Shown: positions 1-64,000 of the stretch, piece by piece | How positions within the stretch are numbered: the first letter of the stretch is position 1 | Layout: the number at the start of each line of letters is the position of its first letter | Source: Hirudinaria manillensis | Lineage: Eukaryota; Annelida; Clitellata; Hirudinida; Hirudinidae | Assembly: GCA_034509925.1 (NCBI GenBank) | Contig: CM067536.1 | Span: forward strand, 6,027,501 to 6,091,500 | Length of the DNA stretch: 64,000 nt | Direction of reading: 5' to 3' | Translations under genes and position numbers: made by a program | Notes under the pieces: generated by a model | Databases searched by the model: none | What the model saw: the letters and a program-made list of their open reading frames with translations, nothing else | Told to the model about the DNA's origin: nothing

Positions 1-622
1 CAGCCAAAGAGATGGGTGGATGGATGAGCAAATGGATAAGTGAATCGATGGATCCCAGGACAGATAAAAGCATTTTTTGTGAGCGGAATGTTAATAAAGA
101 GTTTTCTTACAATCTCCGAGGTACTATTAAGCTCTGTGAAGTTCATGCAAGACGTCAAGGTAATTTGGGGGCGCTGAATATTTCATCTTAAAATGAAAAA
201 CTTAAAAATAAAAATGGATAAAAATAAATAAAAATAGAGAAACGTGGATGAGGGCTGAGGGAAGAAATATTTTAAAAACAACACCACAGGGAACATTTAT
301 AATCATCATCATCATCATCATTTCCAGCTATAACGCCAGAACATCAACATCATCGTTACCATTTGCACTATCGGCATCGTCATCGTACTTATTTTTATAC
401 GTACGTTTGTACTTTTACAGAAGTACTTATTTATCGTACGATTATCATCATTGTCATCATCATTATTATCGTCATCATGACTTTTATAACATTCACTACT
501 AAGTTAAACGAATTTGATATGATGTTATGTTGTAATGATTATGAAAAATTATCATTGTCGTCATCGTCGTCATCAACCTAATCATTACCATCATCATCAT
601 CATCGCTAAAACCGGAAGATAC
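1..622. repeat. Microsatellite-rich flank or intron
   Basis: Runs of ATC/TCA/GTC trinucleotides dominate about 300-330, 430-480 and 555-605, and a TGGA-like tetranucleotide run lies at 10-55. The short reading frames here are low-complexity products of these repeats. On the minus strand this is probably the intron downstream of the CUB-like exon. No gene is visible. Confidence 0.6.
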
Positions 623-1335
623 CGTGAGTGTACCTCTAAAGTGAATCAGTGCAAAGTACTGCCCTCCATCTTCGTTCACCAACTCCTCGACGGTCTTCCT
701 CATCTCTTCGTTGTTCCACGCCAAACTTCTGATCCTACTCCTGTTCTTCTTCTTCTCCTCCTCACCATCAGTCGTTCCCCTCTCCTCAGATCTTCTCGTC
801 TTCTCCGTGAGTTTACCTTCCGTTCGTAAGATGTCAGTCAACAGGCGGAACATGTCCGCGTGTAGTTCCACGGTCAGCCTGTTCCCAGATGATGTGAACA
901 GCTTCTCATGTCTAAGTTCCTGCCTCCAGCAGAGATGGAGGACCGACCGTTTCTCTCGCAAGGTGGCGACCCTCACCTGCGACTCTGAGCACGTGACGTG
1001 TTCGCCGTTCATCGTTCGTGTTTTGTTCTTGTTGCCTTGGTGATTCAGTCCCGACAGAAAGTTGGTCCACGAGACGAGAATGTGCTGACCTTCAGTGGCC
1101 TGAATCACCCAGCGCGGTGACGACGACGATGATGACGATGATGATGACAACGACGATGGCGGAACTTTTGAATATGCCATGCTGTTCCTGACAGTGACGT
1201 CATCTAGGCCACAAAGGCTCCTGTCCAATGAGACATCCGCTCGAGAGGGCATGAAGTAGGGCACCCCAATTGATTGTTCGGGCTGCTCTGAATCAGAGTT
1301 CAGAGAAATGGTGCAACCGGGTTGATCCTGAGATA
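623..1335 (-). CDS. CUB-like domain exon of a SUEL-lectin/CUB gene (partial gene)
   Basis: This long open minus-strand exon is richer in GC than its surroundings. It carries CUB-like signatures: a WVIQATEGQHILVSW strand, LCWRQELRHEKLFTSSGNRL followed by TVEL, and a closing FALIHFRG strand. Two inserts interrupt the fold: a poly-Ser run made by a GAC/GAT microsatellite (plus 1119-1156) and a charged Glu/Lys/Arg segment. The acceptor is either the AG ending at 1336 (exon from 1335, phase 1, which matches the donor phase of the SUEL exon upstream) or the AG ending at 1328. The donor is either GT at 622-621 or GT at 633-632. CUB domains are extracellular protein- or glycan-binding modules, so together with the SUEL exon this suggests a secreted or membrane lectin-like protein. 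Both gene ends are missing. The reading frame runs on into an ATC microsatellite and stops, so I place the donor before it. Confidence 0.55.
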
Positions 1336-3982
1336 CTACAACAATAATAATTACTTAACGAGGTCATCAGGTTTACAAGTAACAATAATAAATTTATTAT
1401 AATTTATTATAAATTTATTATACTTTATTATCACCTTAAGCAATGTTAATCACCATTTCTCTACCACATCTATAGATTTTCATTTGCTAGCTGTTGTTAA
1501 TATCTGCACGATGCAAATGAACATTTTGATAAATCAAATAAAGATATAAATTAATATAAACAGTCCTTCCCCAATTGGATCATTAAATCATTGTTTGGGA
1601 TCATCAAATATTCAATTTTCTAAATAAATTCAGCAATATTTTATTAATTAAAATATAATTAATCAAAATATATTTTCAAATATTTATAAATATACGATTA
1701 ATTAATCAAGTTTTTTTTTAAATTTAATCTATTATAAATTGTTTAATATAAGTTGTTAGTATAGATTATGCATTAAAATGAAATAATAACATTTAAACTA
1801 TTAACTTAATTCAGAGGCAAATAACGTGATTAATTTTAATTAACCTCATTAATATGCAAATTGATTCCGAATGAAAACCAAAATAACTTTTTCCAATCTG
1901 CGAACTCAATGAAGCAAATTATTTGAAGTTGCATAAATCTAAACGGGAGCCATGTGCACCAATAAGAATCGGGCAAACATGTCACGTGGACTGGTTTATT
2001 ATTATTAGTTCAAGTTATGTGAAATAAACGTTTCAATGATAACGATGACCACGATATAAAAAAGCGTGAACATATTAAAAACATTTTATTAAATAATGTC
2101 TAAATACGTTAAATATCATATAATTAATTTGATTACTTTCACCCATTTAATCACTCACTCACTTGCTCATCCGCCAATCCAATTCACTCACTCATCCATT
2201 CACTCACTCACTCATTTGATCAATAACTAAACTACTCCAATCACTCACTTACCCATAAATAATTTAATCTATGTGACACAAAATTATTTTAAATTAAAGA
2301 TTATTTTAAATAAATCTTTAAAAAAACAAACAAATCTTTTGCCTAAACATTTGAGTCAACAATTATTTTCAAAATGAGGCATTTTGTCTTTGAATTTAAT
2401 CGAAAGTGTTTCGTGGTTTTTCTCCATTAAAATATTTCTTTAAAATAAATTCCATCTAAGCCATTAAAATCCATCATCTGCATTTTCATACTCCTCCTAC
2501 TCCTCCTCCTCCTCCTCCTCTTCTTCTTCCTCCTCCTCCTCCTCATCATCATCATCATCGTCGTCGTCCTCATCATCATCATCATCATCCTAGCCATAAT
2601 CAATGGTATCATTCTATTTTATAATAATTATAAAATTTTTTATTAAAAATAAAATAAATGCAGAATTCAGTTTTCATTCGATTTATAGCCACATCATCAT
2701 CATCATCATCATCATTACTCATTTTTACTGGAATTTCATTAATTCTTTCACTTCTTCAATCATTCCAAGATTAAAATCTCTTCTCTCCAAATATTCCTCG
2801 TCAATGATTTTCTTAAAGCATTTAATTAATTTATTTTTAAATTATTGAATAATATTTTAAGAATATTTAATTATTATTATAATGTACAAAAACAACTTCG
2901 TCTTTGAATATTTAATTTAAAATTAAAGAGTTTTTCTTTAATTTTGTCGGAAAATATTTTTAAATGAAAAATACGGGCCGACATTATTTTAGAAATCCAG
3001 CATCTGTTAATACTAAAACAAAGCACATGTATATAAAATATAATATAATAATATAATATAATAATGACAATTTTTTTTAAAATTATTTTTATGAAAAAAA
3101 TACCGATTATGAATTTCGATTATTATTCCATTATTTCCATTTAATTAATAAATTAATTTAATAAATTAAATAATTTTTACGTCTTAAAGTTTTGAAATCT
3201 TTAAATTCTTTTTTTTGGCCTCTTTAAATTCGACGGTTTAAATTTAAATTACTTTTAATTTAATTCATTTAAATGCGGGTCATCAATCGAGGTTTTGAAC
3301 TTTCTGTTTTGATGGTGAGTAAAAAATGGCGCAACATAAATCCACGTGGAGCAGCACAACAAAACAAGAATGGTTGACGGTGATCGATGAAGATGTTTTA
3401 AGATGCTTTTTTTTCTTTATTTTTATGGACACGACTTGTGATTTATTTTTATTTTATTTTATTTATTTTTGTGGCTGTTGCTGGTAAAGCGCTTGAAAAG
3501 TGGACACTTGTTGGTGTTGATAGCACGGATTTGAATGACTTGAATGAGGTGATGAGGACGACGATTATGTTAATGATGATGATGATGATGACGATGACGA
3601 TGATGGTGATGATGATAATGATGGTGATGAAAAATTAAGGACAAACTAGAGAAGGTAGTGATTTGCTGGCGGTGCTGATGACGGTGTTAATGGTGAATCT
3701 CAAATTTTCTGCGTCATTAGAAAAGTGATTTCAGCAAACATCTCGCTGAGTGTTGAATTTCAAAATTTAAAAAAAAATACGAAAAAGTCATTTCCTTATT
3801 AATATAATAATTTCAATTCCTACACATTCAGTAATTTCATCTTGCCATAATTAATTAACTTTTTAAATTAAACCGCACATAAAAAACTCAGCATTTATGA
3901 AATTAAAAAAAAAACACACACTAATTAAATTACTCATCCTTCCTAAATTACGAAGAGTAATTACCACCCGGCATGAACATAC
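1336..3982 (-). other. Intron with microsatellites
   Basis: AT-rich sequence between the SUEL and CUB-like exons. It holds CACT/TCAC-type repeats (about 2141-2250), a CTC then ATC tract (about 2490-2590), an ATC run (about 2690-2715) and an ATG run (about 3570-3635). I see no further exon, although a small one could be missed. Confidence 0.5.
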
Positions 3983-4288
3983 CTCTGTGACACCTGTACG
4001 AGATTTCCAGGTAAACCTTGAATTCCTTGAAGCAGGGTCCGTTGCTGTTCAGTCTCGGATCTGGAACTCTGATGCTGCAGTTCGTTCTACCGGAACAGAT
4101 GACGTCAACGATGGCCGTGACGTCATCGTAGCAGCCCAGGATGCCGAAGTCCTCTCCGACGCACCTGCCCAGCCTCATGCGGCCGTAAAGGGCCGAGGTG
4201 ATGATGATGATCTCCTTGTTGGGTTTGCAACGAGCATGGAACGTCTCGAAGTCGCAGTATTCGCGAAAGTTGTCCACTGAGCTGGGGA
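3983..4288 (-). CDS. SUEL-type (galactose/rhamnose-binding) lectin domain exon
   Basis: A 306-nt symmetric phase 1-1 exon, bounded by a TTTCCAG acceptor (AG at 4290-4289) and an AGAG/GTATGT donor (GT at 3982-3981). It encodes one whole SUEL/Gal_Lectin domain: the conserved ALYGRM motif, DVTAIVDVICSGRTNCSI, the closing LEISYRC, and eight regularly spaced cysteines. The domain binds galactose or rhamnose in sea-urchin egg lectin and occurs in EVA-1/EVA1C and latrophilin receptors; the SALYGRMRLGRC stretch looks EVA-1-like. Joining it in phase to the CUB-like exon gives an open frame. The upstream exons, with the signal peptide and any first SUEL domain, are not securely identified. The single SUEL plus CUB combination argues against a simple EVA1C orthologue. 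Confidence 0.75.
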
Positions 4289-5535
4289 CTGGAAATGAGA
4301 ATTAAATTAAATTAATAATTAAATCTTAATATTATTATTTATTAGTATTAATATTATTATTATTATTATTAAAAAATCATTATTATTATTTTAAAATACA
4401 TCTTATCGGTAAAATGTTTATGATAATTTCCTTTTAAATATTAATTGGGTTAAGTTTGAAAACTGTTTGAAACTCTTTTATTATCATTTATTTACACCTT
4501 CAAAATCAAACTAAAACGAATTATTTATTTTAAAATAAATTTTCAAAATGTCTGCTTAAAAGCGATTAAATTTAATTTAGAGCAGAAAACCATTAAAACA
4601 TCTAAGAACTTATGAAACAGAAAGTAAAATTTCCCCACCTGCAGCCAAATGGCTTACAATCAAAAGTAGTGAGCAGGTTACCAATCGGTAAAATTTCATA
4701 TTTTCAGATATTATTTTTTAATATTCATATTTTAATATTCAATTATATCTTTAATAATTCATTTTGATATTAAATATAAATGACATTAGCAACAATTAAT
4801 AATTATTTAAAATCTTAACTGAGTTTATTACTAGGAATTGATCATTTAAGATAAAACAATGAGCGATGAATATATTTATAGCAAGTTAAACATATGCATT
4901 GTTTTGAATTAATCGCCTAATTATCCGTCAATAAATGCCTTTGTCACAATAAATCTGTTTAATAGGTCATTCAATAGGTCAACAAATGTTACAAAATTAG
5001 TTTAACATGTTATTACAAATTATTATTATTACAACCCTTTTATACAATATGTTAACATTTAACTAAAATCAGTATAACCCTTTTTTTTCCAATTCTAATC
5101 TTAACTTATTATAGAAGTCTGAACTTAACTTAATTCATTAGCAGAAATAATTAATAATAATTCAGTTATTGTTCACGTATTATTTACATTTATTACTCAA
5201 TGATAAACTATAATTTCAATTTAACTTATAAATATAAATAATCAAATTGTCGGCGAAAGTAGGACCACAAAAAGATCCGTTTAATAGTTTCAAGATCATC
5301 CGAACAGCCCGCTACAATCTCCATTTTTATACCTTTGTGCCTCAATGCGCACACTTCATGCCTCAATTTTTATTCTACTTTTAAGTATAAATCGTTTATT
5401 TCCCAAATTCGCTGTTTATTTTCAGTCGAATTCTTTGTGTAATTAATAAATTTTAAATGTTTTTGAACAACGTAATTAAATAATATTTAATGATTATTTA
5501 TGTAATTATTGGATAAATTTAATTTTTGTGTACTT

Positions 5536-5573
<38 letters not shown>

Positions 5574-6430
5574 CATCATCATCATCACTTACAGACAGTT
5601 CAAATTAGCATTAACAAACACATCTACATAATTGATTTAACAACTTAAATACGACAATGGATGCAACAGCAATAAAAAATAATATCAATTTAACAACAAC
5701 AACAACAACAGGAGCAACAACAACAACAAAGATGATCGATAAAATGAAATACAAAGGATTTGTTTTTTAAATGCATTTTTGAAAAAATCTTAATTAACCC
5801 ATACCTGGTTTTCATAAATCTTCAACATCAATTCCTGAAATTATGTCCGAAAATCTGAAAAATTATTTTATTTTTGAAAAATTATTGCAGTTGTTTTCAT
5901 TAATTTTAGACTTACTATTTAAGAGAATAATCTTTTTATTATTTTTTTATTATTCTTTTTATAATTTTTTATTAATCTTTTTATTATATTTTAATTTTTA
6001 TTATTAATGGATCGACGGAAAAGTGGATTAACTTGTTAATTAATTTAATTATCTTTATTTATTAATTTTACTTGAAAACCATCAGACTGGATATTACATA
6101 ATAATTACAATATTATTATATATCATATAATATATATTAGCTGGAAACATTGCTATTAGATTATTATTATTAGATTTTTCTGAAAAGAATTCTAAATGAA
6201 ATTTGACCGTTTAATAATTTTGGTCACATCTGTTTAAATAATGAATTTGTGAATGTATTATGTTTTAAACTTTGCAGCCCCAATTTTTTTTTTGGCAAAG
6301 ATGGTGATGGTGACGCCGACATCTAAGACGATGACGACGACGACGACGATGATGATGATGACGATGAGAAGGATGGATTGACAGAAAGAGAAACACGAAG
6401 GAGGAAAGAAAGAAGGAAGTTTTTTTTTCC
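4289..6430. other. AT-rich non-coding sequence
   Basis: Mostly A+T with AAT/ATC microsatellites near 5540-5590, ACA repeats near 5690-5730, and a GAC/GAT tract near 6325-6365. No coding exon or RNA gene is evident. It is probably intron or upstream sequence of the minus-strand lectin gene. Confidence 0.5.
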
Positions 6431-6435
6431 CGAAA

Positions 6436-6566
6436 ATTGACCTGATTGAAGGAGACAGACCGTGGAGAAAGGCATTCGCCTGCCAAATTCAAGGAGATTG
6501 GCGCTTCGTCCGAAAGCTGGGATTGCAAGGAAAACATGGTCTGTAAAGTGCCAGGAATGGGCTGCT
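6436..6566 (-). CDS. Possible upstream exon of the lectin gene
   Basis: A short GC-richer island in AT-rich DNA. On the minus strand an AG acceptor precedes an open frame containing PIPGTLQTMFSLQSQLS and SLNLAGECLSPRSVSF, and the segment ends CAATCAG/GTCAAT, a plausible donor. The codon choice looks protein-like, but I recognise no domain. Another frame through the same stretch is also open and would join the SUEL exon in phase 1. It could equally be a chance island. Confidence 0.22.
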
Positions 6567-6599
6567 AATAAACTAAATAACAATTTCAATTGCAATTAA

Positions 6600-7700
6600 A
6601 ATAATATAAATTATAATTTTAAAAAAGTGTATTAATAATTGCTATTATAATGTAATATTCGCGCACATTATTAATAAAATTCGCTATTCTATAAATTGCC
6701 TTCTAAGGCCAAGAAGTCGCTCAATTTGATTACTCGAGTTATGATGGTTATTTAAGGAAGAGTTAACGAAATCTATCGAAATTTATCAAAATAATAAAAA
6801 TATAATAATAATAACTGCTATTATGGGATAATATTCTTGCATATTATTAATAAAATAAAGCTAATATATCCTTGCGTTCTTGATTATTAGAGATAATGAG
6901 GATTATTTAAGAAAGAGTTAAAATTTTCACAGCGGTTTCTAAATCTTCAATTTATTAATAATTTAATAATCAATAATTTAATTATCAAATTAAATTTAAA
7001 TATTAATATAATAATCATTTTATTAATTAAATTATTTTGTTTTTAAATTATTGCTCACTCCGAAACCTCTTTGAAATGCATTTGTAGTCGAATTTGAGAA
7101 CTCAATCAGAGATTTTCTTTATTTATATTGACGCTTATATAACAATTTAATATTAATTATTTAAACATTTAATATTAATGGTATTAATAATTTAATAATA
7201 ATAATTTAAAAATTAAATGAATATTTAAGAAATTTAATAAGGAAAAAAACTATAACATCACTGGCAACAATGGTAATGCAATATCAGCAGCCCGGTCAGC
7301 CTCCATTCATCCATCCATCCATCCGTTGAAGGAGAGAAATCCAATTGATGGAGCAGCATTTACTTTGCAAATTGCTTGGAAAATGCTTCTCGGATGGTAG
7401 CAATTCAAACGATGAACGAGAAATGCTCGCTTTCTTCTAAACATTCATTCACCAACTCATCCAACCATTAATTAATTAATTAATTCATTCATTCATCCAT
7501 TAATTAATTAATTCATTCATTCATTCATCCATTAATTAATTCATTCATTCACCCATTCATCCAACCATTAATTAATTAATTCATTCATTCATCCAGCCAT
7601 GCATCCATGCATGTAATCATTCACTGACTTTTCAGTCATTTAATCCGCTCTTGCCAGGGCAAACATTCGATATTCTAATTTCCGTTTTTCGGACACTGAT
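6600..7700. repeat. AT-rich sequence with tetranucleotide repeats
   Basis: TCCA repeats lie near 7305-7325, and ATTA/TTCA/ATCC tetranucleotide arrays fill about 7460-7620 (for example ATTAATTAATTCATTCATTC). No gene is seen. Confidence 0.6.
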
Positions 7701-7738
7701 TGGAGAAAAAGTAAGTCAACCTTGCCCTTCACCGAAAC

Positions 7739-8620
7739 TTGCCAACCATCCGAGTTGAGACTATTAGGAAAGTTAGGAACAAGCCAGGATATCGCAAATA
7801 TCTAAATAACTACATCATTGAAAAGACAACTTGCTCTGGCAAGCCTACGAAATGTACTGCGATTCCCACACTCACGGCATCTCCAGTCGAAACGGAAGTG
7901 AATAGCTTCTTTCAACTGCAGCAATTTATACTCGCAAATTACAAATACATAAGTCTGCCATGCGAGGAACTTCCGAACTGTTGAGAAATCAAGTTGCTGA
8001 CATCGACTCAAAGCGCCGTTTGATAGACAAGGAATACATACAGTGGATGGAGAGTTTGAAAGTGCACAGTGGAAAGAAGGGAGCTGGCAGATATGGAAAG
8101 CGGCCTCCGAAGGTCGAGACTACTTCTTATGTTGCATCTGACAAAAGTAAAGCAGGAAATCAGACCAGACCATTTCGGACAACGAAGATCCGACCATCCA
8201 AGAAGGAGATAAGAAGGGAACACAGAAAGATGAAACGAGCAAAGGTCCAAGGGTTATTCAGGAAGAATGGATCTTCAGGAGCTCGTTCGGTTTTGAATGA
8301 AGAATATAACGAGGAAGTTAAACCCATACCAGACGAACAACTGCTCCAGTTTTGAGAACCAATATTTTCCCAAAAGTCAATTACAGACTATAGATCGGTG
8401 GTTTCAGTTTGCGGTACTTGCCACAGCCTACATTATCAACTGGAGAGGAGCAATCGCCATGGAAACTTGGACCTCGTGGAAGAAGCTGGGCATGTCTAAG
8501 CGATTCCTGACGTGGACATCAATAAAGACTCTGACAGAAACCCATAGAATATGGAGAACATTCAGAGTAAACGCTTGGAAAACAAGGAAAAGAAGAAGGC
8601 CGAGAAGAACATTTATTTGA
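7739..8620 (+). pseudogene. Unidentified broken coding-like region
   Basis: Coding-like composition contrasts with the AT-rich flanks. An 81-residue frame (7739-7984) ends at a stop, and the coding signal then moves to another frame: 131 residues at 7960-8355, lysine/arginine-rich, with RPSKKEIRREHRKMKRAK. After the TGA at 8353 the same frame remains protein-like through two more stops and ends in a lysine-rich stretch (RLENKEKKKAEKN). There are no splice sites at the breaks. This pattern suits a decayed retrocopy or mobile-element ORF. I do not recognise the family. Confidence 0.4.
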
Positions 8621-8659
8621 CTGTACTTTGTCTAATTTATAACATTATAGGCTACTCTT

Positions 8660-8930
8660 AATACAGTCCATGGGTTTTCCCGGGCCCGTCTGAGGACTCT
8701 AAAGACAGCGATGAGGTTCTCCGATTTGCGTGTTGGTTTTACGGACGTAATCCGGGCTGAATAAAAGTTTTGAAAAATAATAATAATAATAATAAAATGG
8801 CTTAGCAACATTTCCTGTGGATAAGTTTAGCAATAAGGTTGCCACTCCTGAGATTTGAACATTGGACCTCCTGATCCGCTTAAGATTCACAATGGTTCAT
8901 CGAGTGCATATTTCGTGACTGGTTTATGTG
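8660..8930 (-). mobile_element. Possible tRNA-related SINE remnant
   Basis: Read on the minus strand, a segment near 8905-8840 contains a B-box-like GTTCAAATCTC preceded by a tRNA-like stretch. It is followed by a TTATTATTATT tract (plus 8780-8797) and a GC-richer body with GGGCCCGGGAAAACCCATGG. This layout resembles a tRNA-derived SINE, but the A box is poor and no target-site duplication was found. Only one copy is visible in the window. Confidence 0.2.
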
Positions 8931-9257
8931 AGGGCATTAGAGGCCCACTTTAATAATTTATATTTTAATATTTAAAATTATACTAACATATTATCGCATT
9001 TAAGATTATTAAAGAATGCTTAACTATTTCGTTATGGCATTATATATTATTTTTTTATTATTATGCTTGCCGTATTTTCGTGCTTTGAGATTTTCAGTGA
9101 GCTTTTTAGTTTTAGATTAACATTAGTGATTTTCAAACTAGTAAAATCTTAGAGATACAGAATAGGATTAGAGGGTCATATATTTAAATAGAACTCAAGA
9201 CTATTCAGGACGATTCTAATATTAGCATTAATGTATTAATATTATTACTAATGAACT

Positions 9258-9893
9258 TTAGCTGGGGGCTACTGAAAGTTCTCTTAGCTGTGCCTCTGCT
9301 CCGATCCACTCTTCGCCTGTCAACGTAGGTCAGATATGATGGGGCTCTGTAATAGTCCTATTGTCCGATTTCAAAAGCATGTTTGTCTTGTCGCTGTTGG
9401 TGTGGAGTGCCACCAAGATCATGACTAGACGCGAGAAATCGGTGTAAGGAGAGATGGTATTGAGCCAATCATCGTATAAATTGAAGGCAATCATCTGAGG
9501 TTCAGCGTGTCATATATATCCTGAACACGGCTTAAACACGACATCTTGGCTTTCAAGATGAAAAACCAAACTTTTCAACCTTCAAACATGACTCGAATTG
9601 AAGTTGCGGCTCTGATTCCCCGATATCAATTTTTGAGAAATCAAGAAGATGCACTTCAAGCGGATCTACAATTCCTTTTCAAGTCGCGATGGTCTCTCTC
9701 GGCCTTTCTTCGACAGGCAGCGACCTTATGAGAACAGCCACTCCTTCGGCCGCCTTCCATTGGCTAAGCTGTTCGGGACGTTTCTGACCTGTCAATATAG
9801 ACCCATGAAAGATTTTAAGAAAGAGTTGTCCGGTCTTTGGATTGAAAATGAATAAGGCACCGTTAATTGGCTCGGTCAGAAGATTTTCCCCAC
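9258..9893 (-). pseudogene. PRPF8: PRPF8 (PRP8) pseudogene fragment
   Basis: The minus strand encodes, across several frames, a recognisable stretch of the spliceosomal protein PRP8. From 9893 downward there is [20 protein letters not shown], a [10 protein letters not shown] segment, a degenerate middle, then [16 protein letters not shown] and [17 protein letters not shown], ending at AEAQLREL. It carries frameshifts and stop codons, and no intron interrupts it, so it looks like a truncated processed pseudogene. Functional PRP8 is a protein of about 2,300 residues at the heart of the U5 snRNP; only about 200 codons are represented. Homology stops abruptly on both sides. I saw no poly-A tail or target duplication that would confirm retroposition. 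Confidence 0.8.
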
Positions 9894-9899
9894 TTCTTG

Positions 9900-10255
9900 G
9901 CCATCCTCCAATTTAATAAAAAAAATTCTGCTTTGAAATGTTTCAATTTGTCAGGTTTTAATTCTGTCAATGATTCTCTTTAATCTTTAACTTGGTATCT
10001 TTAATGATTAACTTTAAGGTGATTTTTTTCTGAAAACTTGGGCGAAACATTAACGACGGACAACTTCTAACAGAAATTAATAAAATATAAATCAATAGCA
10101 TAGAATTTTAAAATATTTATGAAATGTTATTATTCCTTAAAAGGCAATATTATTTGAATCGCCACTTTTAAACTTTAGAATTGATGACCACGATAAACAA
10201 AACTCTTAGCTATTGAAATGATTTCATCTCAAGTAAATTTTAATGAGTAGTGAAC
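9900..10255. other. Intergenic sequence upstream of EPG5
   Basis: AT-rich sequence between the PRPF8 relic and the EPG5 start codon. It should contain the EPG5 promoter and 5' leader, but I see no clear TATA box or other element. Confidence 0.4.
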
Positions 10256-13200
10256 ATGGCAGAACTTGTTAAATCAAAAAGTCGTTCCAAAAAGGTAAAT
10301 TGCTATGTTTATCAATCACATGTTTGGGATAATTCAACCAAATTAAGACGTATATTGCAATCACTGACGTTGGATAAACATGTAAATGGAAATGTTTAAG
10401 ATGATTAAATGACAATGTAAGGTTATTGCATTTGAATTAAGTGTTTTTAATTTTTAAATCTTTTTATTTTAATAGAAATCAAAGCACATCACTCAAAGTT
10501 TAGATAGCACTGATGTAGATAATGATCTACAAGATGTAGAAAGTCTCAGGGAAGTTTTAAAAGAAATTACTGCAGAAAAAAACGAAGCCACAGAAGTACA
10601 ATATGAATCAGAATGTTGTTCACAAGAGTTTGTTGCAATTCTTACTGAAGATTCAGGTAATTGTGCAAATGAAGTTGAAACCATTAAAAATACTGCAACC
10701 ACTGAAATAGATGTAAATGAAACGATCAAAACAGGTGAGATGTTAGAGAAAATGAGAAATTTTTGAAATATACTTTGCAAATCATAATTTCTAGACTTCT
10801 GGTTATTTATTTAATGTTATTCTCCCATTTCAACTCTTTAAATCTGGTCTCCATAGATGAACCTGAGAAAACCACAACAGAGCAAGCTATTATTACTCCA
10901 TTTTACCCAGGATTATCTGAGGAAGTATTACCATCTCCTCTTTTGGAAGTGTCTCAAATTGGTAGATGTTTTCTTTGATGGTTAAATGAGAGAAAATAGT
11001 TTATTTAGTGTTATTTAATAGTTTTCAAGATATTGACTTAAGTTAAATTGCTTGTTTCTCTCTGTAGAAATAGGAAATCAATCAAAGACAATAAGTCCAA
11101 TATATCCACCTCTAGAAGTGATTGGCTCAACTCATATAGGTTTGTAATGGAGATCGATTTCAGAATTTCCTCTTGTTAAGTGCCTTAATTTTTGGAAAAT
11201 TATCAAAGGAAGTCATTTTGTGATAAAAGAAATTTTCACTGCTAACATTTCCAACTATGCTTAATGTCACAACTTTGTCCAAATGATGCAGCACTGAAAG
11301 TAATTTGATTTTAATTATTGTTTGTGTTATTGCATGCTAAGAAGGAATTAATGAAATTAATGCTCAGTAAAATAGTAGCAATAGTGGCAAGAATTATGAT
11401 AATTAAATAGTTAGAAAAATTTTGATAATCCATCTTAGAAGAGGAGTGTGATGAGGGGGTGATCATCTCCTCCAATGATATCCTTCCTATTTATCCTCTC
11501 ATTCGGGACATTTCGATTGAACTGCCACCTATACTACAATCTGAAACAAGTATGTTAACGAGTTATAAATCATAAATTAGTTATAAATCTGAGTCAAAGG
11601 TGCAAACACCTTCATGCTTGTTATCACATGATTTATAATTAGGATCAGGTGTTTTGTTTATGTGAATATAAATTGGTTCATCTCATAACTGCTTGAACCC
11701 TTTTGCTTCCAAGCTGTGATATTGTTTAAACATGTATTATAAAATTGGTGGATTTGGCTTTTATTTTTTATGATAACATTCAAAATTACTTTTAAAAAAA
11801 TAAATTAAAATTAAAAGCTAATTAATTATTTAGTAATAAGTGAATTATTAAAATGATTTTAGAGCCACGCTTGTACCCGATGCTTGTCAACGAAGATGTT
11901 TTCCCGCCTTCTGGACTCGTCTGCAGTCCTTCTGCTCCAACATTGGAGGATGAAGATAATGAACTAGGTTTTTTTTTATCAATTCATTTCCATAATTTAT
12001 TCATCATCTCAAATTTATAATATTCACAAATTATGAATTTTGCAGTTGGCATTATCGAACAATTAAACATGCACGGTGGCTCTTATTATAATATAATAGA
12101 AAATAAAACTTATTATATTAATATTAATATAATAATATTAAATAATTTATTAAATAATATTAATTTTAAATATATTAAACATACAATAATATTAATAATA
12201 ATAATAATTGTGCACAAAGTTTACATTGAACATTTACATTGAAATTATTTTAAATCACTGAAGGATTTGCACTGCCAAAGTCACATCAAGAATCAGAGAT
12301 GGTTGGACCATTGATGGAACCATTCACAGAAGATCAGATCAGGACTTTGTATTATAATCCAGAAATGGAGAATCTTGATATCATTATTGACAGATTTTTC
12401 CAGGTATTTGTTTTAATAATTAATTAATATTTTAATCCATGATTAATTAATTAATAATTTTATTTCTGTTGATTTTTCTGCAATTGTATTACTTTGTAAA
12501 CAATAGATGTCAGACTTGACAGTACTTAACTATTTTATGTATTGGTGATCATTAAGTACCATCACAACCAATGTTATCAGTGATAAGAAAGAGAAGAAAA
12601 AAATGCATAAATCACTCTCATCTTGTACAAACTCTTTGACTTGATAATCTTTTATCAGAACTCGACCGGTACTGACCACGATTTCTACAGGATGGTCCAC
12701 ACATATCAACTGGCATTGGATAAGAGTCAAAGCATCTCCGAGGATTTGGAAGTCTTGAGAAAGACCTTAGAAGATGACGAAAACCTGGTATGGGAGGTGA
12801 AGACCCACAGTGAAACTCTGGCGGTGAGTGGGGAGTGATTGAGGGGATCAGGGGATAAGGGATTTTTTTTTTTGGTAGAAATTTTTTAAGAAGCCTTCAT
12901 GTTAAGTTAACTAAAATTAACTTCTAACCAGGGTCGTTGTCAAGACGGGGCTTCGGTTCAAAAGGTCATTACTTATGAAACAACTTCGGTGAATGCAGAT
13001 GCCTGCCTCAAGTTTTCAGAGTCTCAGATTAACGTGAGGGATGTTTTGCATGGAGACTTTGTTTCCTCCATGTTTGCCTGTCATTCATCCAAGTGAGTTA
13101 ATTTAATAATAATAATAACAATAATAATAATAACAACAATAATAATAATAATGATAATTAGTTAATATAATGTAATATTTTATATAGATCATACCATTGA

Positions 13201-16200
13201 TTATCTATTGATGAATATGAATAATGTTGTTCCAAATAACAAATTGATTTGTTGTAGTGTTATATGAAAAAAAAAGTGGTCCAACTTACAAAACTTGGAC
13301 TAGAAAATTTGTTAAAATTGTAAACTGTAAAGAATTGTGACTATCATTCATGACTTTATAAACAGACTAAGAATAGAGAATTACATCAGCAACTTCTTCC
13401 ATGAGAATCAACATTTGTCTGTGATGCCTCACATCAATCCTCTTAGAGGTTAAAAATTCATTCAATAATTCAGCTCCATGCAGTCATGCATGCATGCATC
13501 CATTTATTAATTCAATGCATCAATTGACCATTTTTTTAATTTGTCATTAATGCTTTGTTCAATTTATAAAAATATAATTTATGGATTTATTTATTTAAAA
13601 TAAATGTTTTACATTGAATAACTGAATTACTTCAGGCAGAGGTCATGACCCTCAACTTGAAAATCAGATTGAAGAATTGAAGGAGATGATAATGATCCTA
13701 TTTGCATTCCAAAGGAAGCACATCACAAACAAGCAATTCCTTGATGACACCAGGAATTGGCTCTCTGCCATGGTAATCTTTTAAAATAATTTTAAATATT
13801 TTATTTATTTATTATATTTAATTCATCTTGTTACATTTTGCTTTGCATATTTATGTTTTTAACCATTAAATATTCATAATTTCTGTACAATGATGTGTTT
13901 GCAATTCTCATCTTAGCCAGAATGGATGTAATAACATATATTGAAACATCACCATAAATTGATTAATTTTTATTTTTTTTGATGATTTTTTATTTTTAAT
14001 GATTTAACTAATTTTTACTAATTATAACTGTCATAATAAATCAAATATGAATAAAATAATGATTATTAGTCATTATTTGATCAATACTCGATGAAACATC
14101 ATCTCGAATACAAAACACGATTGGTTCACAGGTTAGCAGACTCCTCCTACATGCCACATTTGAGGACCACCTCTTTCTTACACTCCATGTTCTCCACTGC
14201 CCTCCTGGCATCAGCAGATGGGCAGTTGGTTTCGTCCAATCGACCGAGGAGAGGAATTTCAACATTGGTGGACTCCACGTTTGGGACAACCAGGAATTCA
14301 ATCACAATGTAGCTGTGCTGGCTCTCATCCTTAAACCAATGAAGTCTGCTTGTTGCTCTATCATTTAACTAAGCTTTCATTTATCATAATGTCATATTAG
14401 TAATATCATAAATAATAATAATTATTATTAATTTTAATATTATTAATTATTTTAATTATTATTATTAAACTAAACCAAACTTTATTATTAAAAATAATAA
14501 TATTTATTATTATTGCGATATTATGGCTGTCATAATATTGATTGTAGTAATACATGTCTTTTGATTTTTGAAATTTGTTATAAAATGTCATTGAAATCAT
14601 TGTTAAAGATACAGAGAAGAGATGCTGGTGATGGACAGAATTAACGAGGAATTACTGAAAGATGAAGACAAAGGATGGATCATGGTTGATTCTGAAGGAG
14701 AAGATGTTGGTTTATTGACAATCATAAATTAATATTTTTATTTTCTACAAATTGTAAAACTAATCATTCCAAAAATTAACTATTTATTTCCCAATGCAAG
14801 AGCAAATGATGTTCCTCTACTTACTTGGAATAGTTTATAAAAGTTTTAAAAAAATGATAAAATATATTAAAATAATAACAAACTTAATTGATATTTGATG
14901 TATTTATATTGATTAAAATAAATATTCAATTAATTCATTAATGTCTCAAATTTGCATCACCAGGACGAGAGACCAGAGAGTGTCGAAGTATTGTTTCATG
15001 AAAAGGATATTCTGTCGCTTCTCAATCAACTGTCATTTGAAAAGTCTCTGAAGCATCTCTTCATGCCAGGAGATGGTTTGTACTTGTTGACACCAATTAA
15101 AACAAATATATATATAATATAATTCAAGATTATTAAATATTAATGACTTGACATTATTGCCCCAACTTTATCTTAATAATAGATAATTGTAATATACATA
15201 TATATTACAATTTTACTTATTATATTGAATATGTTTTGAATTTATTTCAATTCAAATAAAACTATCAATTAACCAGACCAAGACCAACTGCAGTTTTCAA
15301 ACGAGTCAAACTTTGTGAGGATGTTAGCGTTTGCTAGAAGGGCGGTGGACATCGTAGGGGTGGCCATGAGGAATTACCCTCAAACAAAATACAAACGACT
15401 CAACAAGAAACTTGGTCAGATGATAAGGTGAGCATGTTGCATGTTGTATCATACGATAACACAATGAAGCTTTAACTTAAGATTAGTAATTAACAGACTA
15501 ATTACTTGGCTAGCATTAGTCGGTGTCATTCTTATGTAGTGACTAAATTATTAATGACTTGCGACTTTTGTTAAGTTAACATATGTTGTATTGACATGTC
15601 AGGCACATAGTCCACTCCCTCTGTCTCGGATGGGTGGTGTTCAAGTCCCACGACTTCCAAATCCCGCCGCAAATGTCGCAGAGGATTCAGATGGAGGCGG
15701 ACACCATACTTCTTCTCTCCGTGGTCAGAATCTTACAAGCTCCAAGGTTTTGAGAATTACTTGATCATTTTTTAATTTTATATTTTCTTTTTTATTATTA
15801 TTTTTTTGGTGTTGTTTTGATAATGTAATGAGTAATAATATTGTAACCAATTTATGAACTGTAGGTAATTGTTTTGCCAAATGAGAATCTTTAATACCAT
15901 GTCAAGGCTTTATATATTTATATTAAATATAAAAATAATAATGTATTACTCTTGTACTGCAGTGCACTTTAATCAAGTTTAATTTGTTTATAAACATAAC
16001 CATCCAATGAAATAATTAAAATAAATAACGGCCAAACTTTCCTCCTTCATTGATCACTTCATCGCATAATTATTTTCAGCATGGGAGCCTGGCAGTACCT
16101 GAGCATGTTGCCTTTTGACACATTGACAGTCACTTCTGTTTGGAACCTTTTGAGAATAATTCACCTGCTATGCAGAGATCAATCATCAGATATTTGCAAT

Positions 16201-19200
16201 ATCTACATACCTATGAGAGAGTGCTTAGAAGATCTGTCAGGTGGGTTTAAGATGATGATGATTATGATAATAATAACAACAACAATAATAATTATCAACT
16301 ATCCAGCCATAAGAAGGAATGTAAATATTACCTCAAAATACTTTTCAGAGGAAAGAGTTATGAACGAGTTTGGAGAGAAATTGTCTCAAATGACATCCAA
16401 TGAGGCCACATTCCTTCTCAATACCCTGGCAAACATTGCTGGTCTGAGGGGTTGTGATTCTAGGATTCTCCAATTTATAACCAAGGAGATATTTTTGGTC
16501 TCATTGATTTATTGATTTATTCATGTATTGATCTGTTTTGTTTTTTTTTTTTCAAATCAATTTGTTGATTTAAAGTTTTGGGCTTTTGTTTGAAAGTCAA
16601 CTTGTTGCTTGTTTCTTTTCGTTATTAAATCTCCTAGCTGATTATTTGTTTGATTAATTTAATATCAAATGCAAGGTTTGTACTAATTTGTTTGTTTCTT
16701 TGTTCCTTTAGATCTGCTTCATGTTCACCACAACAAGGGCATCCTACAGCAAGCTGGGAAGAGAACTTCTTCAATCGATTTGTCTTCAATATCCGACAAT
16801 AACTTGTGAAATTTTGAAATGGACGGAAAGTCATTTATCTGAAATTGGAATTGTGAGTTGATATTGTCAATTACCAAAGGCATTGATGTCTTATTTTTTG
16901 ATAAGATATTTATTTATAACTCTTTCAATCACTCTGATGAAGTGCTTGGAAATATTTGGCAATTTATTTTTACTCGCAATTAATTTGTTATTTGTTGGTA
17001 GTTAATTGTGAGAATTAGCCAGACAGATTAAAATAATTAATTTTTCATTTCAAGGCCTCTTCATATCTCTTTCAAGCCCTTCCTCTGCACATCCTTCAAT
17101 TGTCTCAAACAAACTGCAACCTCCTTCGCAGTTGGTTGGTGCACTGCCTACCGAGCGATCCGGCCAATCGCCTCGCAAGATTGATCTTGAATTGTCTCGA
17201 TTGGTCCTTCTACTGGGACATCCGTGGTTACCAGCAAGACAGCTGCAGCCAACCACCTTCCACATGGCCACAAGGCGTGGTTCGATTGTTTTTGCCAACA
17301 TACATCCACAAATTTATGGCGACTTCGGTTTTTGAAGCTCTGTACATTCTTCTCTTGGGAAAGGCATCCACTGTGAAGCTGCCAATTGATGCTGTGGTGA
17401 GTTCCATTTGTCTTTAATGCTGATTTAATGCTTATTATTGATGCAATTGTAAGTTCATATGTTATTTAAAAAATACAAATAATTTTGATGATAATGATGG
17501 CATACATCAAAAATGGGAAAATGCTTTTAATAAATATCTAAATTGTTATTTTGTGATTTTCAAATCACCATTTTTGAAATTATTTATTATACTATTTTAT
17601 CACATATTAATTTGCATTTTTTTTTCTTGAAATCATAAAACATTCAAAAGTAATGCTATTCCAACAGATGGCTTTTCCAACAAACTTCTTCACGAGTAAT
17701 GGAAACGGCAGCACCGCTAAACTTTCATCGCTCCTTCCCTCGCAGAATCAATCGAACGACCTTCAATCGTTCTCCACCTGGGCCTGGTGTTTTTGCCTCC
17801 GTCTCAGGCTCCACAAGTTCTCCGAGCTCTCGGGCAGGTACTTCTTCATCAAGAGGAACGTCACCTTTGAACCGGAAAGGTCGAATTTGTTGTCTCGAGT
17901 TCTCGGGGAGATCATCTCCTTTGCTCAAAACCCTCGCATGAATGGCGATGATGGTAATAGTGTAAAACTGGAGGATTTTGACGGGAAGTCTCAGCTCTAC
18001 TCGTACCTTTTGTTCAGTCTCAACAGTTTGGGATACAGGTATGTTTTTGGTGCTGCTTGAAAAAACCACAAACTACGAAAAAAATGTATTTATCATTTTA
18101 AATTAATATCCTAGAAATTTGTATTTGTTGCTTTTATTTTTAGTTTAACCCTATTACTCAACATATTATATTTAATATTCTCAGCACAAGCGAATTCATC
18201 TCCGATGGATTGCAGCGTCTGCTTAATCTGCTGGAGGCAAACCTCTTTGTTCCAGTTCTTCACTGCTTCTTCAACTGTTTGCCAATGTTTTATGCCAACA
18301 AGAAGGCCATTGTTGAGCTCTTGAACTGTGAAAAGTAAGTAAATATTTTTTTTTTATCTTTTATGTCAATAGATAGCACGCTGATGGGTTTGTGGTTAGA
18401 TGTTTGTTTATTTCAAATCTAGTATTAGGATTGTTAATTTCAATAGCTAGTATTAAGTGCCAGAACTTGCCAGAAAGATTATATTGTTATAATTAATTTC
18501 TTCGGCTTAAAAATTCTTTTATAGTTGAATTACTGAGTCAGTAATTAACCTTGAAATATATGAAATAACTTCTCAGAATGAACATTATTGGTTTAAAACA
18601 TTGAAGAGATTCATTAACTTTAAAAATTTCCAGCCTCCAAAGATGCTTCGATCTCATCCTGAAACAGGACACCATCGAGAAAATTTCTTTCGATTCAAAA
18701 TCTCGCAATTCCATAACTTTGCAACTGTCAGCACTTATTCTGGTAACTCCTTGCATAATTAACATCATCATATAACCAAATACTATTAGCTACATTAAGG
18801 ATTTTTATAAGTACTATTGATTTCTATAGAACCATGTATTATTATTATTAATCAAGAAACAATGATGATGTATAACTTAACAACAGTTAAAGAATAATAA
18901 TTATTAGATATTTTAGCATATAATTTCAATTGTTATTGTTTTGACGCAGATGCACATGGAATTGTTCAGCTCAAGGTTGGATTTGCTTGAAAATGTGGCC
19001 AATTTCTGGTTCTACCTTTTGACCAAAATTGTAAATTGGTCAAAATGCAGGTTATTACTTGGTTTTCACATAACTACTGTAGAACTGAATGTTAAGAATT
19101 ATCTTTTTAATGTTATATAATTATTTATAAATCATTTAATATACATTTATTTATAAATCATTAATTATATATTTATTTATACATTATTTAATATTTATTT

Positions 19201-22200
19201 ACACTTTACTTAATTATTTATATACTGTGCTCAGTCATGTGTAAATCATGCTAGGTGATTAAACCAACTTATTTTTACATTTAATTTTCAATTTGAATCA
19301 CATAGGGACATCTTGTACATCGTAAACAACATCATTGAGAGATTGTTTGCAACAGATCCTCAACTGAACGTATCCATCACATTCTTCAAGGACATACTGA
19401 AGGTTTATTCATAAATATTTTGTAGATTAGTTATAAACTTAACTTTAGAATAATTATGCAAAAATTAGAATCATTTAAATGTATTAATTAATTTGGAAAA
19501 TATGAACAGGGACAACGCCCCACTACCAGTCCAGTCAGCCAATCAGGTGGCTTTCTTTCCTCCATAACCAACCTCTTCTGGTCTCGCTCTTCAGAATTCC
19601 TTTCGGAATCGCCGGCCTTAAAGGATTTTCCCTGGTTTCGATTGGTCATTCTCAGAGCTGAGAGGACGAGTTACGAAGAGGAGAACAACCTCATTGGCTC
19701 GTTGGAGTCCAAGATTCACGGCAATATGGAAAGTGCCGAATTTGTGGAGAAAATATACGAGGTTTGTTGTGTGCGACCAACTGAAATCATGTTTCTCTCT
19801 TAGGACTTACATTAATCAAGAACTTCTTGTTATTATTTCTTCTATTATATTGTATTCATTTAAATTATTGTAAAATTTAGTTTCTGAATTTATCTTGCAC
19901 TTGCTAAATTCCATTTCTCTATTTTCCATTGCAATTAAATAAAATAATTCGAATTAACTTTCAGAATGTTTGCTCGAGAATTGGCGTCGACCACGTTGCA
20001 TTTCCCCTCCAAAAGCTGTCGATTTTCAGATGCGCTTCGATGATTCTTGAGACACCGGTCACCCATGAACTTCTGCCCCTCTTGTGGAATGAATTCCTTG
20101 GTTACTACTTCATCAGGTTTGTGGACAAATTCCAATGCAAAAAACATTTACTTTGATTTCTAGAACATTTTAATCAGTTTATTACATTAAAGTTATTACA
20201 ATTGGTAACAATTTGTATGCTTTATTATTAAACAAGTGAAAGAAATTATTATTACTATTACTATTATTTGGAAGCATCGTTCTCTTATTGAAGAATTATT
20301 TTTCATTTCAAATATCCACTTTTATTCTTAAATTAATAGTTCTATTAAAACAATTTAATATAAAATTCAACTGCCGAACAGATCGAATCGAAGCAGCTGT
20401 GGACTTGGTTACAACCTTCTTTCCTACAGTCCTGAAAGCAGGGCCCTCATGAAGAAGTTGAAAGACAAATGCAGGACTTCGATGGAAGAACTCAAGCAAA
20501 TGGCAGATCATTTTGCAGGTACAACTTATTGATACTTACATGTCAAGTAATACTTTATTACTAACCTCGATGTTTAGGAACAACCTGGTGTTTATCATTT
20601 CTTTGCTATCGTGGTTATAATGCTTAATTAATAGAATTATTTGTAATAATACTTGACTACTAATCTTATAATATTAATTGCTTGCTGCAGATAAAAGCAT
20701 TCCAGGAAAATTGGAAAGGCTGTACAGGGCCATTCTGCTATGGTTGGATGAACAGAGACTCCACAGCTGGGAACTGAGTTTGAAGTCATTGCCTTCTCAA
20801 TATGCTGCTCCATTGTTCCAGTCGCTCATCAACAAGCAGCAGGTGTGAGATTATTTACTAATTAGAATCATAAAATATAAATAAAAAAATAAATAGAATA
20901 TCAAATCAATTTGAAACTATTTAAAACACGCTCATTAGGAGCCTTGGTTCGGTTTCGTTGATCTGGAAAAGATGAATGAACGACTGAATGGAATCATTGA
21001 AATGTGGTTTCAAAACGTTCTCGAAAAGAATGCAAAGCCTCATCAGGAACATCTCAACAAACTCGCGAGCTCTCTCGAAGTGCAATGTAAATCTTTTTTT
21101 CTTTTTTTTTCAATTGTTGTTGTAATTAAATTTCTATTTAATGTTTACTGCGTTTAATGCTTTCTTTGTTAAACGATTTCTGACAAATCATTGTTGAATA
21201 ATTAATTAATGCAAATAATTAACAAATTTATTATAATTACTTATTTATCTCATAATAATTACATTTGTAATTATAAACAATTAATGCAAAATAATTAATT
21301 TATTTATTACAATTACCTATTTATCCCAGTATAGTTACATTTGTAATTATTTTTAGCAATATTTTTCATAATAATAATAATAAAAATAATTTAATAGCCG
21401 CCCACAAAAGACTCCTGACCTCTTTCACCAACAAGCCACCTTCTCAAATCATTCCACCACCAAAGGTCGAGAGGTTAGATTGCGTCTTCTCCGAACTCAC
21501 ACCTGACATCTACCTGGACGAGAGGAAACTGAACGTCATCATTCATGGAGATTTGAAAATCATTTGTGAAATGGCCAGGTGAGAAGCTCAATCAACTGAG
21601 AATTAATTAGCATATTTTATGATAATATGCTAGGCATATTCATGATGAATATTTTTCTCATAAAATTTTGTCTCTATATCATTGTATATATATATATCAT
21701 TTCTACATCACTATCATTTAACAATGGTGAATAGAGAATTATTAATTCAATAACTTAATGAAATCACATGAATTATTCACGTCGTACTAAATGATAATTA
21801 TTATTATTATTAAATTATTAAATAATAATTAAGCACGCATGAGAAGAAATTGAGGAAACACATCGAGATGGATGAATATTACTCGGATAATCTTAAGAAA
21901 CTCTACAACAACATCACTGTCGAGGTTCGTCATTGTTTTCAACAACAAAGGATTAAGTGACTAAAATAAATAAGCTATAAAATAATAAATGTTAATAAAT
22001 AATAAATGTTAAGTGATTAATTTATTTTGATATTTGTAAAAAAAAAATTAATCCCTATTTGCAGACATTAGCAGTGGTTCCTTGTTGGAGTTACATCAAT
22101 CCAACGCATAAATGCAGAGGTGGAGCTGTCTTGAGGAAAAGGGTTAGCATCATCATCATCATATTTCTTACTATTGTTGTTATTATATCCATCAACATAA

Positions 22201-25200
22201 CATGTTGAGACTGTAGTGGAAAACTGAATCATTAACATATTTTTTCAAATTTACTCCTTTACTATTGACAAATAATCATTAATAACTACTTAATTCACTA
22301 AGAATTTATTTCCAAGTTTTGCATATAAACTGACAAATGTGATAAAATTTTCCAATATTTTCAAACGAAAGCATGATCAGAGGCAACTGAACGAGATGGT
22401 GAACAGAAAGATGAACGAAGTGAAGGACATAATCAGCCTCCTCATCAAGGAAACGTCCAAGATGGCGCCACTGGTCAATGCCTCGAGGGCGGTCGTCAGA
22501 TCAGAAGCGATAATCTTGTTGGTTGATTATTTTCTTTTATTTTATTTTCTTTTTATTTATTTGTTATTTTTTTGTTCATCAAGTCCAGTTGTAAAATTTA
22601 ACGTATAATTTAATTTATACAATATATTTGTATTGTATTGTCGTTAAGTACTCATGATTAATTATATTAGTTCCATTGCAGTCTCATCTTCATGAATAAT
22701 CATGAAGTTTATTTATAGAACCTTAATTTAGAAATAATGATTATTAAAATTAACTGGATATCTTTTTATGTCTCAATTATAAATTCCAGTAATAGAGAAT
22801 AATGGCCACTGAGTATATTGGCGATTACAATTATTATTATATGATTACATTATTATATGACCTTATTATAATATTTATTATAACTATCATTATTATAATG
22901 ACATCATTACATTCTCATAACTGTCTCATAACCACAGCAAGCTCATCAGGCAAGTATTGAAAGCAAATCAAAACAATTCAACAAGCGAAGAGCATTCATT
23001 GGCCGCCAGGAACATGGAGATGGGAATCAATCTCTTTTACCTGCTCGTTTCATTCATCACACCACTCATTGATCACTGTCCGTCTGCCAAGCAATTCACC
23101 TATTCGTGCATCGAAGCTCTTGGAAAGGTGATGAATTTGAATTCATGCACTCTTTGAGATTGATAAGGATAAGGATTATTAATTTAATTAATTTCTTAAC
23201 AAGCAACCTCTTGCATTCTATATATATATGATATATGTGCTATATATCTATAAATTCACATCTACAGTTGTGTTGTGATAATATTTATGAACTTTATAAA
23301 TAATCAAAGCTTTTCTTCTTGTTTATTACAATTATATTACAATTACATCTTCAGAGAATAATAAACAAAATTTTTTTTTTATTTCCCATCTCAGGCACTC
23401 ATCGTGGACAACCCCACTCAGCCCCGGACCCTCTTCCTGGTGATCCTCAAAACGCCGGAGCTGGTCTGCCAGTTGAGTCCATTCTTCAATCCAAACTCGA
23501 ATCCTGAGAGTTTCGTCGGACTTTACGAGGAGCTTCGAACTCTCGTTGGTTCTGGAAAGTTCGACACAACTGCCTCTCTTGCTGCCAAGGTGAGGTTTTT
23601 CAGTTCTTCTTTTTATTATTTTATTTCTTGGGATTATAGTATTAAGGTGTTGAAGTATTCTTGCAGCACTGTTAATTGTTGATTGTTATGTTATTATTAG
23701 TAAATATTAGTTCATTTATTTTTTTTTATGAGTTTATCAAAGTGTCAAAGCAACTGAAGCAATCAAATCATAGCAAATTAAACATGTACAATATTAAACA
23801 ATGTTATTCATTCATTCAATCAATCACAAACTAAAGGAAAGGCAGTTCGAAAGGATATTTTCCTGCTAATTTTGGTGTTAAGATTGATTGTCAAAACTTG
23901 TTGCGCTTACGTTGTTTGCGGTTGTCATGGATTTCAAGTTGTTTGTTTATTTTTCAGTTTGACATCAATTCCTGGTCCAAGTTTTCAATTCATGATTCAG
24001 AATCAAACCTGAGACTTCTCAGTTTCATTATTTCTGCTTTGTCTTTGCTGGGACAGAAACCCCGTGACGAGGCTCAGAGCTTGTGTTGTGTAAGTTCTTA
24101 TCATAAATTATGCGGTGAATAAGTTCTTATCATAAATTATGCAATGTTTTTAAGTGCAAAATATTTTTTATTCGGATTACTTTGAGCACTCACGATATAT
24201 ATGTATTTTACCTTGAATATTGAACATGCATCTATTCTACATTTTGTCCAATAGGTATTCAGGTCACATCTTAGGATCTTGTGTTTGACCAACATCCCCT
24301 TCTATCTCATGCCTCTTCTCCAATCACTCCTTTCAGGTCTGTAATTGTTGCTGTCAATACTTGTTTCATAATATTTTTTATAAAAAATAATATTAACAAA
24401 TAATGTAATATACAAAATAAATGTAATTATAATAAATATAATACATATTATATACGATATTTTATAAATAATACACTTTTAATTCAGTTAATTATTAAGA
24501 AATTAATTATGTCACCATTTTTGGAACATAGTTAAATGCTTCCAGGCTTGAAACTTATTACAAATTCCTTCAATGTATTGAATCAATAAGCCTATCACAG
24601 TAATGGAAATTATTAATTATTAATCTAATAAATATTCATCAGTGAGTGAGAATCAAAGTCTGTCTCCAGAAGTTTGGGAAGACTACACGAGTTTGCTTGG
24701 GTTTGACTTTGCAAACCAAGTGACTGCTTTCAGCTTTGAAAATTCATTTCATCCGAGACATTCCATACTCATCACCAAGTACCAGGTAATACTTTTATAC
24801 CAATTTTTATCATTAATATAATATATTGCTATTACAATTTCTATTGTTTTGATTACATGTTTATTATATTTGAGAATTTTAATTAAAAAATCTGTAAATT
24901 TGCAAAAAACTACATTCATTTCTGCAATTCTCAGATTTTCCAGTTACTGGATCACATGTCTGCCTTCTTTGGAAGTCAGCTGATGACATCACAGGAGCAG
25001 TGCAGAATGGCATCGACCAGTAGAAGGAATTGGGACGTTTCTCCTGGGGAATACCCGTGGCTGTACTACAGGTGGAGGTCATACGTGCCGCACCTGTCCA
25101 GGGTTTTCTACTCGACCGCTGCCCTCCTGGCCATCAGGGTTCGGGAGATGATGGACTCGTCGACTGCCTACGACACTGCGTCTGTCGTTAAAGGTACTTT

Positions 25201-28200
25201 GGCCACTACTTGATCATTTAAAACTCAGTTTTTCTGTTTTTATTTTAAAGCATTTCGTTTAAACCATTTATTCGATTCATATTATTTATTATTCATATTA
25301 TTATTATTATTGAAATAATTCATATTTAAATAAACTAAATAAGCATGTCAGTCTTGATATTTTGCGATATAATTTTGGGTGAAAGTGTATAATGAAAGTC
25401 ATTATGCAACACAAAGTGTTAATTTAATGGTGCTATTTAATTAATTTCATTATGTAATGCACCAGCTAATGGCTAATTGACTCCTTGATTAACTTTTCAA
25501 TTCAGATGTCACTGACATGCATGGGAGAATCCAGTCCTTGTACCTCCCTTTCATAGGCAAGTCATGCCTGAGTCGATGTTGGTTGGAAAACATTTCGGCC
25601 ACGATCGAAGCGGAATCTGACATTTCATGCATGGTCGCCTCCTGGGTTGCTTCAATTGAGATTCTGCATGACCATTTTGAGCATGGTATGTAATTTTCCT
25701 TGTTTATAAATGTAAATTTTAATATAAATTTATAAATTTAATAAAAAATAAATTTTGCATGTTTATAATGTTAATAAAAATAGTTAATAGTTAACAAAAT
25801 ATATCTACAAATTTTATATCCAATCATGTAATGAATATGTCCACACTTGTAATGTGTAACATAATATCACTTTATTCTGAAATCACAATTTGGTTCCTTA
25901 TTAATAAATAAATAATAAATAAATAAATATTAAACAAAAAGAATGTTTCAATTCAGACAAGCTTCACTGTGGAATACTGAACCACACCTGTTCCTTCTAT
26001 GTGAACGACCTCCAAGTTCGGGAAATGCCAGACTTCCTGGCCAACACTTTCAACCTTCACCTTGCCACTCTTCCATGGAACCACTTTGAACCCCAACTCG
26101 TCTGCATCAACAACATGGCTGAGGTAGTTAAGATTGTGTGGATTGTTCTGAGAGTTAACTAGCTGACATTCAAGCAATTAAAAACTACTTAGATTTTAAA
26201 TTCAATTTGCTTGAAAGACTTTGAAAAATGTCATTTACATGGAGCATTGTGATCATAAGCACAGCCATATTTAGATGCTTTTCAACCTTCTGAGCTAACA
26301 TATTAGATGTTAATTTATTATAACCAAAAGTAGTTTAACTAGATAATTATACTTGTTAAAACTTCTTCATCAATCAATGTCCTTTATTCCAAACATCCAA
26401 TACAATCAATTTGTCCTCTTTTGTCAGGCCGTACGTTCCACAAAGCCGTGTTTGGAGATGATGGGGAATGTGTTTTGTGCTGTGGACTGGAAGAAAGTTT
26501 TCCCTTCCCTAACAACTGGCATCTCATCTTCTGAGGTCCACCAACTTCACTCACTCATCTTTGACATTCTCTTGAGACTGGCCTGTGAAGAAGCCATCTT
26601 GGAGGTTGATGAATTAGTTAATTAGTTCAAAATTATTTCTGTAATTTTTTTGTAATTATTATTATTTTCAATTAATATTTCAATAATACAATTTTATAGA
26701 ACACAGTACTCCCCCAACTATTATCATCAACCGAGATCTTTGATTGGCCAACGATGCTTGATGCATCTTCTTACGGCCAGTCGCTTCAATGGTTCGCCGA
26801 GAACTGCGACCCTATGCCCTTAATAACCTTTGACCTGACCCTCAAGTCATGTCAAGTGATCAGGTAAGCTTTGAGGTTCATTAAAGTCAAAAAACAAATA
26901 TGTGATTTCATTCTATTATAACATTTATTTTAATCTTTTAAATAAGTCAATATCAGATCAAATGGTAATTTTGTTCATAGTATTCTATAAATAAAAATAG
27001 TGTGTTCCAGGCATTATTGGTTTTAAATCTAATAAAACCTTTAAATCCAATTTAACATCAAATCAATAGATCAATTAAAATATTATATTCTGCTCCAACA
27101 GACTGCTCAAAGAAGCCTGCAGATTTTACCCAAACAAAGACAACATCAAAACTTCTGCCAATGAATTCCATGAACAGATGACCAGGCAGAACCTGTTTAG
27201 AAAGCGCTGTTCCTATCTGTCGTTCATCGTCAACATCTTCTGCAAGTTGTCGTCTGCTCAAAATCCGCAATTTGATCGACTGGAGGTTGCACTCAGTAAC
27301 CTCCTTTCAGAGGTCGATGCCATCCTAAGCAAAGGTTGACTTTGATTTGTTTTTATTTTTCTGTTTTTCATTGATTCTATTCTGTTCGTTCAACGGACAT
27401 TTTGTTTGTTGAGCCACTTAACTACTTAACGAGTGGATGATCCTCCGTGATTATGCTTTAAGTTTATTATTATTATTATAAGTTTATTATATTAGTTTGC
27501 TGCCAATGGATGTGCCTCTCCCATAAATTGCATCCCTAACTGAATGTCCATTTTCCATTAGAAATTTGTCTCAAAGTTTTAAATTTAACAGCACACTGTT
27601 TAGTCAATTTTATTCATCAGGCTTAGACTTTGTTTTCACATGGCTTATGATTAATTAATGTTCACAAACATTTTTTTTAAATTACAGAAAATGTGGACAC
27701 CACGACAGATCATCACGCCAGAAAGTTGTGCGTTGAATGTCTTTCTCTTCTGAATTGTTGCCCTCCTACAGCTGCCAACCTGTTTCTCCAGGTAACTGAT
27801 TAATAATTTAATATTACAATCACAGTAATGCTTCATATTTATTTAAGTTAATAATTAATAATACTATAATTAATTGGTTTGTTGCAAAAATGTTATATTA
27901 TTCTAGTTCCAAATATAGTTACAATGGATTAATTTTAAATTACAAGTAAAGAAATGTTTAATCAAATTATAAAAACAATTAGCTATATGGGTGCAGTGAA
28001 TCCTTTCAAATCGGGCTTCAATCACTTGAATCCAGTATTGAAATACTTTCCAATCTCTTCCAGGTTTTCCAGTTGTGGATGGAATCTTCAGTGACGAGCA
28101 TCCTCATCCCCTCCATGGTTCTTTCAGCCTGCAGGACACTCAACGACGTCTCACATCTTTCCAGACTTCTCGAGACCTTCATGACTTCCCATTTCTCCCT

Positions 28201-29826
28201 CGGTTAGTCTTCGTTCGATTGTAGAATCTGTTTGAACATTATTAATTTTTTTTAAGAAATTAAAAGTAGTTAATTATAAATGTTTTATTAATGATATAAA
28301 TTTTAGTTAATTATGTACATTTTTAATATATATTACAATAAAAATTGCAATTTGTTAAGAAGTGAATGCTTACTTATTAGAGTTTATTATGGAAAATGTC
28401 TTTCCTTATTAGGGGTATTTCAATAATGTAGTATCATCATTTTAAAAAACAAATGATATTCTTAGCTTGTATTCAAATGACATTAAGAGTTCCTTAATTA
28501 GAAATGTAATTAAAATTATAACCATTCTGATCTATTTGAAGATAATCATCTTTTTATCAAAGATGTCACGGCCACCGAGCATTACGGATGGAACAGAGTA
28601 TTGGCATCTGTTGAATTTCCAGAGACTTGTCAGGATGAATTCATTGCTGAATGTTTGGACAAGGAGTATTACTTGACTCTTTATTCGTTCATTCTTTTCA
28701 AGCTCTCCATCTGTCAATCGCTCGGTGATGAGCTGAGTGTCATGTTGAAACTCAATGACTGGAATACCTCTGCAAAGCTCAGGTTAGCGCATCTGCTATT
28801 TTCTTGGCTGATGAAATTTTATCTGTTTTTTTTTTTATTTTTAACTTATTCTCAATTTCTGTCATGTATTTTGTAAATTATTTTATAAATTAACGACATC
28901 ATATATCAGATATTTCATGTGCATGTTTCATGATTCTGTATTTTAACTGAGAATTATTTGCTTCGAATGTGTAGGACTTTGAATGTTTCTATTTCGTGGA
29001 TGAATTATTTCATGAGCTTGTCATCTCACGAATCACTGCATAAAACCGACAGCGCCTCCAACGAGGCCAAAATCTTCCTCTGGTGGCACAAGATTTTGGA
29101 ATTGAGTGCCAGACAGGCCACATTGGGAGGTTCAAAACTTGCAGTGAGGTCGGCCCTGGTGCAAATGGTGCCCACCCTAATGGTTCTCGGAGAGGACAAG
29201 GCAACCACGGGGCTTTTCGGAGCCATCGGGTTTGGGAAAAAGTCTAATATGTCTCTGAGGTTTGTTATTAATTACATCAAACAACTTTTCTTCAGTTAAT
29301 GTTGACTGTTTTTTTTTTCTGTTTAACCTACTGTCATCTGATTGTAATTGTTATGATCATTATTATCATTAATGTCATACTTTCATAAAAAGAATTACTT
29401 GATATGAATAATTAATATTGAATAATTTCTATTCAAACGGACAAACATTTTTTTAATTTGTTAAATTAATCCGACACCAGATTTCGGGTCGTGGCTTGCG
29501 GCTTTGCTGCCCTCGTGTCCTCGGTTCTCGTCAACGACGTCGACCTTCGACCTGCCGGCGAACATGAACTCGATGACCTGTCCACCATGCTGAAGGCGAC
29601 CGACGCGCAGGTAGTCGTACAACTACAACAACAGACATCTTCCCGACTTCAAAGCATCCTCCACGACAAGACCTACTCTAATTACAACCAGCACATTCAA
29701 CTGGCAGTGAGACTTTCACAAGACAAATCGATGAAGCTGTGCAACTTCGGAGAAGTAATGTCCCAGTTGATCAGTCCCATGTACCAGGAGTATTACCTGG
29801 GTGTTCTTCAATCCAACTACAAATGA
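10256..29826 (+). CDS. EPG5: EPG5, ectopic P granules protein 5 homologue (autophagy tethering factor)
   Basis: A large cytoplasmic Rab7 effector that binds LC3 and SNAREs to tether autophagosomes to late endosomes/lysosomes. Fifty coding exons join with consistent phases into 2,688 residues (human: about 2,579). Diagnostic matches: N-terminal MAELVKSKSRSKK; a LIR-like WIMV at about residue 553; MPDFLANTFNLHLATLPW; EECLDKEYYLTLY-like text near 28640; C-terminal GLFGAIGFGKK and FRVVACGFAAL. Exons: 10256-10294, 10476-10734, 10857-10961, 11068-11139, 11439-11549, 11863-11967, 12264-12403, 12659-12823, 12932-13092, 13366-13448, 13636-13772, 14132-14343, 14609-14705, 14964-15075, 15277-15427, 15603-15746, 16080-16240, 16349-16497, 16712-16852, 17055-17396, 17668-18038, 18185-18334, 18634-18742, 18950-19050, 19306-19402, 19510-19761, 19965-20116, 20382-20518, 20691-20842, 20939-21086, 21398-21578, 21834-21924, 22065-22142, 22372-22517, 22938-23127, 23395-23589, 23958-24089, 24255-24336, 24643-24785, 24935-25193, 25506-25685, 25957-26123, 26428-26604, 26700-26863, 27102-27334, 27688-27791, 28064-28202, 28563-28782, 28975-29259, 29481-29826. 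The start sits in a GAACATGG context. The exact start and the alternative use of small exons are inferred. Confidence 0.95.
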
Positions 29827-30747
29827 CCTTCTGACATGGTTTTAGGAGTTTTCTCTAAAATTTCTGCTTTCAATGGTTTTCAACATGCCAAAGTCACAAT
29901 GTTGATATCTTTATGATGTAAATAATGTTTCAATTCTTTTTTGATACATCTAGTCTGCCATATGATAGTGAGATTTTTGTTTATTTGTTTATGCAGGACC
30001 TGTGATTTGCTTTAAGTAATTTGAGACATTGCAATGCTTGTCATTTCAATTAGATATTCTTGTTGGTTGCTGATCTCGCCTTGCTTAAATGTAGAATGTT
30101 CAAATTGTTTTGCAAATTGATTATTGTATATTAAGCGGAATTTATGTAAAATTTTTTTTATTGTAATTCTGACTGGTGTACAGGAAATGAAACAAATTAA
30201 TTAATTACTTACATAAATGCATGGCGTAAATTATTATTTGTTCGAAAAAAAAGCGTGGTAACTTTTATTAACTCATGAAATAGAAATAACTTTCATTAAA
30301 TCGTTCACGTAGATGTCAAAATAATTGTTTCTAAGCAAAAGCCAAGGATATGAAATGTTTCATCAAATTCACAGCAAACTACTATTAAATAAAACAAATG
30401 AATGCAAAGAAAACTTTGAGCATCTTTGTGAATTGTCCTGATGTAGTCAAATGGGTTGCCTGAGGAAAATACTTTGGATGAGTTATTGCGATCGATACAC
30501 TACGGTCGTCAGCCTTTTCCATCTCCTTATCCCATTTTTTTGCGCTAGTGTTTGAATCATACGTCATGCCATTATTTAGGAAACTCTTGATCACGTTAGC
30601 AATATTTTAACAATATTATTTTTTGCCAAATAAAAGTCCATTTTTTAAATTAATTTTTAAAAGTGAAATTTCACTTTTAATTGTTGTTGTTTATCGATTT
30701 CGAACTTAATGTTATGTTATGTACGTTCCGAACAAATATTAGTCAAT
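29827..30747. other. EPG5 3' region and EPG5-GPN1 intergenic sequence
   Basis: EPG5 3' untranslated sequence, then the presumed GPN1 promoter. AATAAA-type signals occur near 30388. On the minus strand 30385-30594 is an open frame with mixed composition (for example KKWDKEMEKADDRSVSIAIT) and a hydrophobic end, but there is no convincing start or splice site, so I do not call it a gene. No TATA box is evident. Confidence 0.45.
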
Positions 30748-32970
30748 ATGTCTAGTGACTGCAATACAGAACGCTCGTCCTACAATTCAGATGACCCCAT
30801 TGCCATTATAGTTCTTGGGATGGCTGGTTCTGGAAAAACTACTTTGACATCAGTAAGCAAATCAACTAAACCAGATTTCAATTATAACATGGTATTGTCA
30901 TACCAGTCTTGGCTAAAGCATTTGATATATTTTAGAGACTTATTTCATTCCTTGAAAAGTCTCAGAGAAATTGCTTCAGCGTAAATCTGGACCCAGCTGT
31001 TTATGAAACTGGATATTTTGCTAACATAGGTTGGCATTTTCCTTTTGCCATTTAACAACTTTCATCTTGAAACAGATCCTTTACCTTATTTTTTTAGATA
31101 TTAGAGACACAATAAATTATGAGGACTTGAAGAGAGAATATTCTCTCGGACCAAATGGTGCCATTGTTACTTCGTTAAACCTTTTTACAACCAAATTTAA
31201 TCAGGTATATTGAATAATTCCACTTGTTTGTATTATTATAATTCTGTAAATGCATTTCATTACAGGTGATGGACATAATATCTAAAAAGAAATCAACAAA
31301 GTATTCTTTCTTCTTAATTTACTGAATCATTTGCTAATATTGCAAGTTTTAATTAATCATGCTTTGACCACCCAAGCCAATGCCCAAAAATAGTGTCTGT
31401 TATAAATTATCAAACATAAAATAAACAAATAACAAATATATACAATAATATAATGTAATATATCTTTACGAATAAATGGCATGAACTTCATGTAATTAGA
31501 CAAGTATGGAATTAATATATATTAAATTTGCTTGAATTTAATTTTTCTTTTTATATGTTAGATATATTACGTTTGACACACCAGGACAAATTGAAGTGTT
31601 TACTTGGTCAGCTTCTGGGACAATCATATCTGAGACTTTGGTATGAACTTCAAATGTTTACCTTTCATTGTAATTATTAGTTTCAGGATAATTTGCATAA
31701 TGATTTCTAAACTTTACACTGAAAGCTCAATTTCTTTAAGAGATATGTTTTTTGTATTACACTTTGTAGATAGCATTTATATTAAAAATAAACAACTGCT
31801 TGAGTTTTTTTATTATAGCTTATACAAATGATAATTTTAAATGGTCATACCAGGCCTCATCCATGCCAGCAGTCATCCTATATGTCATGGACACAACAAG
31901 AAGTGATGATGTCAGTTCTTTCATGAGAAACATGTTGTATGCTTGCAGTGTCTCCATCAATTACAACATGCCTTTCATTGCTGTTTTTAACAAAGTAGGT
32001 TGTGCTTTCTAATGATATGTTATTATCTTTTGCTCAGTATAGTGCATTGCAATAAATGCTTACATGATGCACATAACATTCTCTAGAATGTTTGCTTCAA
32101 TACTCATACGATAATTTTCATTTAAAGACAGACATCTTGGATTCCACGAAACTCAAAAACTGGATGAGTGACTTTGAGTTGTTTTCAAAAGAATTTGAGA
32201 AGGAGGGAGTGCCAAGAGTGGATTACTCGCTCTTTCTGCACTTGGAGGAATTCTACTGCGATCTAAAAGTTGTTCATTTATTTCCTTTGTTATTAATTTC
32301 ATTGCCAATAAGTTTTAACTATGTGACCAATGCATGAACATCTAATGATCTTTAATCATGGTAAGAAATAAGAAAATAGCACACCGTCTGCTTTGGCAGA
32401 TGTGATTGAACTTGCTTAATGCAGTGGTATTGCAACATGCTATCCCTTCTATCATTACCAGATTACTTGTTTATTTATTGTTTTATCCATTATTTTATTA
32501 TTTATTTATTCATGGAAATATCCAAATTTTAACTCAAGACAATAATGCATTACATAGTTTAAGTGAATTAATGTGTGTGTGTGTGTTTTTTATAAGTTTT
32601 ACCTATTAACCCAGTTATAAAGATGTCTTTATATTCTCATTCAGACTGCCAGCGTTTCATCAACAACTGGTCATGGATTTGAAGATCTTGTCAAGGCAAT
32701 TGATGATGCCAAAGAGGAATATAATAGGTAATAGTTATGCAGAACAAAAAGTGTTATTATTGTCGTTATCATTATTGTCATCACTATCCCTCTTCGATGA
32801 TTTATGTCAATAACAAATATAACAATAAACTGCTTCACAGAGAATTTAGACCAATGTATGAGCAGATGAAGTCACAAAGTGCCAGGAAGGTTGCTACCAT
32901 GTTTGAAAGACTGGATAAATTAGGGCTTAATAACACATTCGGAGGTGATCTTGTTATAAATTCGAGTTAA
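30748..32970 (+). CDS. GPN1: GPN1, GPN-loop GTPase 1 (XAB1)
   Basis: A cytoplasmic GPN-loop GTPase; with GPN3 the family is needed for assembly and nuclear import of RNA polymerase II. Nine coding exons join in phase into 304 residues: 30748-30852, 30936-31029, 31098-31204, 31266-31300, 31562-31640, 31854-31994, 32128-32268, 32645-32727, 32841-32970. Visible motifs: P-loop GMAGSGKT (24-31), VNLDPAV, the family-defining GPN in [15 protein letters not shown] (84-86), [28 protein letters not shown] formed across an exon junction, and a C-terminal [10 protein letters not shown] helix. Human GPN1 is about 374 residues, and the acidic C-terminal tail is shorter here. The gene lies 0.9 kb downstream of EPG5 on the same strand. 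Confidence 0.95.
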
Positions 32971-33831
32971 GATGCTGCTCTTAAGTTTTCTCTTCTAAGT
33001 CTTATTTTTGGAAATTTTGATGTAAATGAAAAGCATCTTTAACTTTCAAAGATTATCATTTAGTTTTCAAGGAAATATTGAAATTAAAAAAGTATTTGTT
33101 GTACTGTAGACATTTAAGTAAAATTTTTATAAAAATTGTTAAGCTGATGTCCGAGAAAATGGCAGCCAGTTACCCAAGACTGATTCTCTTTCATGAAAGA
33201 AGTCTAAAATTTTTTATAAATAAAATAGAAACAACAGTTTTTTTGCTTGTTTTCCAAAGAACTAAACCTCACTACATCTGTTTTTTTTTTACTTTTTATA
33301 CGTGTATGCGACCAAGGTATTATAGTGACCAACAGCAATGACTTTATTGCTATGGGTATTATTACTGATAAACTGAAAGGAAAATCAATTCGGAACGTCG
33401 ATGTCTTTTTCAGAAATCTGAAGTCGATTAAGATGTTACTCTTGAATTGCGAATGAAGTGCGAGCATCTTTTAATTATTTTCAATGATTTGATTTTAAAG
33501 ATGAATAATCGAGCCAGTATCTGCCTCCTAACTAGTAGACCGGTTTGGTTTTTGATGACGTTTTATTATGACATTAAAATTAAATTTAAAAAAAAAAAGG
33601 TTGATTTGTGAGATTGTCAGATTCAATGATTAGTTTTAAAAATTCTGGGTTAAAAATGTAAAATAATTAAAACGAAATATTTTTTATTATTTTCAAATTT
33701 TAAAAGAGTATTATTATCGCTTCACACTCTTTCTAAGACAATAAAAGAGTTAAACCGCAAGTGATTGCCTTGGCATTAGTGCAAAGAATTCAAAATAATC
33801 ATATCGCTTCGAATATTGAAACAATTCGAAA
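32971..33831. other. Intergenic sequence between GPN1 and the first ZFAND gene
   Basis: AT-rich sequence. Open frames near 33078-33460 have no recognisable product, and an A-rich stretch at about 33586-33598 could be a retroposition scar or chance. No promoter element of the ZFAND gene is obvious. Confidence 0.35.
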
Positions 33832-34386
33832 ATGGATGCTGATTTATCTCAATTGTGTAGCAATGGATGCGGTTTTTTTGGTTCACAAGATTTCAAAGGC
33901 ATGTGTTCAAAATGCTTCAAAACTACGATGAAGAAGGAGGTGCAACAATCACAGGTAAACAAGCCAAAAGAGGTGCAAATGAATGTATTAAATTCATTTC
34001 AGCCAAATGAATTTATGAATTTTGAAATAACCGATCCCAACGTTCAATCGGAGCCAAATCAAATCAAGGAGGAGCCAATGCAAGTTAAAGAGCAGCCAAT
34101 ACAAGACAAGGAGCAGCTAATGCAAGTCGGAGAAAAGCCAACGGAAGTCGCTGAGAAACCAAAGGAAATGGCTGAGAAGCCAGAAAATAAAAAAAGCAAT
34201 AGATGCCATGTGTGCAATAAGAAAGTTGGTCTGACTGCAATTGTTTGTCGGTGTGGTGGAGTATACTGCGGTCAGCATCGTTACGTCGATACTCATGGCT
34301 GCACCTTCGACTATAAGGCTGTCGAAAGGGAAAAACTACGCAAATTGAACCCAATGATTGAAGGCGCGAGAGTCAAGAAATTATAA
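33832..34386 (+). CDS. ZFAND5/6: A20/AN1 zinc-finger protein, ZFAND5/6 type (divergent copy outside the array)
   Basis: A single-exon gene of 184 residues. An N-terminal A20 finger has cysteines 9, 13, 25 and 28 (C-x3-C-x11-C-x2-C). A linker follows, rich in Lys/Glu/Pro with imperfect MQVKEQP/MQVGEKP repeats (about 74-117). The C-terminal AN1 finger has C125, C128, C139, C141, C146, H149, H155 and C157. In this family A20 binds ubiquitin, and ZFAND5 can bind and stimulate the 26S proteasome under stress. An AATAAA signal lies at 34420-34425. The protein closely resembles the array copies, but the flanking DNA does not, and several linker residues differ. It may represent the donor lineage of the array copies. 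ZFAND5 cannot be told from ZFAND6 by sequence reading alone. Confidence 0.9.
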   Translation: MDADLSQLCSNGCGFFGSQDFKGMCSKCFKTTMKKEVQQSQVNKPKEVQMNVLNSFQPNEFMNFEITDPNVQSEPNQIKEEPMQVKEQPIQDKEQLMQVGEKPTEVAEKPKEMAEKPENKKSNRCHVCNKKVGLTAIVCRCGGVYCGQHRYVDTHGCTFDYKAVEREKLRKLNPMIEGARVKKL

Positions 34387-34564
34387 TTGTGCAAATTAAA
34401 TCTGCCGTCTAGAATTTCAAATAAACAATGTATATCTTCTAGAGAATTTGTCGTACTTAGACCAATTGATAATTAATTAGAATTTAATGAATGTGATTTA
34501 TGTTTCTCCATATCATCATTAGAACTTTTCAAAGGCGAAAGAGATCCTATACGAAAATAATATA

Positions 34565-34639
34565 TTTTACTAAAGAATTCCGTGGAGAGGAACAACATTA
34601 TAAGTGATGTATATCTTGCAGCACCTTCTCGAGGGCGGA
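34565..34639 (+). pseudogene. Decayed U5 snRNA copy at the left edge of the array
   Basis: The 3' half of U5 is recognisable: TTTTACTAAAG, CCGTGGAGAGGAACAAC, and the terminal CTCGAGGGCGGA. It has substitutions in the 3' stem-loop and a deteriorated 5' half. It is followed by spacer similar to the 349-bp unit but diverged. Such decay is common at the edge of tandem arrays, where homogenising exchange is weakest. Confidence 0.75.
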
Positions 34640-34882
34640 TAAATAATGATAACGATAATGAATTGATCTTCGTTATGGCTGCGTGTATATCCAATATCTC
34701 ATTTTTGTATCTTACCGATAATCGCCCAAGCTGCCGATAGACGTTCAATAAAATTCTGGCAAAAATCTGAACCAAATCAGCGTGCTATTTAGGCTTCGTT
34801 GGTTGATTCCGGGTTTGACATTATATCACCGCCGCAAAGTATCGACGCGGTCTATAAATGGTCTGAAGAGCAGAATAACAGC

Positions 34883-35002
34883 AGCTCTGGTTTCTCTTCA
34901 AAGAAACGCGCAAATCTTTCGCCTTTTACTAAAGATTTCCGTGGAGAGGAACAACACTATGAGTGTTTGATGTATTTCTTGCAGCCCTCTCTCGAGGGCG
35001 GA
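34883..35002 (+). ncRNA. RNU5: U5 snRNA, copy 1
   Basis: First intact copy. It carries GAACAACAC instead of the array-typical GAACATCAC, the form closer to other animals, and has a slightly diverged promoter flank. Confidence 0.92.
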
Positions 35003-35136
35003 TAACAAATAATGATAATGAATTGATCTTACGTGTATATCCAATATCTCTTTTTGTAAATAACCGACACTCGCGCCATCTGCTGATAGACGTTCAATAA
35101 AATTCTGGCAAAAATCTGAACCAAACCACCCTGGAA

Positions 35137-35172
35137 TTTTCGTTGGTGGATTCCGGGTTTGACATTATATCA
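35137..35172 (+). repeat. 36-bp direct repeat, left flank of ZFAND module 1
   Basis: The sequence starting TTTTCGTTGGTGGATTCC and ending GACATTATATCA recurs at 36203-36238 with one mismatch. It is part of the U5 promoter-distal spacer, so the ZFAND module sits inside a duplicated piece of the U5 unit, as a long target-site duplication or a recombination junction would produce. Confidence 0.8.
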
Positions 35173-35396
35173 TATATAATGAATTATTCAAAAAATTTAT
35201 AAATAATTCTGTGGGATATAGGATCTTTTACAAAAATAATGAACAATAGGAATTAATTAAATTAAATGTTTTCAAATAATTCGGTTCGATTTATGATCTT
35301 TTTCAATGAAACAAATTATCGGGGACACGAAAACTTTTTGAGGGAAGAACATCAAATCAAATAATTCAAAAATTCAAATTTAATTCTGACACAGAA

Positions 35397-35930
35397 ATGG
35401 ACTCTGGCTCATCACAATTGTGCAGCAATGGATGCGGTTTTTTTGGTTCACAAGATTTCAAAGGCATGTGTTCAAAATGCTTCAAAACTACGATGAAGAA
35501 GGAGGTGGAACAATCACATGTAAACAAGCCAAAAGAGGTGCAAATGAATGTATTAAATTCATTTCAGCCAAATGAATTTATGAATTTTGAAATAACCGAT
35601 CCTAATGTTCAATCGGAGCCAAATCAAGTCAAGTTGGTGCCAATGCAAGTTAAAGAGAAGCCAATACAAGTCGGAGAAAAGCCAACGGTAGTCGCTGAGA
35701 AAAAATCGGAAGTGGCTGAGAAGCCGGAAAAGAAAAAAAGCAATAGATGCCATGTGTGCAAGAAGAAAGTTGGTCTGACTGCAATTGTTTGTCGATGCGG
35801 TGGAGTATACTGCGGTCTGCACCGCTACGTAGATACTCATGGCTGCACTTTCGACTATAAGGCTGTCGAAAGGGAAAAACTACGCAAAATGAACCCATTG
35901 ATTGAAGGCGAGAGAATCGAAAAACTATAA
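35397..35930 (+). CDS. ZFAND5/6: A20/AN1 zinc-finger protein, ZFAND5/6 type, array copy 1
   Basis: An intronless 177-residue protein. The A20 finger has C9, C13, C25 and C28. The linker is Lys/Glu/Pro-rich (about 72-114). The AN1 finger has C118, C121, C132, C134, C139, H142, H148 and C150, followed by a basic/acidic C-terminal tail. By family knowledge it binds ubiquitin through A20 and may serve proteasome-linked stress responses. The start is in a CACAGAAATGG context. The module has its own leader (TATAAATAATTCTG near 35200) and AATAAA signals near 35978 and 36000 downstream, so it looks like a self-contained transcription unit. This copy has VAEKKSEV in the linker where most others have VAKKKSEV, and its leader carries a short extra CAAAAAAT stretch. 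It differs from the 184-residue gene at 33832 mainly in the linker. Confidence 0.9.
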   Translation: MDSGSSQLCSNGCGFFGSQDFKGMCSKCFKTTMKKEVEQSHVNKPKEVQMNVLNSFQPNEFMNFEITDPNVQSEPNQVKLVPMQVKEKPIQVGEKPTVVAEKKSEVAEKPEKKKSNRCHVCKKKVGLTAIVCRCGGVYCGLHRYVDTHGCTFDYKAVEREKLRKMNPLIEGERIEKL

Positions 35931-36202
35931 AACATCCTTTTTATGCCAATATTGCTTTTTATGCTGAATTTATCGAATAAAGTAATTACAGAATCAAATA
36001 AAATATTAGCTTTATGTGGAGAACCTGGATTATGTCGAAACACAAAATGTCCCTTTCTAGGAGTTTCAAATGATTAATAAATAATATTAATTCCACCATC
36101 CTTCCAATTTTTCCTGTAAAAGTTGTATTTTAATTGTATCACAAATGTATCAAGGCAAAACATTTAATGACTATGTTAATACTGAAAAAATAAATATTTC
36201 AC

Positions 36203-36238
36203 TTTTCGTTGGTGGATTCCAGGTTTGACATTATATCA
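36203..36238 (+). repeat. 36-bp direct repeat, right flank of ZFAND module 1
   Basis: Partner of 35137-35172, with A for G at one position. It runs straight into the PSE of U5 copy 2 (CACCGCCACAAAG). Confidence 0.8.
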
Positions 36239-36292
36239 CCGCCACAAAGTATCGACGCGGTCTATAAATGGTCTGAAGAGCAGAATAACAGC

Positions 36293-36412
36293 AGCTCTGG
36301 TTTCTCTTCAAAGAAACGCGCAAATCTTTCGCCTTTTACTAAAGATTTCCGTGGAGAGGAACATCACTATGAGTGTTTGATGTATTTCTTGCAGCCCTCT
36401 CTCGAGGGCGGA
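36293..36412 (+). ncRNA. RNU5: U5 snRNA, copy 2
   Basis: Directly downstream of ZFAND module 1. The PSE variant is CCGCCA, and the distal promoter is replaced by ZFAND 3' flank. Confidence 0.92.
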
Positions 36413-36641
36413 TAATAAATAATGATAATGAATTGATCTTACGTGTATATCCAATATCTCTTTTTGTAAATAACCGACACTCGCGCCATCTGCCGATAGA
36501 CGTTCAATAAAATTCTGGCAAAAATCTGAACCAAAGGAGCATGCTATTTAGGCTTCTTTGGTGCATTCCGGGTTTGACATTATATCACCGGCGCAAAATA
36601 TCGACGCGGTCTATAAATGGTCTGAAGAGCAGAATAACAGC

Positions 36642-36761
36642 AGCTCTGGTTTCTCTTCAAAGAAACGCGCAAATCTTTCGCCTTTTACTAAAGATTTCCG
36701 TGGAGAGGAACATCACTATGAGTGTTTGATGTATTTCTTGCAGCCCTCTCTCGAGGGCGGA
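36642..36761 (+). ncRNA. RNU5: U5 snRNA, copy 3
   Basis: PSE variant CCGGCG with AAAATATC in place of AAAGTATC. Confidence 0.93.
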
Positions 36762-36933
36762 TAATAAATAATGATAATGAATTGATCTTACGTGTATATC
36801 CAATATCTCTTTTTGTAAATAACCGACACTCGCGCCATCTGCCGATAGACGTTCAATAAAATTCTGGCAAAAATCTGAACCAAAGGAGCATGCTATTTAG
36901 GCTTCTTTGGTGCATTCCGGGTTTGACATTATA

Positions 36934-36967
36934 TCACCGCCGCAAAGTATCGACGCGGTCTATAAAT
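36934..36967 (+). promoter_or_regulatory. U5 promoter: PSE-like element and TATA box (type unit)
   Basis: TCACCGCCGCAAAGTATC at -57 to -40 resembles the metazoan snRNA proximal sequence element, with a TCACC core and a downstream AAA. TATAAAT begins at -30 (36961) relative to the U5 start at 36991. The same pair precedes all 52 full-length copies, with small PSE variants (CCGCCG, CCGGCG, CCGCCA). The assignment rests on position and resemblance, not on binding data. Confidence 0.6.
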
Positions 36968-36990
36968 GGTCTGAAGAGCAGAATAACAGC

Positions 36991-37110
36991 AGCTCTGGTT
37001 TCTCTTCAAAGAAACGCGCAAATCTTTCGCCTTTTACTAAAGATTTCCGTGGAGAGGAACATCACTATGAGTGTTTGATGTATTTCTTGCAGCCCTCTCT
37101 CGAGGGCGGA
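36991..37110 (+). ncRNA. RNU5: U5 snRNA (type copy of the array)
   Basis: Spliceosomal U5 snRNA, which aligns exons through loop 1 within the U5 snRNP. The sequence begins AGCTCTGGTTTCTCTTC. Stem-loop 1 contains the stretch AAATCTTTCGCCTTTTACT, with the invariant loop at nt 38-48, then AAAGATTTCCGTGGAGAGGAAC, matching animal U5 very closely. After that come an Sm-like site (TATTTCTTG, nt 91-99) and a terminal hairpin GCCCTC-TCTC-GAGGGC. The length, about 120 nt, matches human U5 (about 116 nt). The 5' end is placed on the A before GCTCTGG, 30 bp after the TATA box. The internal TTTT argues for RNA polymerase II transcription. The Sm-like site is interrupted by a C, unlike the usual A-U(4-6)-G. 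Confidence 0.95.
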
Positions 37111-37339
37111 TAATAAATAATGATAATGAATTGATCTTACGTGTATATCCAATATCTCTTTTTGTAAATAACCGACACTCGCGCCATCTGCCGATAGACG
37201 TTCAATAAAATTCTGGCAAAAATCTGAACCAAAGGAGCATGCTATTTAGGCTTCTTTGGTGCATTCCGGGTTTGACATTATATCACCGGCGCAAAGTATC
37301 GACGCGGTCTATAAATGGTCTGAAGAGCAGAATAACAGC

Positions 37340-37459
37340 AGCTCTGGTTTCTCTTCAAAGAAACGCGCAAATCTTTCGCCTTTTACTAAAGATTTCCGTG
37401 GAGAGGAACATCACTATGAGTGTTTGATGTATTTCTTGCAGCCCTCTCTCGAGGGCGGA
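37340..37459 (+). ncRNA. RNU5: U5 snRNA, copy 5
   Basis: PSE variant CCGGCG; the snRNA is identical to the type copy (copy 4, 36991-37110). Confidence 0.95.
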
Positions 37460-37688
37460 TAATAAATAATGATAATGAATTGATCTTACGTGTATATCCA
37501 ATATCTCTTTTTGTAAATAACCGACACTCGCGCCATCTGCCGATAGACGTTCAATAAAATTCTGGCAAAAATCTGAACCAAAGGAGCATGCTATTTAGGC
37601 TTCTTTGGTGCATTCCGGGTTTGACATTATATCACCGCCGCAAAGTATCGACGCGGTCTATAAATGGTCTGAAGAGCAGAATAACAGC

Positions 37689-37808
37689 AGCTCTGGTTTC
37701 TCTTCAAAGAAACGCGCAAATCTTTCGCCTTTTACTAAAGATTTCCGTGGAGAGGAACATCACTATGAGTGTTTGATGTATTTCTTGCAGCCCTCTCTCG
37801 AGGGCGGA
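37689..37808 (+). ncRNA. RNU5: U5 snRNA, copy 6
   Basis: Standard promoter and snRNA sequence. Confidence 0.95.
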
Positions 37809-38037
37809 TAATAAATAATGATAATGAATTGATCTTACGTGTATATCCAATATCTCTTTTTGTAAATAACCGACACTCGCGCCATCTGCCGATAGACGTT
37901 CAATAAAATTCTGGCAAAAATCTGAACCAAAGGAGCATGCTATTTAGGCTTCTTTGGTGCAATCCGGGTTTGACATTATATCACCGCCGCAAAGTATCGA
38001 CGCGGTCTATAAATGGTCTGAAGAGCAGAATAACAGC

Positions 38038-38157
38038 AGCTCTGGTTTCTCTTCAAAGAAACGCGCAAATCTTTCGCCTTTTACTAAAGATTTCCGTGGA
38101 GAGGAACATCACTATGAGTGTTTGATGTATTTCTTGCAGCCCTCTCTCGAGGGCGGA
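38038..38157 (+). ncRNA. RNU5: U5 snRNA, copy 7
   Basis: Upstream flank reads GTGCAATCC instead of GTGCATTCC. Confidence 0.95.
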
Positions 38158-38386
38158 TAATAAATAATGATAATGAATTGATCTTACGTGTATATCCAAT
38201 ATCTCTTTTTGTAAATAACCGACACTCGCGCCATCTGCCGATAGACGTTCAATAAAATTCTGGCAAAAATCTGAACCAAAGGAGCATGCTATTTAGGCTT
38301 CTTTGGTGCATTCCGGGTTTGACATTATATCACCGCCGCAAAGTATCGACGCGGTCTATAAATGGTCTGAAGAGCAGAATAACAGC

Positions 38387-38506
38387 AGCTCTGGTTTCTC
38401 TTCAAAGAAACGCGCAAATCTTTCGCCTTTTACTAAAGATTTCCGTGGAGAGGAACATCACTATGAGTGTTTGATGTATTTCTTGCAGCCCTCTCTCGAG
38501 GGCGGA
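38387..38506 (+). ncRNA. RNU5: U5 snRNA, copy 8
   Basis: Standard sequence. Confidence 0.95.
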
Positions 38507-38735
38507 TAATAAATAATGATAATGAATTGATCTTACGTGTATATCCAATATCTCTTTTTGTAAATAACCGACACTCGCGCCATCTGCCGATAGACGTTCA
38601 ATAAAATTCTGGCAAAAATCTGAACCAAAGGAGCATGCTATTTAGGCTTCTTTGGTGCATTCCGGGTTTGACATTATATCACCGGCGCAAAGTATCGACG
38701 CGGTCTATAAATGGTCTGAAGAGCAGAATAACAGC

Positions 38736-38855
38736 AGCTCTGGTTTCTCTTCAAAGAAACGCGCAAATCTTTCGCCTTTTACTAAAGATTTCCGTGGAGA
38801 GGAACATCACTATGAGTGTTTGATGTATTTCTTGCAGCCCTCTCTCGAGGGCGGA
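38736..38855 (+). ncRNA. RNU5: U5 snRNA, copy 9
   Basis: PSE variant CCGGCG. Confidence 0.95.
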
Positions 38856-39084
38856 TAATAAATAATGATAATGAATTGATCTTACGTGTATATCCAATAT
38901 CTCTTTTTGTAAATAACCGACACTCGCGCCATCTGCCGATAGACGTTCAATAAAATTCTGGCAAAAATCTGAACCAAAGCAGCATGCTATTTAGGCTTCT
39001 TTGGTGCATTCCGGGTTTGACATTATATCACCGCCGCAAAGTATCGACGCGGTCTATAAATGGTCTGAAGAGCAGAATAACAGC

Positions 39085-39204
39085 AGCTCTGGTTTCTCTT
39101 CAAAGAAACGCGCAAATCTTTCGCCTTTTACTAAAGATTTCCGTGGAGAGGAACATCACTATGAGTGTTTGATGTATTTCTTGCAGCCCTCTCTCGAGGG
39201 CGGA
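39085..39204 (+). ncRNA. RNU5: U5 snRNA, copy 10
   Basis: Flank GCAGCATGC; standard PSE. Alternates with copy 11 as a dimer. Confidence 0.95.
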
Positions 39205-39433
39205 TAATAAATAATGATAATGAATTGATCTTACGTGTATATCCAATATCTCTTTTTGTAAATAACCGACACTCGCGCCATCTGCCGATAGACGTTCAAT
39301 AAAATTCTGGCAAAAATCTGAACCAAAGGAGCATGCTATTTAGGCTTCTTTGGTGCATTCCGGGTTTGACATTATATCACCGGCGCAAAGTATCGACGCG
39401 GTCTATAAATGGTCTGAAGAGCAGAATAACAGC

Positions 39434-39553
39434 AGCTCTGGTTTCTCTTCAAAGAAACGCGCAAATCTTTCGCCTTTTACTAAAGATTTCCGTGGAGAGG
39501 AACATCACTATGAGTGTTTGATGTATTTCTTGCAGCCCTCTCTCGAGGGCGGA
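39434..39553 (+). ncRNA. RNU5: U5 snRNA, copy 11
   Basis: PSE variant CCGGCG; flank GGAGCATGC. Confidence 0.95.
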
Positions 39554-39782
39554 TAATAAATAATGATAATGAATTGATCTTACGTGTATATCCAATATCT
39601 CTTTTTGTAAATAACCGACACTCGCGCCATCTGCCGATAGACGTTCAATAAAATTCTGGCAAAAATCTGAACCAAAGCAGCATGCTATTTAGGCTTCTTT
39701 GGTGCATTCCGGGTTTGACATTATATCACCGCCGCAAAGTATCGACGCGGTCTATAAATGGTCTGAAGAGCAGAATAACAGC

Positions 39783-39902
39783 AGCTCTGGTTTCTCTTCA
39801 AAGAAACGCGCAAATCTTTCGCCTTTTACTAAAGATTTCCGTGGAGAGGAACATCACTATGAGTGTTTGATGTATTTCTTGCAGCCCTCTCTCGAGGGCG
39901 GA
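39783..39902 (+). ncRNA. RNU5: U5 snRNA, copy 12
   Basis: Followed by a 6-bp spacer expansion (extra GATAAT); first unit of a four-unit higher-order repeat. Confidence 0.95.
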
Positions 39903-40137
39903 TAATAAATAATGATAATGATAATGAATTGATCTTACGTGTATATCCAATATCTCTTTTTGTAAATAACCGACACTCGCGCCATCTGCCGATAGACGTT
40001 CAATAAAATTCTGGCAAAAATCTGAACCAAAGGAGCATGCTATTTAGGCTTCTTTGGTGCGATCCGGGTTTGACATTATATCACCGCCGCAAAGTATCGA
40101 CGCGGTCTATAAATGGTCTGAAGAGCAGAATAACAGC

Positions 40138-40257
40138 AGCTCTGGTTTCTCTTCAAAGAAACGCGCAAATCTTTCGCCTTTTACTAAAGATTTCCGTGGA
40201 GAGGAACATCACTATGAGTGTTTGATGTATTTCTTGCAGCCCTCTCTCGAGGGCGGA
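40138..40257 (+). ncRNA. RNU5: U5 snRNA, copy 13
   Basis: Upstream flank GTGCGATCC; second unit of the higher-order repeat. Confidence 0.95.
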
Positions 40258-40486
40258 TAATAAATAATGATAATGAATTGATCTTACGTGTATATCCAAT
40301 ATCTCTTTTTGTAAATAACCGACACTCGCGCCATCTGCCGATAGACGTTCAATAAAATTCTGGCAAAAATCTGAACCAAAGCAGCATGCTATTTAGGCTT
40401 CTTTGGTGCATTCCGGGTTTGACATTATATCACCGCCGCAAAGTATCGACGCGGTCTATAAATGGTCTGAAGAGCAGAATAACAGC

Positions 40487-40606
40487 AGCTCTGGTTTCTC
40501 TTCAAAGAAACGCGCAAATCTTTCGCCTTTTACTAAAGATTTCCGTGGAGAGGAACATCACTATGAGTGTTTGATGTATTTCTTGCAGCCCTCTCTCGAG
40601 GGCGGA
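40487..40606 (+). ncRNA. RNU5: U5 snRNA, copy 14
   Basis: Third unit of the higher-order repeat; standard sequence. Confidence 0.95.
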
Positions 40607-40835
40607 TAATAAATAATGATAATGAATTGATCTTACGTGTATATCCAATATCTCTTTTTGTAAATAACCGACACTCGCGCCATCTGCCGATAGACGTTCA
40701 GTAAAATTCTGGCAAAAATCTGAACCAAAGGAGCATGCTATTTAGGCTTCTTTGGTGCATTCCGGGTTTGACATTATATCACCGGCGCAAAGTATCGACG
40801 CGGTCTATAAATGGTCTGAAGAGCAGAATAACAGC

Positions 40836-40955
40836 AGCTCTGGTTTCTCTTCAAAGAAACGCGCAAATCTTTCGCCTTTTACTAAAGATTTCCGTGGAGA
40901 GGAACATCACTATGAGTGTTTGATGTATTTCTTGCAGCCCTCTCTCGAGGGCGGA
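40836..40955 (+). ncRNA. RNU5: U5 snRNA, copy 15
   Basis: PSE variant CCGGCG; the spacer upstream has a private CAGTAAAATTC substitution near 40700. Confidence 0.95.
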
Positions 40956-41184
40956 TAATAAATAATGATAATGAATTGATCTTACGTGTATATCCAATAT
41001 CTCTTTTTGTAAATAACCGACACTCGCGCCATCTGCCGATAGACGTTCAATAAAATTCTGGCAAAAATCTGAACCAAAGCAGCATGCTATTTAGGCTTCT
41101 TTGGTGCATTCCGGGTTTGACATTATATCACCGCCGCAAAGTATCGACGCGGTCTATAAATGGTCTGAAGAGCAGAATAACAGC

Positions 41185-41304
41185 AGCTCTGGTTTCTCTT
41201 CAAAGAAACGCGCAAATCTTTCGCCTTTTACTAAAGATTTCCGTGGAGAGGAACATCACTATGAGTGTTTGATGTATTTCTTGCAGCCCTCTCTCGAGGG
41301 CGGA
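41185..41304 (+). ncRNA. RNU5: U5 snRNA, copy 16
   Basis: Repeats copy 12, including the 6-bp spacer expansion after it. Confidence 0.95.
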
Positions 41305-41539
41305 TAATAAATAATGATAATGATAATGAATTGATCTTACGTGTATATCCAATATCTCTTTTTGTAAATAACCGACACTCGCGCCATCTGCCGATAGACG
41401 TTCAATAAAATTCTGGCAAAAATCTGAACCAAAGGAGCATGCTATTTAGGCTTCTTTGGTGCGATCCGGGTTTGACATTATATCACCGCCGCAAAGTATC
41501 GACGCGGTCTATAAATGGTCTGAAGAGCAGAATAACAGC

Positions 41540-41659
41540 AGCTCTGGTTTCTCTTCAAAGAAACGCGCAAATCTTTCGCCTTTTACTAAAGATTTCCGTG
41601 GAGAGGAACATCACTATGAGTGTTTGATGTATTTCTTGCAGCCCTCTCTCGAGGGCGGA
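41540..41659 (+). ncRNA. RNU5: U5 snRNA, copy 17
   Basis: Repeats copy 13 (flank GTGCGATCC). Confidence 0.95.
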
Positions 41660-41888
41660 TAATAAATAATGATAATGAATTGATCTTACGTGTATATCCA
41701 ATATCTCTTTTTGTAAATAACCGACACTCGCGCCATCTGCCGATAGACGTTCAATAAAATTCTGGCAAAAATCTGAACCAAAGCAGCATGCTATTTAGGC
41801 TTCTTTGGTGCATTCCGGGTTTGACATTATATCACCGCCGCAAAGTATCGACGCGGTCTATAAATGGTCTGAAGAGCAGAATAACAGC

Positions 41889-42008
41889 AGCTCTGGTTTC
41901 TCTTCAAAGAAACGCGCAAATCTTTCGCCTTTTACTAAAGATTTCCGTGGAGAGGAACATCACTATGAGTGTTTGATGTATTTCTTGCAGCCCTCTCTCG
42001 AGGGCGGA
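41889..42008 (+). ncRNA. RNU5: U5 snRNA, copy 18
   Basis: Repeats copy 14. Confidence 0.95.
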
Positions 42009-42237
42009 TAATAAATAATGATAATGAATTGATCTTACGTGTATATCCAATATCTCTTTTTGTAAATAACCGACACTCGCGCCATCTGCCGATAGACGTT
42101 CAATAAAATTCTGGCAAAAATCTGAACCAAAGGAGCATGCTATTTAGGCTTCTTTGGTGCATTCCGGGTTTGACATTATATCACCGGCGCAAAGTATCGA
42201 CGCGGTCTATAAATGGTCTGAAGAGCAGAATAACAGC

Positions 42238-42357
42238 AGCTCTGGTTTCTCTTCAAAGAAACGCGCAAATCTTTCGCCTTTTACTAAAGATTTCCGTGGA
42301 GAGGAACAACACTATGAGTGTTTGATGTATTTCTTGCAGCCCTCTCTCGAGGGCGGA
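42238..42357 (+). ncRNA. RNU5: U5 snRNA, copy 19
   Basis: Repeats copy 15 in its promoter (CCGGCG) but carries the GAACAACAC form of the RNA. Confidence 0.95.
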
Positions 42358-42586
42358 TAATAAATAATGATAATGAATTGATCTTACGTGTATATCCAAT
42401 ATCTCTTTTTGTAAATAACCGACACTCGCGCCATCTGCCGATAGACGTTCAATAAAATTCTGGCAAAAATCTGAACCAAAGCAGCATGCTATTTAGGCTT
42501 CTTTGGTGCATTCCGGGTTTGACATTATATCACCGCCGCAAAGTATCGACGCGGTCTATAAATGGTCTGAAGAGCAGAATAACAGC

Positions 42587-42706
42587 AGCTCTGGTTTCTC
42601 TTCAAAGAAACGCGCAAATCTTTCGCCTTTTACTAAAGATTTCCGTGGAGAGGAACATCACTATGAGTGTTTGATGTATTTCTTGCAGCCCTCTCTCGAG
42701 GGCGGA
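42587..42706 (+). ncRNA. RNU5: U5 snRNA, copy 20
   Basis: Standard sequence. Confidence 0.95.
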
Positions 42707-42935
42707 TAATAAATAATGATAATGAATTGATCTTACGTGTATATCCAATATCTCTTTTTGTAAATAACCGACACTCGCGCCATCTGCCGATAGACGTTCA
42801 ATAAAATTCTGGCTAAAATCTGAACCAAAGGAGCATGCTATTTAGGCTTCTTTGGTGCAATCCGGGTTTGACATTATATCACCGCCGCAAAGTATCGACG
42901 CGGTCTATAAATGGTCTGAAGAGCAGAATAACAGC

Positions 42936-43055
42936 AGCTCTGGTTTCTCTTCAAAGAAACGCGCAAATCTTTCGCCTTTTACTAAAGATTTCCGTGGAGA
43001 GGAACATCACTATGAGTGTTTGATGTATTTCTTGCAGCCCTCTCTCGAGGGCGGA
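42936..43055 (+). ncRNA. RNU5: U5 snRNA, copy 21
   Basis: Upstream GGCTAAAATC and GTGCAATCC, shared only with copy 22. Confidence 0.95.
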
Positions 43056-43284
43056 TAATAAATAATGATAATGAATTGATCTTACGTGTATATCCAATAT
43101 CTCTTTTTGTAAATAACCGACACTCGCGCCATCTGCCGATAGACGTTCAATAAAATTCTGGCTAAAATCTGAACCAAAGGAGCATGCTATTTAGGCTTCT
43201 TTGGTGCAATCCGGGTTTGACATTATATCACCGCCGCAAAGTATCGACGCGGTCTATAAATGGTCTGAAGAGCAGAATAACAGC

Positions 43285-43404
43285 AGCTCTGGTTTCTCTT
43301 CAAAGAAACGCGCAAATCTTTCGCCTTTTACTAAAGATTTCCGTGGAGAGGAACATCACTATGAGTGTTTGATGTATTTCTTGCAGCCCTCTCTCGAGGG
43401 CGGA
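43285..43404 (+). ncRNA. RNU5: U5 snRNA, copy 22
   Basis: Tandem duplicate of copy 21 by its two private spacer changes. Confidence 0.95.
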
Positions 43405-43633
43405 TAATAAATAATGATAATGAATTGATCTTACGTGTATATCCAATATCTCTTTTTGTAAATAACCGACACTCGCGCCATCTGCCGATAGACGTTCAAT
43501 AAAATTCTGGCAAAAATCTGAACCAAAGCAGCATGCTATTTAGGCTTCTTTGGTGCATTCCGGGTTTGACATTATATCACCGCCGCAAAGTATCGACGCG
43601 GTCTATAAATGGTCTGAAGAGCAGAATAACAGC

Positions 43634-43753
43634 AGCTCTGGTTTCTCTTCAAAGAAACGCGCAAATCTTTCGCCTTTTACTAAAGATTTCCGTGGAGAGG
43701 AACATCACTATGAGTGTTTGATGTATTTCTTGCAGCCCTCTCTCGAGGGCGGA
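43634..43753 (+). ncRNA. RNU5: U5 snRNA, copy 23
   Basis: Standard sequence; flank GCAGCATGC. Confidence 0.95.
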
Positions 43754-43982
43754 TAATAAATAATGATAATGAATTGATCTTACGTGTATATCCAATATCT
43801 CTTTTTGTAAATAACCGACACTCGCGCCATCTGCCGATAGACGTTCAATAAAATTCTGGCAAAAATCTGAACCAAAGCAGCGTGCTATTTAGGCTTCTTT
43901 GGTGCATTCCGGGTTTGACATTATATCACCGCCGCAAAGTATCGACGCGGTCTATAAATGGTCTGAAGAGCAGAATAACAGC

Positions 43983-44102
43983 AGCTCTGGTTTCTCTTCA
44001 AAGAAACGCGCAAATCTTTCGCCTTTTACTAAAGATTTCCGTGGAGAGGAACATCACTATGAGTGTTTGATGTATTTCTTGCAGCCCTCTCTCGAGGGCG
44101 GA
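43983..44102 (+). ncRNA. RNU5: U5 snRNA, copy 24
   Basis: Followed by a shortened spacer (343-bp unit); first copy with the GCAGCGTGC flank. Confidence 0.95.
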
Positions 44103-44325
44103 TAATAGATAATGAATTGATCTTACGTGTATATCCAATATCTCTTTTTGTAAATAACCGACACTCGCGCCATCTGCCGATAGACGTTCAATAAAATTCT
44201 GGCAAAAATCTGAACCAAAGCAGCGTGCTATTTAGGCTTCTTTGGTGCATTCCGGGTTTGACATTATATCACCGCCGCAAAGTATCGACGCGGTCTATAA
44301 ATGGTCTGAAGAGCAGAATAACAGC

Positions 44326-44445
44326 AGCTCTGGTTTCTCTTCAAAGAAACGCGCAAATCTTTCGCCTTTTACTAAAGATTTCCGTGGAGAGGAACATCAC
44401 TATGAGTGTTTGATGTATTTCTTGCAGCCCTCTCTCGAGGGCGGA
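44326..44445 (+). ncRNA. RNU5: U5 snRNA, copy 25
   Basis: Flank GCAGCGTGC. Confidence 0.95.
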
Positions 44446-44674
44446 TAATAAATAATGATAATGAATTGATCTTACGTGTATATCCAATATCTCTTTTTGT
44501 AAATAACCGACACTCGCGCCATCTGCCGATAGACGTTCAATAAAATTCTGGCAAAAATCTGAACCAAAGCAGCATGCTATTTAGGCTTCTTTGGTGCATT
44601 CCGGGTTTGACATTATATCACCGCCGCAAAGTATCGACGCGGTCTATAAATGGTCTGAAGAGCAGAATAACAGC

Positions 44675-44794
44675 AGCTCTGGTTTCTCTTCAAAGAAACG
44701 CGCAAATCTTTCGCCTTTTACTAAAGATTTCCGTGGAGAGGAACATCACTATGAGTGTTTGATGTATTTCTTGCAGCCCTCTCTCGAGGGCGGA
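44675..44794 (+). ncRNA. RNU5: U5 snRNA, copy 26
   Basis: Flank GCAGCATGC. Confidence 0.95.
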
Positions 44795-45023
44795 TAATAA
44801 ATAATGATAATGAATTGATCTTACGTGTATATCCAATATCTCTTTTTGTAAATAACCGACACTCGCGCCATCTGCCGATAGACGTTCAATAAAATTCTGG
44901 CAAAAATCTGAACCAAAGCAGCGTGCTATTTAGGCTTCTTTGGTGCATTCCGGGTTTGACATTATATCACCGCCGCAAAGTATCGACGCGGTCTATAAAT
45001 GGTCTGAAGAGCAGAATAACAGC

Positions 45024-45143
45024 AGCTCTGGTTTCTCTTCAAAGAAACGCGCAAATCTTTCGCCTTTTACTAAAGATTTCCGTGGAGAGGAACATCACTA
45101 TGAGTGTTTGATGTATTTCTTGCAGCCCTCTCTCGAGGGCGGA
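45024..45143 (+). ncRNA. RNU5: U5 snRNA, copy 27
   Basis: Flank GCAGCGTGC. Confidence 0.95.
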
Positions 45144-45372
45144 TAATAAATAATGATAATGAATTGATCTTACGTGTATATCCAATATCTCTTTTTGTAA
45201 ATAACCGACACTCGCGCCATCTGCCGATAGACGTTCAATAAAATTCTGGCAAAAATCTGAACCAAAGCAGCGTGCTATTTAGGCTTCTTTGGTGCATTCC
45301 GGGTTTGACATTATATCACCGCCGCAAAGTATCGACGCGGTCTATAAATGGTCTGAAGAGCAGAATAACAGC

Positions 45373-45492
45373 AGCTCTGGTTTCTCTTCAAAGAAACGCG
45401 CAAATCTTTCGCCTTTTACTAAAGATTTCCGTGGAGAGGAACATCACTATGAGTGTTTGATGTATTTCTTGCAGCCCTCTTTCGAGGGCGGA
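45373..45492 (+). ncRNA. RNU5: U5 snRNA, copy 28
   Basis: Terminal hairpin loop variant CTCTTTCGAG; last copy before ZFAND module 2. Confidence 0.93.
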
Positions 45493-45882
45493 TAATAAAT
45501 AATGATAATGAATTGATCTTACGTGTATATCCACTATCTCTTTTTGTAAATAACCGACACTCGCGCCATCTGCCGATAGACGTTCAATAAAATTCTGGCA
45601 AAAATCTGAACCAAAGGAGCATGCTATTTAGGCTTCTTTGGTGCAATCCGGGTTTGACATTATATCATATATAATGAATTATTTATAAATAATTCTGTGG
45701 GATATAGGATCTTTTACAAAAATAATGAACAATAGGAATTAATTAAATTAAATGTTTTCAAATAATTCGGTTCGATTTATGATCTTTTTCAATGAAACAA
45801 ATTATCGGGGACACGAAAACTTTTTGAGGGAAGAACATCAAATCAAATAATTCAAAAATTCAAATTTAATTCTGACACAGAA

Positions 45883-46416
45883 ATGGACTCTGGCTCATCA
45901 CAATTGTGCAGCAATGGATGCGGTTTTTTTGGTTCACAAGATTTCAAAGGCATGTGTTCAAAATGCTTCAAAACTACGATGAAGAAGGAGGTGGAACAAT
46001 CACATGTAAACAAGCCAAAAGAGGTGCAAATGAATGTATTAAATTCATTTCAGCCAAATGAATTTATGAATTTTGAAATAACCGATCCTAATGTTCAATC
46101 GGAGCCAAATCAAGTCAAGTTGGTGCCAATGCAAGTTAAAGAGAAGCCAATACAAGTCGGAGAAAAGCCAACGGTAGTCGCTAAGAAAAAATCGGAAGTG
46201 GCTGAGAAGCCGGAAAAGAAAAAAAGCAATAGATGCCATGTGTGCAAGAAGAAAGTTGGTCTGACTGCAATTGTTTGTCGATGCGGTGGAGTATACTGCG
46301 GTCTGCACCGCTACGTAGATACTCATGGCTGCACTTTCGACTATAAGGCAGTCGAAAGGGAAAAACTACGCAAAATGAACCCATTGATTGAAGGCGAGAG
46401 AATCGAAAAACTATAA
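45883..46416 (+). CDS. ZFAND5/6: ZFAND5/6-type gene, array copy 2
   Basis: Intact 177-residue frame with all A20 and AN1 ligands. It has the VAKKKSEV linker and a silent GCA codon in DYKAVERE shared only with array copy 9. It follows a run of 27 U5 copies and starts the dense ZFAND part of the array. Confidence 0.9.
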   Translation: MDSGSSQLCSNGCGFFGSQDFKGMCSKCFKTTMKKEVEQSHVNKPKEVQMNVLNSFQPNEFMNFEITDPNVQSEPNQVKLVPMQVKEKPIQVGEKPTVVAKKKSEVAEKPEKKKSNRCHVCKKKVGLTAIVCRCGGVYCGLHRYVDTHGCTFDYKAVEREKLRKMNPLIEGERIEKL

Positions 46417-46778
46417 AACATCCTTTTTATGCCAATATTGCTTTTTATGCTGAATTTATCGAATAAAGTAATTACAGAATCAAATAAAATATTAGCTTTA
46501 TGTGGAGAACCTGGATTATGTCGAAACACAAAATGTCCCTTTCTAGGAGTTTCAAATGATTAATAAATAATATTAATTCCACCATCCTTCCAATTTTTCC
46601 TGTAAAAGTTGTATTTTAATTGTATCACAAATGTATCAAGGCAAAACATTTAATGACTATGTTAATACTGAAAAAATAAATATTTCACTTTTCGTTGGTG
46701 GATTCCAGGTTTGACATTATATCACCGCCACAAAGTATCGACGCGGTCTATAAATGGTCTGAAGAGCAGAATAACAGC

Positions 46779-46898
46779 AGCTCTGGTTTCTCTTCAAAGA
46801 AACGCGCAAATCTTTCGCCTTTTACTAAAGATTTCCGTGGAGAGGAACATCACTATGAGTGTTTGATGTATTTCTTGCAGCCCTCTCTCGAGGGCGGA
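46779..46898 (+). ncRNA. RNU5: U5 snRNA, copy 29
   Basis: Single U5 between ZFAND modules 2 and 3; PSE CCGCCA. Confidence 0.93.
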
Positions 46899-47288
46899 TA
46901 ATAAATAATGATAATGAATTGATCTTACGTGTATATCCAATATCTCTTTTTGTAAATAACCGACACTCGCGCCATCTGCCGATAGACGTTCAATAAAATT
47001 CTGGCAAAAATCTGAACCAAAGCAGCGTGCTATTTAGGCTTCTTTGGTGCATTCCGGGTTTGACATTATATCATATATAATGAATTATTTATAAATAATT
47101 CTGTGGGATATAGGATCTTTTACAAAAATAATGAACAATAGGAATTAATTAAATTAAATGTTTTCAAATAATTCGGTTCGATTTATGATCTTTTTCAATG
47201 AAACAAATTATCGGGGACACGAAAACTTTTTGAGGGAAGAACATCAAATCAAATAATTCAAAAATTCAAATTTAATTCTGACACAGAA

Positions 47289-47822
47289 ATGGACTCTGGC
47301 TCATCACAATTGTGCAGCAATGGATGCGGTTTTTTTGGTTCACAAGATTTCAAAGGCATGTGTTCAAAATGCTTCAAAACTACGATGAAGAAGGAGGTGG
47401 AACAATCACATGTAAACAAGCCAAAAGAGGTGCAAATGAATGTATTAAATTCATTTCAGCCAAATGAATTTATGAATTTTGAAATAACCGATCCTAATGT
47501 TCAATCGGAGCCAAATCAAGTCAAGTTGGTGCCAATGCAAGTTAAAGAGAAGCCAATACAAGTCGGAGAAAAGCCAACGGTAGTCGCTAAGAAAAAATCG
47601 GAAGTGGCTGAGAAGCCGGAAAAGAAAAAAAGCAATAGATGCCATGTGTGCAAGAAGAAAGTTGGTCTGACTGCAATTGTTTGTCGATGCGGTGGAGTAT
47701 ACTGCGGTCTGCACCGCTACGTAGATACTCATGGCTGCACTTTCGACTATAAGGCTGTCGAAAGGGAAAAACTACGCAAAATGAACCCATTGATTGAAGG
47801 CGAGAGAATCGAAAAACTATAA
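47289..47822 (+). CDS. ZFAND5/6: ZFAND5/6-type gene, array copy 3
   Basis: Intact 177-residue frame, exactly 1,406 bp after copy 2. The protein is identical to copies 2, 4, 5, 6, 8 and 9. Confidence 0.9.
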   Translation: MDSGSSQLCSNGCGFFGSQDFKGMCSKCFKTTMKKEVEQSHVNKPKEVQMNVLNSFQPNEFMNFEITDPNVQSEPNQVKLVPMQVKEKPIQVGEKPTVVAKKKSEVAEKPEKKKSNRCHVCKKKVGLTAIVCRCGGVYCGLHRYVDTHGCTFDYKAVEREKLRKMNPLIEGERIEKL

Positions 47823-48184
47823 AACATCCTTTTTATGCCAATATTGCTTTTTATGCTGAATTTATCGAATAAAGTAATTACAGAATCAAATAAAATATTA
47901 GCTTTATGTGGAGAACCTGGATTATGTCGAAACACAAAATGTCCCTTTCTAGGAGTTTCAAATGATTAATAAATAATATTAATTCCACCATCCTTCCAAT
48001 TTTTCCTGTAAAAGTTGTATTTTAATTGTATCACAAATGTATCAAGGCAAAACATTTAATGACTATGTTAATACTGAAAAAATAAATATTTCACTTTTCG
48101 TTGGTGGATTCCAGGTTTGACATTATATCACCGCCACAAAGTATCGACGCGGTCTATAAATGGTCTGAAGAGCAGAATAACAGC

Positions 48185-48304
48185 AGCTCTGGTTTCTCTT
48201 CAAAGAAACGCGCAAATCTTTCGCCTTTTACTAAAGATTTCCGTGGAGAGGAACATCACTATGAGTGTTTGATGTATTTCTTGCAGCCCTCTCTCGAGGG
48301 CGGA
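48185..48304 (+). ncRNA. RNU5: U5 snRNA, copy 30
   Basis: Single U5 between ZFAND modules 3 and 4; PSE CCGCCA. Confidence 0.93.
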
Positions 48305-48694
48305 TAATAAATAATGATAATGAATTGATCTTACGTGTATATCCAATATCTCTTTTTGTAAATAACCGACACTCGCGCCATCTGCCGATAGACGTTCAAT
48401 AAAATTCTGGCAAAAATCTGAACCAAAGCAGCGTGCTATTTAGGCTTCTTTGGTGCATTCCGGGTTTGACATTATATCATATATAATGAATTATTTATAA
48501 ATAATTCTGTGGGATATAGGATCTTTTACAAAAATAATGAACAATAGGAATTAATTAAATTAAATGTTTTCAAATAATTCGGTTCGATTTATGATCTTTT
48601 TCAATGAAACAAATTATCGGGGACACGAAAACTTTTTGAGGGAAGAACATCAAATCAAATAATTCAAAAATTCAAATTTAATTCTGACACAGAA

Positions 48695-49228
48695 ATGGAC
48701 TCTGGCTCATCACAATTGTGCAGCAATGGATGCGGTTTTTTTGGTTCACAAGATTTCAAAGGCATGTGTTCAAAATGCTTCAAAACTACGATGAAGAAGG
48801 AGGTGGAACAATCACATGTAAACAAGCCAAAAGAGGTGCAAATGAATGTATTAAATTCATTTCAGCCAAATGAATTTATGAATTTTGAAATAACCGATCC
48901 TAATGTTCAATCGGAGCCAAATCAAGTCAAGTTGGTGCCAATGCAAGTTAAAGAGAAGCCAATACAAGTCGGAGAAAAGCCAACGGTAGTCGCTAAGAAA
49001 AAATCGGAAGTGGCTGAGAAGCCGGAAAAGAAAAAAAGCAATAGATGCCATGTGTGCAAGAAGAAAGTTGGTCTGACTGCAATTGTTTGTCGATGCGGTG
49101 GAGTATACTGCGGTCTGCACCGCTACGTAGATACTCATGGCTGCACTTTCGACTATAAGGCTGTCGAAAGGGAAAAACTACGCAAAATGAACCCATTGAT
49201 TGAAGGCGAGAGAATCGAAAAACTATAA
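48695..49228 (+). CDS. ZFAND5/6: ZFAND5/6-type gene, array copy 4
   Basis: Intact 177-residue frame, 1,406 bp after copy 3; six U5 genes follow it. Confidence 0.9.
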   Translation: MDSGSSQLCSNGCGFFGSQDFKGMCSKCFKTTMKKEVEQSHVNKPKEVQMNVLNSFQPNEFMNFEITDPNVQSEPNQVKLVPMQVKEKPIQVGEKPTVVAKKKSEVAEKPEKKKSNRCHVCKKKVGLTAIVCRCGGVYCGLHRYVDTHGCTFDYKAVEREKLRKMNPLIEGERIEKL

Positions 49229-49590
49229 AACATCCTTTTTATGCCAATATTGCTTTTTATGCTGAATTTATCGAATAAAGTAATTACAGAATCAAATAAA
49301 ATATTAGCTTTATGTGGAGAACCTGGATTATGTCGAAACACAAAATGTCCCTTTCTAGGAGTTTCAAATGATTAATAAATAATATTAATTCCACCATCCT
49401 TCCAATTTTTCCTGTAAAAGTTGTATTTTAATTGTATCACAAATGTATCAAGGCAAAACATTTAATGACTATGTTAATACTGAAAAAATAAATATTTCAC
49501 TTTTCGTTGGTGGATTCCAGGTTTGACATTATATCACCGCCACAAAGTATCGACGCGGTCTATAAATGGTCTGAAGAGCAGAATAACAGC

Positions 49591-49710
49591 AGCTCTGGTT
49601 TCTCTTCAAAGAAACGCGCAAATCTTTCGCCTTTTACTAAAGATTTCCGTGGAGAGGAACATCACTATGAGTGTTTGATGTATTTCTTGCAGCCCTCTCT
49701 CGAGGGCGGA
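49591..49710 (+). ncRNA. RNU5: U5 snRNA, copy 31
   Basis: First of six after ZFAND module 4; PSE CCGCCA. Confidence 0.93.
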
Positions 49711-49939
49711 TAATAAATAATGATAATGAATTGATCTTACGTGTATATCCAATATCTCTTTTTGTAAATAACCGACACTCGCGCCATCTGCCGATAGACG
49801 TTCAATAAAATTCTGGCAAAAATCTGAACCAAAGCAGCGTGCTATTTAGGCTTCTTTGGTGCATTCCGGGTTTGACATTATATCACCGCCGCAAAGTATC
49901 GACGCGGTCTATAAATGGTCTGAAGAGCAGAATAACAGC

Positions 49940-50059
49940 AGCTCTGGTTTCTCTTCAAAGAAACGCGCAAATCTTTCGCCTTTTACTAAAGATTTACGTG
50001 GAGTGGAACATCACTATGAGTGTTTGATGTATTTCTTGCAGCCCTCTCTCGAGGGCGGA
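49940..50059 (+). ncRNA. RNU5: U5 snRNA, copy 32 (variant stem)
   Basis: Two substitutions in the conserved stem region: TTTACGTGGAGTGGAAC against TTTCCGTGGAGAGGAAC. It may be impaired or a pseudogene. Confidence 0.85.
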
Positions 50060-50288
50060 TAATAAATAATGATAATGAATTGATCTTACGTGTATATCCA
50101 ATATCTCTTTTTGTAAATAACCGACACTCGCGCCATCTGCCGATAGACGTTCAATAAAATTCTGGCAAAAATCTGAACCAAAGCAGCGTGCTATTTAGGC
50201 TTCTTTGGTGCATTCCGGGTTTGACATTATATCACCGCCGCAAAGTATCGACGCGGTCTATAAATGGTCTGAAGAGCAGAATAACAGC

Positions 50289-50408
50289 AGCTCTGGTTTC
50301 TCTTCAAAGAAACGCGCAAATCTTTCGCCTTTTACTAAAGATTTCCGTGGAGAGGAACATCACTATGAGTGTTTGATGTATTTCTTGCAGCCCTCTCTCG
50401 AGGGCGGA
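50289..50408 (+). ncRNA. RNU5: U5 snRNA, copy 33
   Basis: Standard sequence; flank GCAGCGTGC. Confidence 0.95.
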
Positions 50409-50637
50409 TAATAAATAATGATAATGAATTGATCTTACGTGTATATCCAATATCTCTTTTTGTAAATAACCGACACTCGCGCCATCTGCCGATAGACGTT
50501 CAATAAAATTCTGGCAAAAATCTGAACCAAAGCAGCATGCTATTTAGGCTTCTTTGGTGCATTCCGGGTTTGACATTATATCACCGCCGCAAAGTATCGA
50601 CGCGGTCTATAAATGGTCTGAAGAGCAGAATAACAGC

Positions 50638-50757
50638 AGCTCTGGTTTCTCTTCAAAGAAACGCGCAAATCTTTCGCCTTTTACTAAAGATTTCCGTGGA
50701 GAGGAACATCACTATGAGTGTTTGATGTATTTCTTGCAGCCCTCTTTCGAGGGCGGA
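50638..50757 (+). ncRNA. RNU5: U5 snRNA, copy 34
   Basis: Same CTCTTTCGAG loop variant and CCACTATCTC spacer change as copy 28. Confidence 0.93.
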
Positions 50758-50986
50758 TAATAAATAATGATAATGAATTGATCTTACGTGTATATCCACT
50801 ATCTCTTTTTGTAAATAACCGACACTCGCGCCATCTGCCGATAGACGTTCAATAAAATTCTGGCAAAAATCTGAACCAAAGCAGCGTGCTATTTAGGCTT
50901 CTTTGGTGCATTCCGGGTTTGACATTATATCACCGCCGCAAAGTATCGACGCGGTCTATAAATGGTCTGAAGAGCAGAATAACAGC

Positions 50987-51106
50987 AGCTCTGGTTTCTC
51001 TTCAAAGAAACGCGCAAATCTTTCGCCTTTTACTAAAGATTTCCGTGGAGAGGAACATCACTATGAGTGTTTGATGTATTTCTTGCAGCCCTCTCTCGAG
51101 GGCGGA
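50987..51106 (+). ncRNA. RNU5: U5 snRNA, copy 35
   Basis: Followed by a 343-bp unit with a 6-bp deletion (GAATTACGTG). Confidence 0.95.
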
Positions 51107-51329
51107 TAATAAATAATGATAATGAATTACGTGTATATCCAATATCTCTTTTTGTAAATAACCGACACTCGCGCCATCTGCCGATAGACGTTCAATAAAA
51201 TTCTGGCAAAAATCTGAACCAAAGCAGCGTGCTATTTAGGCTTCTTTGGTGCATTCCGGGTTTGACATTATATCACCGCCGCAAAGTATCGACGCGGTCT
51301 ATAAATGGTCTGAAGAGCAGAATAACAGC

Positions 51330-51449
51330 AGCTCTGGTTTCTCTTCAAAGAAACGCGCAAATCTTTCGCCTTTTACTAAAGATTTCCGTGGAGAGGAACA
51401 TCACTATGAGTGTTTGATGTATTTCTTGCAGCCCTCTCTCGAGGGCGGA
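51330..51449 (+). ncRNA. RNU5: U5 snRNA, copy 36
   Basis: Last copy before ZFAND module 5. Confidence 0.95.
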
Positions 51450-51839
51450 TAATAAATAATGATAATGAATTGATCTTACGTGTATATCCAATATCTCTTT
51501 TTGTAAATAACCGACACTCGCGCCATCTGCCGATAGACGTTCAATAAAATTCTGGCAAAAATCTGAACCAAAGCAGCATGCTATTTAGGCTTCTTTGCTG
51601 CATTCCGGGTTTGACATTATATCATATATAATGAATTATTTATAAATAATTCTGTGGGATATAGGATCTTTTACAAAAATAATGAACAATAGGAATTAAT
51701 TAAATTAAATGTTTTCAAATAATTCGGTTCGATTTATGATCTTTTTCAATGAAACAAATTATCGGGGACACGAAAACTTTTTGAGGGAAGAACATCAAAT
51801 CAAATAATTCAAAAATTCAAATTTAATTCTGACACAGAA

Positions 51840-52373
51840 ATGGACTCTGGCTCATCACAATTGTGCAGCAATGGATGCGGTTTTTTTGGTTCACAAGATT
51901 TCAAAGGCATGTGTTCAAAATGCTTCAAAACTACGATGAAGAAGGAGGTGGAACAATCACATGTAAACAAGCCAAAAGAGGTGCAAATGAATGTATTAAA
52001 TTCATTTCAGCCAAATGAATTTATGAATTTTGAAATAACCGATCCTAATGTTCAATCGGAGCCAAATCAAGTCAAGTTGGTGCCAATGCAAGTTAAAGAG
52101 AAGCCAATACAAGTCGGAGAAAAGCCAACGGTAGTCGCTAAGAAAAAATCGGAAGTGGCTGAGAAGCCGGAAAAGAAAAAAAGCAATAGATGCCATGTGT
52201 GCAAGAAGAAAGTTGGTCTGACTGCAATTGTTTGTCGATGCGGTGGAGTATACTGCGGTCTGCACCGCTACGTAGATACTCATGGCTGCACTTTCGACTA
52301 TAAGGCTGTCGAAAGGGAAAAACTACGCAAAATGAACCCATTGATTGAAGGCGAGAGAATCGAAAAACTATAA
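51840..52373 (+). CDS. ZFAND5/6: ZFAND5/6-type gene, array copy 5
   Basis: Intact 177-residue frame. The left U5 flank has CTTTGCTGCATTCC (C for G), a marker shared with modules 6, 7, 10 and 11. Confidence 0.9.
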   Translation: MDSGSSQLCSNGCGFFGSQDFKGMCSKCFKTTMKKEVEQSHVNKPKEVQMNVLNSFQPNEFMNFEITDPNVQSEPNQVKLVPMQVKEKPIQVGEKPTVVAKKKSEVAEKPEKKKSNRCHVCKKKVGLTAIVCRCGGVYCGLHRYVDTHGCTFDYKAVEREKLRKMNPLIEGERIEKL

Positions 52374-52735
52374 AACATCCTTTTTATGCCAATATTGCTT
52401 TTTATGCTGAATTTATCGAATAAAGTAATTACAGAATCAAATAAAATATTAGCTTTATGTGGAGAACCTGGATTATGTCGAAACACAAAATGTCCCTTTC
52501 TAGGAGTTTCAAATGATTAATAAATAATATTAATTCCACCATCCTTCCAATTTTTCCTGTAAAAGTTGTATTTTAATTGTATCACAAATGTATCAAGGCA
52601 AAACATTTAATGACTATGTTAATACTGAAAAAATAAATATTTCACTTTTCGTTGGTGGATTCCAGGTTTGACATTATATCACCGCCACAAAGTATCGACG
52701 CGGTCTATAAATGGTCTGAAGAGCAGAATAACAGC

Positions 52736-52855
52736 AGCTCTGGTTTCTCTTCAAAGAAACGCGCAAATCTTTCGCCTTTTACTAAAGATTTCCGTGGAGT
52801 GGAACATCACTATGAGTGTTTGATGTATTTCTTGCAGCCCTCTCTCGAGGGCGGA
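52736..52855 (+). ncRNA. RNU5: U5 snRNA, copy 37 (variant stem)
   Basis: Directly after ZFAND module 5. It has one of the two copy-32 substitutions (GGAGTGGAAC). Confidence 0.88.
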
Positions 52856-53084
52856 TAATAAATAATGATAATGAATTGATCTTACGTGTATATCCAATAT
52901 CTCTTTTTGTAAATAACCGACACTCGCGCCATCTGCCGATAGACGTTCAATAAAATTCTGGCAAAAATCTGAACCAAAGCAGCGTGCTATTTAGGCTTCT
53001 TTGGTGCATTCCGGGTTTGACATTATATCACCGCCGCAAAGTATCGACGCGGTCTATAAATGGTCTGAAGAGCAGAATAACAGC

Positions 53085-53204
53085 AGCTCTGGTTTCTCTT
53101 CAAAGAAACGCGCAAATCTTTCGCCTTTTACTAAAGATTTCCGTGGAGAGGAACATCACTATGAGTGTTTGATGTATTTCTTGCAGCCCTCTCTCGAGGG
53201 CGGA
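53085..53204 (+). ncRNA. RNU5: U5 snRNA, copy 38
   Basis: Standard sequence. Confidence 0.95.
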
Positions 53205-53433
53205 TAATAAATAATGATAATGAATTGATCTTACGTGTATATCCAATATCTCTTTTTGTAAATAACCGACACTCGCGCCATCTGCCGATAGACGTTCAAT
53301 AAAATTCTGGCAAAAATCTGAACCAAAGCAGCATGCTATTTAGGCTTCTTTGGTGCATTCCGGGTTTGACATTATATCACCGCCGCAAAGTATCGACGCG
53401 GTCTATAAATGGTCTGAAGAGCAGAATAACAGC

Positions 53434-53553
53434 AGCTCTGGTTTCTCTTCAAAGAAACGCGCAAATCTTTCGCCTTTTACTAAAGATTTCCGTGGAGAGG
53501 AACATCACTATGAGTGTTTGATGTATTTCTTGCAGCCCTCTCTCGAGGGCGGA
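53434..53553 (+). ncRNA. RNU5: U5 snRNA, copy 39
   Basis: Standard RNA; the following spacer has CCACTATCTC. Confidence 0.95.
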
Positions 53554-53782
53554 TAATAAATAATGATAATGAATTGATCTTACGTGTATATCCACTATCT
53601 CTTTTTGTAAATAACCGACACTCGCGCCATCTGCCGATAGACGTTCAATAAAATTCTGGCAAAAATCTGAACCAAAGCAGCGTGCTATTTAGGCTTCTTT
53701 GGTGCATTCCGGGTTTGACATTATATCACCGCCGCAAAGTATCGACGCGGTCTATAAATGGTCTGAAGAGCAGAATAACAGC

Positions 53783-53902
53783 AGCTCTGGTTTCTCTTCA
53801 AAGAAACGCGCAAATCTTTCGCCTTTTACTAAAGATTTCCGTGGAGAGGAACATCACTATGAGTGTTTGATGTATTTCTTGCAGCCCTCTCTCGAGGGCG
53901 GA
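53783..53902 (+). ncRNA. RNU5: U5 snRNA, copy 40
   Basis: Standard sequence. Confidence 0.95.
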
Positions 53903-54131
53903 TAATAAATAATGATAATGAATTGATCTTACGTGTATATCCAATATCTCTTTTTGTAAATAACCGACACTCGCGCCATCTGCCGATAGACGTTCAATAA
54001 AATTCTGGCAAAAATCTGAACCAAAGCAGCGTGCTATTTAGGCTTCTTTGGTGCATTCCGGGTTTGACATTATATCACCGCCGCAAAGTATCGACGCGGT
54101 CTATAAATGGTCTGAAGAGCAGAATAACAGC

Positions 54132-54251
54132 AGCTCTGGTTTCTCTTCAAAGAAACGCGCAAATCTTTCGCCTTTTACTAAAGATTTCCGTGGAGAGGAA
54201 CATCACTATGAGTGTTTGATGTATTTCTTGCAGCCCTCTCTCGAGGGCGGA
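54132..54251 (+). ncRNA. RNU5: U5 snRNA, copy 41
   Basis: Last copy before ZFAND module 6. Confidence 0.95.
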
Positions 54252-54639
54252 TAATAAATAATGATAATGAATTGATCTTACGTGTATATCCAATATCTCT
54301 TTTTGTAAATAACCGACACTCGCGCCATCTGCCGATAGACGTTCAATAAAATTCTGGCAAAAATCTGAACCAAAGCAGCATGCTATTTAGGCTTCTTTGC
54401 TGCATTCCGGGTTTGACATTATATCATATAATGAATTATTTATAAATAATTCTGTGGGATATAGGATCTTTTACAAAAATAATGAACAATAGGAATTAAT
54501 TAAATTAAATGTTTTCAAATAATTCGGTTCGATTTATGATCTTTTTCAATGAAACAAATTATCGGGGACACGAAAACTTTTTGAGGGAAGAACATCAAAT
54601 CAAATAATTCAAAAATTCAAATTTAATTCTGACACAGAA

Positions 54640-55173
54640 ATGGACTCTGGCTCATCACAATTGTGCAGCAATGGATGCGGTTTTTTTGGTTCACAAGATT
54701 TCAAAGGCATGTGTTCAAAATGCTTCAAAACTACGATGAAGAAGGAGGTGGAACAATCACATGTAAACAAGCCAAAAGAGGTGCAAATGAATGTATTAAA
54801 TTCATTTCAGCCAAATGAATTTATGAATTTTGAAATAACCGATCCTAATGTTCAATCGGAGCCAAATCAAGTCAAGTTGGTGCCAATGCAAGTTAAAGAG
54901 AAGCCAATACAAGTCGGAGAAAAGCCAACGGTAGTCGCTAAGAAAAAATCGGAAGTGGCTGAGAAGCCGGAAAAGAAAAAAAGCAATAGATGCCATGTGT
55001 GCAAGAAGAAAGTTGGTCTGACTGCAATTGTTTGTCGATGCGGTGGAGTATACTGCGGTCTGCACCGCTACGTAGATACTCATGGCTGCACTTTCGACTA
55101 TAAGGCTGTCGAAAGGGAAAAACTACGCAAAATGAACCCATTGATTGAAGGCGAGAGAATCGAAAAACTATAA
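54640..55173 (+). CDS. ZFAND5/6: ZFAND5/6-type gene, array copy 6
   Basis: Intact 177-residue frame. The module leader lacks one AT dinucleotide (ATCATATAATG), a private change. It begins the three 1,755-bp higher-order repeats. Confidence 0.9.
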   Translation: MDSGSSQLCSNGCGFFGSQDFKGMCSKCFKTTMKKEVEQSHVNKPKEVQMNVLNSFQPNEFMNFEITDPNVQSEPNQVKLVPMQVKEKPIQVGEKPTVVAKKKSEVAEKPEKKKSNRCHVCKKKVGLTAIVCRCGGVYCGLHRYVDTHGCTFDYKAVEREKLRKMNPLIEGERIEKL

Positions 55174-55535
55174 AACATCCTTTTTATGCCAATATTGCTT
55201 TTTATGCTGAATTTATCGAATAAAGTAATTACAGAATCAAATAAAATATTAGCTTTATGTGGAGAACCTGGATTATGTCGAAACACAAAATGTCCCTTTC
55301 TAGGAGTTTCAAATGATTAATAAATAATATTAATTCCACCATCCTTCCAATTTTTCCTGTAAAAGTTGTATTTTAATTGTATCACAAATGTATCAAGGCA
55401 AAACATTTAATGACTATGTTAATACTGAAAAAATAAATATTTCACTTTTCGTTGGTGGATTCCAGGTTTGACATTATATCACCGCCACAAAGTATCGACG
55501 CGGTCTATAAATGGTCTGAAGAGCAGAATAACAGC

Positions 55536-55655
55536 AGCTCTGGTTTCTCTTCAAAGAAACGCGCAAATCTTTCGCCTTTTACTAAAGATTTCCGTGGAGA
55601 GGAACATCACTATGAGTGTTTGATGTATTTCTTGCAGCCCTCTCTCGAGGGCGGA
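55536..55655 (+). ncRNA. RNU5: U5 snRNA, copy 42
   Basis: First of a pair after ZFAND module 6; PSE CCGCCA. Confidence 0.93.
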
Positions 55656-55884
55656 TAATAAATAATGATAATGAATTGATCTTACGTGTATATCCAATAT
55701 CTCTTTTTGTAAATAACCGACACTCGCGCCATCTGCCGATAGACGTTCAATAAAATTCTGGCAAAAATCTGAACCAAAGCAGCGTGCTATTTAGGCTTCT
55801 TTGGTGCATTCCGGGTTTGACATTATATCACCGGCGCAAAGTATCGACGCGGTCTATAAATGGTCTGAAGAGCAGAATAACAGC

Positions 55885-56004
55885 AGCTCTGGTTTCTCTT
55901 CAAAGAAACGCGCAAATCTTTCGCCTTTTACTAAAGATTTCCGTGGAGAGGAACATCACTATGAGTGTTTGATGTATTTCTTGCAGCCCTCTCTCGAGGG
56001 CGGA
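55885..56004 (+). ncRNA. RNU5: U5 snRNA, copy 43
   Basis: Second of the pair; PSE CCGGCG. Confidence 0.95.
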
Positions 56005-56393
56005 TAATAAATAATGATAATGAATTGATCTTACGTGTATATCCAATATCTCTTTTTGTAAATAACCGACACTCGCGCCATCTGCCGATAGACGTTCAAT
56101 AAAATTCTGGCAAAAATCTGAACCAAAGCAGCATGCTATTTAGGCTTCTTTGCTGCATTCCGGGTTTGACATTATATCATATATAATGAATTATTTATAA
56201 ATAATTCTGTGGGATATAGGATCTTTTACAAAAATAATGAACAATAGGAATTAATTAAATTAAATGTTTTCAAATAATTCGGTTCGATTTATGATCTTTT
56301 CAATGAAACAAATTATCGGGGACACGAAAACTTTTTGAGGGAAGAACATCAAATCAAATAATTCAAAAATTCAAATTTAATTCTGACACAGAA

Positions 56394-56928
56394 ATGGACT
56401 CTGGCTCATCACAATTGTGCAGCAATGGATGCGGTTTTTTTTGGTTCACAAGATTTCAAAGGCATGTGTTCAAAATGCTTCAAAACTACGATGAAGAAGG
56501 AGGTGGAACAATCACATGTAAACAAGCCAAAAGAGGTGCAAATGAATGTATTAAATTCATTTCAGCCAAATGAATTTATGAATTTTGAAATAACCGATCC
56601 TAATGTTCAATCGGAGCCAAATCAAGTCAAGTTGGTGCCAATGCAAGTTAAAGAGAAGCCAATACAAGTCGGAGAAAAGCCAACGGTAGTCGCTAAGAAA
56701 AAATCGGAAGTGGCTGAGAAGCCGGAAAAGAAAAAAAGCAATAGATGCCATGTGTGCAAGAAGAAAGTTGGTCTGACTGCAATTGTTTGTCGATGCGGTG
56801 GAGTATACTGCGGTCTGCACCGCTACGTAGATACTCATGGCTGCACTTTCGACTATAAGGCTGTCGAAAGGGAAAAACTACGCAAAATGAACCCATTGAT
56901 TGAAGGCGAGAGAATCGAAAAACTATAA
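56394..56928 (+). pseudogene. ZFAND5/6: ZFAND5/6-type gene, array copy 7, frameshifted
   Basis: The usual start is at 56394, but a run of seven T becomes eight after GATGCGG near 56434. This shifts the frame inside the A20 finger and leads to early termination. An internal ATG at 56425 would restart the normal frame and give 167 residues, without the first two A20 cysteines, so ubiquitin binding through A20 would be lost while AN1 remains. The leader of the same module also lacks one T in a homopolymer (ATGATCTTTTCAATG). Two homopolymer indels in one copy may mean relaxed constraint or residual sequencing error. Confidence 0.8.
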
Positions 56929-57290
56929 AACATCCTTTTTATGCCAATATTGCTTTTTATGCTGAATTTATCGAATAAAGTAATTACAGAATCAAATAAA
57001 ATATTAGCTTTATGTGGAGAACCTGGATTATGTCGAAACACAAAATGTCCCTTTCTAGGAGTTTCAAATGATTAATAAATAATATTAATTCCACCATCCT
57101 TCCAATTTTTCCTGTAAAAGTTGTATTTTAATTGTATCACAAATGTATCAAGGCAAAACATTTAATGACTATGTTAATACTGAAAAAATAAATATTTCAC
57201 TTTTCGTTGGTGGATTCCAGGTTTGACATTATATCACCGCCACAAAGTATCGACGCGGTCTATAAATGGTCTGAAGAGCAGAATAACAGC

Positions 57291-57410
57291 AGCTCTGGTT
57301 TCTCTTCAAAGAAACGCGCAAATCTTTCGCCTTTTACTAAAGATTTCCGTGGAGAGGAACATCACTATGAGTGTTTGATGTATTTCTTGCAGCCCTCTCT
57401 CGAGGGCGGA
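57291..57410 (+). ncRNA. RNU5: U5 snRNA, copy 44
   Basis: First of a pair after the frameshifted ZFAND module 7; PSE CCGCCA. Confidence 0.93.
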
Positions 57411-57639
57411 TAATAAATAATGATAATGAATTGATCTTACGTGTATATCCAATATCTCTTTTTGTAAATAACCGACACTCGCGCCATCTGCCGATAGACG
57501 TTCAATAAAATTCTGGCAAAAATCTGAACCAAAGCAGCGTGCTATTTAGGCTTCTTTGGTGCATTCCGGGTTTGACATTATATCACCGGCGCAAAGTATC
57601 GACGCGGTCTATAAATGGTCTGAAGAGCAGAATAACAGC

Positions 57640-57759
57640 AGCTCTGGTTTCTCTTCAAAGAAACGCGCAAATCTTTCGCCTTTTACTAAAGATTTCCGTG
57701 GAGAGGAACATCACTATGAGTGTTTGATGTATTTCTTGCAGCCCTCTCTCGAGGGCGGA
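57640..57759 (+). ncRNA. RNU5: U5 snRNA, copy 45
   Basis: Second of the pair; PSE CCGGCG. Confidence 0.95.
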
Positions 57760-58149
57760 TAATAAATAATGATAATGAATTGATCTTACGTGTATATCCA
57801 ATATCTCTTTTTGTAAATAACCGACACTCGCGCCATCTGCCGATAGACGTTCAATAAAATTCTGGCAAAAATCTGAACCAAAGCAGCATGCTATTTAGGC
57901 TTCTTTGGTGCATTCCGGGTTTGACATTATATCATATATAATGAATTATTTATAAATAATTCTGTGGGATATAGGATCTTTTACAAAAATAATGAACAAT
58001 AGGAATTAATTAAATTAAATGTTTTCAAATAATTCGGTTCGATTTATGATCTTTTTCAATGAAACAAATTATCGGGGACACGAAAACTTTTTGAGGGAAG
58101 AACATCAAATCAAATAATTCAAAAATTCAAATTTAATTCTGACACAGAA

Positions 58150-58683
58150 ATGGACTCTGGCTCATCACAATTGTGCAGCAATGGATGCGGTTTTTTTGGT
58201 TCACAAGATTTCAAAGGCATGTGTTCAAAATGCTTCAAAACTACGATGAAGAAGGAGGTGGAACAATCACATGTAAACAAGCCAAAAGAGGTGCAAATGA
58301 ATGTATTAAATTCATTTCAGCCAAATGAATTTATGAATTTTGAAATAACCGATCCTAATGTTCAATCGGAGCCAAATCAAGTCAAGTTGGTGCCAATGCA
58401 AGTTAAAGAGAAGCCAATACAAGTCGGAGAAAAGCCAACGGTAGTCGCTAAGAAAAAATCGGAAGTGGCTGAGAAGCCGGAAAAGAAAAAAAGCAATAGA
58501 TGCCATGTGTGCAAGAAGAAAGTTGGTCTGACTGCAATTGTTTGTCGATGCGGTGGAGTATACTGCGGTCTGCACCGCTACGTAGATACTCATGGCTGCA
58601 CTTTCGACTATAAGGCTGTCGAAAGGGAAAAACTACGCAAAATGAACCCATTGATTGAAGGCGAGAGAATCGAAAAACTATAA
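58150..58683 (+). CDS. ZFAND5/6: ZFAND5/6-type gene, array copy 8
   Basis: Intact 177-residue frame directly following the frameshifted copy 7 unit, in the third 1,755-bp higher-order repeat. Confidence 0.9.
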   Translation: MDSGSSQLCSNGCGFFGSQDFKGMCSKCFKTTMKKEVEQSHVNKPKEVQMNVLNSFQPNEFMNFEITDPNVQSEPNQVKLVPMQVKEKPIQVGEKPTVVAKKKSEVAEKPEKKKSNRCHVCKKKVGLTAIVCRCGGVYCGLHRYVDTHGCTFDYKAVEREKLRKMNPLIEGERIEKL

Positions 58684-59045
58684 AACATCCTTTTTATGCC
58701 AATATTGCTTTTTATGCTGAATTTATCGAATAAAGTAATTACAGAATCAAATAAAATATTAGCTTTATGTGGAGAACCTGGATTATGTCGAAACACAAAA
58801 TGTCCCTTTCTAGGAGTTTCAAATGATTAATAAATAATATTAATTCCACCATCCTTCCAATTTTTCCTGTAAAAGTTGTATTTTAATTGTATCACAAATG
58901 TATCAAGGCAAAACATTTAATGACTATGTTAATACTGAAAAAATAAATATTTCACTTTTCGTTGGTGGATTCCAGGTTTGACATTATATCACCGCCACAA
59001 AGTATCGACGCGGTCTATAAATGGTCTGAAGAGCAGAATAACAGC

Positions 59046-59165
59046 AGCTCTGGTTTCTCTTCAAAGAAACGCGCAAATCTTTCGCCTTTTACTAAAGATT
59101 TCCGTGGAGAGGAACATCACTATGAGTGTTTGATGTATTTCTTGCAGCCCTCTCTCGAGGGCGGA
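59046..59165 (+). ncRNA. RNU5: U5 snRNA, copy 46
   Basis: First of a pair after ZFAND module 8; PSE CCGCCA. Confidence 0.93.
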
Positions 59166-59394
59166 TAATAAATAATGATAATGAATTGATCTTACGTGTA
59201 TATCCAATATCTCTTTTTGTAAATAACCGACACTCGCGCCATCTGCCGATAGACGTTCAATAAAATTCTGGCAAAAATCTGAACCAAAGCAGCGTGCTAT
59301 TTAGGCTTCTTTGGTGCATTCCGGGTTTGACATTATATCACCGGCGCAAAGTATCGACGCGGTCTATAAATGGTCTGAAGAGCAGAATAACAGC

Positions 59395-59514
59395 AGCTCT
59401 GGTTTCTCTTCAAAGAAACGCGCAAATCTTTCGCCTTTTACTAAAGATTTCCGTGGAGAGGAACATCACTATGAGTGTTTGATGTATTTCTTGCAGCCCT
59501 CTCTCGAGGGCGGA
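59395..59514 (+). ncRNA. RNU5: U5 snRNA, copy 47
   Basis: Second of the pair; PSE CCGGCG. Confidence 0.95.
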
Positions 59515-59904
59515 TAATAAATAATGATAATGAATTGATCTTACGTGTATATCCAATATCTCTTTTTGTAAATAACCGACACTCGCGCCATCTGCCGATA
59601 GACGTTCAATAAAATTCTGGCAAAAATCTGAACCAAAGCAGCATGCTATTTAGGCTTCTTTGGTGCATTCCGGGTTTGACATTATATCATATATAATGAA
59701 TTATTTATAAATAATTCTGTGGGATATAGGATCTTTTACAAAAATAATGAACAATAGGAATTAATTAAATTAAATGTTTTCAAATAATTCGGTTCGATTT
59801 ATGATCTTTTTCAATGAAACAAATTATCGGGGACACGAAAACTTTTTGAGGGAAGAACATCAAATCAAATAATTCAAAAATTCAAATTTAATTCTGACAC
59901 AGAA

Positions 59905-60438
59905 ATGGACTCTGGCTCATCACAATTGTGCAGCAATGGATGCGGTTTTTTTGGTTCACAAGATTTCAAAGGCATGTGTTCAAAATGCTTCAAAACTACG
60001 ATGAAGAAGGAGGTGGAACAATCACATGTAAACAAGCCAAAAGAGGTGCAAATGAATGTATTAAATTCATTTCAGCCAAATGAATTTATGAATTTTGAAA
60101 TAACCGATCCTAATGTTCAATCGGAGCCAAATCAAGTCAAGTTGGTGCCAATGCAAGTTAAAGAGAAGCCAATACAAGTCGGAGAAAAGCCAACGGTAGT
60201 CGCTAAGAAAAAATCGGAAGTGGCTGAGAAGCCGGAAAAGAAAAAAAGCAATAGATGCCATGTGTGCAAGAAGAAAGTTGGTCTGACTGCAATTGTTTGT
60301 CGATGCGGTGGAGTATACTGCGGTCTGCACCGCTACGTAGATACTCATGGCTGCACTTTCGACTATAAGGCAGTCGAAAGGGAAAAACTACGCAAAATGA
60401 ACCCATTGATTGAAGGCGAGAGAATCGAAAAACTATAA
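59905..60438 (+). CDS. ZFAND5/6: ZFAND5/6-type gene, array copy 9
   Basis: Intact 177-residue frame. It shares the silent GCA in DYKAVERE with array copy 2, 14 kb away, which indicates exchange between distant units. Confidence 0.9.
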   Translation: MDSGSSQLCSNGCGFFGSQDFKGMCSKCFKTTMKKEVEQSHVNKPKEVQMNVLNSFQPNEFMNFEITDPNVQSEPNQVKLVPMQVKEKPIQVGEKPTVVAKKKSEVAEKPEKKKSNRCHVCKKKVGLTAIVCRCGGVYCGLHRYVDTHGCTFDYKAVEREKLRKMNPLIEGERIEKL

Positions 60439-60800
60439 AACATCCTTTTTATGCCAATATTGCTTTTTATGCTGAATTTATCGAATAAAGTAATTACAGA
60501 ATCAAATAAAATATTAGCTTTATGTGGAGAACCTGGATTATGTCGAAACACAAAATGTCCCTTTCTAGGAGTTTCAAATGATTAATAAATAATATTAATT
60601 CCACCATCCTTCCAATTTTTCCTGTAAAAGTTGTATTTTAATTGTATCACAAATGTATCAAGGCAAAACATTTAATGACTATGTTAATACTGAAAAAATA
60701 AATATTTCACTTTTCGTTGGTGGATTCCAGGTTTGACATTATATCACCGCCACAAAGTATCGACGCGGTCTATAAATGGTCTGAAGAGCAGAATAACAGC

Positions 60801-60920
60801 AGCTCTGGTTTCTCTTCAAAGAAACGCGCAAATCTTTCGCCTTTTACTAAAGATTTCCGTGGAGAGGAACATCACTATGAGTGTTTGATGTATTTCTTGC
60901 AGCCCTCTCTCGAGGGCGGA
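60801..60920 (+). ncRNA. RNU5: U5 snRNA, copy 48
   Basis: Single U5 between ZFAND modules 9 and 10; PSE CCGCCA. Confidence 0.93.
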
Positions 60921-61310
60921 TAATAAATAATGATAATGAATTGATCTTACGTGTATATCCAATATCTCTTTTTGTAAATAACCGACACTCGCGCCATCTG
61001 CCGATAGACGTTCAATAAAATTCTGGCAAAAATCTGAACCAAAGCAGCATGCTATTTAGGCTTCTTTGCTGCATTCCGGGTTTGACATTATATCATATAT
61101 AATGAATTATTTATAAATAATTCTGTGGGATATAGGATCTTTTACAAAAATAATGAACAATAGGAATTAATTAAATTAAATGTTTTCAAATAATTCGGTT
61201 CGATTTATGATCTTTTTCAATGAAACAAATTATCGGGGACACGAAAACTTTTTGAGGGAAGAACATCAAATCAAATAATTCAAAAATTCAAATTTAATTC
61301 TGACACAGAA

Positions 61311-61844
61311 ATGGACTCTGGCTCATCACAATTGTGCAGCAATGGATGCGGTTTTTTTGGTTCACAAGATTTCAAAGGCATGTGTTCAAAATGCTTCAAA
61401 ACTACGATGAAGAAGGAGGTGGAACAATCACATGTAAACAAGCCAAAAGAGGTGCAAATGAATGTATTAAATTCATTTCAGCCAAATGAATTTATGAATT
61501 TTGAAATAACCGATCCTAATGTTCAATCGGAGCCAAATCAAGTCAAGTTGGTGCCAATGCAAGTTAAAGAGAAGCCAATACAAGTCGGAGAAAAGCCAAC
61601 GGTAGTCGCTGAGAAAAAATCGGAAGTGGCTGAGAAGCCGGAAAAGAAAAAAAGCAATAGATGCCATGTGTGCAAGAAGAAAGTTGGTCTGACTGCAATT
61701 GTTTGTCGATGCGGTGGAGTATACTGCGGTCTGCACCGCTACGTAGATACTCATGGCTGCACTTTCGACTATAAGGCTGTCGAAAGGGAAAAACTACGCA
61801 AAATGAACCCATTGATTGAAGGCGAGAGAATCGAAAAACTATAA
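61311..61844 (+). CDS. ZFAND5/6: ZFAND5/6-type gene, array copy 10
   Basis: Intact 177-residue frame with the VAEKKSEV linker, otherwise seen only in copy 1. The 3' flank has private changes (CTTTCCAGGAG, GTTATATTTT, GTATGACAAATG), so this module is among the most diverged in its non-coding part. Confidence 0.9.
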   Translation: MDSGSSQLCSNGCGFFGSQDFKGMCSKCFKTTMKKEVEQSHVNKPKEVQMNVLNSFQPNEFMNFEITDPNVQSEPNQVKLVPMQVKEKPIQVGEKPTVVAEKKSEVAEKPEKKKSNRCHVCKKKVGLTAIVCRCGGVYCGLHRYVDTHGCTFDYKAVEREKLRKMNPLIEGERIEKL

Positions 61845-62206
61845 AACATCCTTTTTATGCCAATATTGCTTTTTATGCTGAATTTATCGAATAAAGTAAT
61901 TACAGAATCAAATAAAATATTAGCTTTATGTGGAGAACCTGGATTATGTCGAAACACAAAATGTCCCTTTCCAGGAGTTTCAAATGATTAATAAATAATA
62001 TTAATTCCACCATCCTTCCAATTTTTCCTGTAAAAGTTATATTTTAATTGTATGACAAATGTATCAAGGCAAAACATTTAATGACTATGTTAATACTGAA
62101 AAAATAAATATTTCACTTTTCGTTGGTGGATTCCAGGTTTGACATTATATCACCGCCGCAAAGTATCGACGCGGTCTATAAATGGTCTGAAGAGCAGAAT
62201 AACAGC

Positions 62207-62326
62207 AGCTCTGGTTTCTCTTCAAAGAAACGCGCAAATCATTCGCCTTTTACTAAAGATTTCCGTGGAGAGGAACAACACTATGAGTGTTTGATGTATT
62301 TCTTGCAGCCCTCTCTCGAGGGCGGA
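62207..62326 (+). ncRNA. RNU5: U5 snRNA, copy 49 (variant)
   Basis: After ZFAND module 10. The loop-1 stem has CAAATCATTCGCC in place of CAAATCTTTCGCC, and the RNA has the GAACAACAC form. The following spacer is also diverged (CTCGTTTTTCTATATTACC). It may be impaired. Confidence 0.85.
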
Positions 62327-62556
62327 TAATAAATAATGATAATGAATTGATCTTACGTGTATATCCAATATCTCGTTTTTCTATATTACCGATACTCGCG
62401 CCATCTGCCGATAGACGTTCAATAAAATTCTGGCAAAAATCTGAACCAAAGCAGCGTGCTATTTAGGCTTCTTTGGTGCATTCCGGGTTTGACATTATAT
62501 CACCGGCGCAAAGTATCGACGCGGTCTATAAATGGTCTGAAGAGCAGAATAACAGC

Positions 62557-62676
62557 AGCTCTGGTTTCTCTTCAAAGAAACGCGCAAATCTTTCGCCTTT
62601 TACTAAAGATTTCCGTGGAGAGGAACATCACTATGAGTGTTTGATGTATTTCTTGCAGCCCTCTCTCGAGGGCGGA
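62557..62676 (+). ncRNA. RNU5: U5 snRNA, copy 50
   Basis: PSE CCGGCG; standard RNA. Confidence 0.95.
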
Positions 62677-62905
62677 TAATAAATAATGATAATGAATTGA
62701 TCTTACGTGTATATCCAATATCTCTTTTTGTAAATAACCGACACTCGCGCCATCTGCCGATAGACGTTCAATAAAATTCTGGCAAAAATCTGAACCAAAG
62801 CAGCGTGCTATTTAGGCTTCTTTGGTGCATTCCGGGTTTGACATTATATCACCGCCGCAAAGTATCGACGCGGTCTATAAATGGTCTGAAGAGCAGAATA
62901 ACAGC

Positions 62906-63025
62906 AGCTCTGGTTTCTCTTCAAAGAAACGCGCAAATCTTTCGCCTTTTACTAAAGATTTCCGTGGAGAGGAACATCACTATGAGTGTTTGATGTATTT
63001 CTTGCAGCCCTCTCTCGAGGGCGGA
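62906..63025 (+). ncRNA. RNU5: U5 snRNA, copy 51
   Basis: Standard sequence. Confidence 0.95.
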
Positions 63026-63254
63026 TAATAAATAATGATAATGAATTGATCTTACGTGTATATCCAATATCTCTTTTTGTAAATAACCGACACTCGCGCC
63101 ATCTGCCGATAGACGTTCAATAAAATTCTGGCAAAAATCTGAACCAAAGCAGCGTGCTATTTAGGCTTCTTTGGTGCAATCCGGGTTTGACATTATATCA
63201 CCGCCGCAAAGTATCGACGCGGTCTATAAATGGTCTGAAGAGCAGAATAACAGC

Positions 63255-63374
63255 AGCTCTGGTTTCTCTTCAAAGAAACGCGCAAATCTTTCGCCTTTTA
63301 CTAAAGATTTCCGTGGAGAGGAACATCACTATGAGTGTTTGATGTATTTCTTGCAGCCCTCTCTCGAGGGCGGA
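63255..63374 (+). ncRNA. RNU5: U5 snRNA, copy 52
   Basis: Upstream flank GTGCAATCC; last full U5 in the window, before ZFAND module 11. Confidence 0.95.
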
Positions 63375-63764
63375 TAATAAATAATGATAATGAATTGATC
63401 TTACGTGTATATCCAATATCTCTTTTTGTAAATAACCGACACTCGCGCCATCTGCCGATAGACGTTCAATAAAATTCTGGCAAAAATCTGAACCAAAGCA
63501 GCGTGCTATTTAGGCTTCTTTGCTGCATTCCGGGTTTGACATTATATCATATATAATGAATTATTTATAAATAATTCTGTGGGATATAGGATCTTTTACA
63601 AAAATAATGAACAATAGGAATTAATTAAATTAAATGTTTTCAAATAATTCGGTTCGATTTATGATCTTTTTCAATGAAACAAATTATCGGGGACACGAAA
63701 ACTTTTTGAGGGAAGAACATCAAATCAAATAATTCAAAAATTCAAATTTAATTCTGACACAGAA

Positions 63765-64000
63765 ATGGACTCTGGCTCATCACAATTGTGCAGCAATGGA
63801 TGCGGTTTTTTTGGTTCACAAGATTTCAAAGGCATGTGTTCAAAATGCTTCAAAACTACGATGAAGAAGGAGGTGGAACAATCACATGTAAACAAGCCAA
63901 AAGAGGTGCAAATGAATGTATTAAATTCATTTCAGCCAAATGAATTTATGAATTTTGAAATAACCGATCCTAATGTTCAATCGGAGCCAAATCAAGTCAA
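63765..64000 (+). CDS. ZFAND5/6: ZFAND5/6-type gene, array copy 11 (cut by window end)
   Basis: The first 78 codons are present and open, including the complete A20 finger. The AN1 half lies beyond the window. It shows that the composite array continues. Confidence 0.88.
   Translation, partial: MDSGSSQLCSNGCGFFGSQDFKGMCSKCFKTTMKKEVEQSHVNKPKEVQMNVLNSFQPNEFMNFEITDPNVQSEPNQV

What the first reader, a model, noticed from the sequence alone, without database searches (positions are those of the whole stretch)
34565..64000. Composite tandem array joining U5 snRNA genes with A20/AN1 zinc-finger protein genes
Seen: 52 full U5 units of 349 bp with 11 co-amplified single-exon ZFAND5/6-type modules, all on one strand, nearly identical, and extending past the window. 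Known: snRNA arrays occur (for example human RNU2), and ZFAND5/6 proteins act in ubiquitin/proteasome stress biology. A repeat that amplifies a core spliceosomal RNA together with a ubiquitin-binding protein gene is, to my knowledge, not a described arrangement. Inference: the ZFAND gene may be hitchhiking on U5 amplification, or both products may be dosage-selected together.
Basis: partly seen in the sequence, partly recalled or inferred. Interest (0 to 1): 0.92.

Follow-up and report, generated by a model that had tools for sequence, protein, structure and literature searches.

The report
Leech U5 snRNA–ZFAND tandem gene array
In a leech genome, the gene for a core splicing RNA (U5) is repeated well over a hundred times in a row, and an intact-looking gene for a protein resembling a ubiquitin/proteasome helper is copied along inside the array, most likely as a passenger of the RNA gene's amplification.

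Summary
The window (contig C11 of a 148 Mb genome; COX1 97% identical to the leech Poecilobdella javanica) holds 52 full U5 genes and 11 co-amplified ZFAND modules, the last cut by the window end. The array is 91.8 kb on one strand: 144 full-length U5 genes and 36 ZFAND matches, 31 of 36 with an intact frame. It contains a retroelement and an inserted U1 gene, and a 52 x 490 bp tRNA-Ser(CGA) array follows it.
U5 is not special: U1, U2 and U4 also form tandem arrays elsewhere; U6 gave only three hits. Distinct dispersed copies of U1, U4 and U5 exist; one dispersed U5 differs from the array type by paired stem changes.
Best explanation: unequal exchange amplified a 349/350 bp U5 unit, and an intronless ZFAND5/6-type gene lodged between U5 promoter copies was carried along. 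The frame is mostly kept with signs of weak selection; hitchhiking is favoured over dosage selection, neither proven. Linked snRNA arrays are known; U5 with a ZFAND gene I did not find in print. Expression and related species' DNA could not be examined.

The parts
33832..34386 (+). Edge ZFAND gene, 184 aa, diverged; intact frame
   Evidence: homology to array copies is confined to start-2 to stop
34565..34637 (+). Diverged 5'-truncated U5 remnant
   Evidence: matches U5 positions 43-119 at 87%
34882..35000 (+). First full U5 gene
   Evidence: 88.3 bits
35137..35172 (+). 36-bp copy of the U5 promoter at the 5' boundary of the first ZFAND module; stops inside a PSE-like motif
   Evidence: 35 of 36 identical to 36203-36238; motif
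35173..36202 (+). First ZFAND module, unique part
35397..35930 (+). ZFAND coding region, 177 aa, single exon; AATAAA 45 bp after the stop
36203..36238 (+). 36-bp promoter copy at the 3' boundary of the module, continuing into a complete U5 promoter
36292..45490 (+). Run of 27 U5 genes without ZFAND
45883..46416 (+). ZFAND copy, intact
47289..47822 (+). ZFAND copy, intact
48695..49228 (+). ZFAND copy, intact
51840..52373 (+). ZFAND copy, intact
54640..55173 (+). ZFAND copy, intact
56394..56928 (+). ZFAND copy, frame-shifted in a run of T
58150..58683 (+). ZFAND copy, intact
59905..60438 (+). ZFAND copy, intact
61311..61844 (+). ZFAND copy, intact
63765..64000 (+). ZFAND copy cut by the window end (intact to 64298 in window-equivalent coordinates)
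46778..63372 (+). 24 further full U5 genes interspersed with ZFAND modules

Best explanation
A leech genome keeps tandem, homogenised arrays of Sm-class spliceosomal RNA genes (U1, U2, U4, U5); for U1, U4 and U5 dispersed copies were seen as well. On contig C11 a 349/350-bp unit (promoter, U5 gene, 3' flank) was multiplied by unequal crossing-over and gene conversion. An intronless A20/AN1 (ZFAND5/6-type) gene with its own 3' flank and a poly(A) signal had become lodged between two copies of the U5 promoter segment, and composite units (one ZFAND plus one, two or more U5, e.g. 1406 and 1755 bp) were multiplied too. SHOWN: anatomy, copy numbers in the assembly, homogenisation, the other arrays, mostly intact ZFAND frames. 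INFERRED: the array supplies U5 RNA in bulk; amplification was driven by U5 dosage or by array recombination as such; ZFAND is a passenger that still encodes a protein, under weak selection copy by copy.
For: U5 outnumbers ZFAND 144 to 36 and forms pure runs of 27 and 28, while ZFAND never occurs twice without a U5 between. Left and right parts carry separately homogenised variants (349 against 350 bp; of 14 distinct U5 sequences two make up 64 and 53 copies), the mark of local unequal exchange. U5 genes vary less than the mid spacer (pi 7.9 against 33 per kb over 109 units). U1, U2 and U4 arrays exist; the one short piece read from each holds no frame longer than 101 aa. Indel sites are about as frequent in the ZFAND frame as in its flanks (5 and 5 in 34 modules). 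The module's 3' flank was found only here: 35 of 35 hits lie in this array.
Against: 31 of 36 ZFAND matches keep an intact frame. SNP density in the coding part is 9 in 534 against 18 in 475 in the flanks (Fisher p = 0.0496; 7 in 534, p = 0.014, without two sites next to an indel in one frame-shifted copy). Edge against array dN/dS is 0.37 (NG86) or 0.50 (YN00). These point to some purifying selection on the protein. No expression data. Some coding indels lie in homopolymers and may be sequencing errors, which would make the frame look less protected than it is. The U5 promoter part varies nearly as much as the mid spacer (pi 30 against 33 per kb).
Confidence: 0.58

Rival explanations
1. Both products are dosage-selected: many ZFAND copies give high levels of a proteasome/ubiquitin-linked stress protein when U5 is also needed in bulk.
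For: 31 of 36 intact frames; fewer SNPs in the coding part than in the flanks; edge/array dN/dS 0.37-0.50; both zinc fingers above the Pfam cut-off in the edge and array proteins tested; the best solved relatives are ZFAND5 chains, 7qxw and 9bui.
Against: Indel sites about equal in frame and flanks; of 9 segregating coding sites 6 change the protein (4 of 7 without the two doubtful ones) against 80% of random single changes, a weak deficit; the U5-derived promoter copy 5' of the module stops inside the PSE-like motif, so no complete U5 promoter serves ZFAND.
Confidence: 0.27
2. Assembly artefact: the U5-ZFAND junctions or the copy number are false.
For: Highly repetitive; no reads examined; some frame-shifts sit in homopolymers.
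Against: No N in the 144 kb read; 33 identical 5' junctions; two diverged sub-arrays, an old diverged edge copy of both genes, and private insertions (retroelement, U1) inside the array. The copy number could still be off.
Confidence: 0.07
3. The array belongs to an oocyte/early-embryo snRNA set, with the dispersed copies as the general set. Compatible with the best explanation, not exclusive of it.
For: Array and dispersed types differ in sequence for U5 (three stem pairs changed on both sides) and U1, and by Rfam score for U4 (106.6 against up to 116.6 bits). Developmental isoform switching of U1, U2, U4 and U5 in several animals, including Xenopus and sea urchin U1, is reported in PMC4291461 (passages).
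Against: No expression data; only one complete and one partial dispersed U5 could be read; dispersed U2 copies were not seen (46 of 46 scored hits lie on C2); U6 gave three hits and no array. The link between tandem arrays and embryonic expression in other animals is recalled.
Confidence: 0.33

Closest known systems
Tandem snRNA gene arrays (e.g. human RNU2; recalled)
   Same: Head-to-tail homogenised units each holding one snRNA gene
   Different: Here U5, 144 full-length copies, with a protein-coding module in a subset of units
Linked tandem arrays of 5S rDNA with snRNA genes (Acropora U1/U2-5S; U1, U2 and U5 with 5S in fish as cited there; PMC8167085, passages)
   Same: snRNA genes co-amplified with another gene family in one tandem unit
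   Different: The partner there is 5S rDNA; here it is a single-exon A20/AN1 protein gene, and the 47 scored 5S hits lie on C6
Euglena U3-U5 gene linkages (PMC2784804, passages)
   Same: U5 repeatedly linked to another gene
   Different: Convergent U3 snoRNA partner, several families, not shown as a tandem array
ZFAND5/ZFAND6 (AN1-type zinc finger protein 5/6)
   Same: N-terminal A20 and C-terminal AN1 finger; about 31-40% identity to named animal ZFAND5/6 proteins
   Different: Single exon and multi-copy inside an snRNA array; the closest hit is an unnamed 158-aa protein at 57-60%

Membership tests
U5 snRNA | Covariance-model match with the conserved loop and both stems | tested here: met
   (52 of 52 above gathering score); 146 of 149 pair cells standard in 5 distinct rows (98.0%)
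U5 snRNA | Sm site between stem 1 and the 3' hairpin | tested here: inconclusive
   AUUUCUUG in the array copies and the dispersed copy aligned, one change from the consensus AUUUUUUG (consensus recalled)
U5 snRNA | Transcribed and built into snRNPs | not testable with these tools
   no RNA data
ZFAND5/6 (A20-AN1) proteins | A20 finger followed by AN1 finger | tested here: met
   PF01754 and PF01428 above cut-off in P0001 and P0002
ZFAND5/6 (A20-AN1) proteins | Orthology to animal ZFAND5/6 rather than paralogy | not tested
   no tree built; another AN1 exon on C12 is 44% identical to the array protein
ZFAND5/6 (A20-AN1) proteins | Ubiquitin/proteasome binding | not testable with these tools
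   needs binding assays
Linked tandem multigene array | Same-strand head-to-tail units holding both genes, homogenised | tested here: met
Embryonic-type snRNA array | Sequence distinct from dispersed copies | tested here: met
   U5; U1
Embryonic-type snRNA array | Oocyte/embryo-biased expression | not testable with these tools
   no stage-resolved RNA data

The most novel reading that the evidence does not exclude
The leech carries a second, tandem-arrayed set of Sm-class snRNA genes (U1, U2, U4, U5) used for bulk maternal/embryonic supply, and the U5 array has recruited an A20/AN1 proteasome-helper gene whose dosage rises and falls with it, coupling splicing capacity to protein turnover.
Probability: 0.12. 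Interest if true: 0.8.

Novelty: new variant of a known kind. Interest (0 to 1): 0.52.

Why it matters
snRNA arrays are known, but a cellular protein-coding gene homogenised inside one gives a built-in test of whether passengers of concerted evolution stay functional. If the array/dispersed split in U1, U4 and U5 is developmental, leeches would offer a tractable system for the open question of what snRNA isoforms are for. It is also a warning that gene-family expansion statistics may count passengers of ncRNA arrays as adaptive expansions.

Tried and rejected
Insect origin (my first guess from size and base composition) was rejected by COX1. A U5 promoter driving ZFAND was considered and judged unlikely, because the promoter copy 5' of the module ends inside the PSE-like motif; that motif comes from a small home-made search without a shuffled control, in which five of the seven promoters used aligned at -56 to -59 while U2 and one U1 did not. 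A recent retrocopy of the edge gene was considered: homology between edge and array copies stops at the start and stop codons although silent divergence is only 0.13-0.16; a retrocopy should share untranslated sequence, so old paralogues with coding-only gene conversion look likelier, but this stays unexplained. Linkage to 5S rDNA was not seen: the 47 scored 5S hits lie on C6, and none of the Rfam hits in the window or in L009-L016 is 5S. Literature: ten answered searches, nothing seen on U5 with ZFAND; one search returned no paper. Counts from the genome search are lower bounds (e.g. 47 of 12892 U5 candidates scored), so a U6 array is not formally excluded (3 matches among 47 scored of 13108 candidates). 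Whether the U1, U2 or U4 arrays hold protein genes was checked on one piece each, of 2.5, 2.7 and 1.2 kb. The neighbouring genes upstream were not identified with confidence (one search gave only weak Pfam hits below cut-off for the four window pieces tried).
Full report
1. What is there. The window holds 52 complete U5 genes on the + strand, all above the Rfam gathering score, in a 349-bp period. Between them sit copies of a single-exon gene for a 177-aa protein with an A20 finger and an AN1 finger.

2. Whole locus. The window is C11:6027501-6091500 of a 148.4-Mb assembly in 23 contigs. Reading on, the array ends at window-equivalent 125591: 91.8 kb. It has 144 full-length U5 copies in 14 distinct sequences, the two commonest with 64 and 53 copies. 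Rfam gives 52 in the window and 91 in L009-L016; one of the 91 is a 63-bit copy with a deletion, and two full copies straddle the edges of fetched pieces, which accounts for 144. There are 36 ZFAND matches, 31 with an intact frame; the 30 intact copies other than the edge copy fall into 7 distinct DNA sequences. The number of U5 genes after each ZFAND runs from 1 to 28. Of 143 steps between successive U5 genes, 109 are plain units (69 of 349, 36 of 350, 2 of 355, 2 of 343 bp) and 34 are longer; 32 of these are 1404-1417 bp, one ZFAND module each, and two (2296 and 3797 bp) also hold insertions.

3. Inside and at the right edge. A reverse-transcriptase element (852-aa frame, RVT_1) lies in one ZFAND module at about 84.7-87.5 k. 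At about 122.3-123.0 k a stretch with a U1 gene is inserted; that U1 is identical to the array-type U1 of C8. At 125.6 k the last U5 is cut, and some 120 bp further on a tRNA-Ser(CGA) array begins: 52 copies of a tRNA segment at exactly 490 bp. ARAGORN whole genes in three 10-kb pieces; the first copy is only a partial Rfam match.

4. Module anatomy. At the first module the boundaries are 36-bp repeats of the U5 promoter segment, 35 of 36 identical. The 5' copy stops after ATATCA, inside a PSE-like motif that a small motif search placed at -56 to -59 in five of seven snRNA promoters used (array U5, array U4, three U1) but elsewhere in U2 and one other U1; no control was run. The U5 gene after the module keeps its full upstream sequence. 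Thirty-three identical 5' junctions and 132 uncut promoter strings were counted in the 224 kb read. The coding part is followed by AATAAA 45 bp after the stop. The module's 3' flank was found nowhere else in the genome search: 35 of 35 hits are in this array.

5. Selection on ZFAND. The edge copy and the module that is split and truncated were left out, leaving 34 modules. Segregating sites are 9 in 534 coding and 18 in 475 flanking bases (Fisher p = 0.0496); leaving out two sites beside an indel in one frame-shifted copy gives 7 in 534 (p = 0.014). Sites within an array are not independent, so these p-values are optimistic. Of the nine coding sites three are silent and six change the protein, against 80% changing for random single changes. 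Indels touch five coding and five flanking sites; the first 22 bases of the module, where many copies have an 8-bp difference, were outside this count. The edge copy and the array differ by dN 0.058, dS 0.160 (NG86, ratio 0.37; YN00 0.50). So selection has probably acted on the protein over the longer term, while I see no strong protection of individual array copies. Homology between edge and array copies spans the coding sequence and stops there, which I cannot fully explain.

6. Genome context. U1 (C8, about 607 bp), U2 (C2, about 1204 bp) and U4 (C5, about 365 bp) also form tandem arrays, while U6 gives three matches; 5S hits lie on C6. The pieces of the U1, U2 and U4 arrays that I could read contain no open frame above 101 aa. 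Dispersed copies exist for U1 and U4, and a pattern search found four U5 loops with T instead of C before AAATC, three on C13 and one on C21. One complete C13 U5, read against four distinct array sequences, has three stem pairs changed on both sides (5 of 500 shuffles reach this; none of six slid versions has any), as expected for two functional variants; with five distinct rows this is suggestive, not strong. Three pair cells are non-standard, two of them in the dispersed copy's 3' hairpin. Array-type RNAs score lower on Rfam than the best dispersed ones for U1 (about 130 against 157) and U4 (106.6 against 116.6), but higher for U5 (79-89 against 75), so score gives no uniform picture.

7. 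Organism. COX1 from C23 (15,581 bp) is 97% identical to Poecilobdella javanica and 96% to Hirudinaria manillensis. H. manillensis is reported with 13 pseudo-chromosomes and 157.5 Mb (PMC10087013, passages). No tool names the species.

8. Relatives of the protein. The best hit is an unnamed 158-aa protein (P0004, 57-60%), then P0005; named animal ZFAND5/6 proteins follow at about 31-40%. P0004 and P0005 come from two contigs and, by eye in the alignment, resemble each other more than the array protein; I take them to be another leech's, by inference only. No DNA around them could be fetched, so whether U5 sits beside them is unknown. In this genome the protein search found, outside the array, three weaker AN1 matches (C12, C13, C3; 42-49%).

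9. Verdict. Real, ordinary in mechanism (tandem amplification and homogenisation), unusual in content. ZFAND is more likely a passenger that remains coding than the object of selection. Papers: passages of PMC4291461, PMC2784804, PMC8167085, PMC10671345 and PMC10087013 were seen; all others only as search listings. After the recount I lowered the best explanation from 0.60 to 0.58 and the embryonic-set rival from 0.35 to 0.33, and raised the dosage rival from 0.25 to 0.27.

Noticed in passing
G000:C8:561564-588551; C2:12504767-12582929; C5:1431996-1461188: Tandem arrays of U1 (about 607 bp), U2 (about 1204 bp) and U4 (about 365 bp) genes; U6 gave three hits only
   Followed up: partly
L015, L016, L037 (window-equivalent 125.7-151.1 k): 52 tRNA-Ser(CGA) segments at an exact 490-bp period directly after the U5 array
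   Followed up: partly
L014:8696-8860: U1 gene of the C8 array type inserted in the U5 array on another contig, suggesting exchange between arrays
   Followed up: partly
L011:1021-3579 (-): Reverse-transcriptase element with an 852-aa open frame inside a ZFAND module
   Followed up: partly
G000:C9:3026446-3027786: COX1-like stretch scoring the same as the mitochondrial contig C23: a nuclear mitochondrial insertion or an assembly join
   Followed up: no
window 33830-34386 vs 35395-35930: Edge and array ZFAND share sequence from start to stop codon and nothing found in the flanks, with low silent divergence
   Followed up: partly
G000:C6:6120088-6139823: 5S rRNA cluster with copies ranging from 120 down to 39 bits, many apparently degenerate
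   Followed up: no
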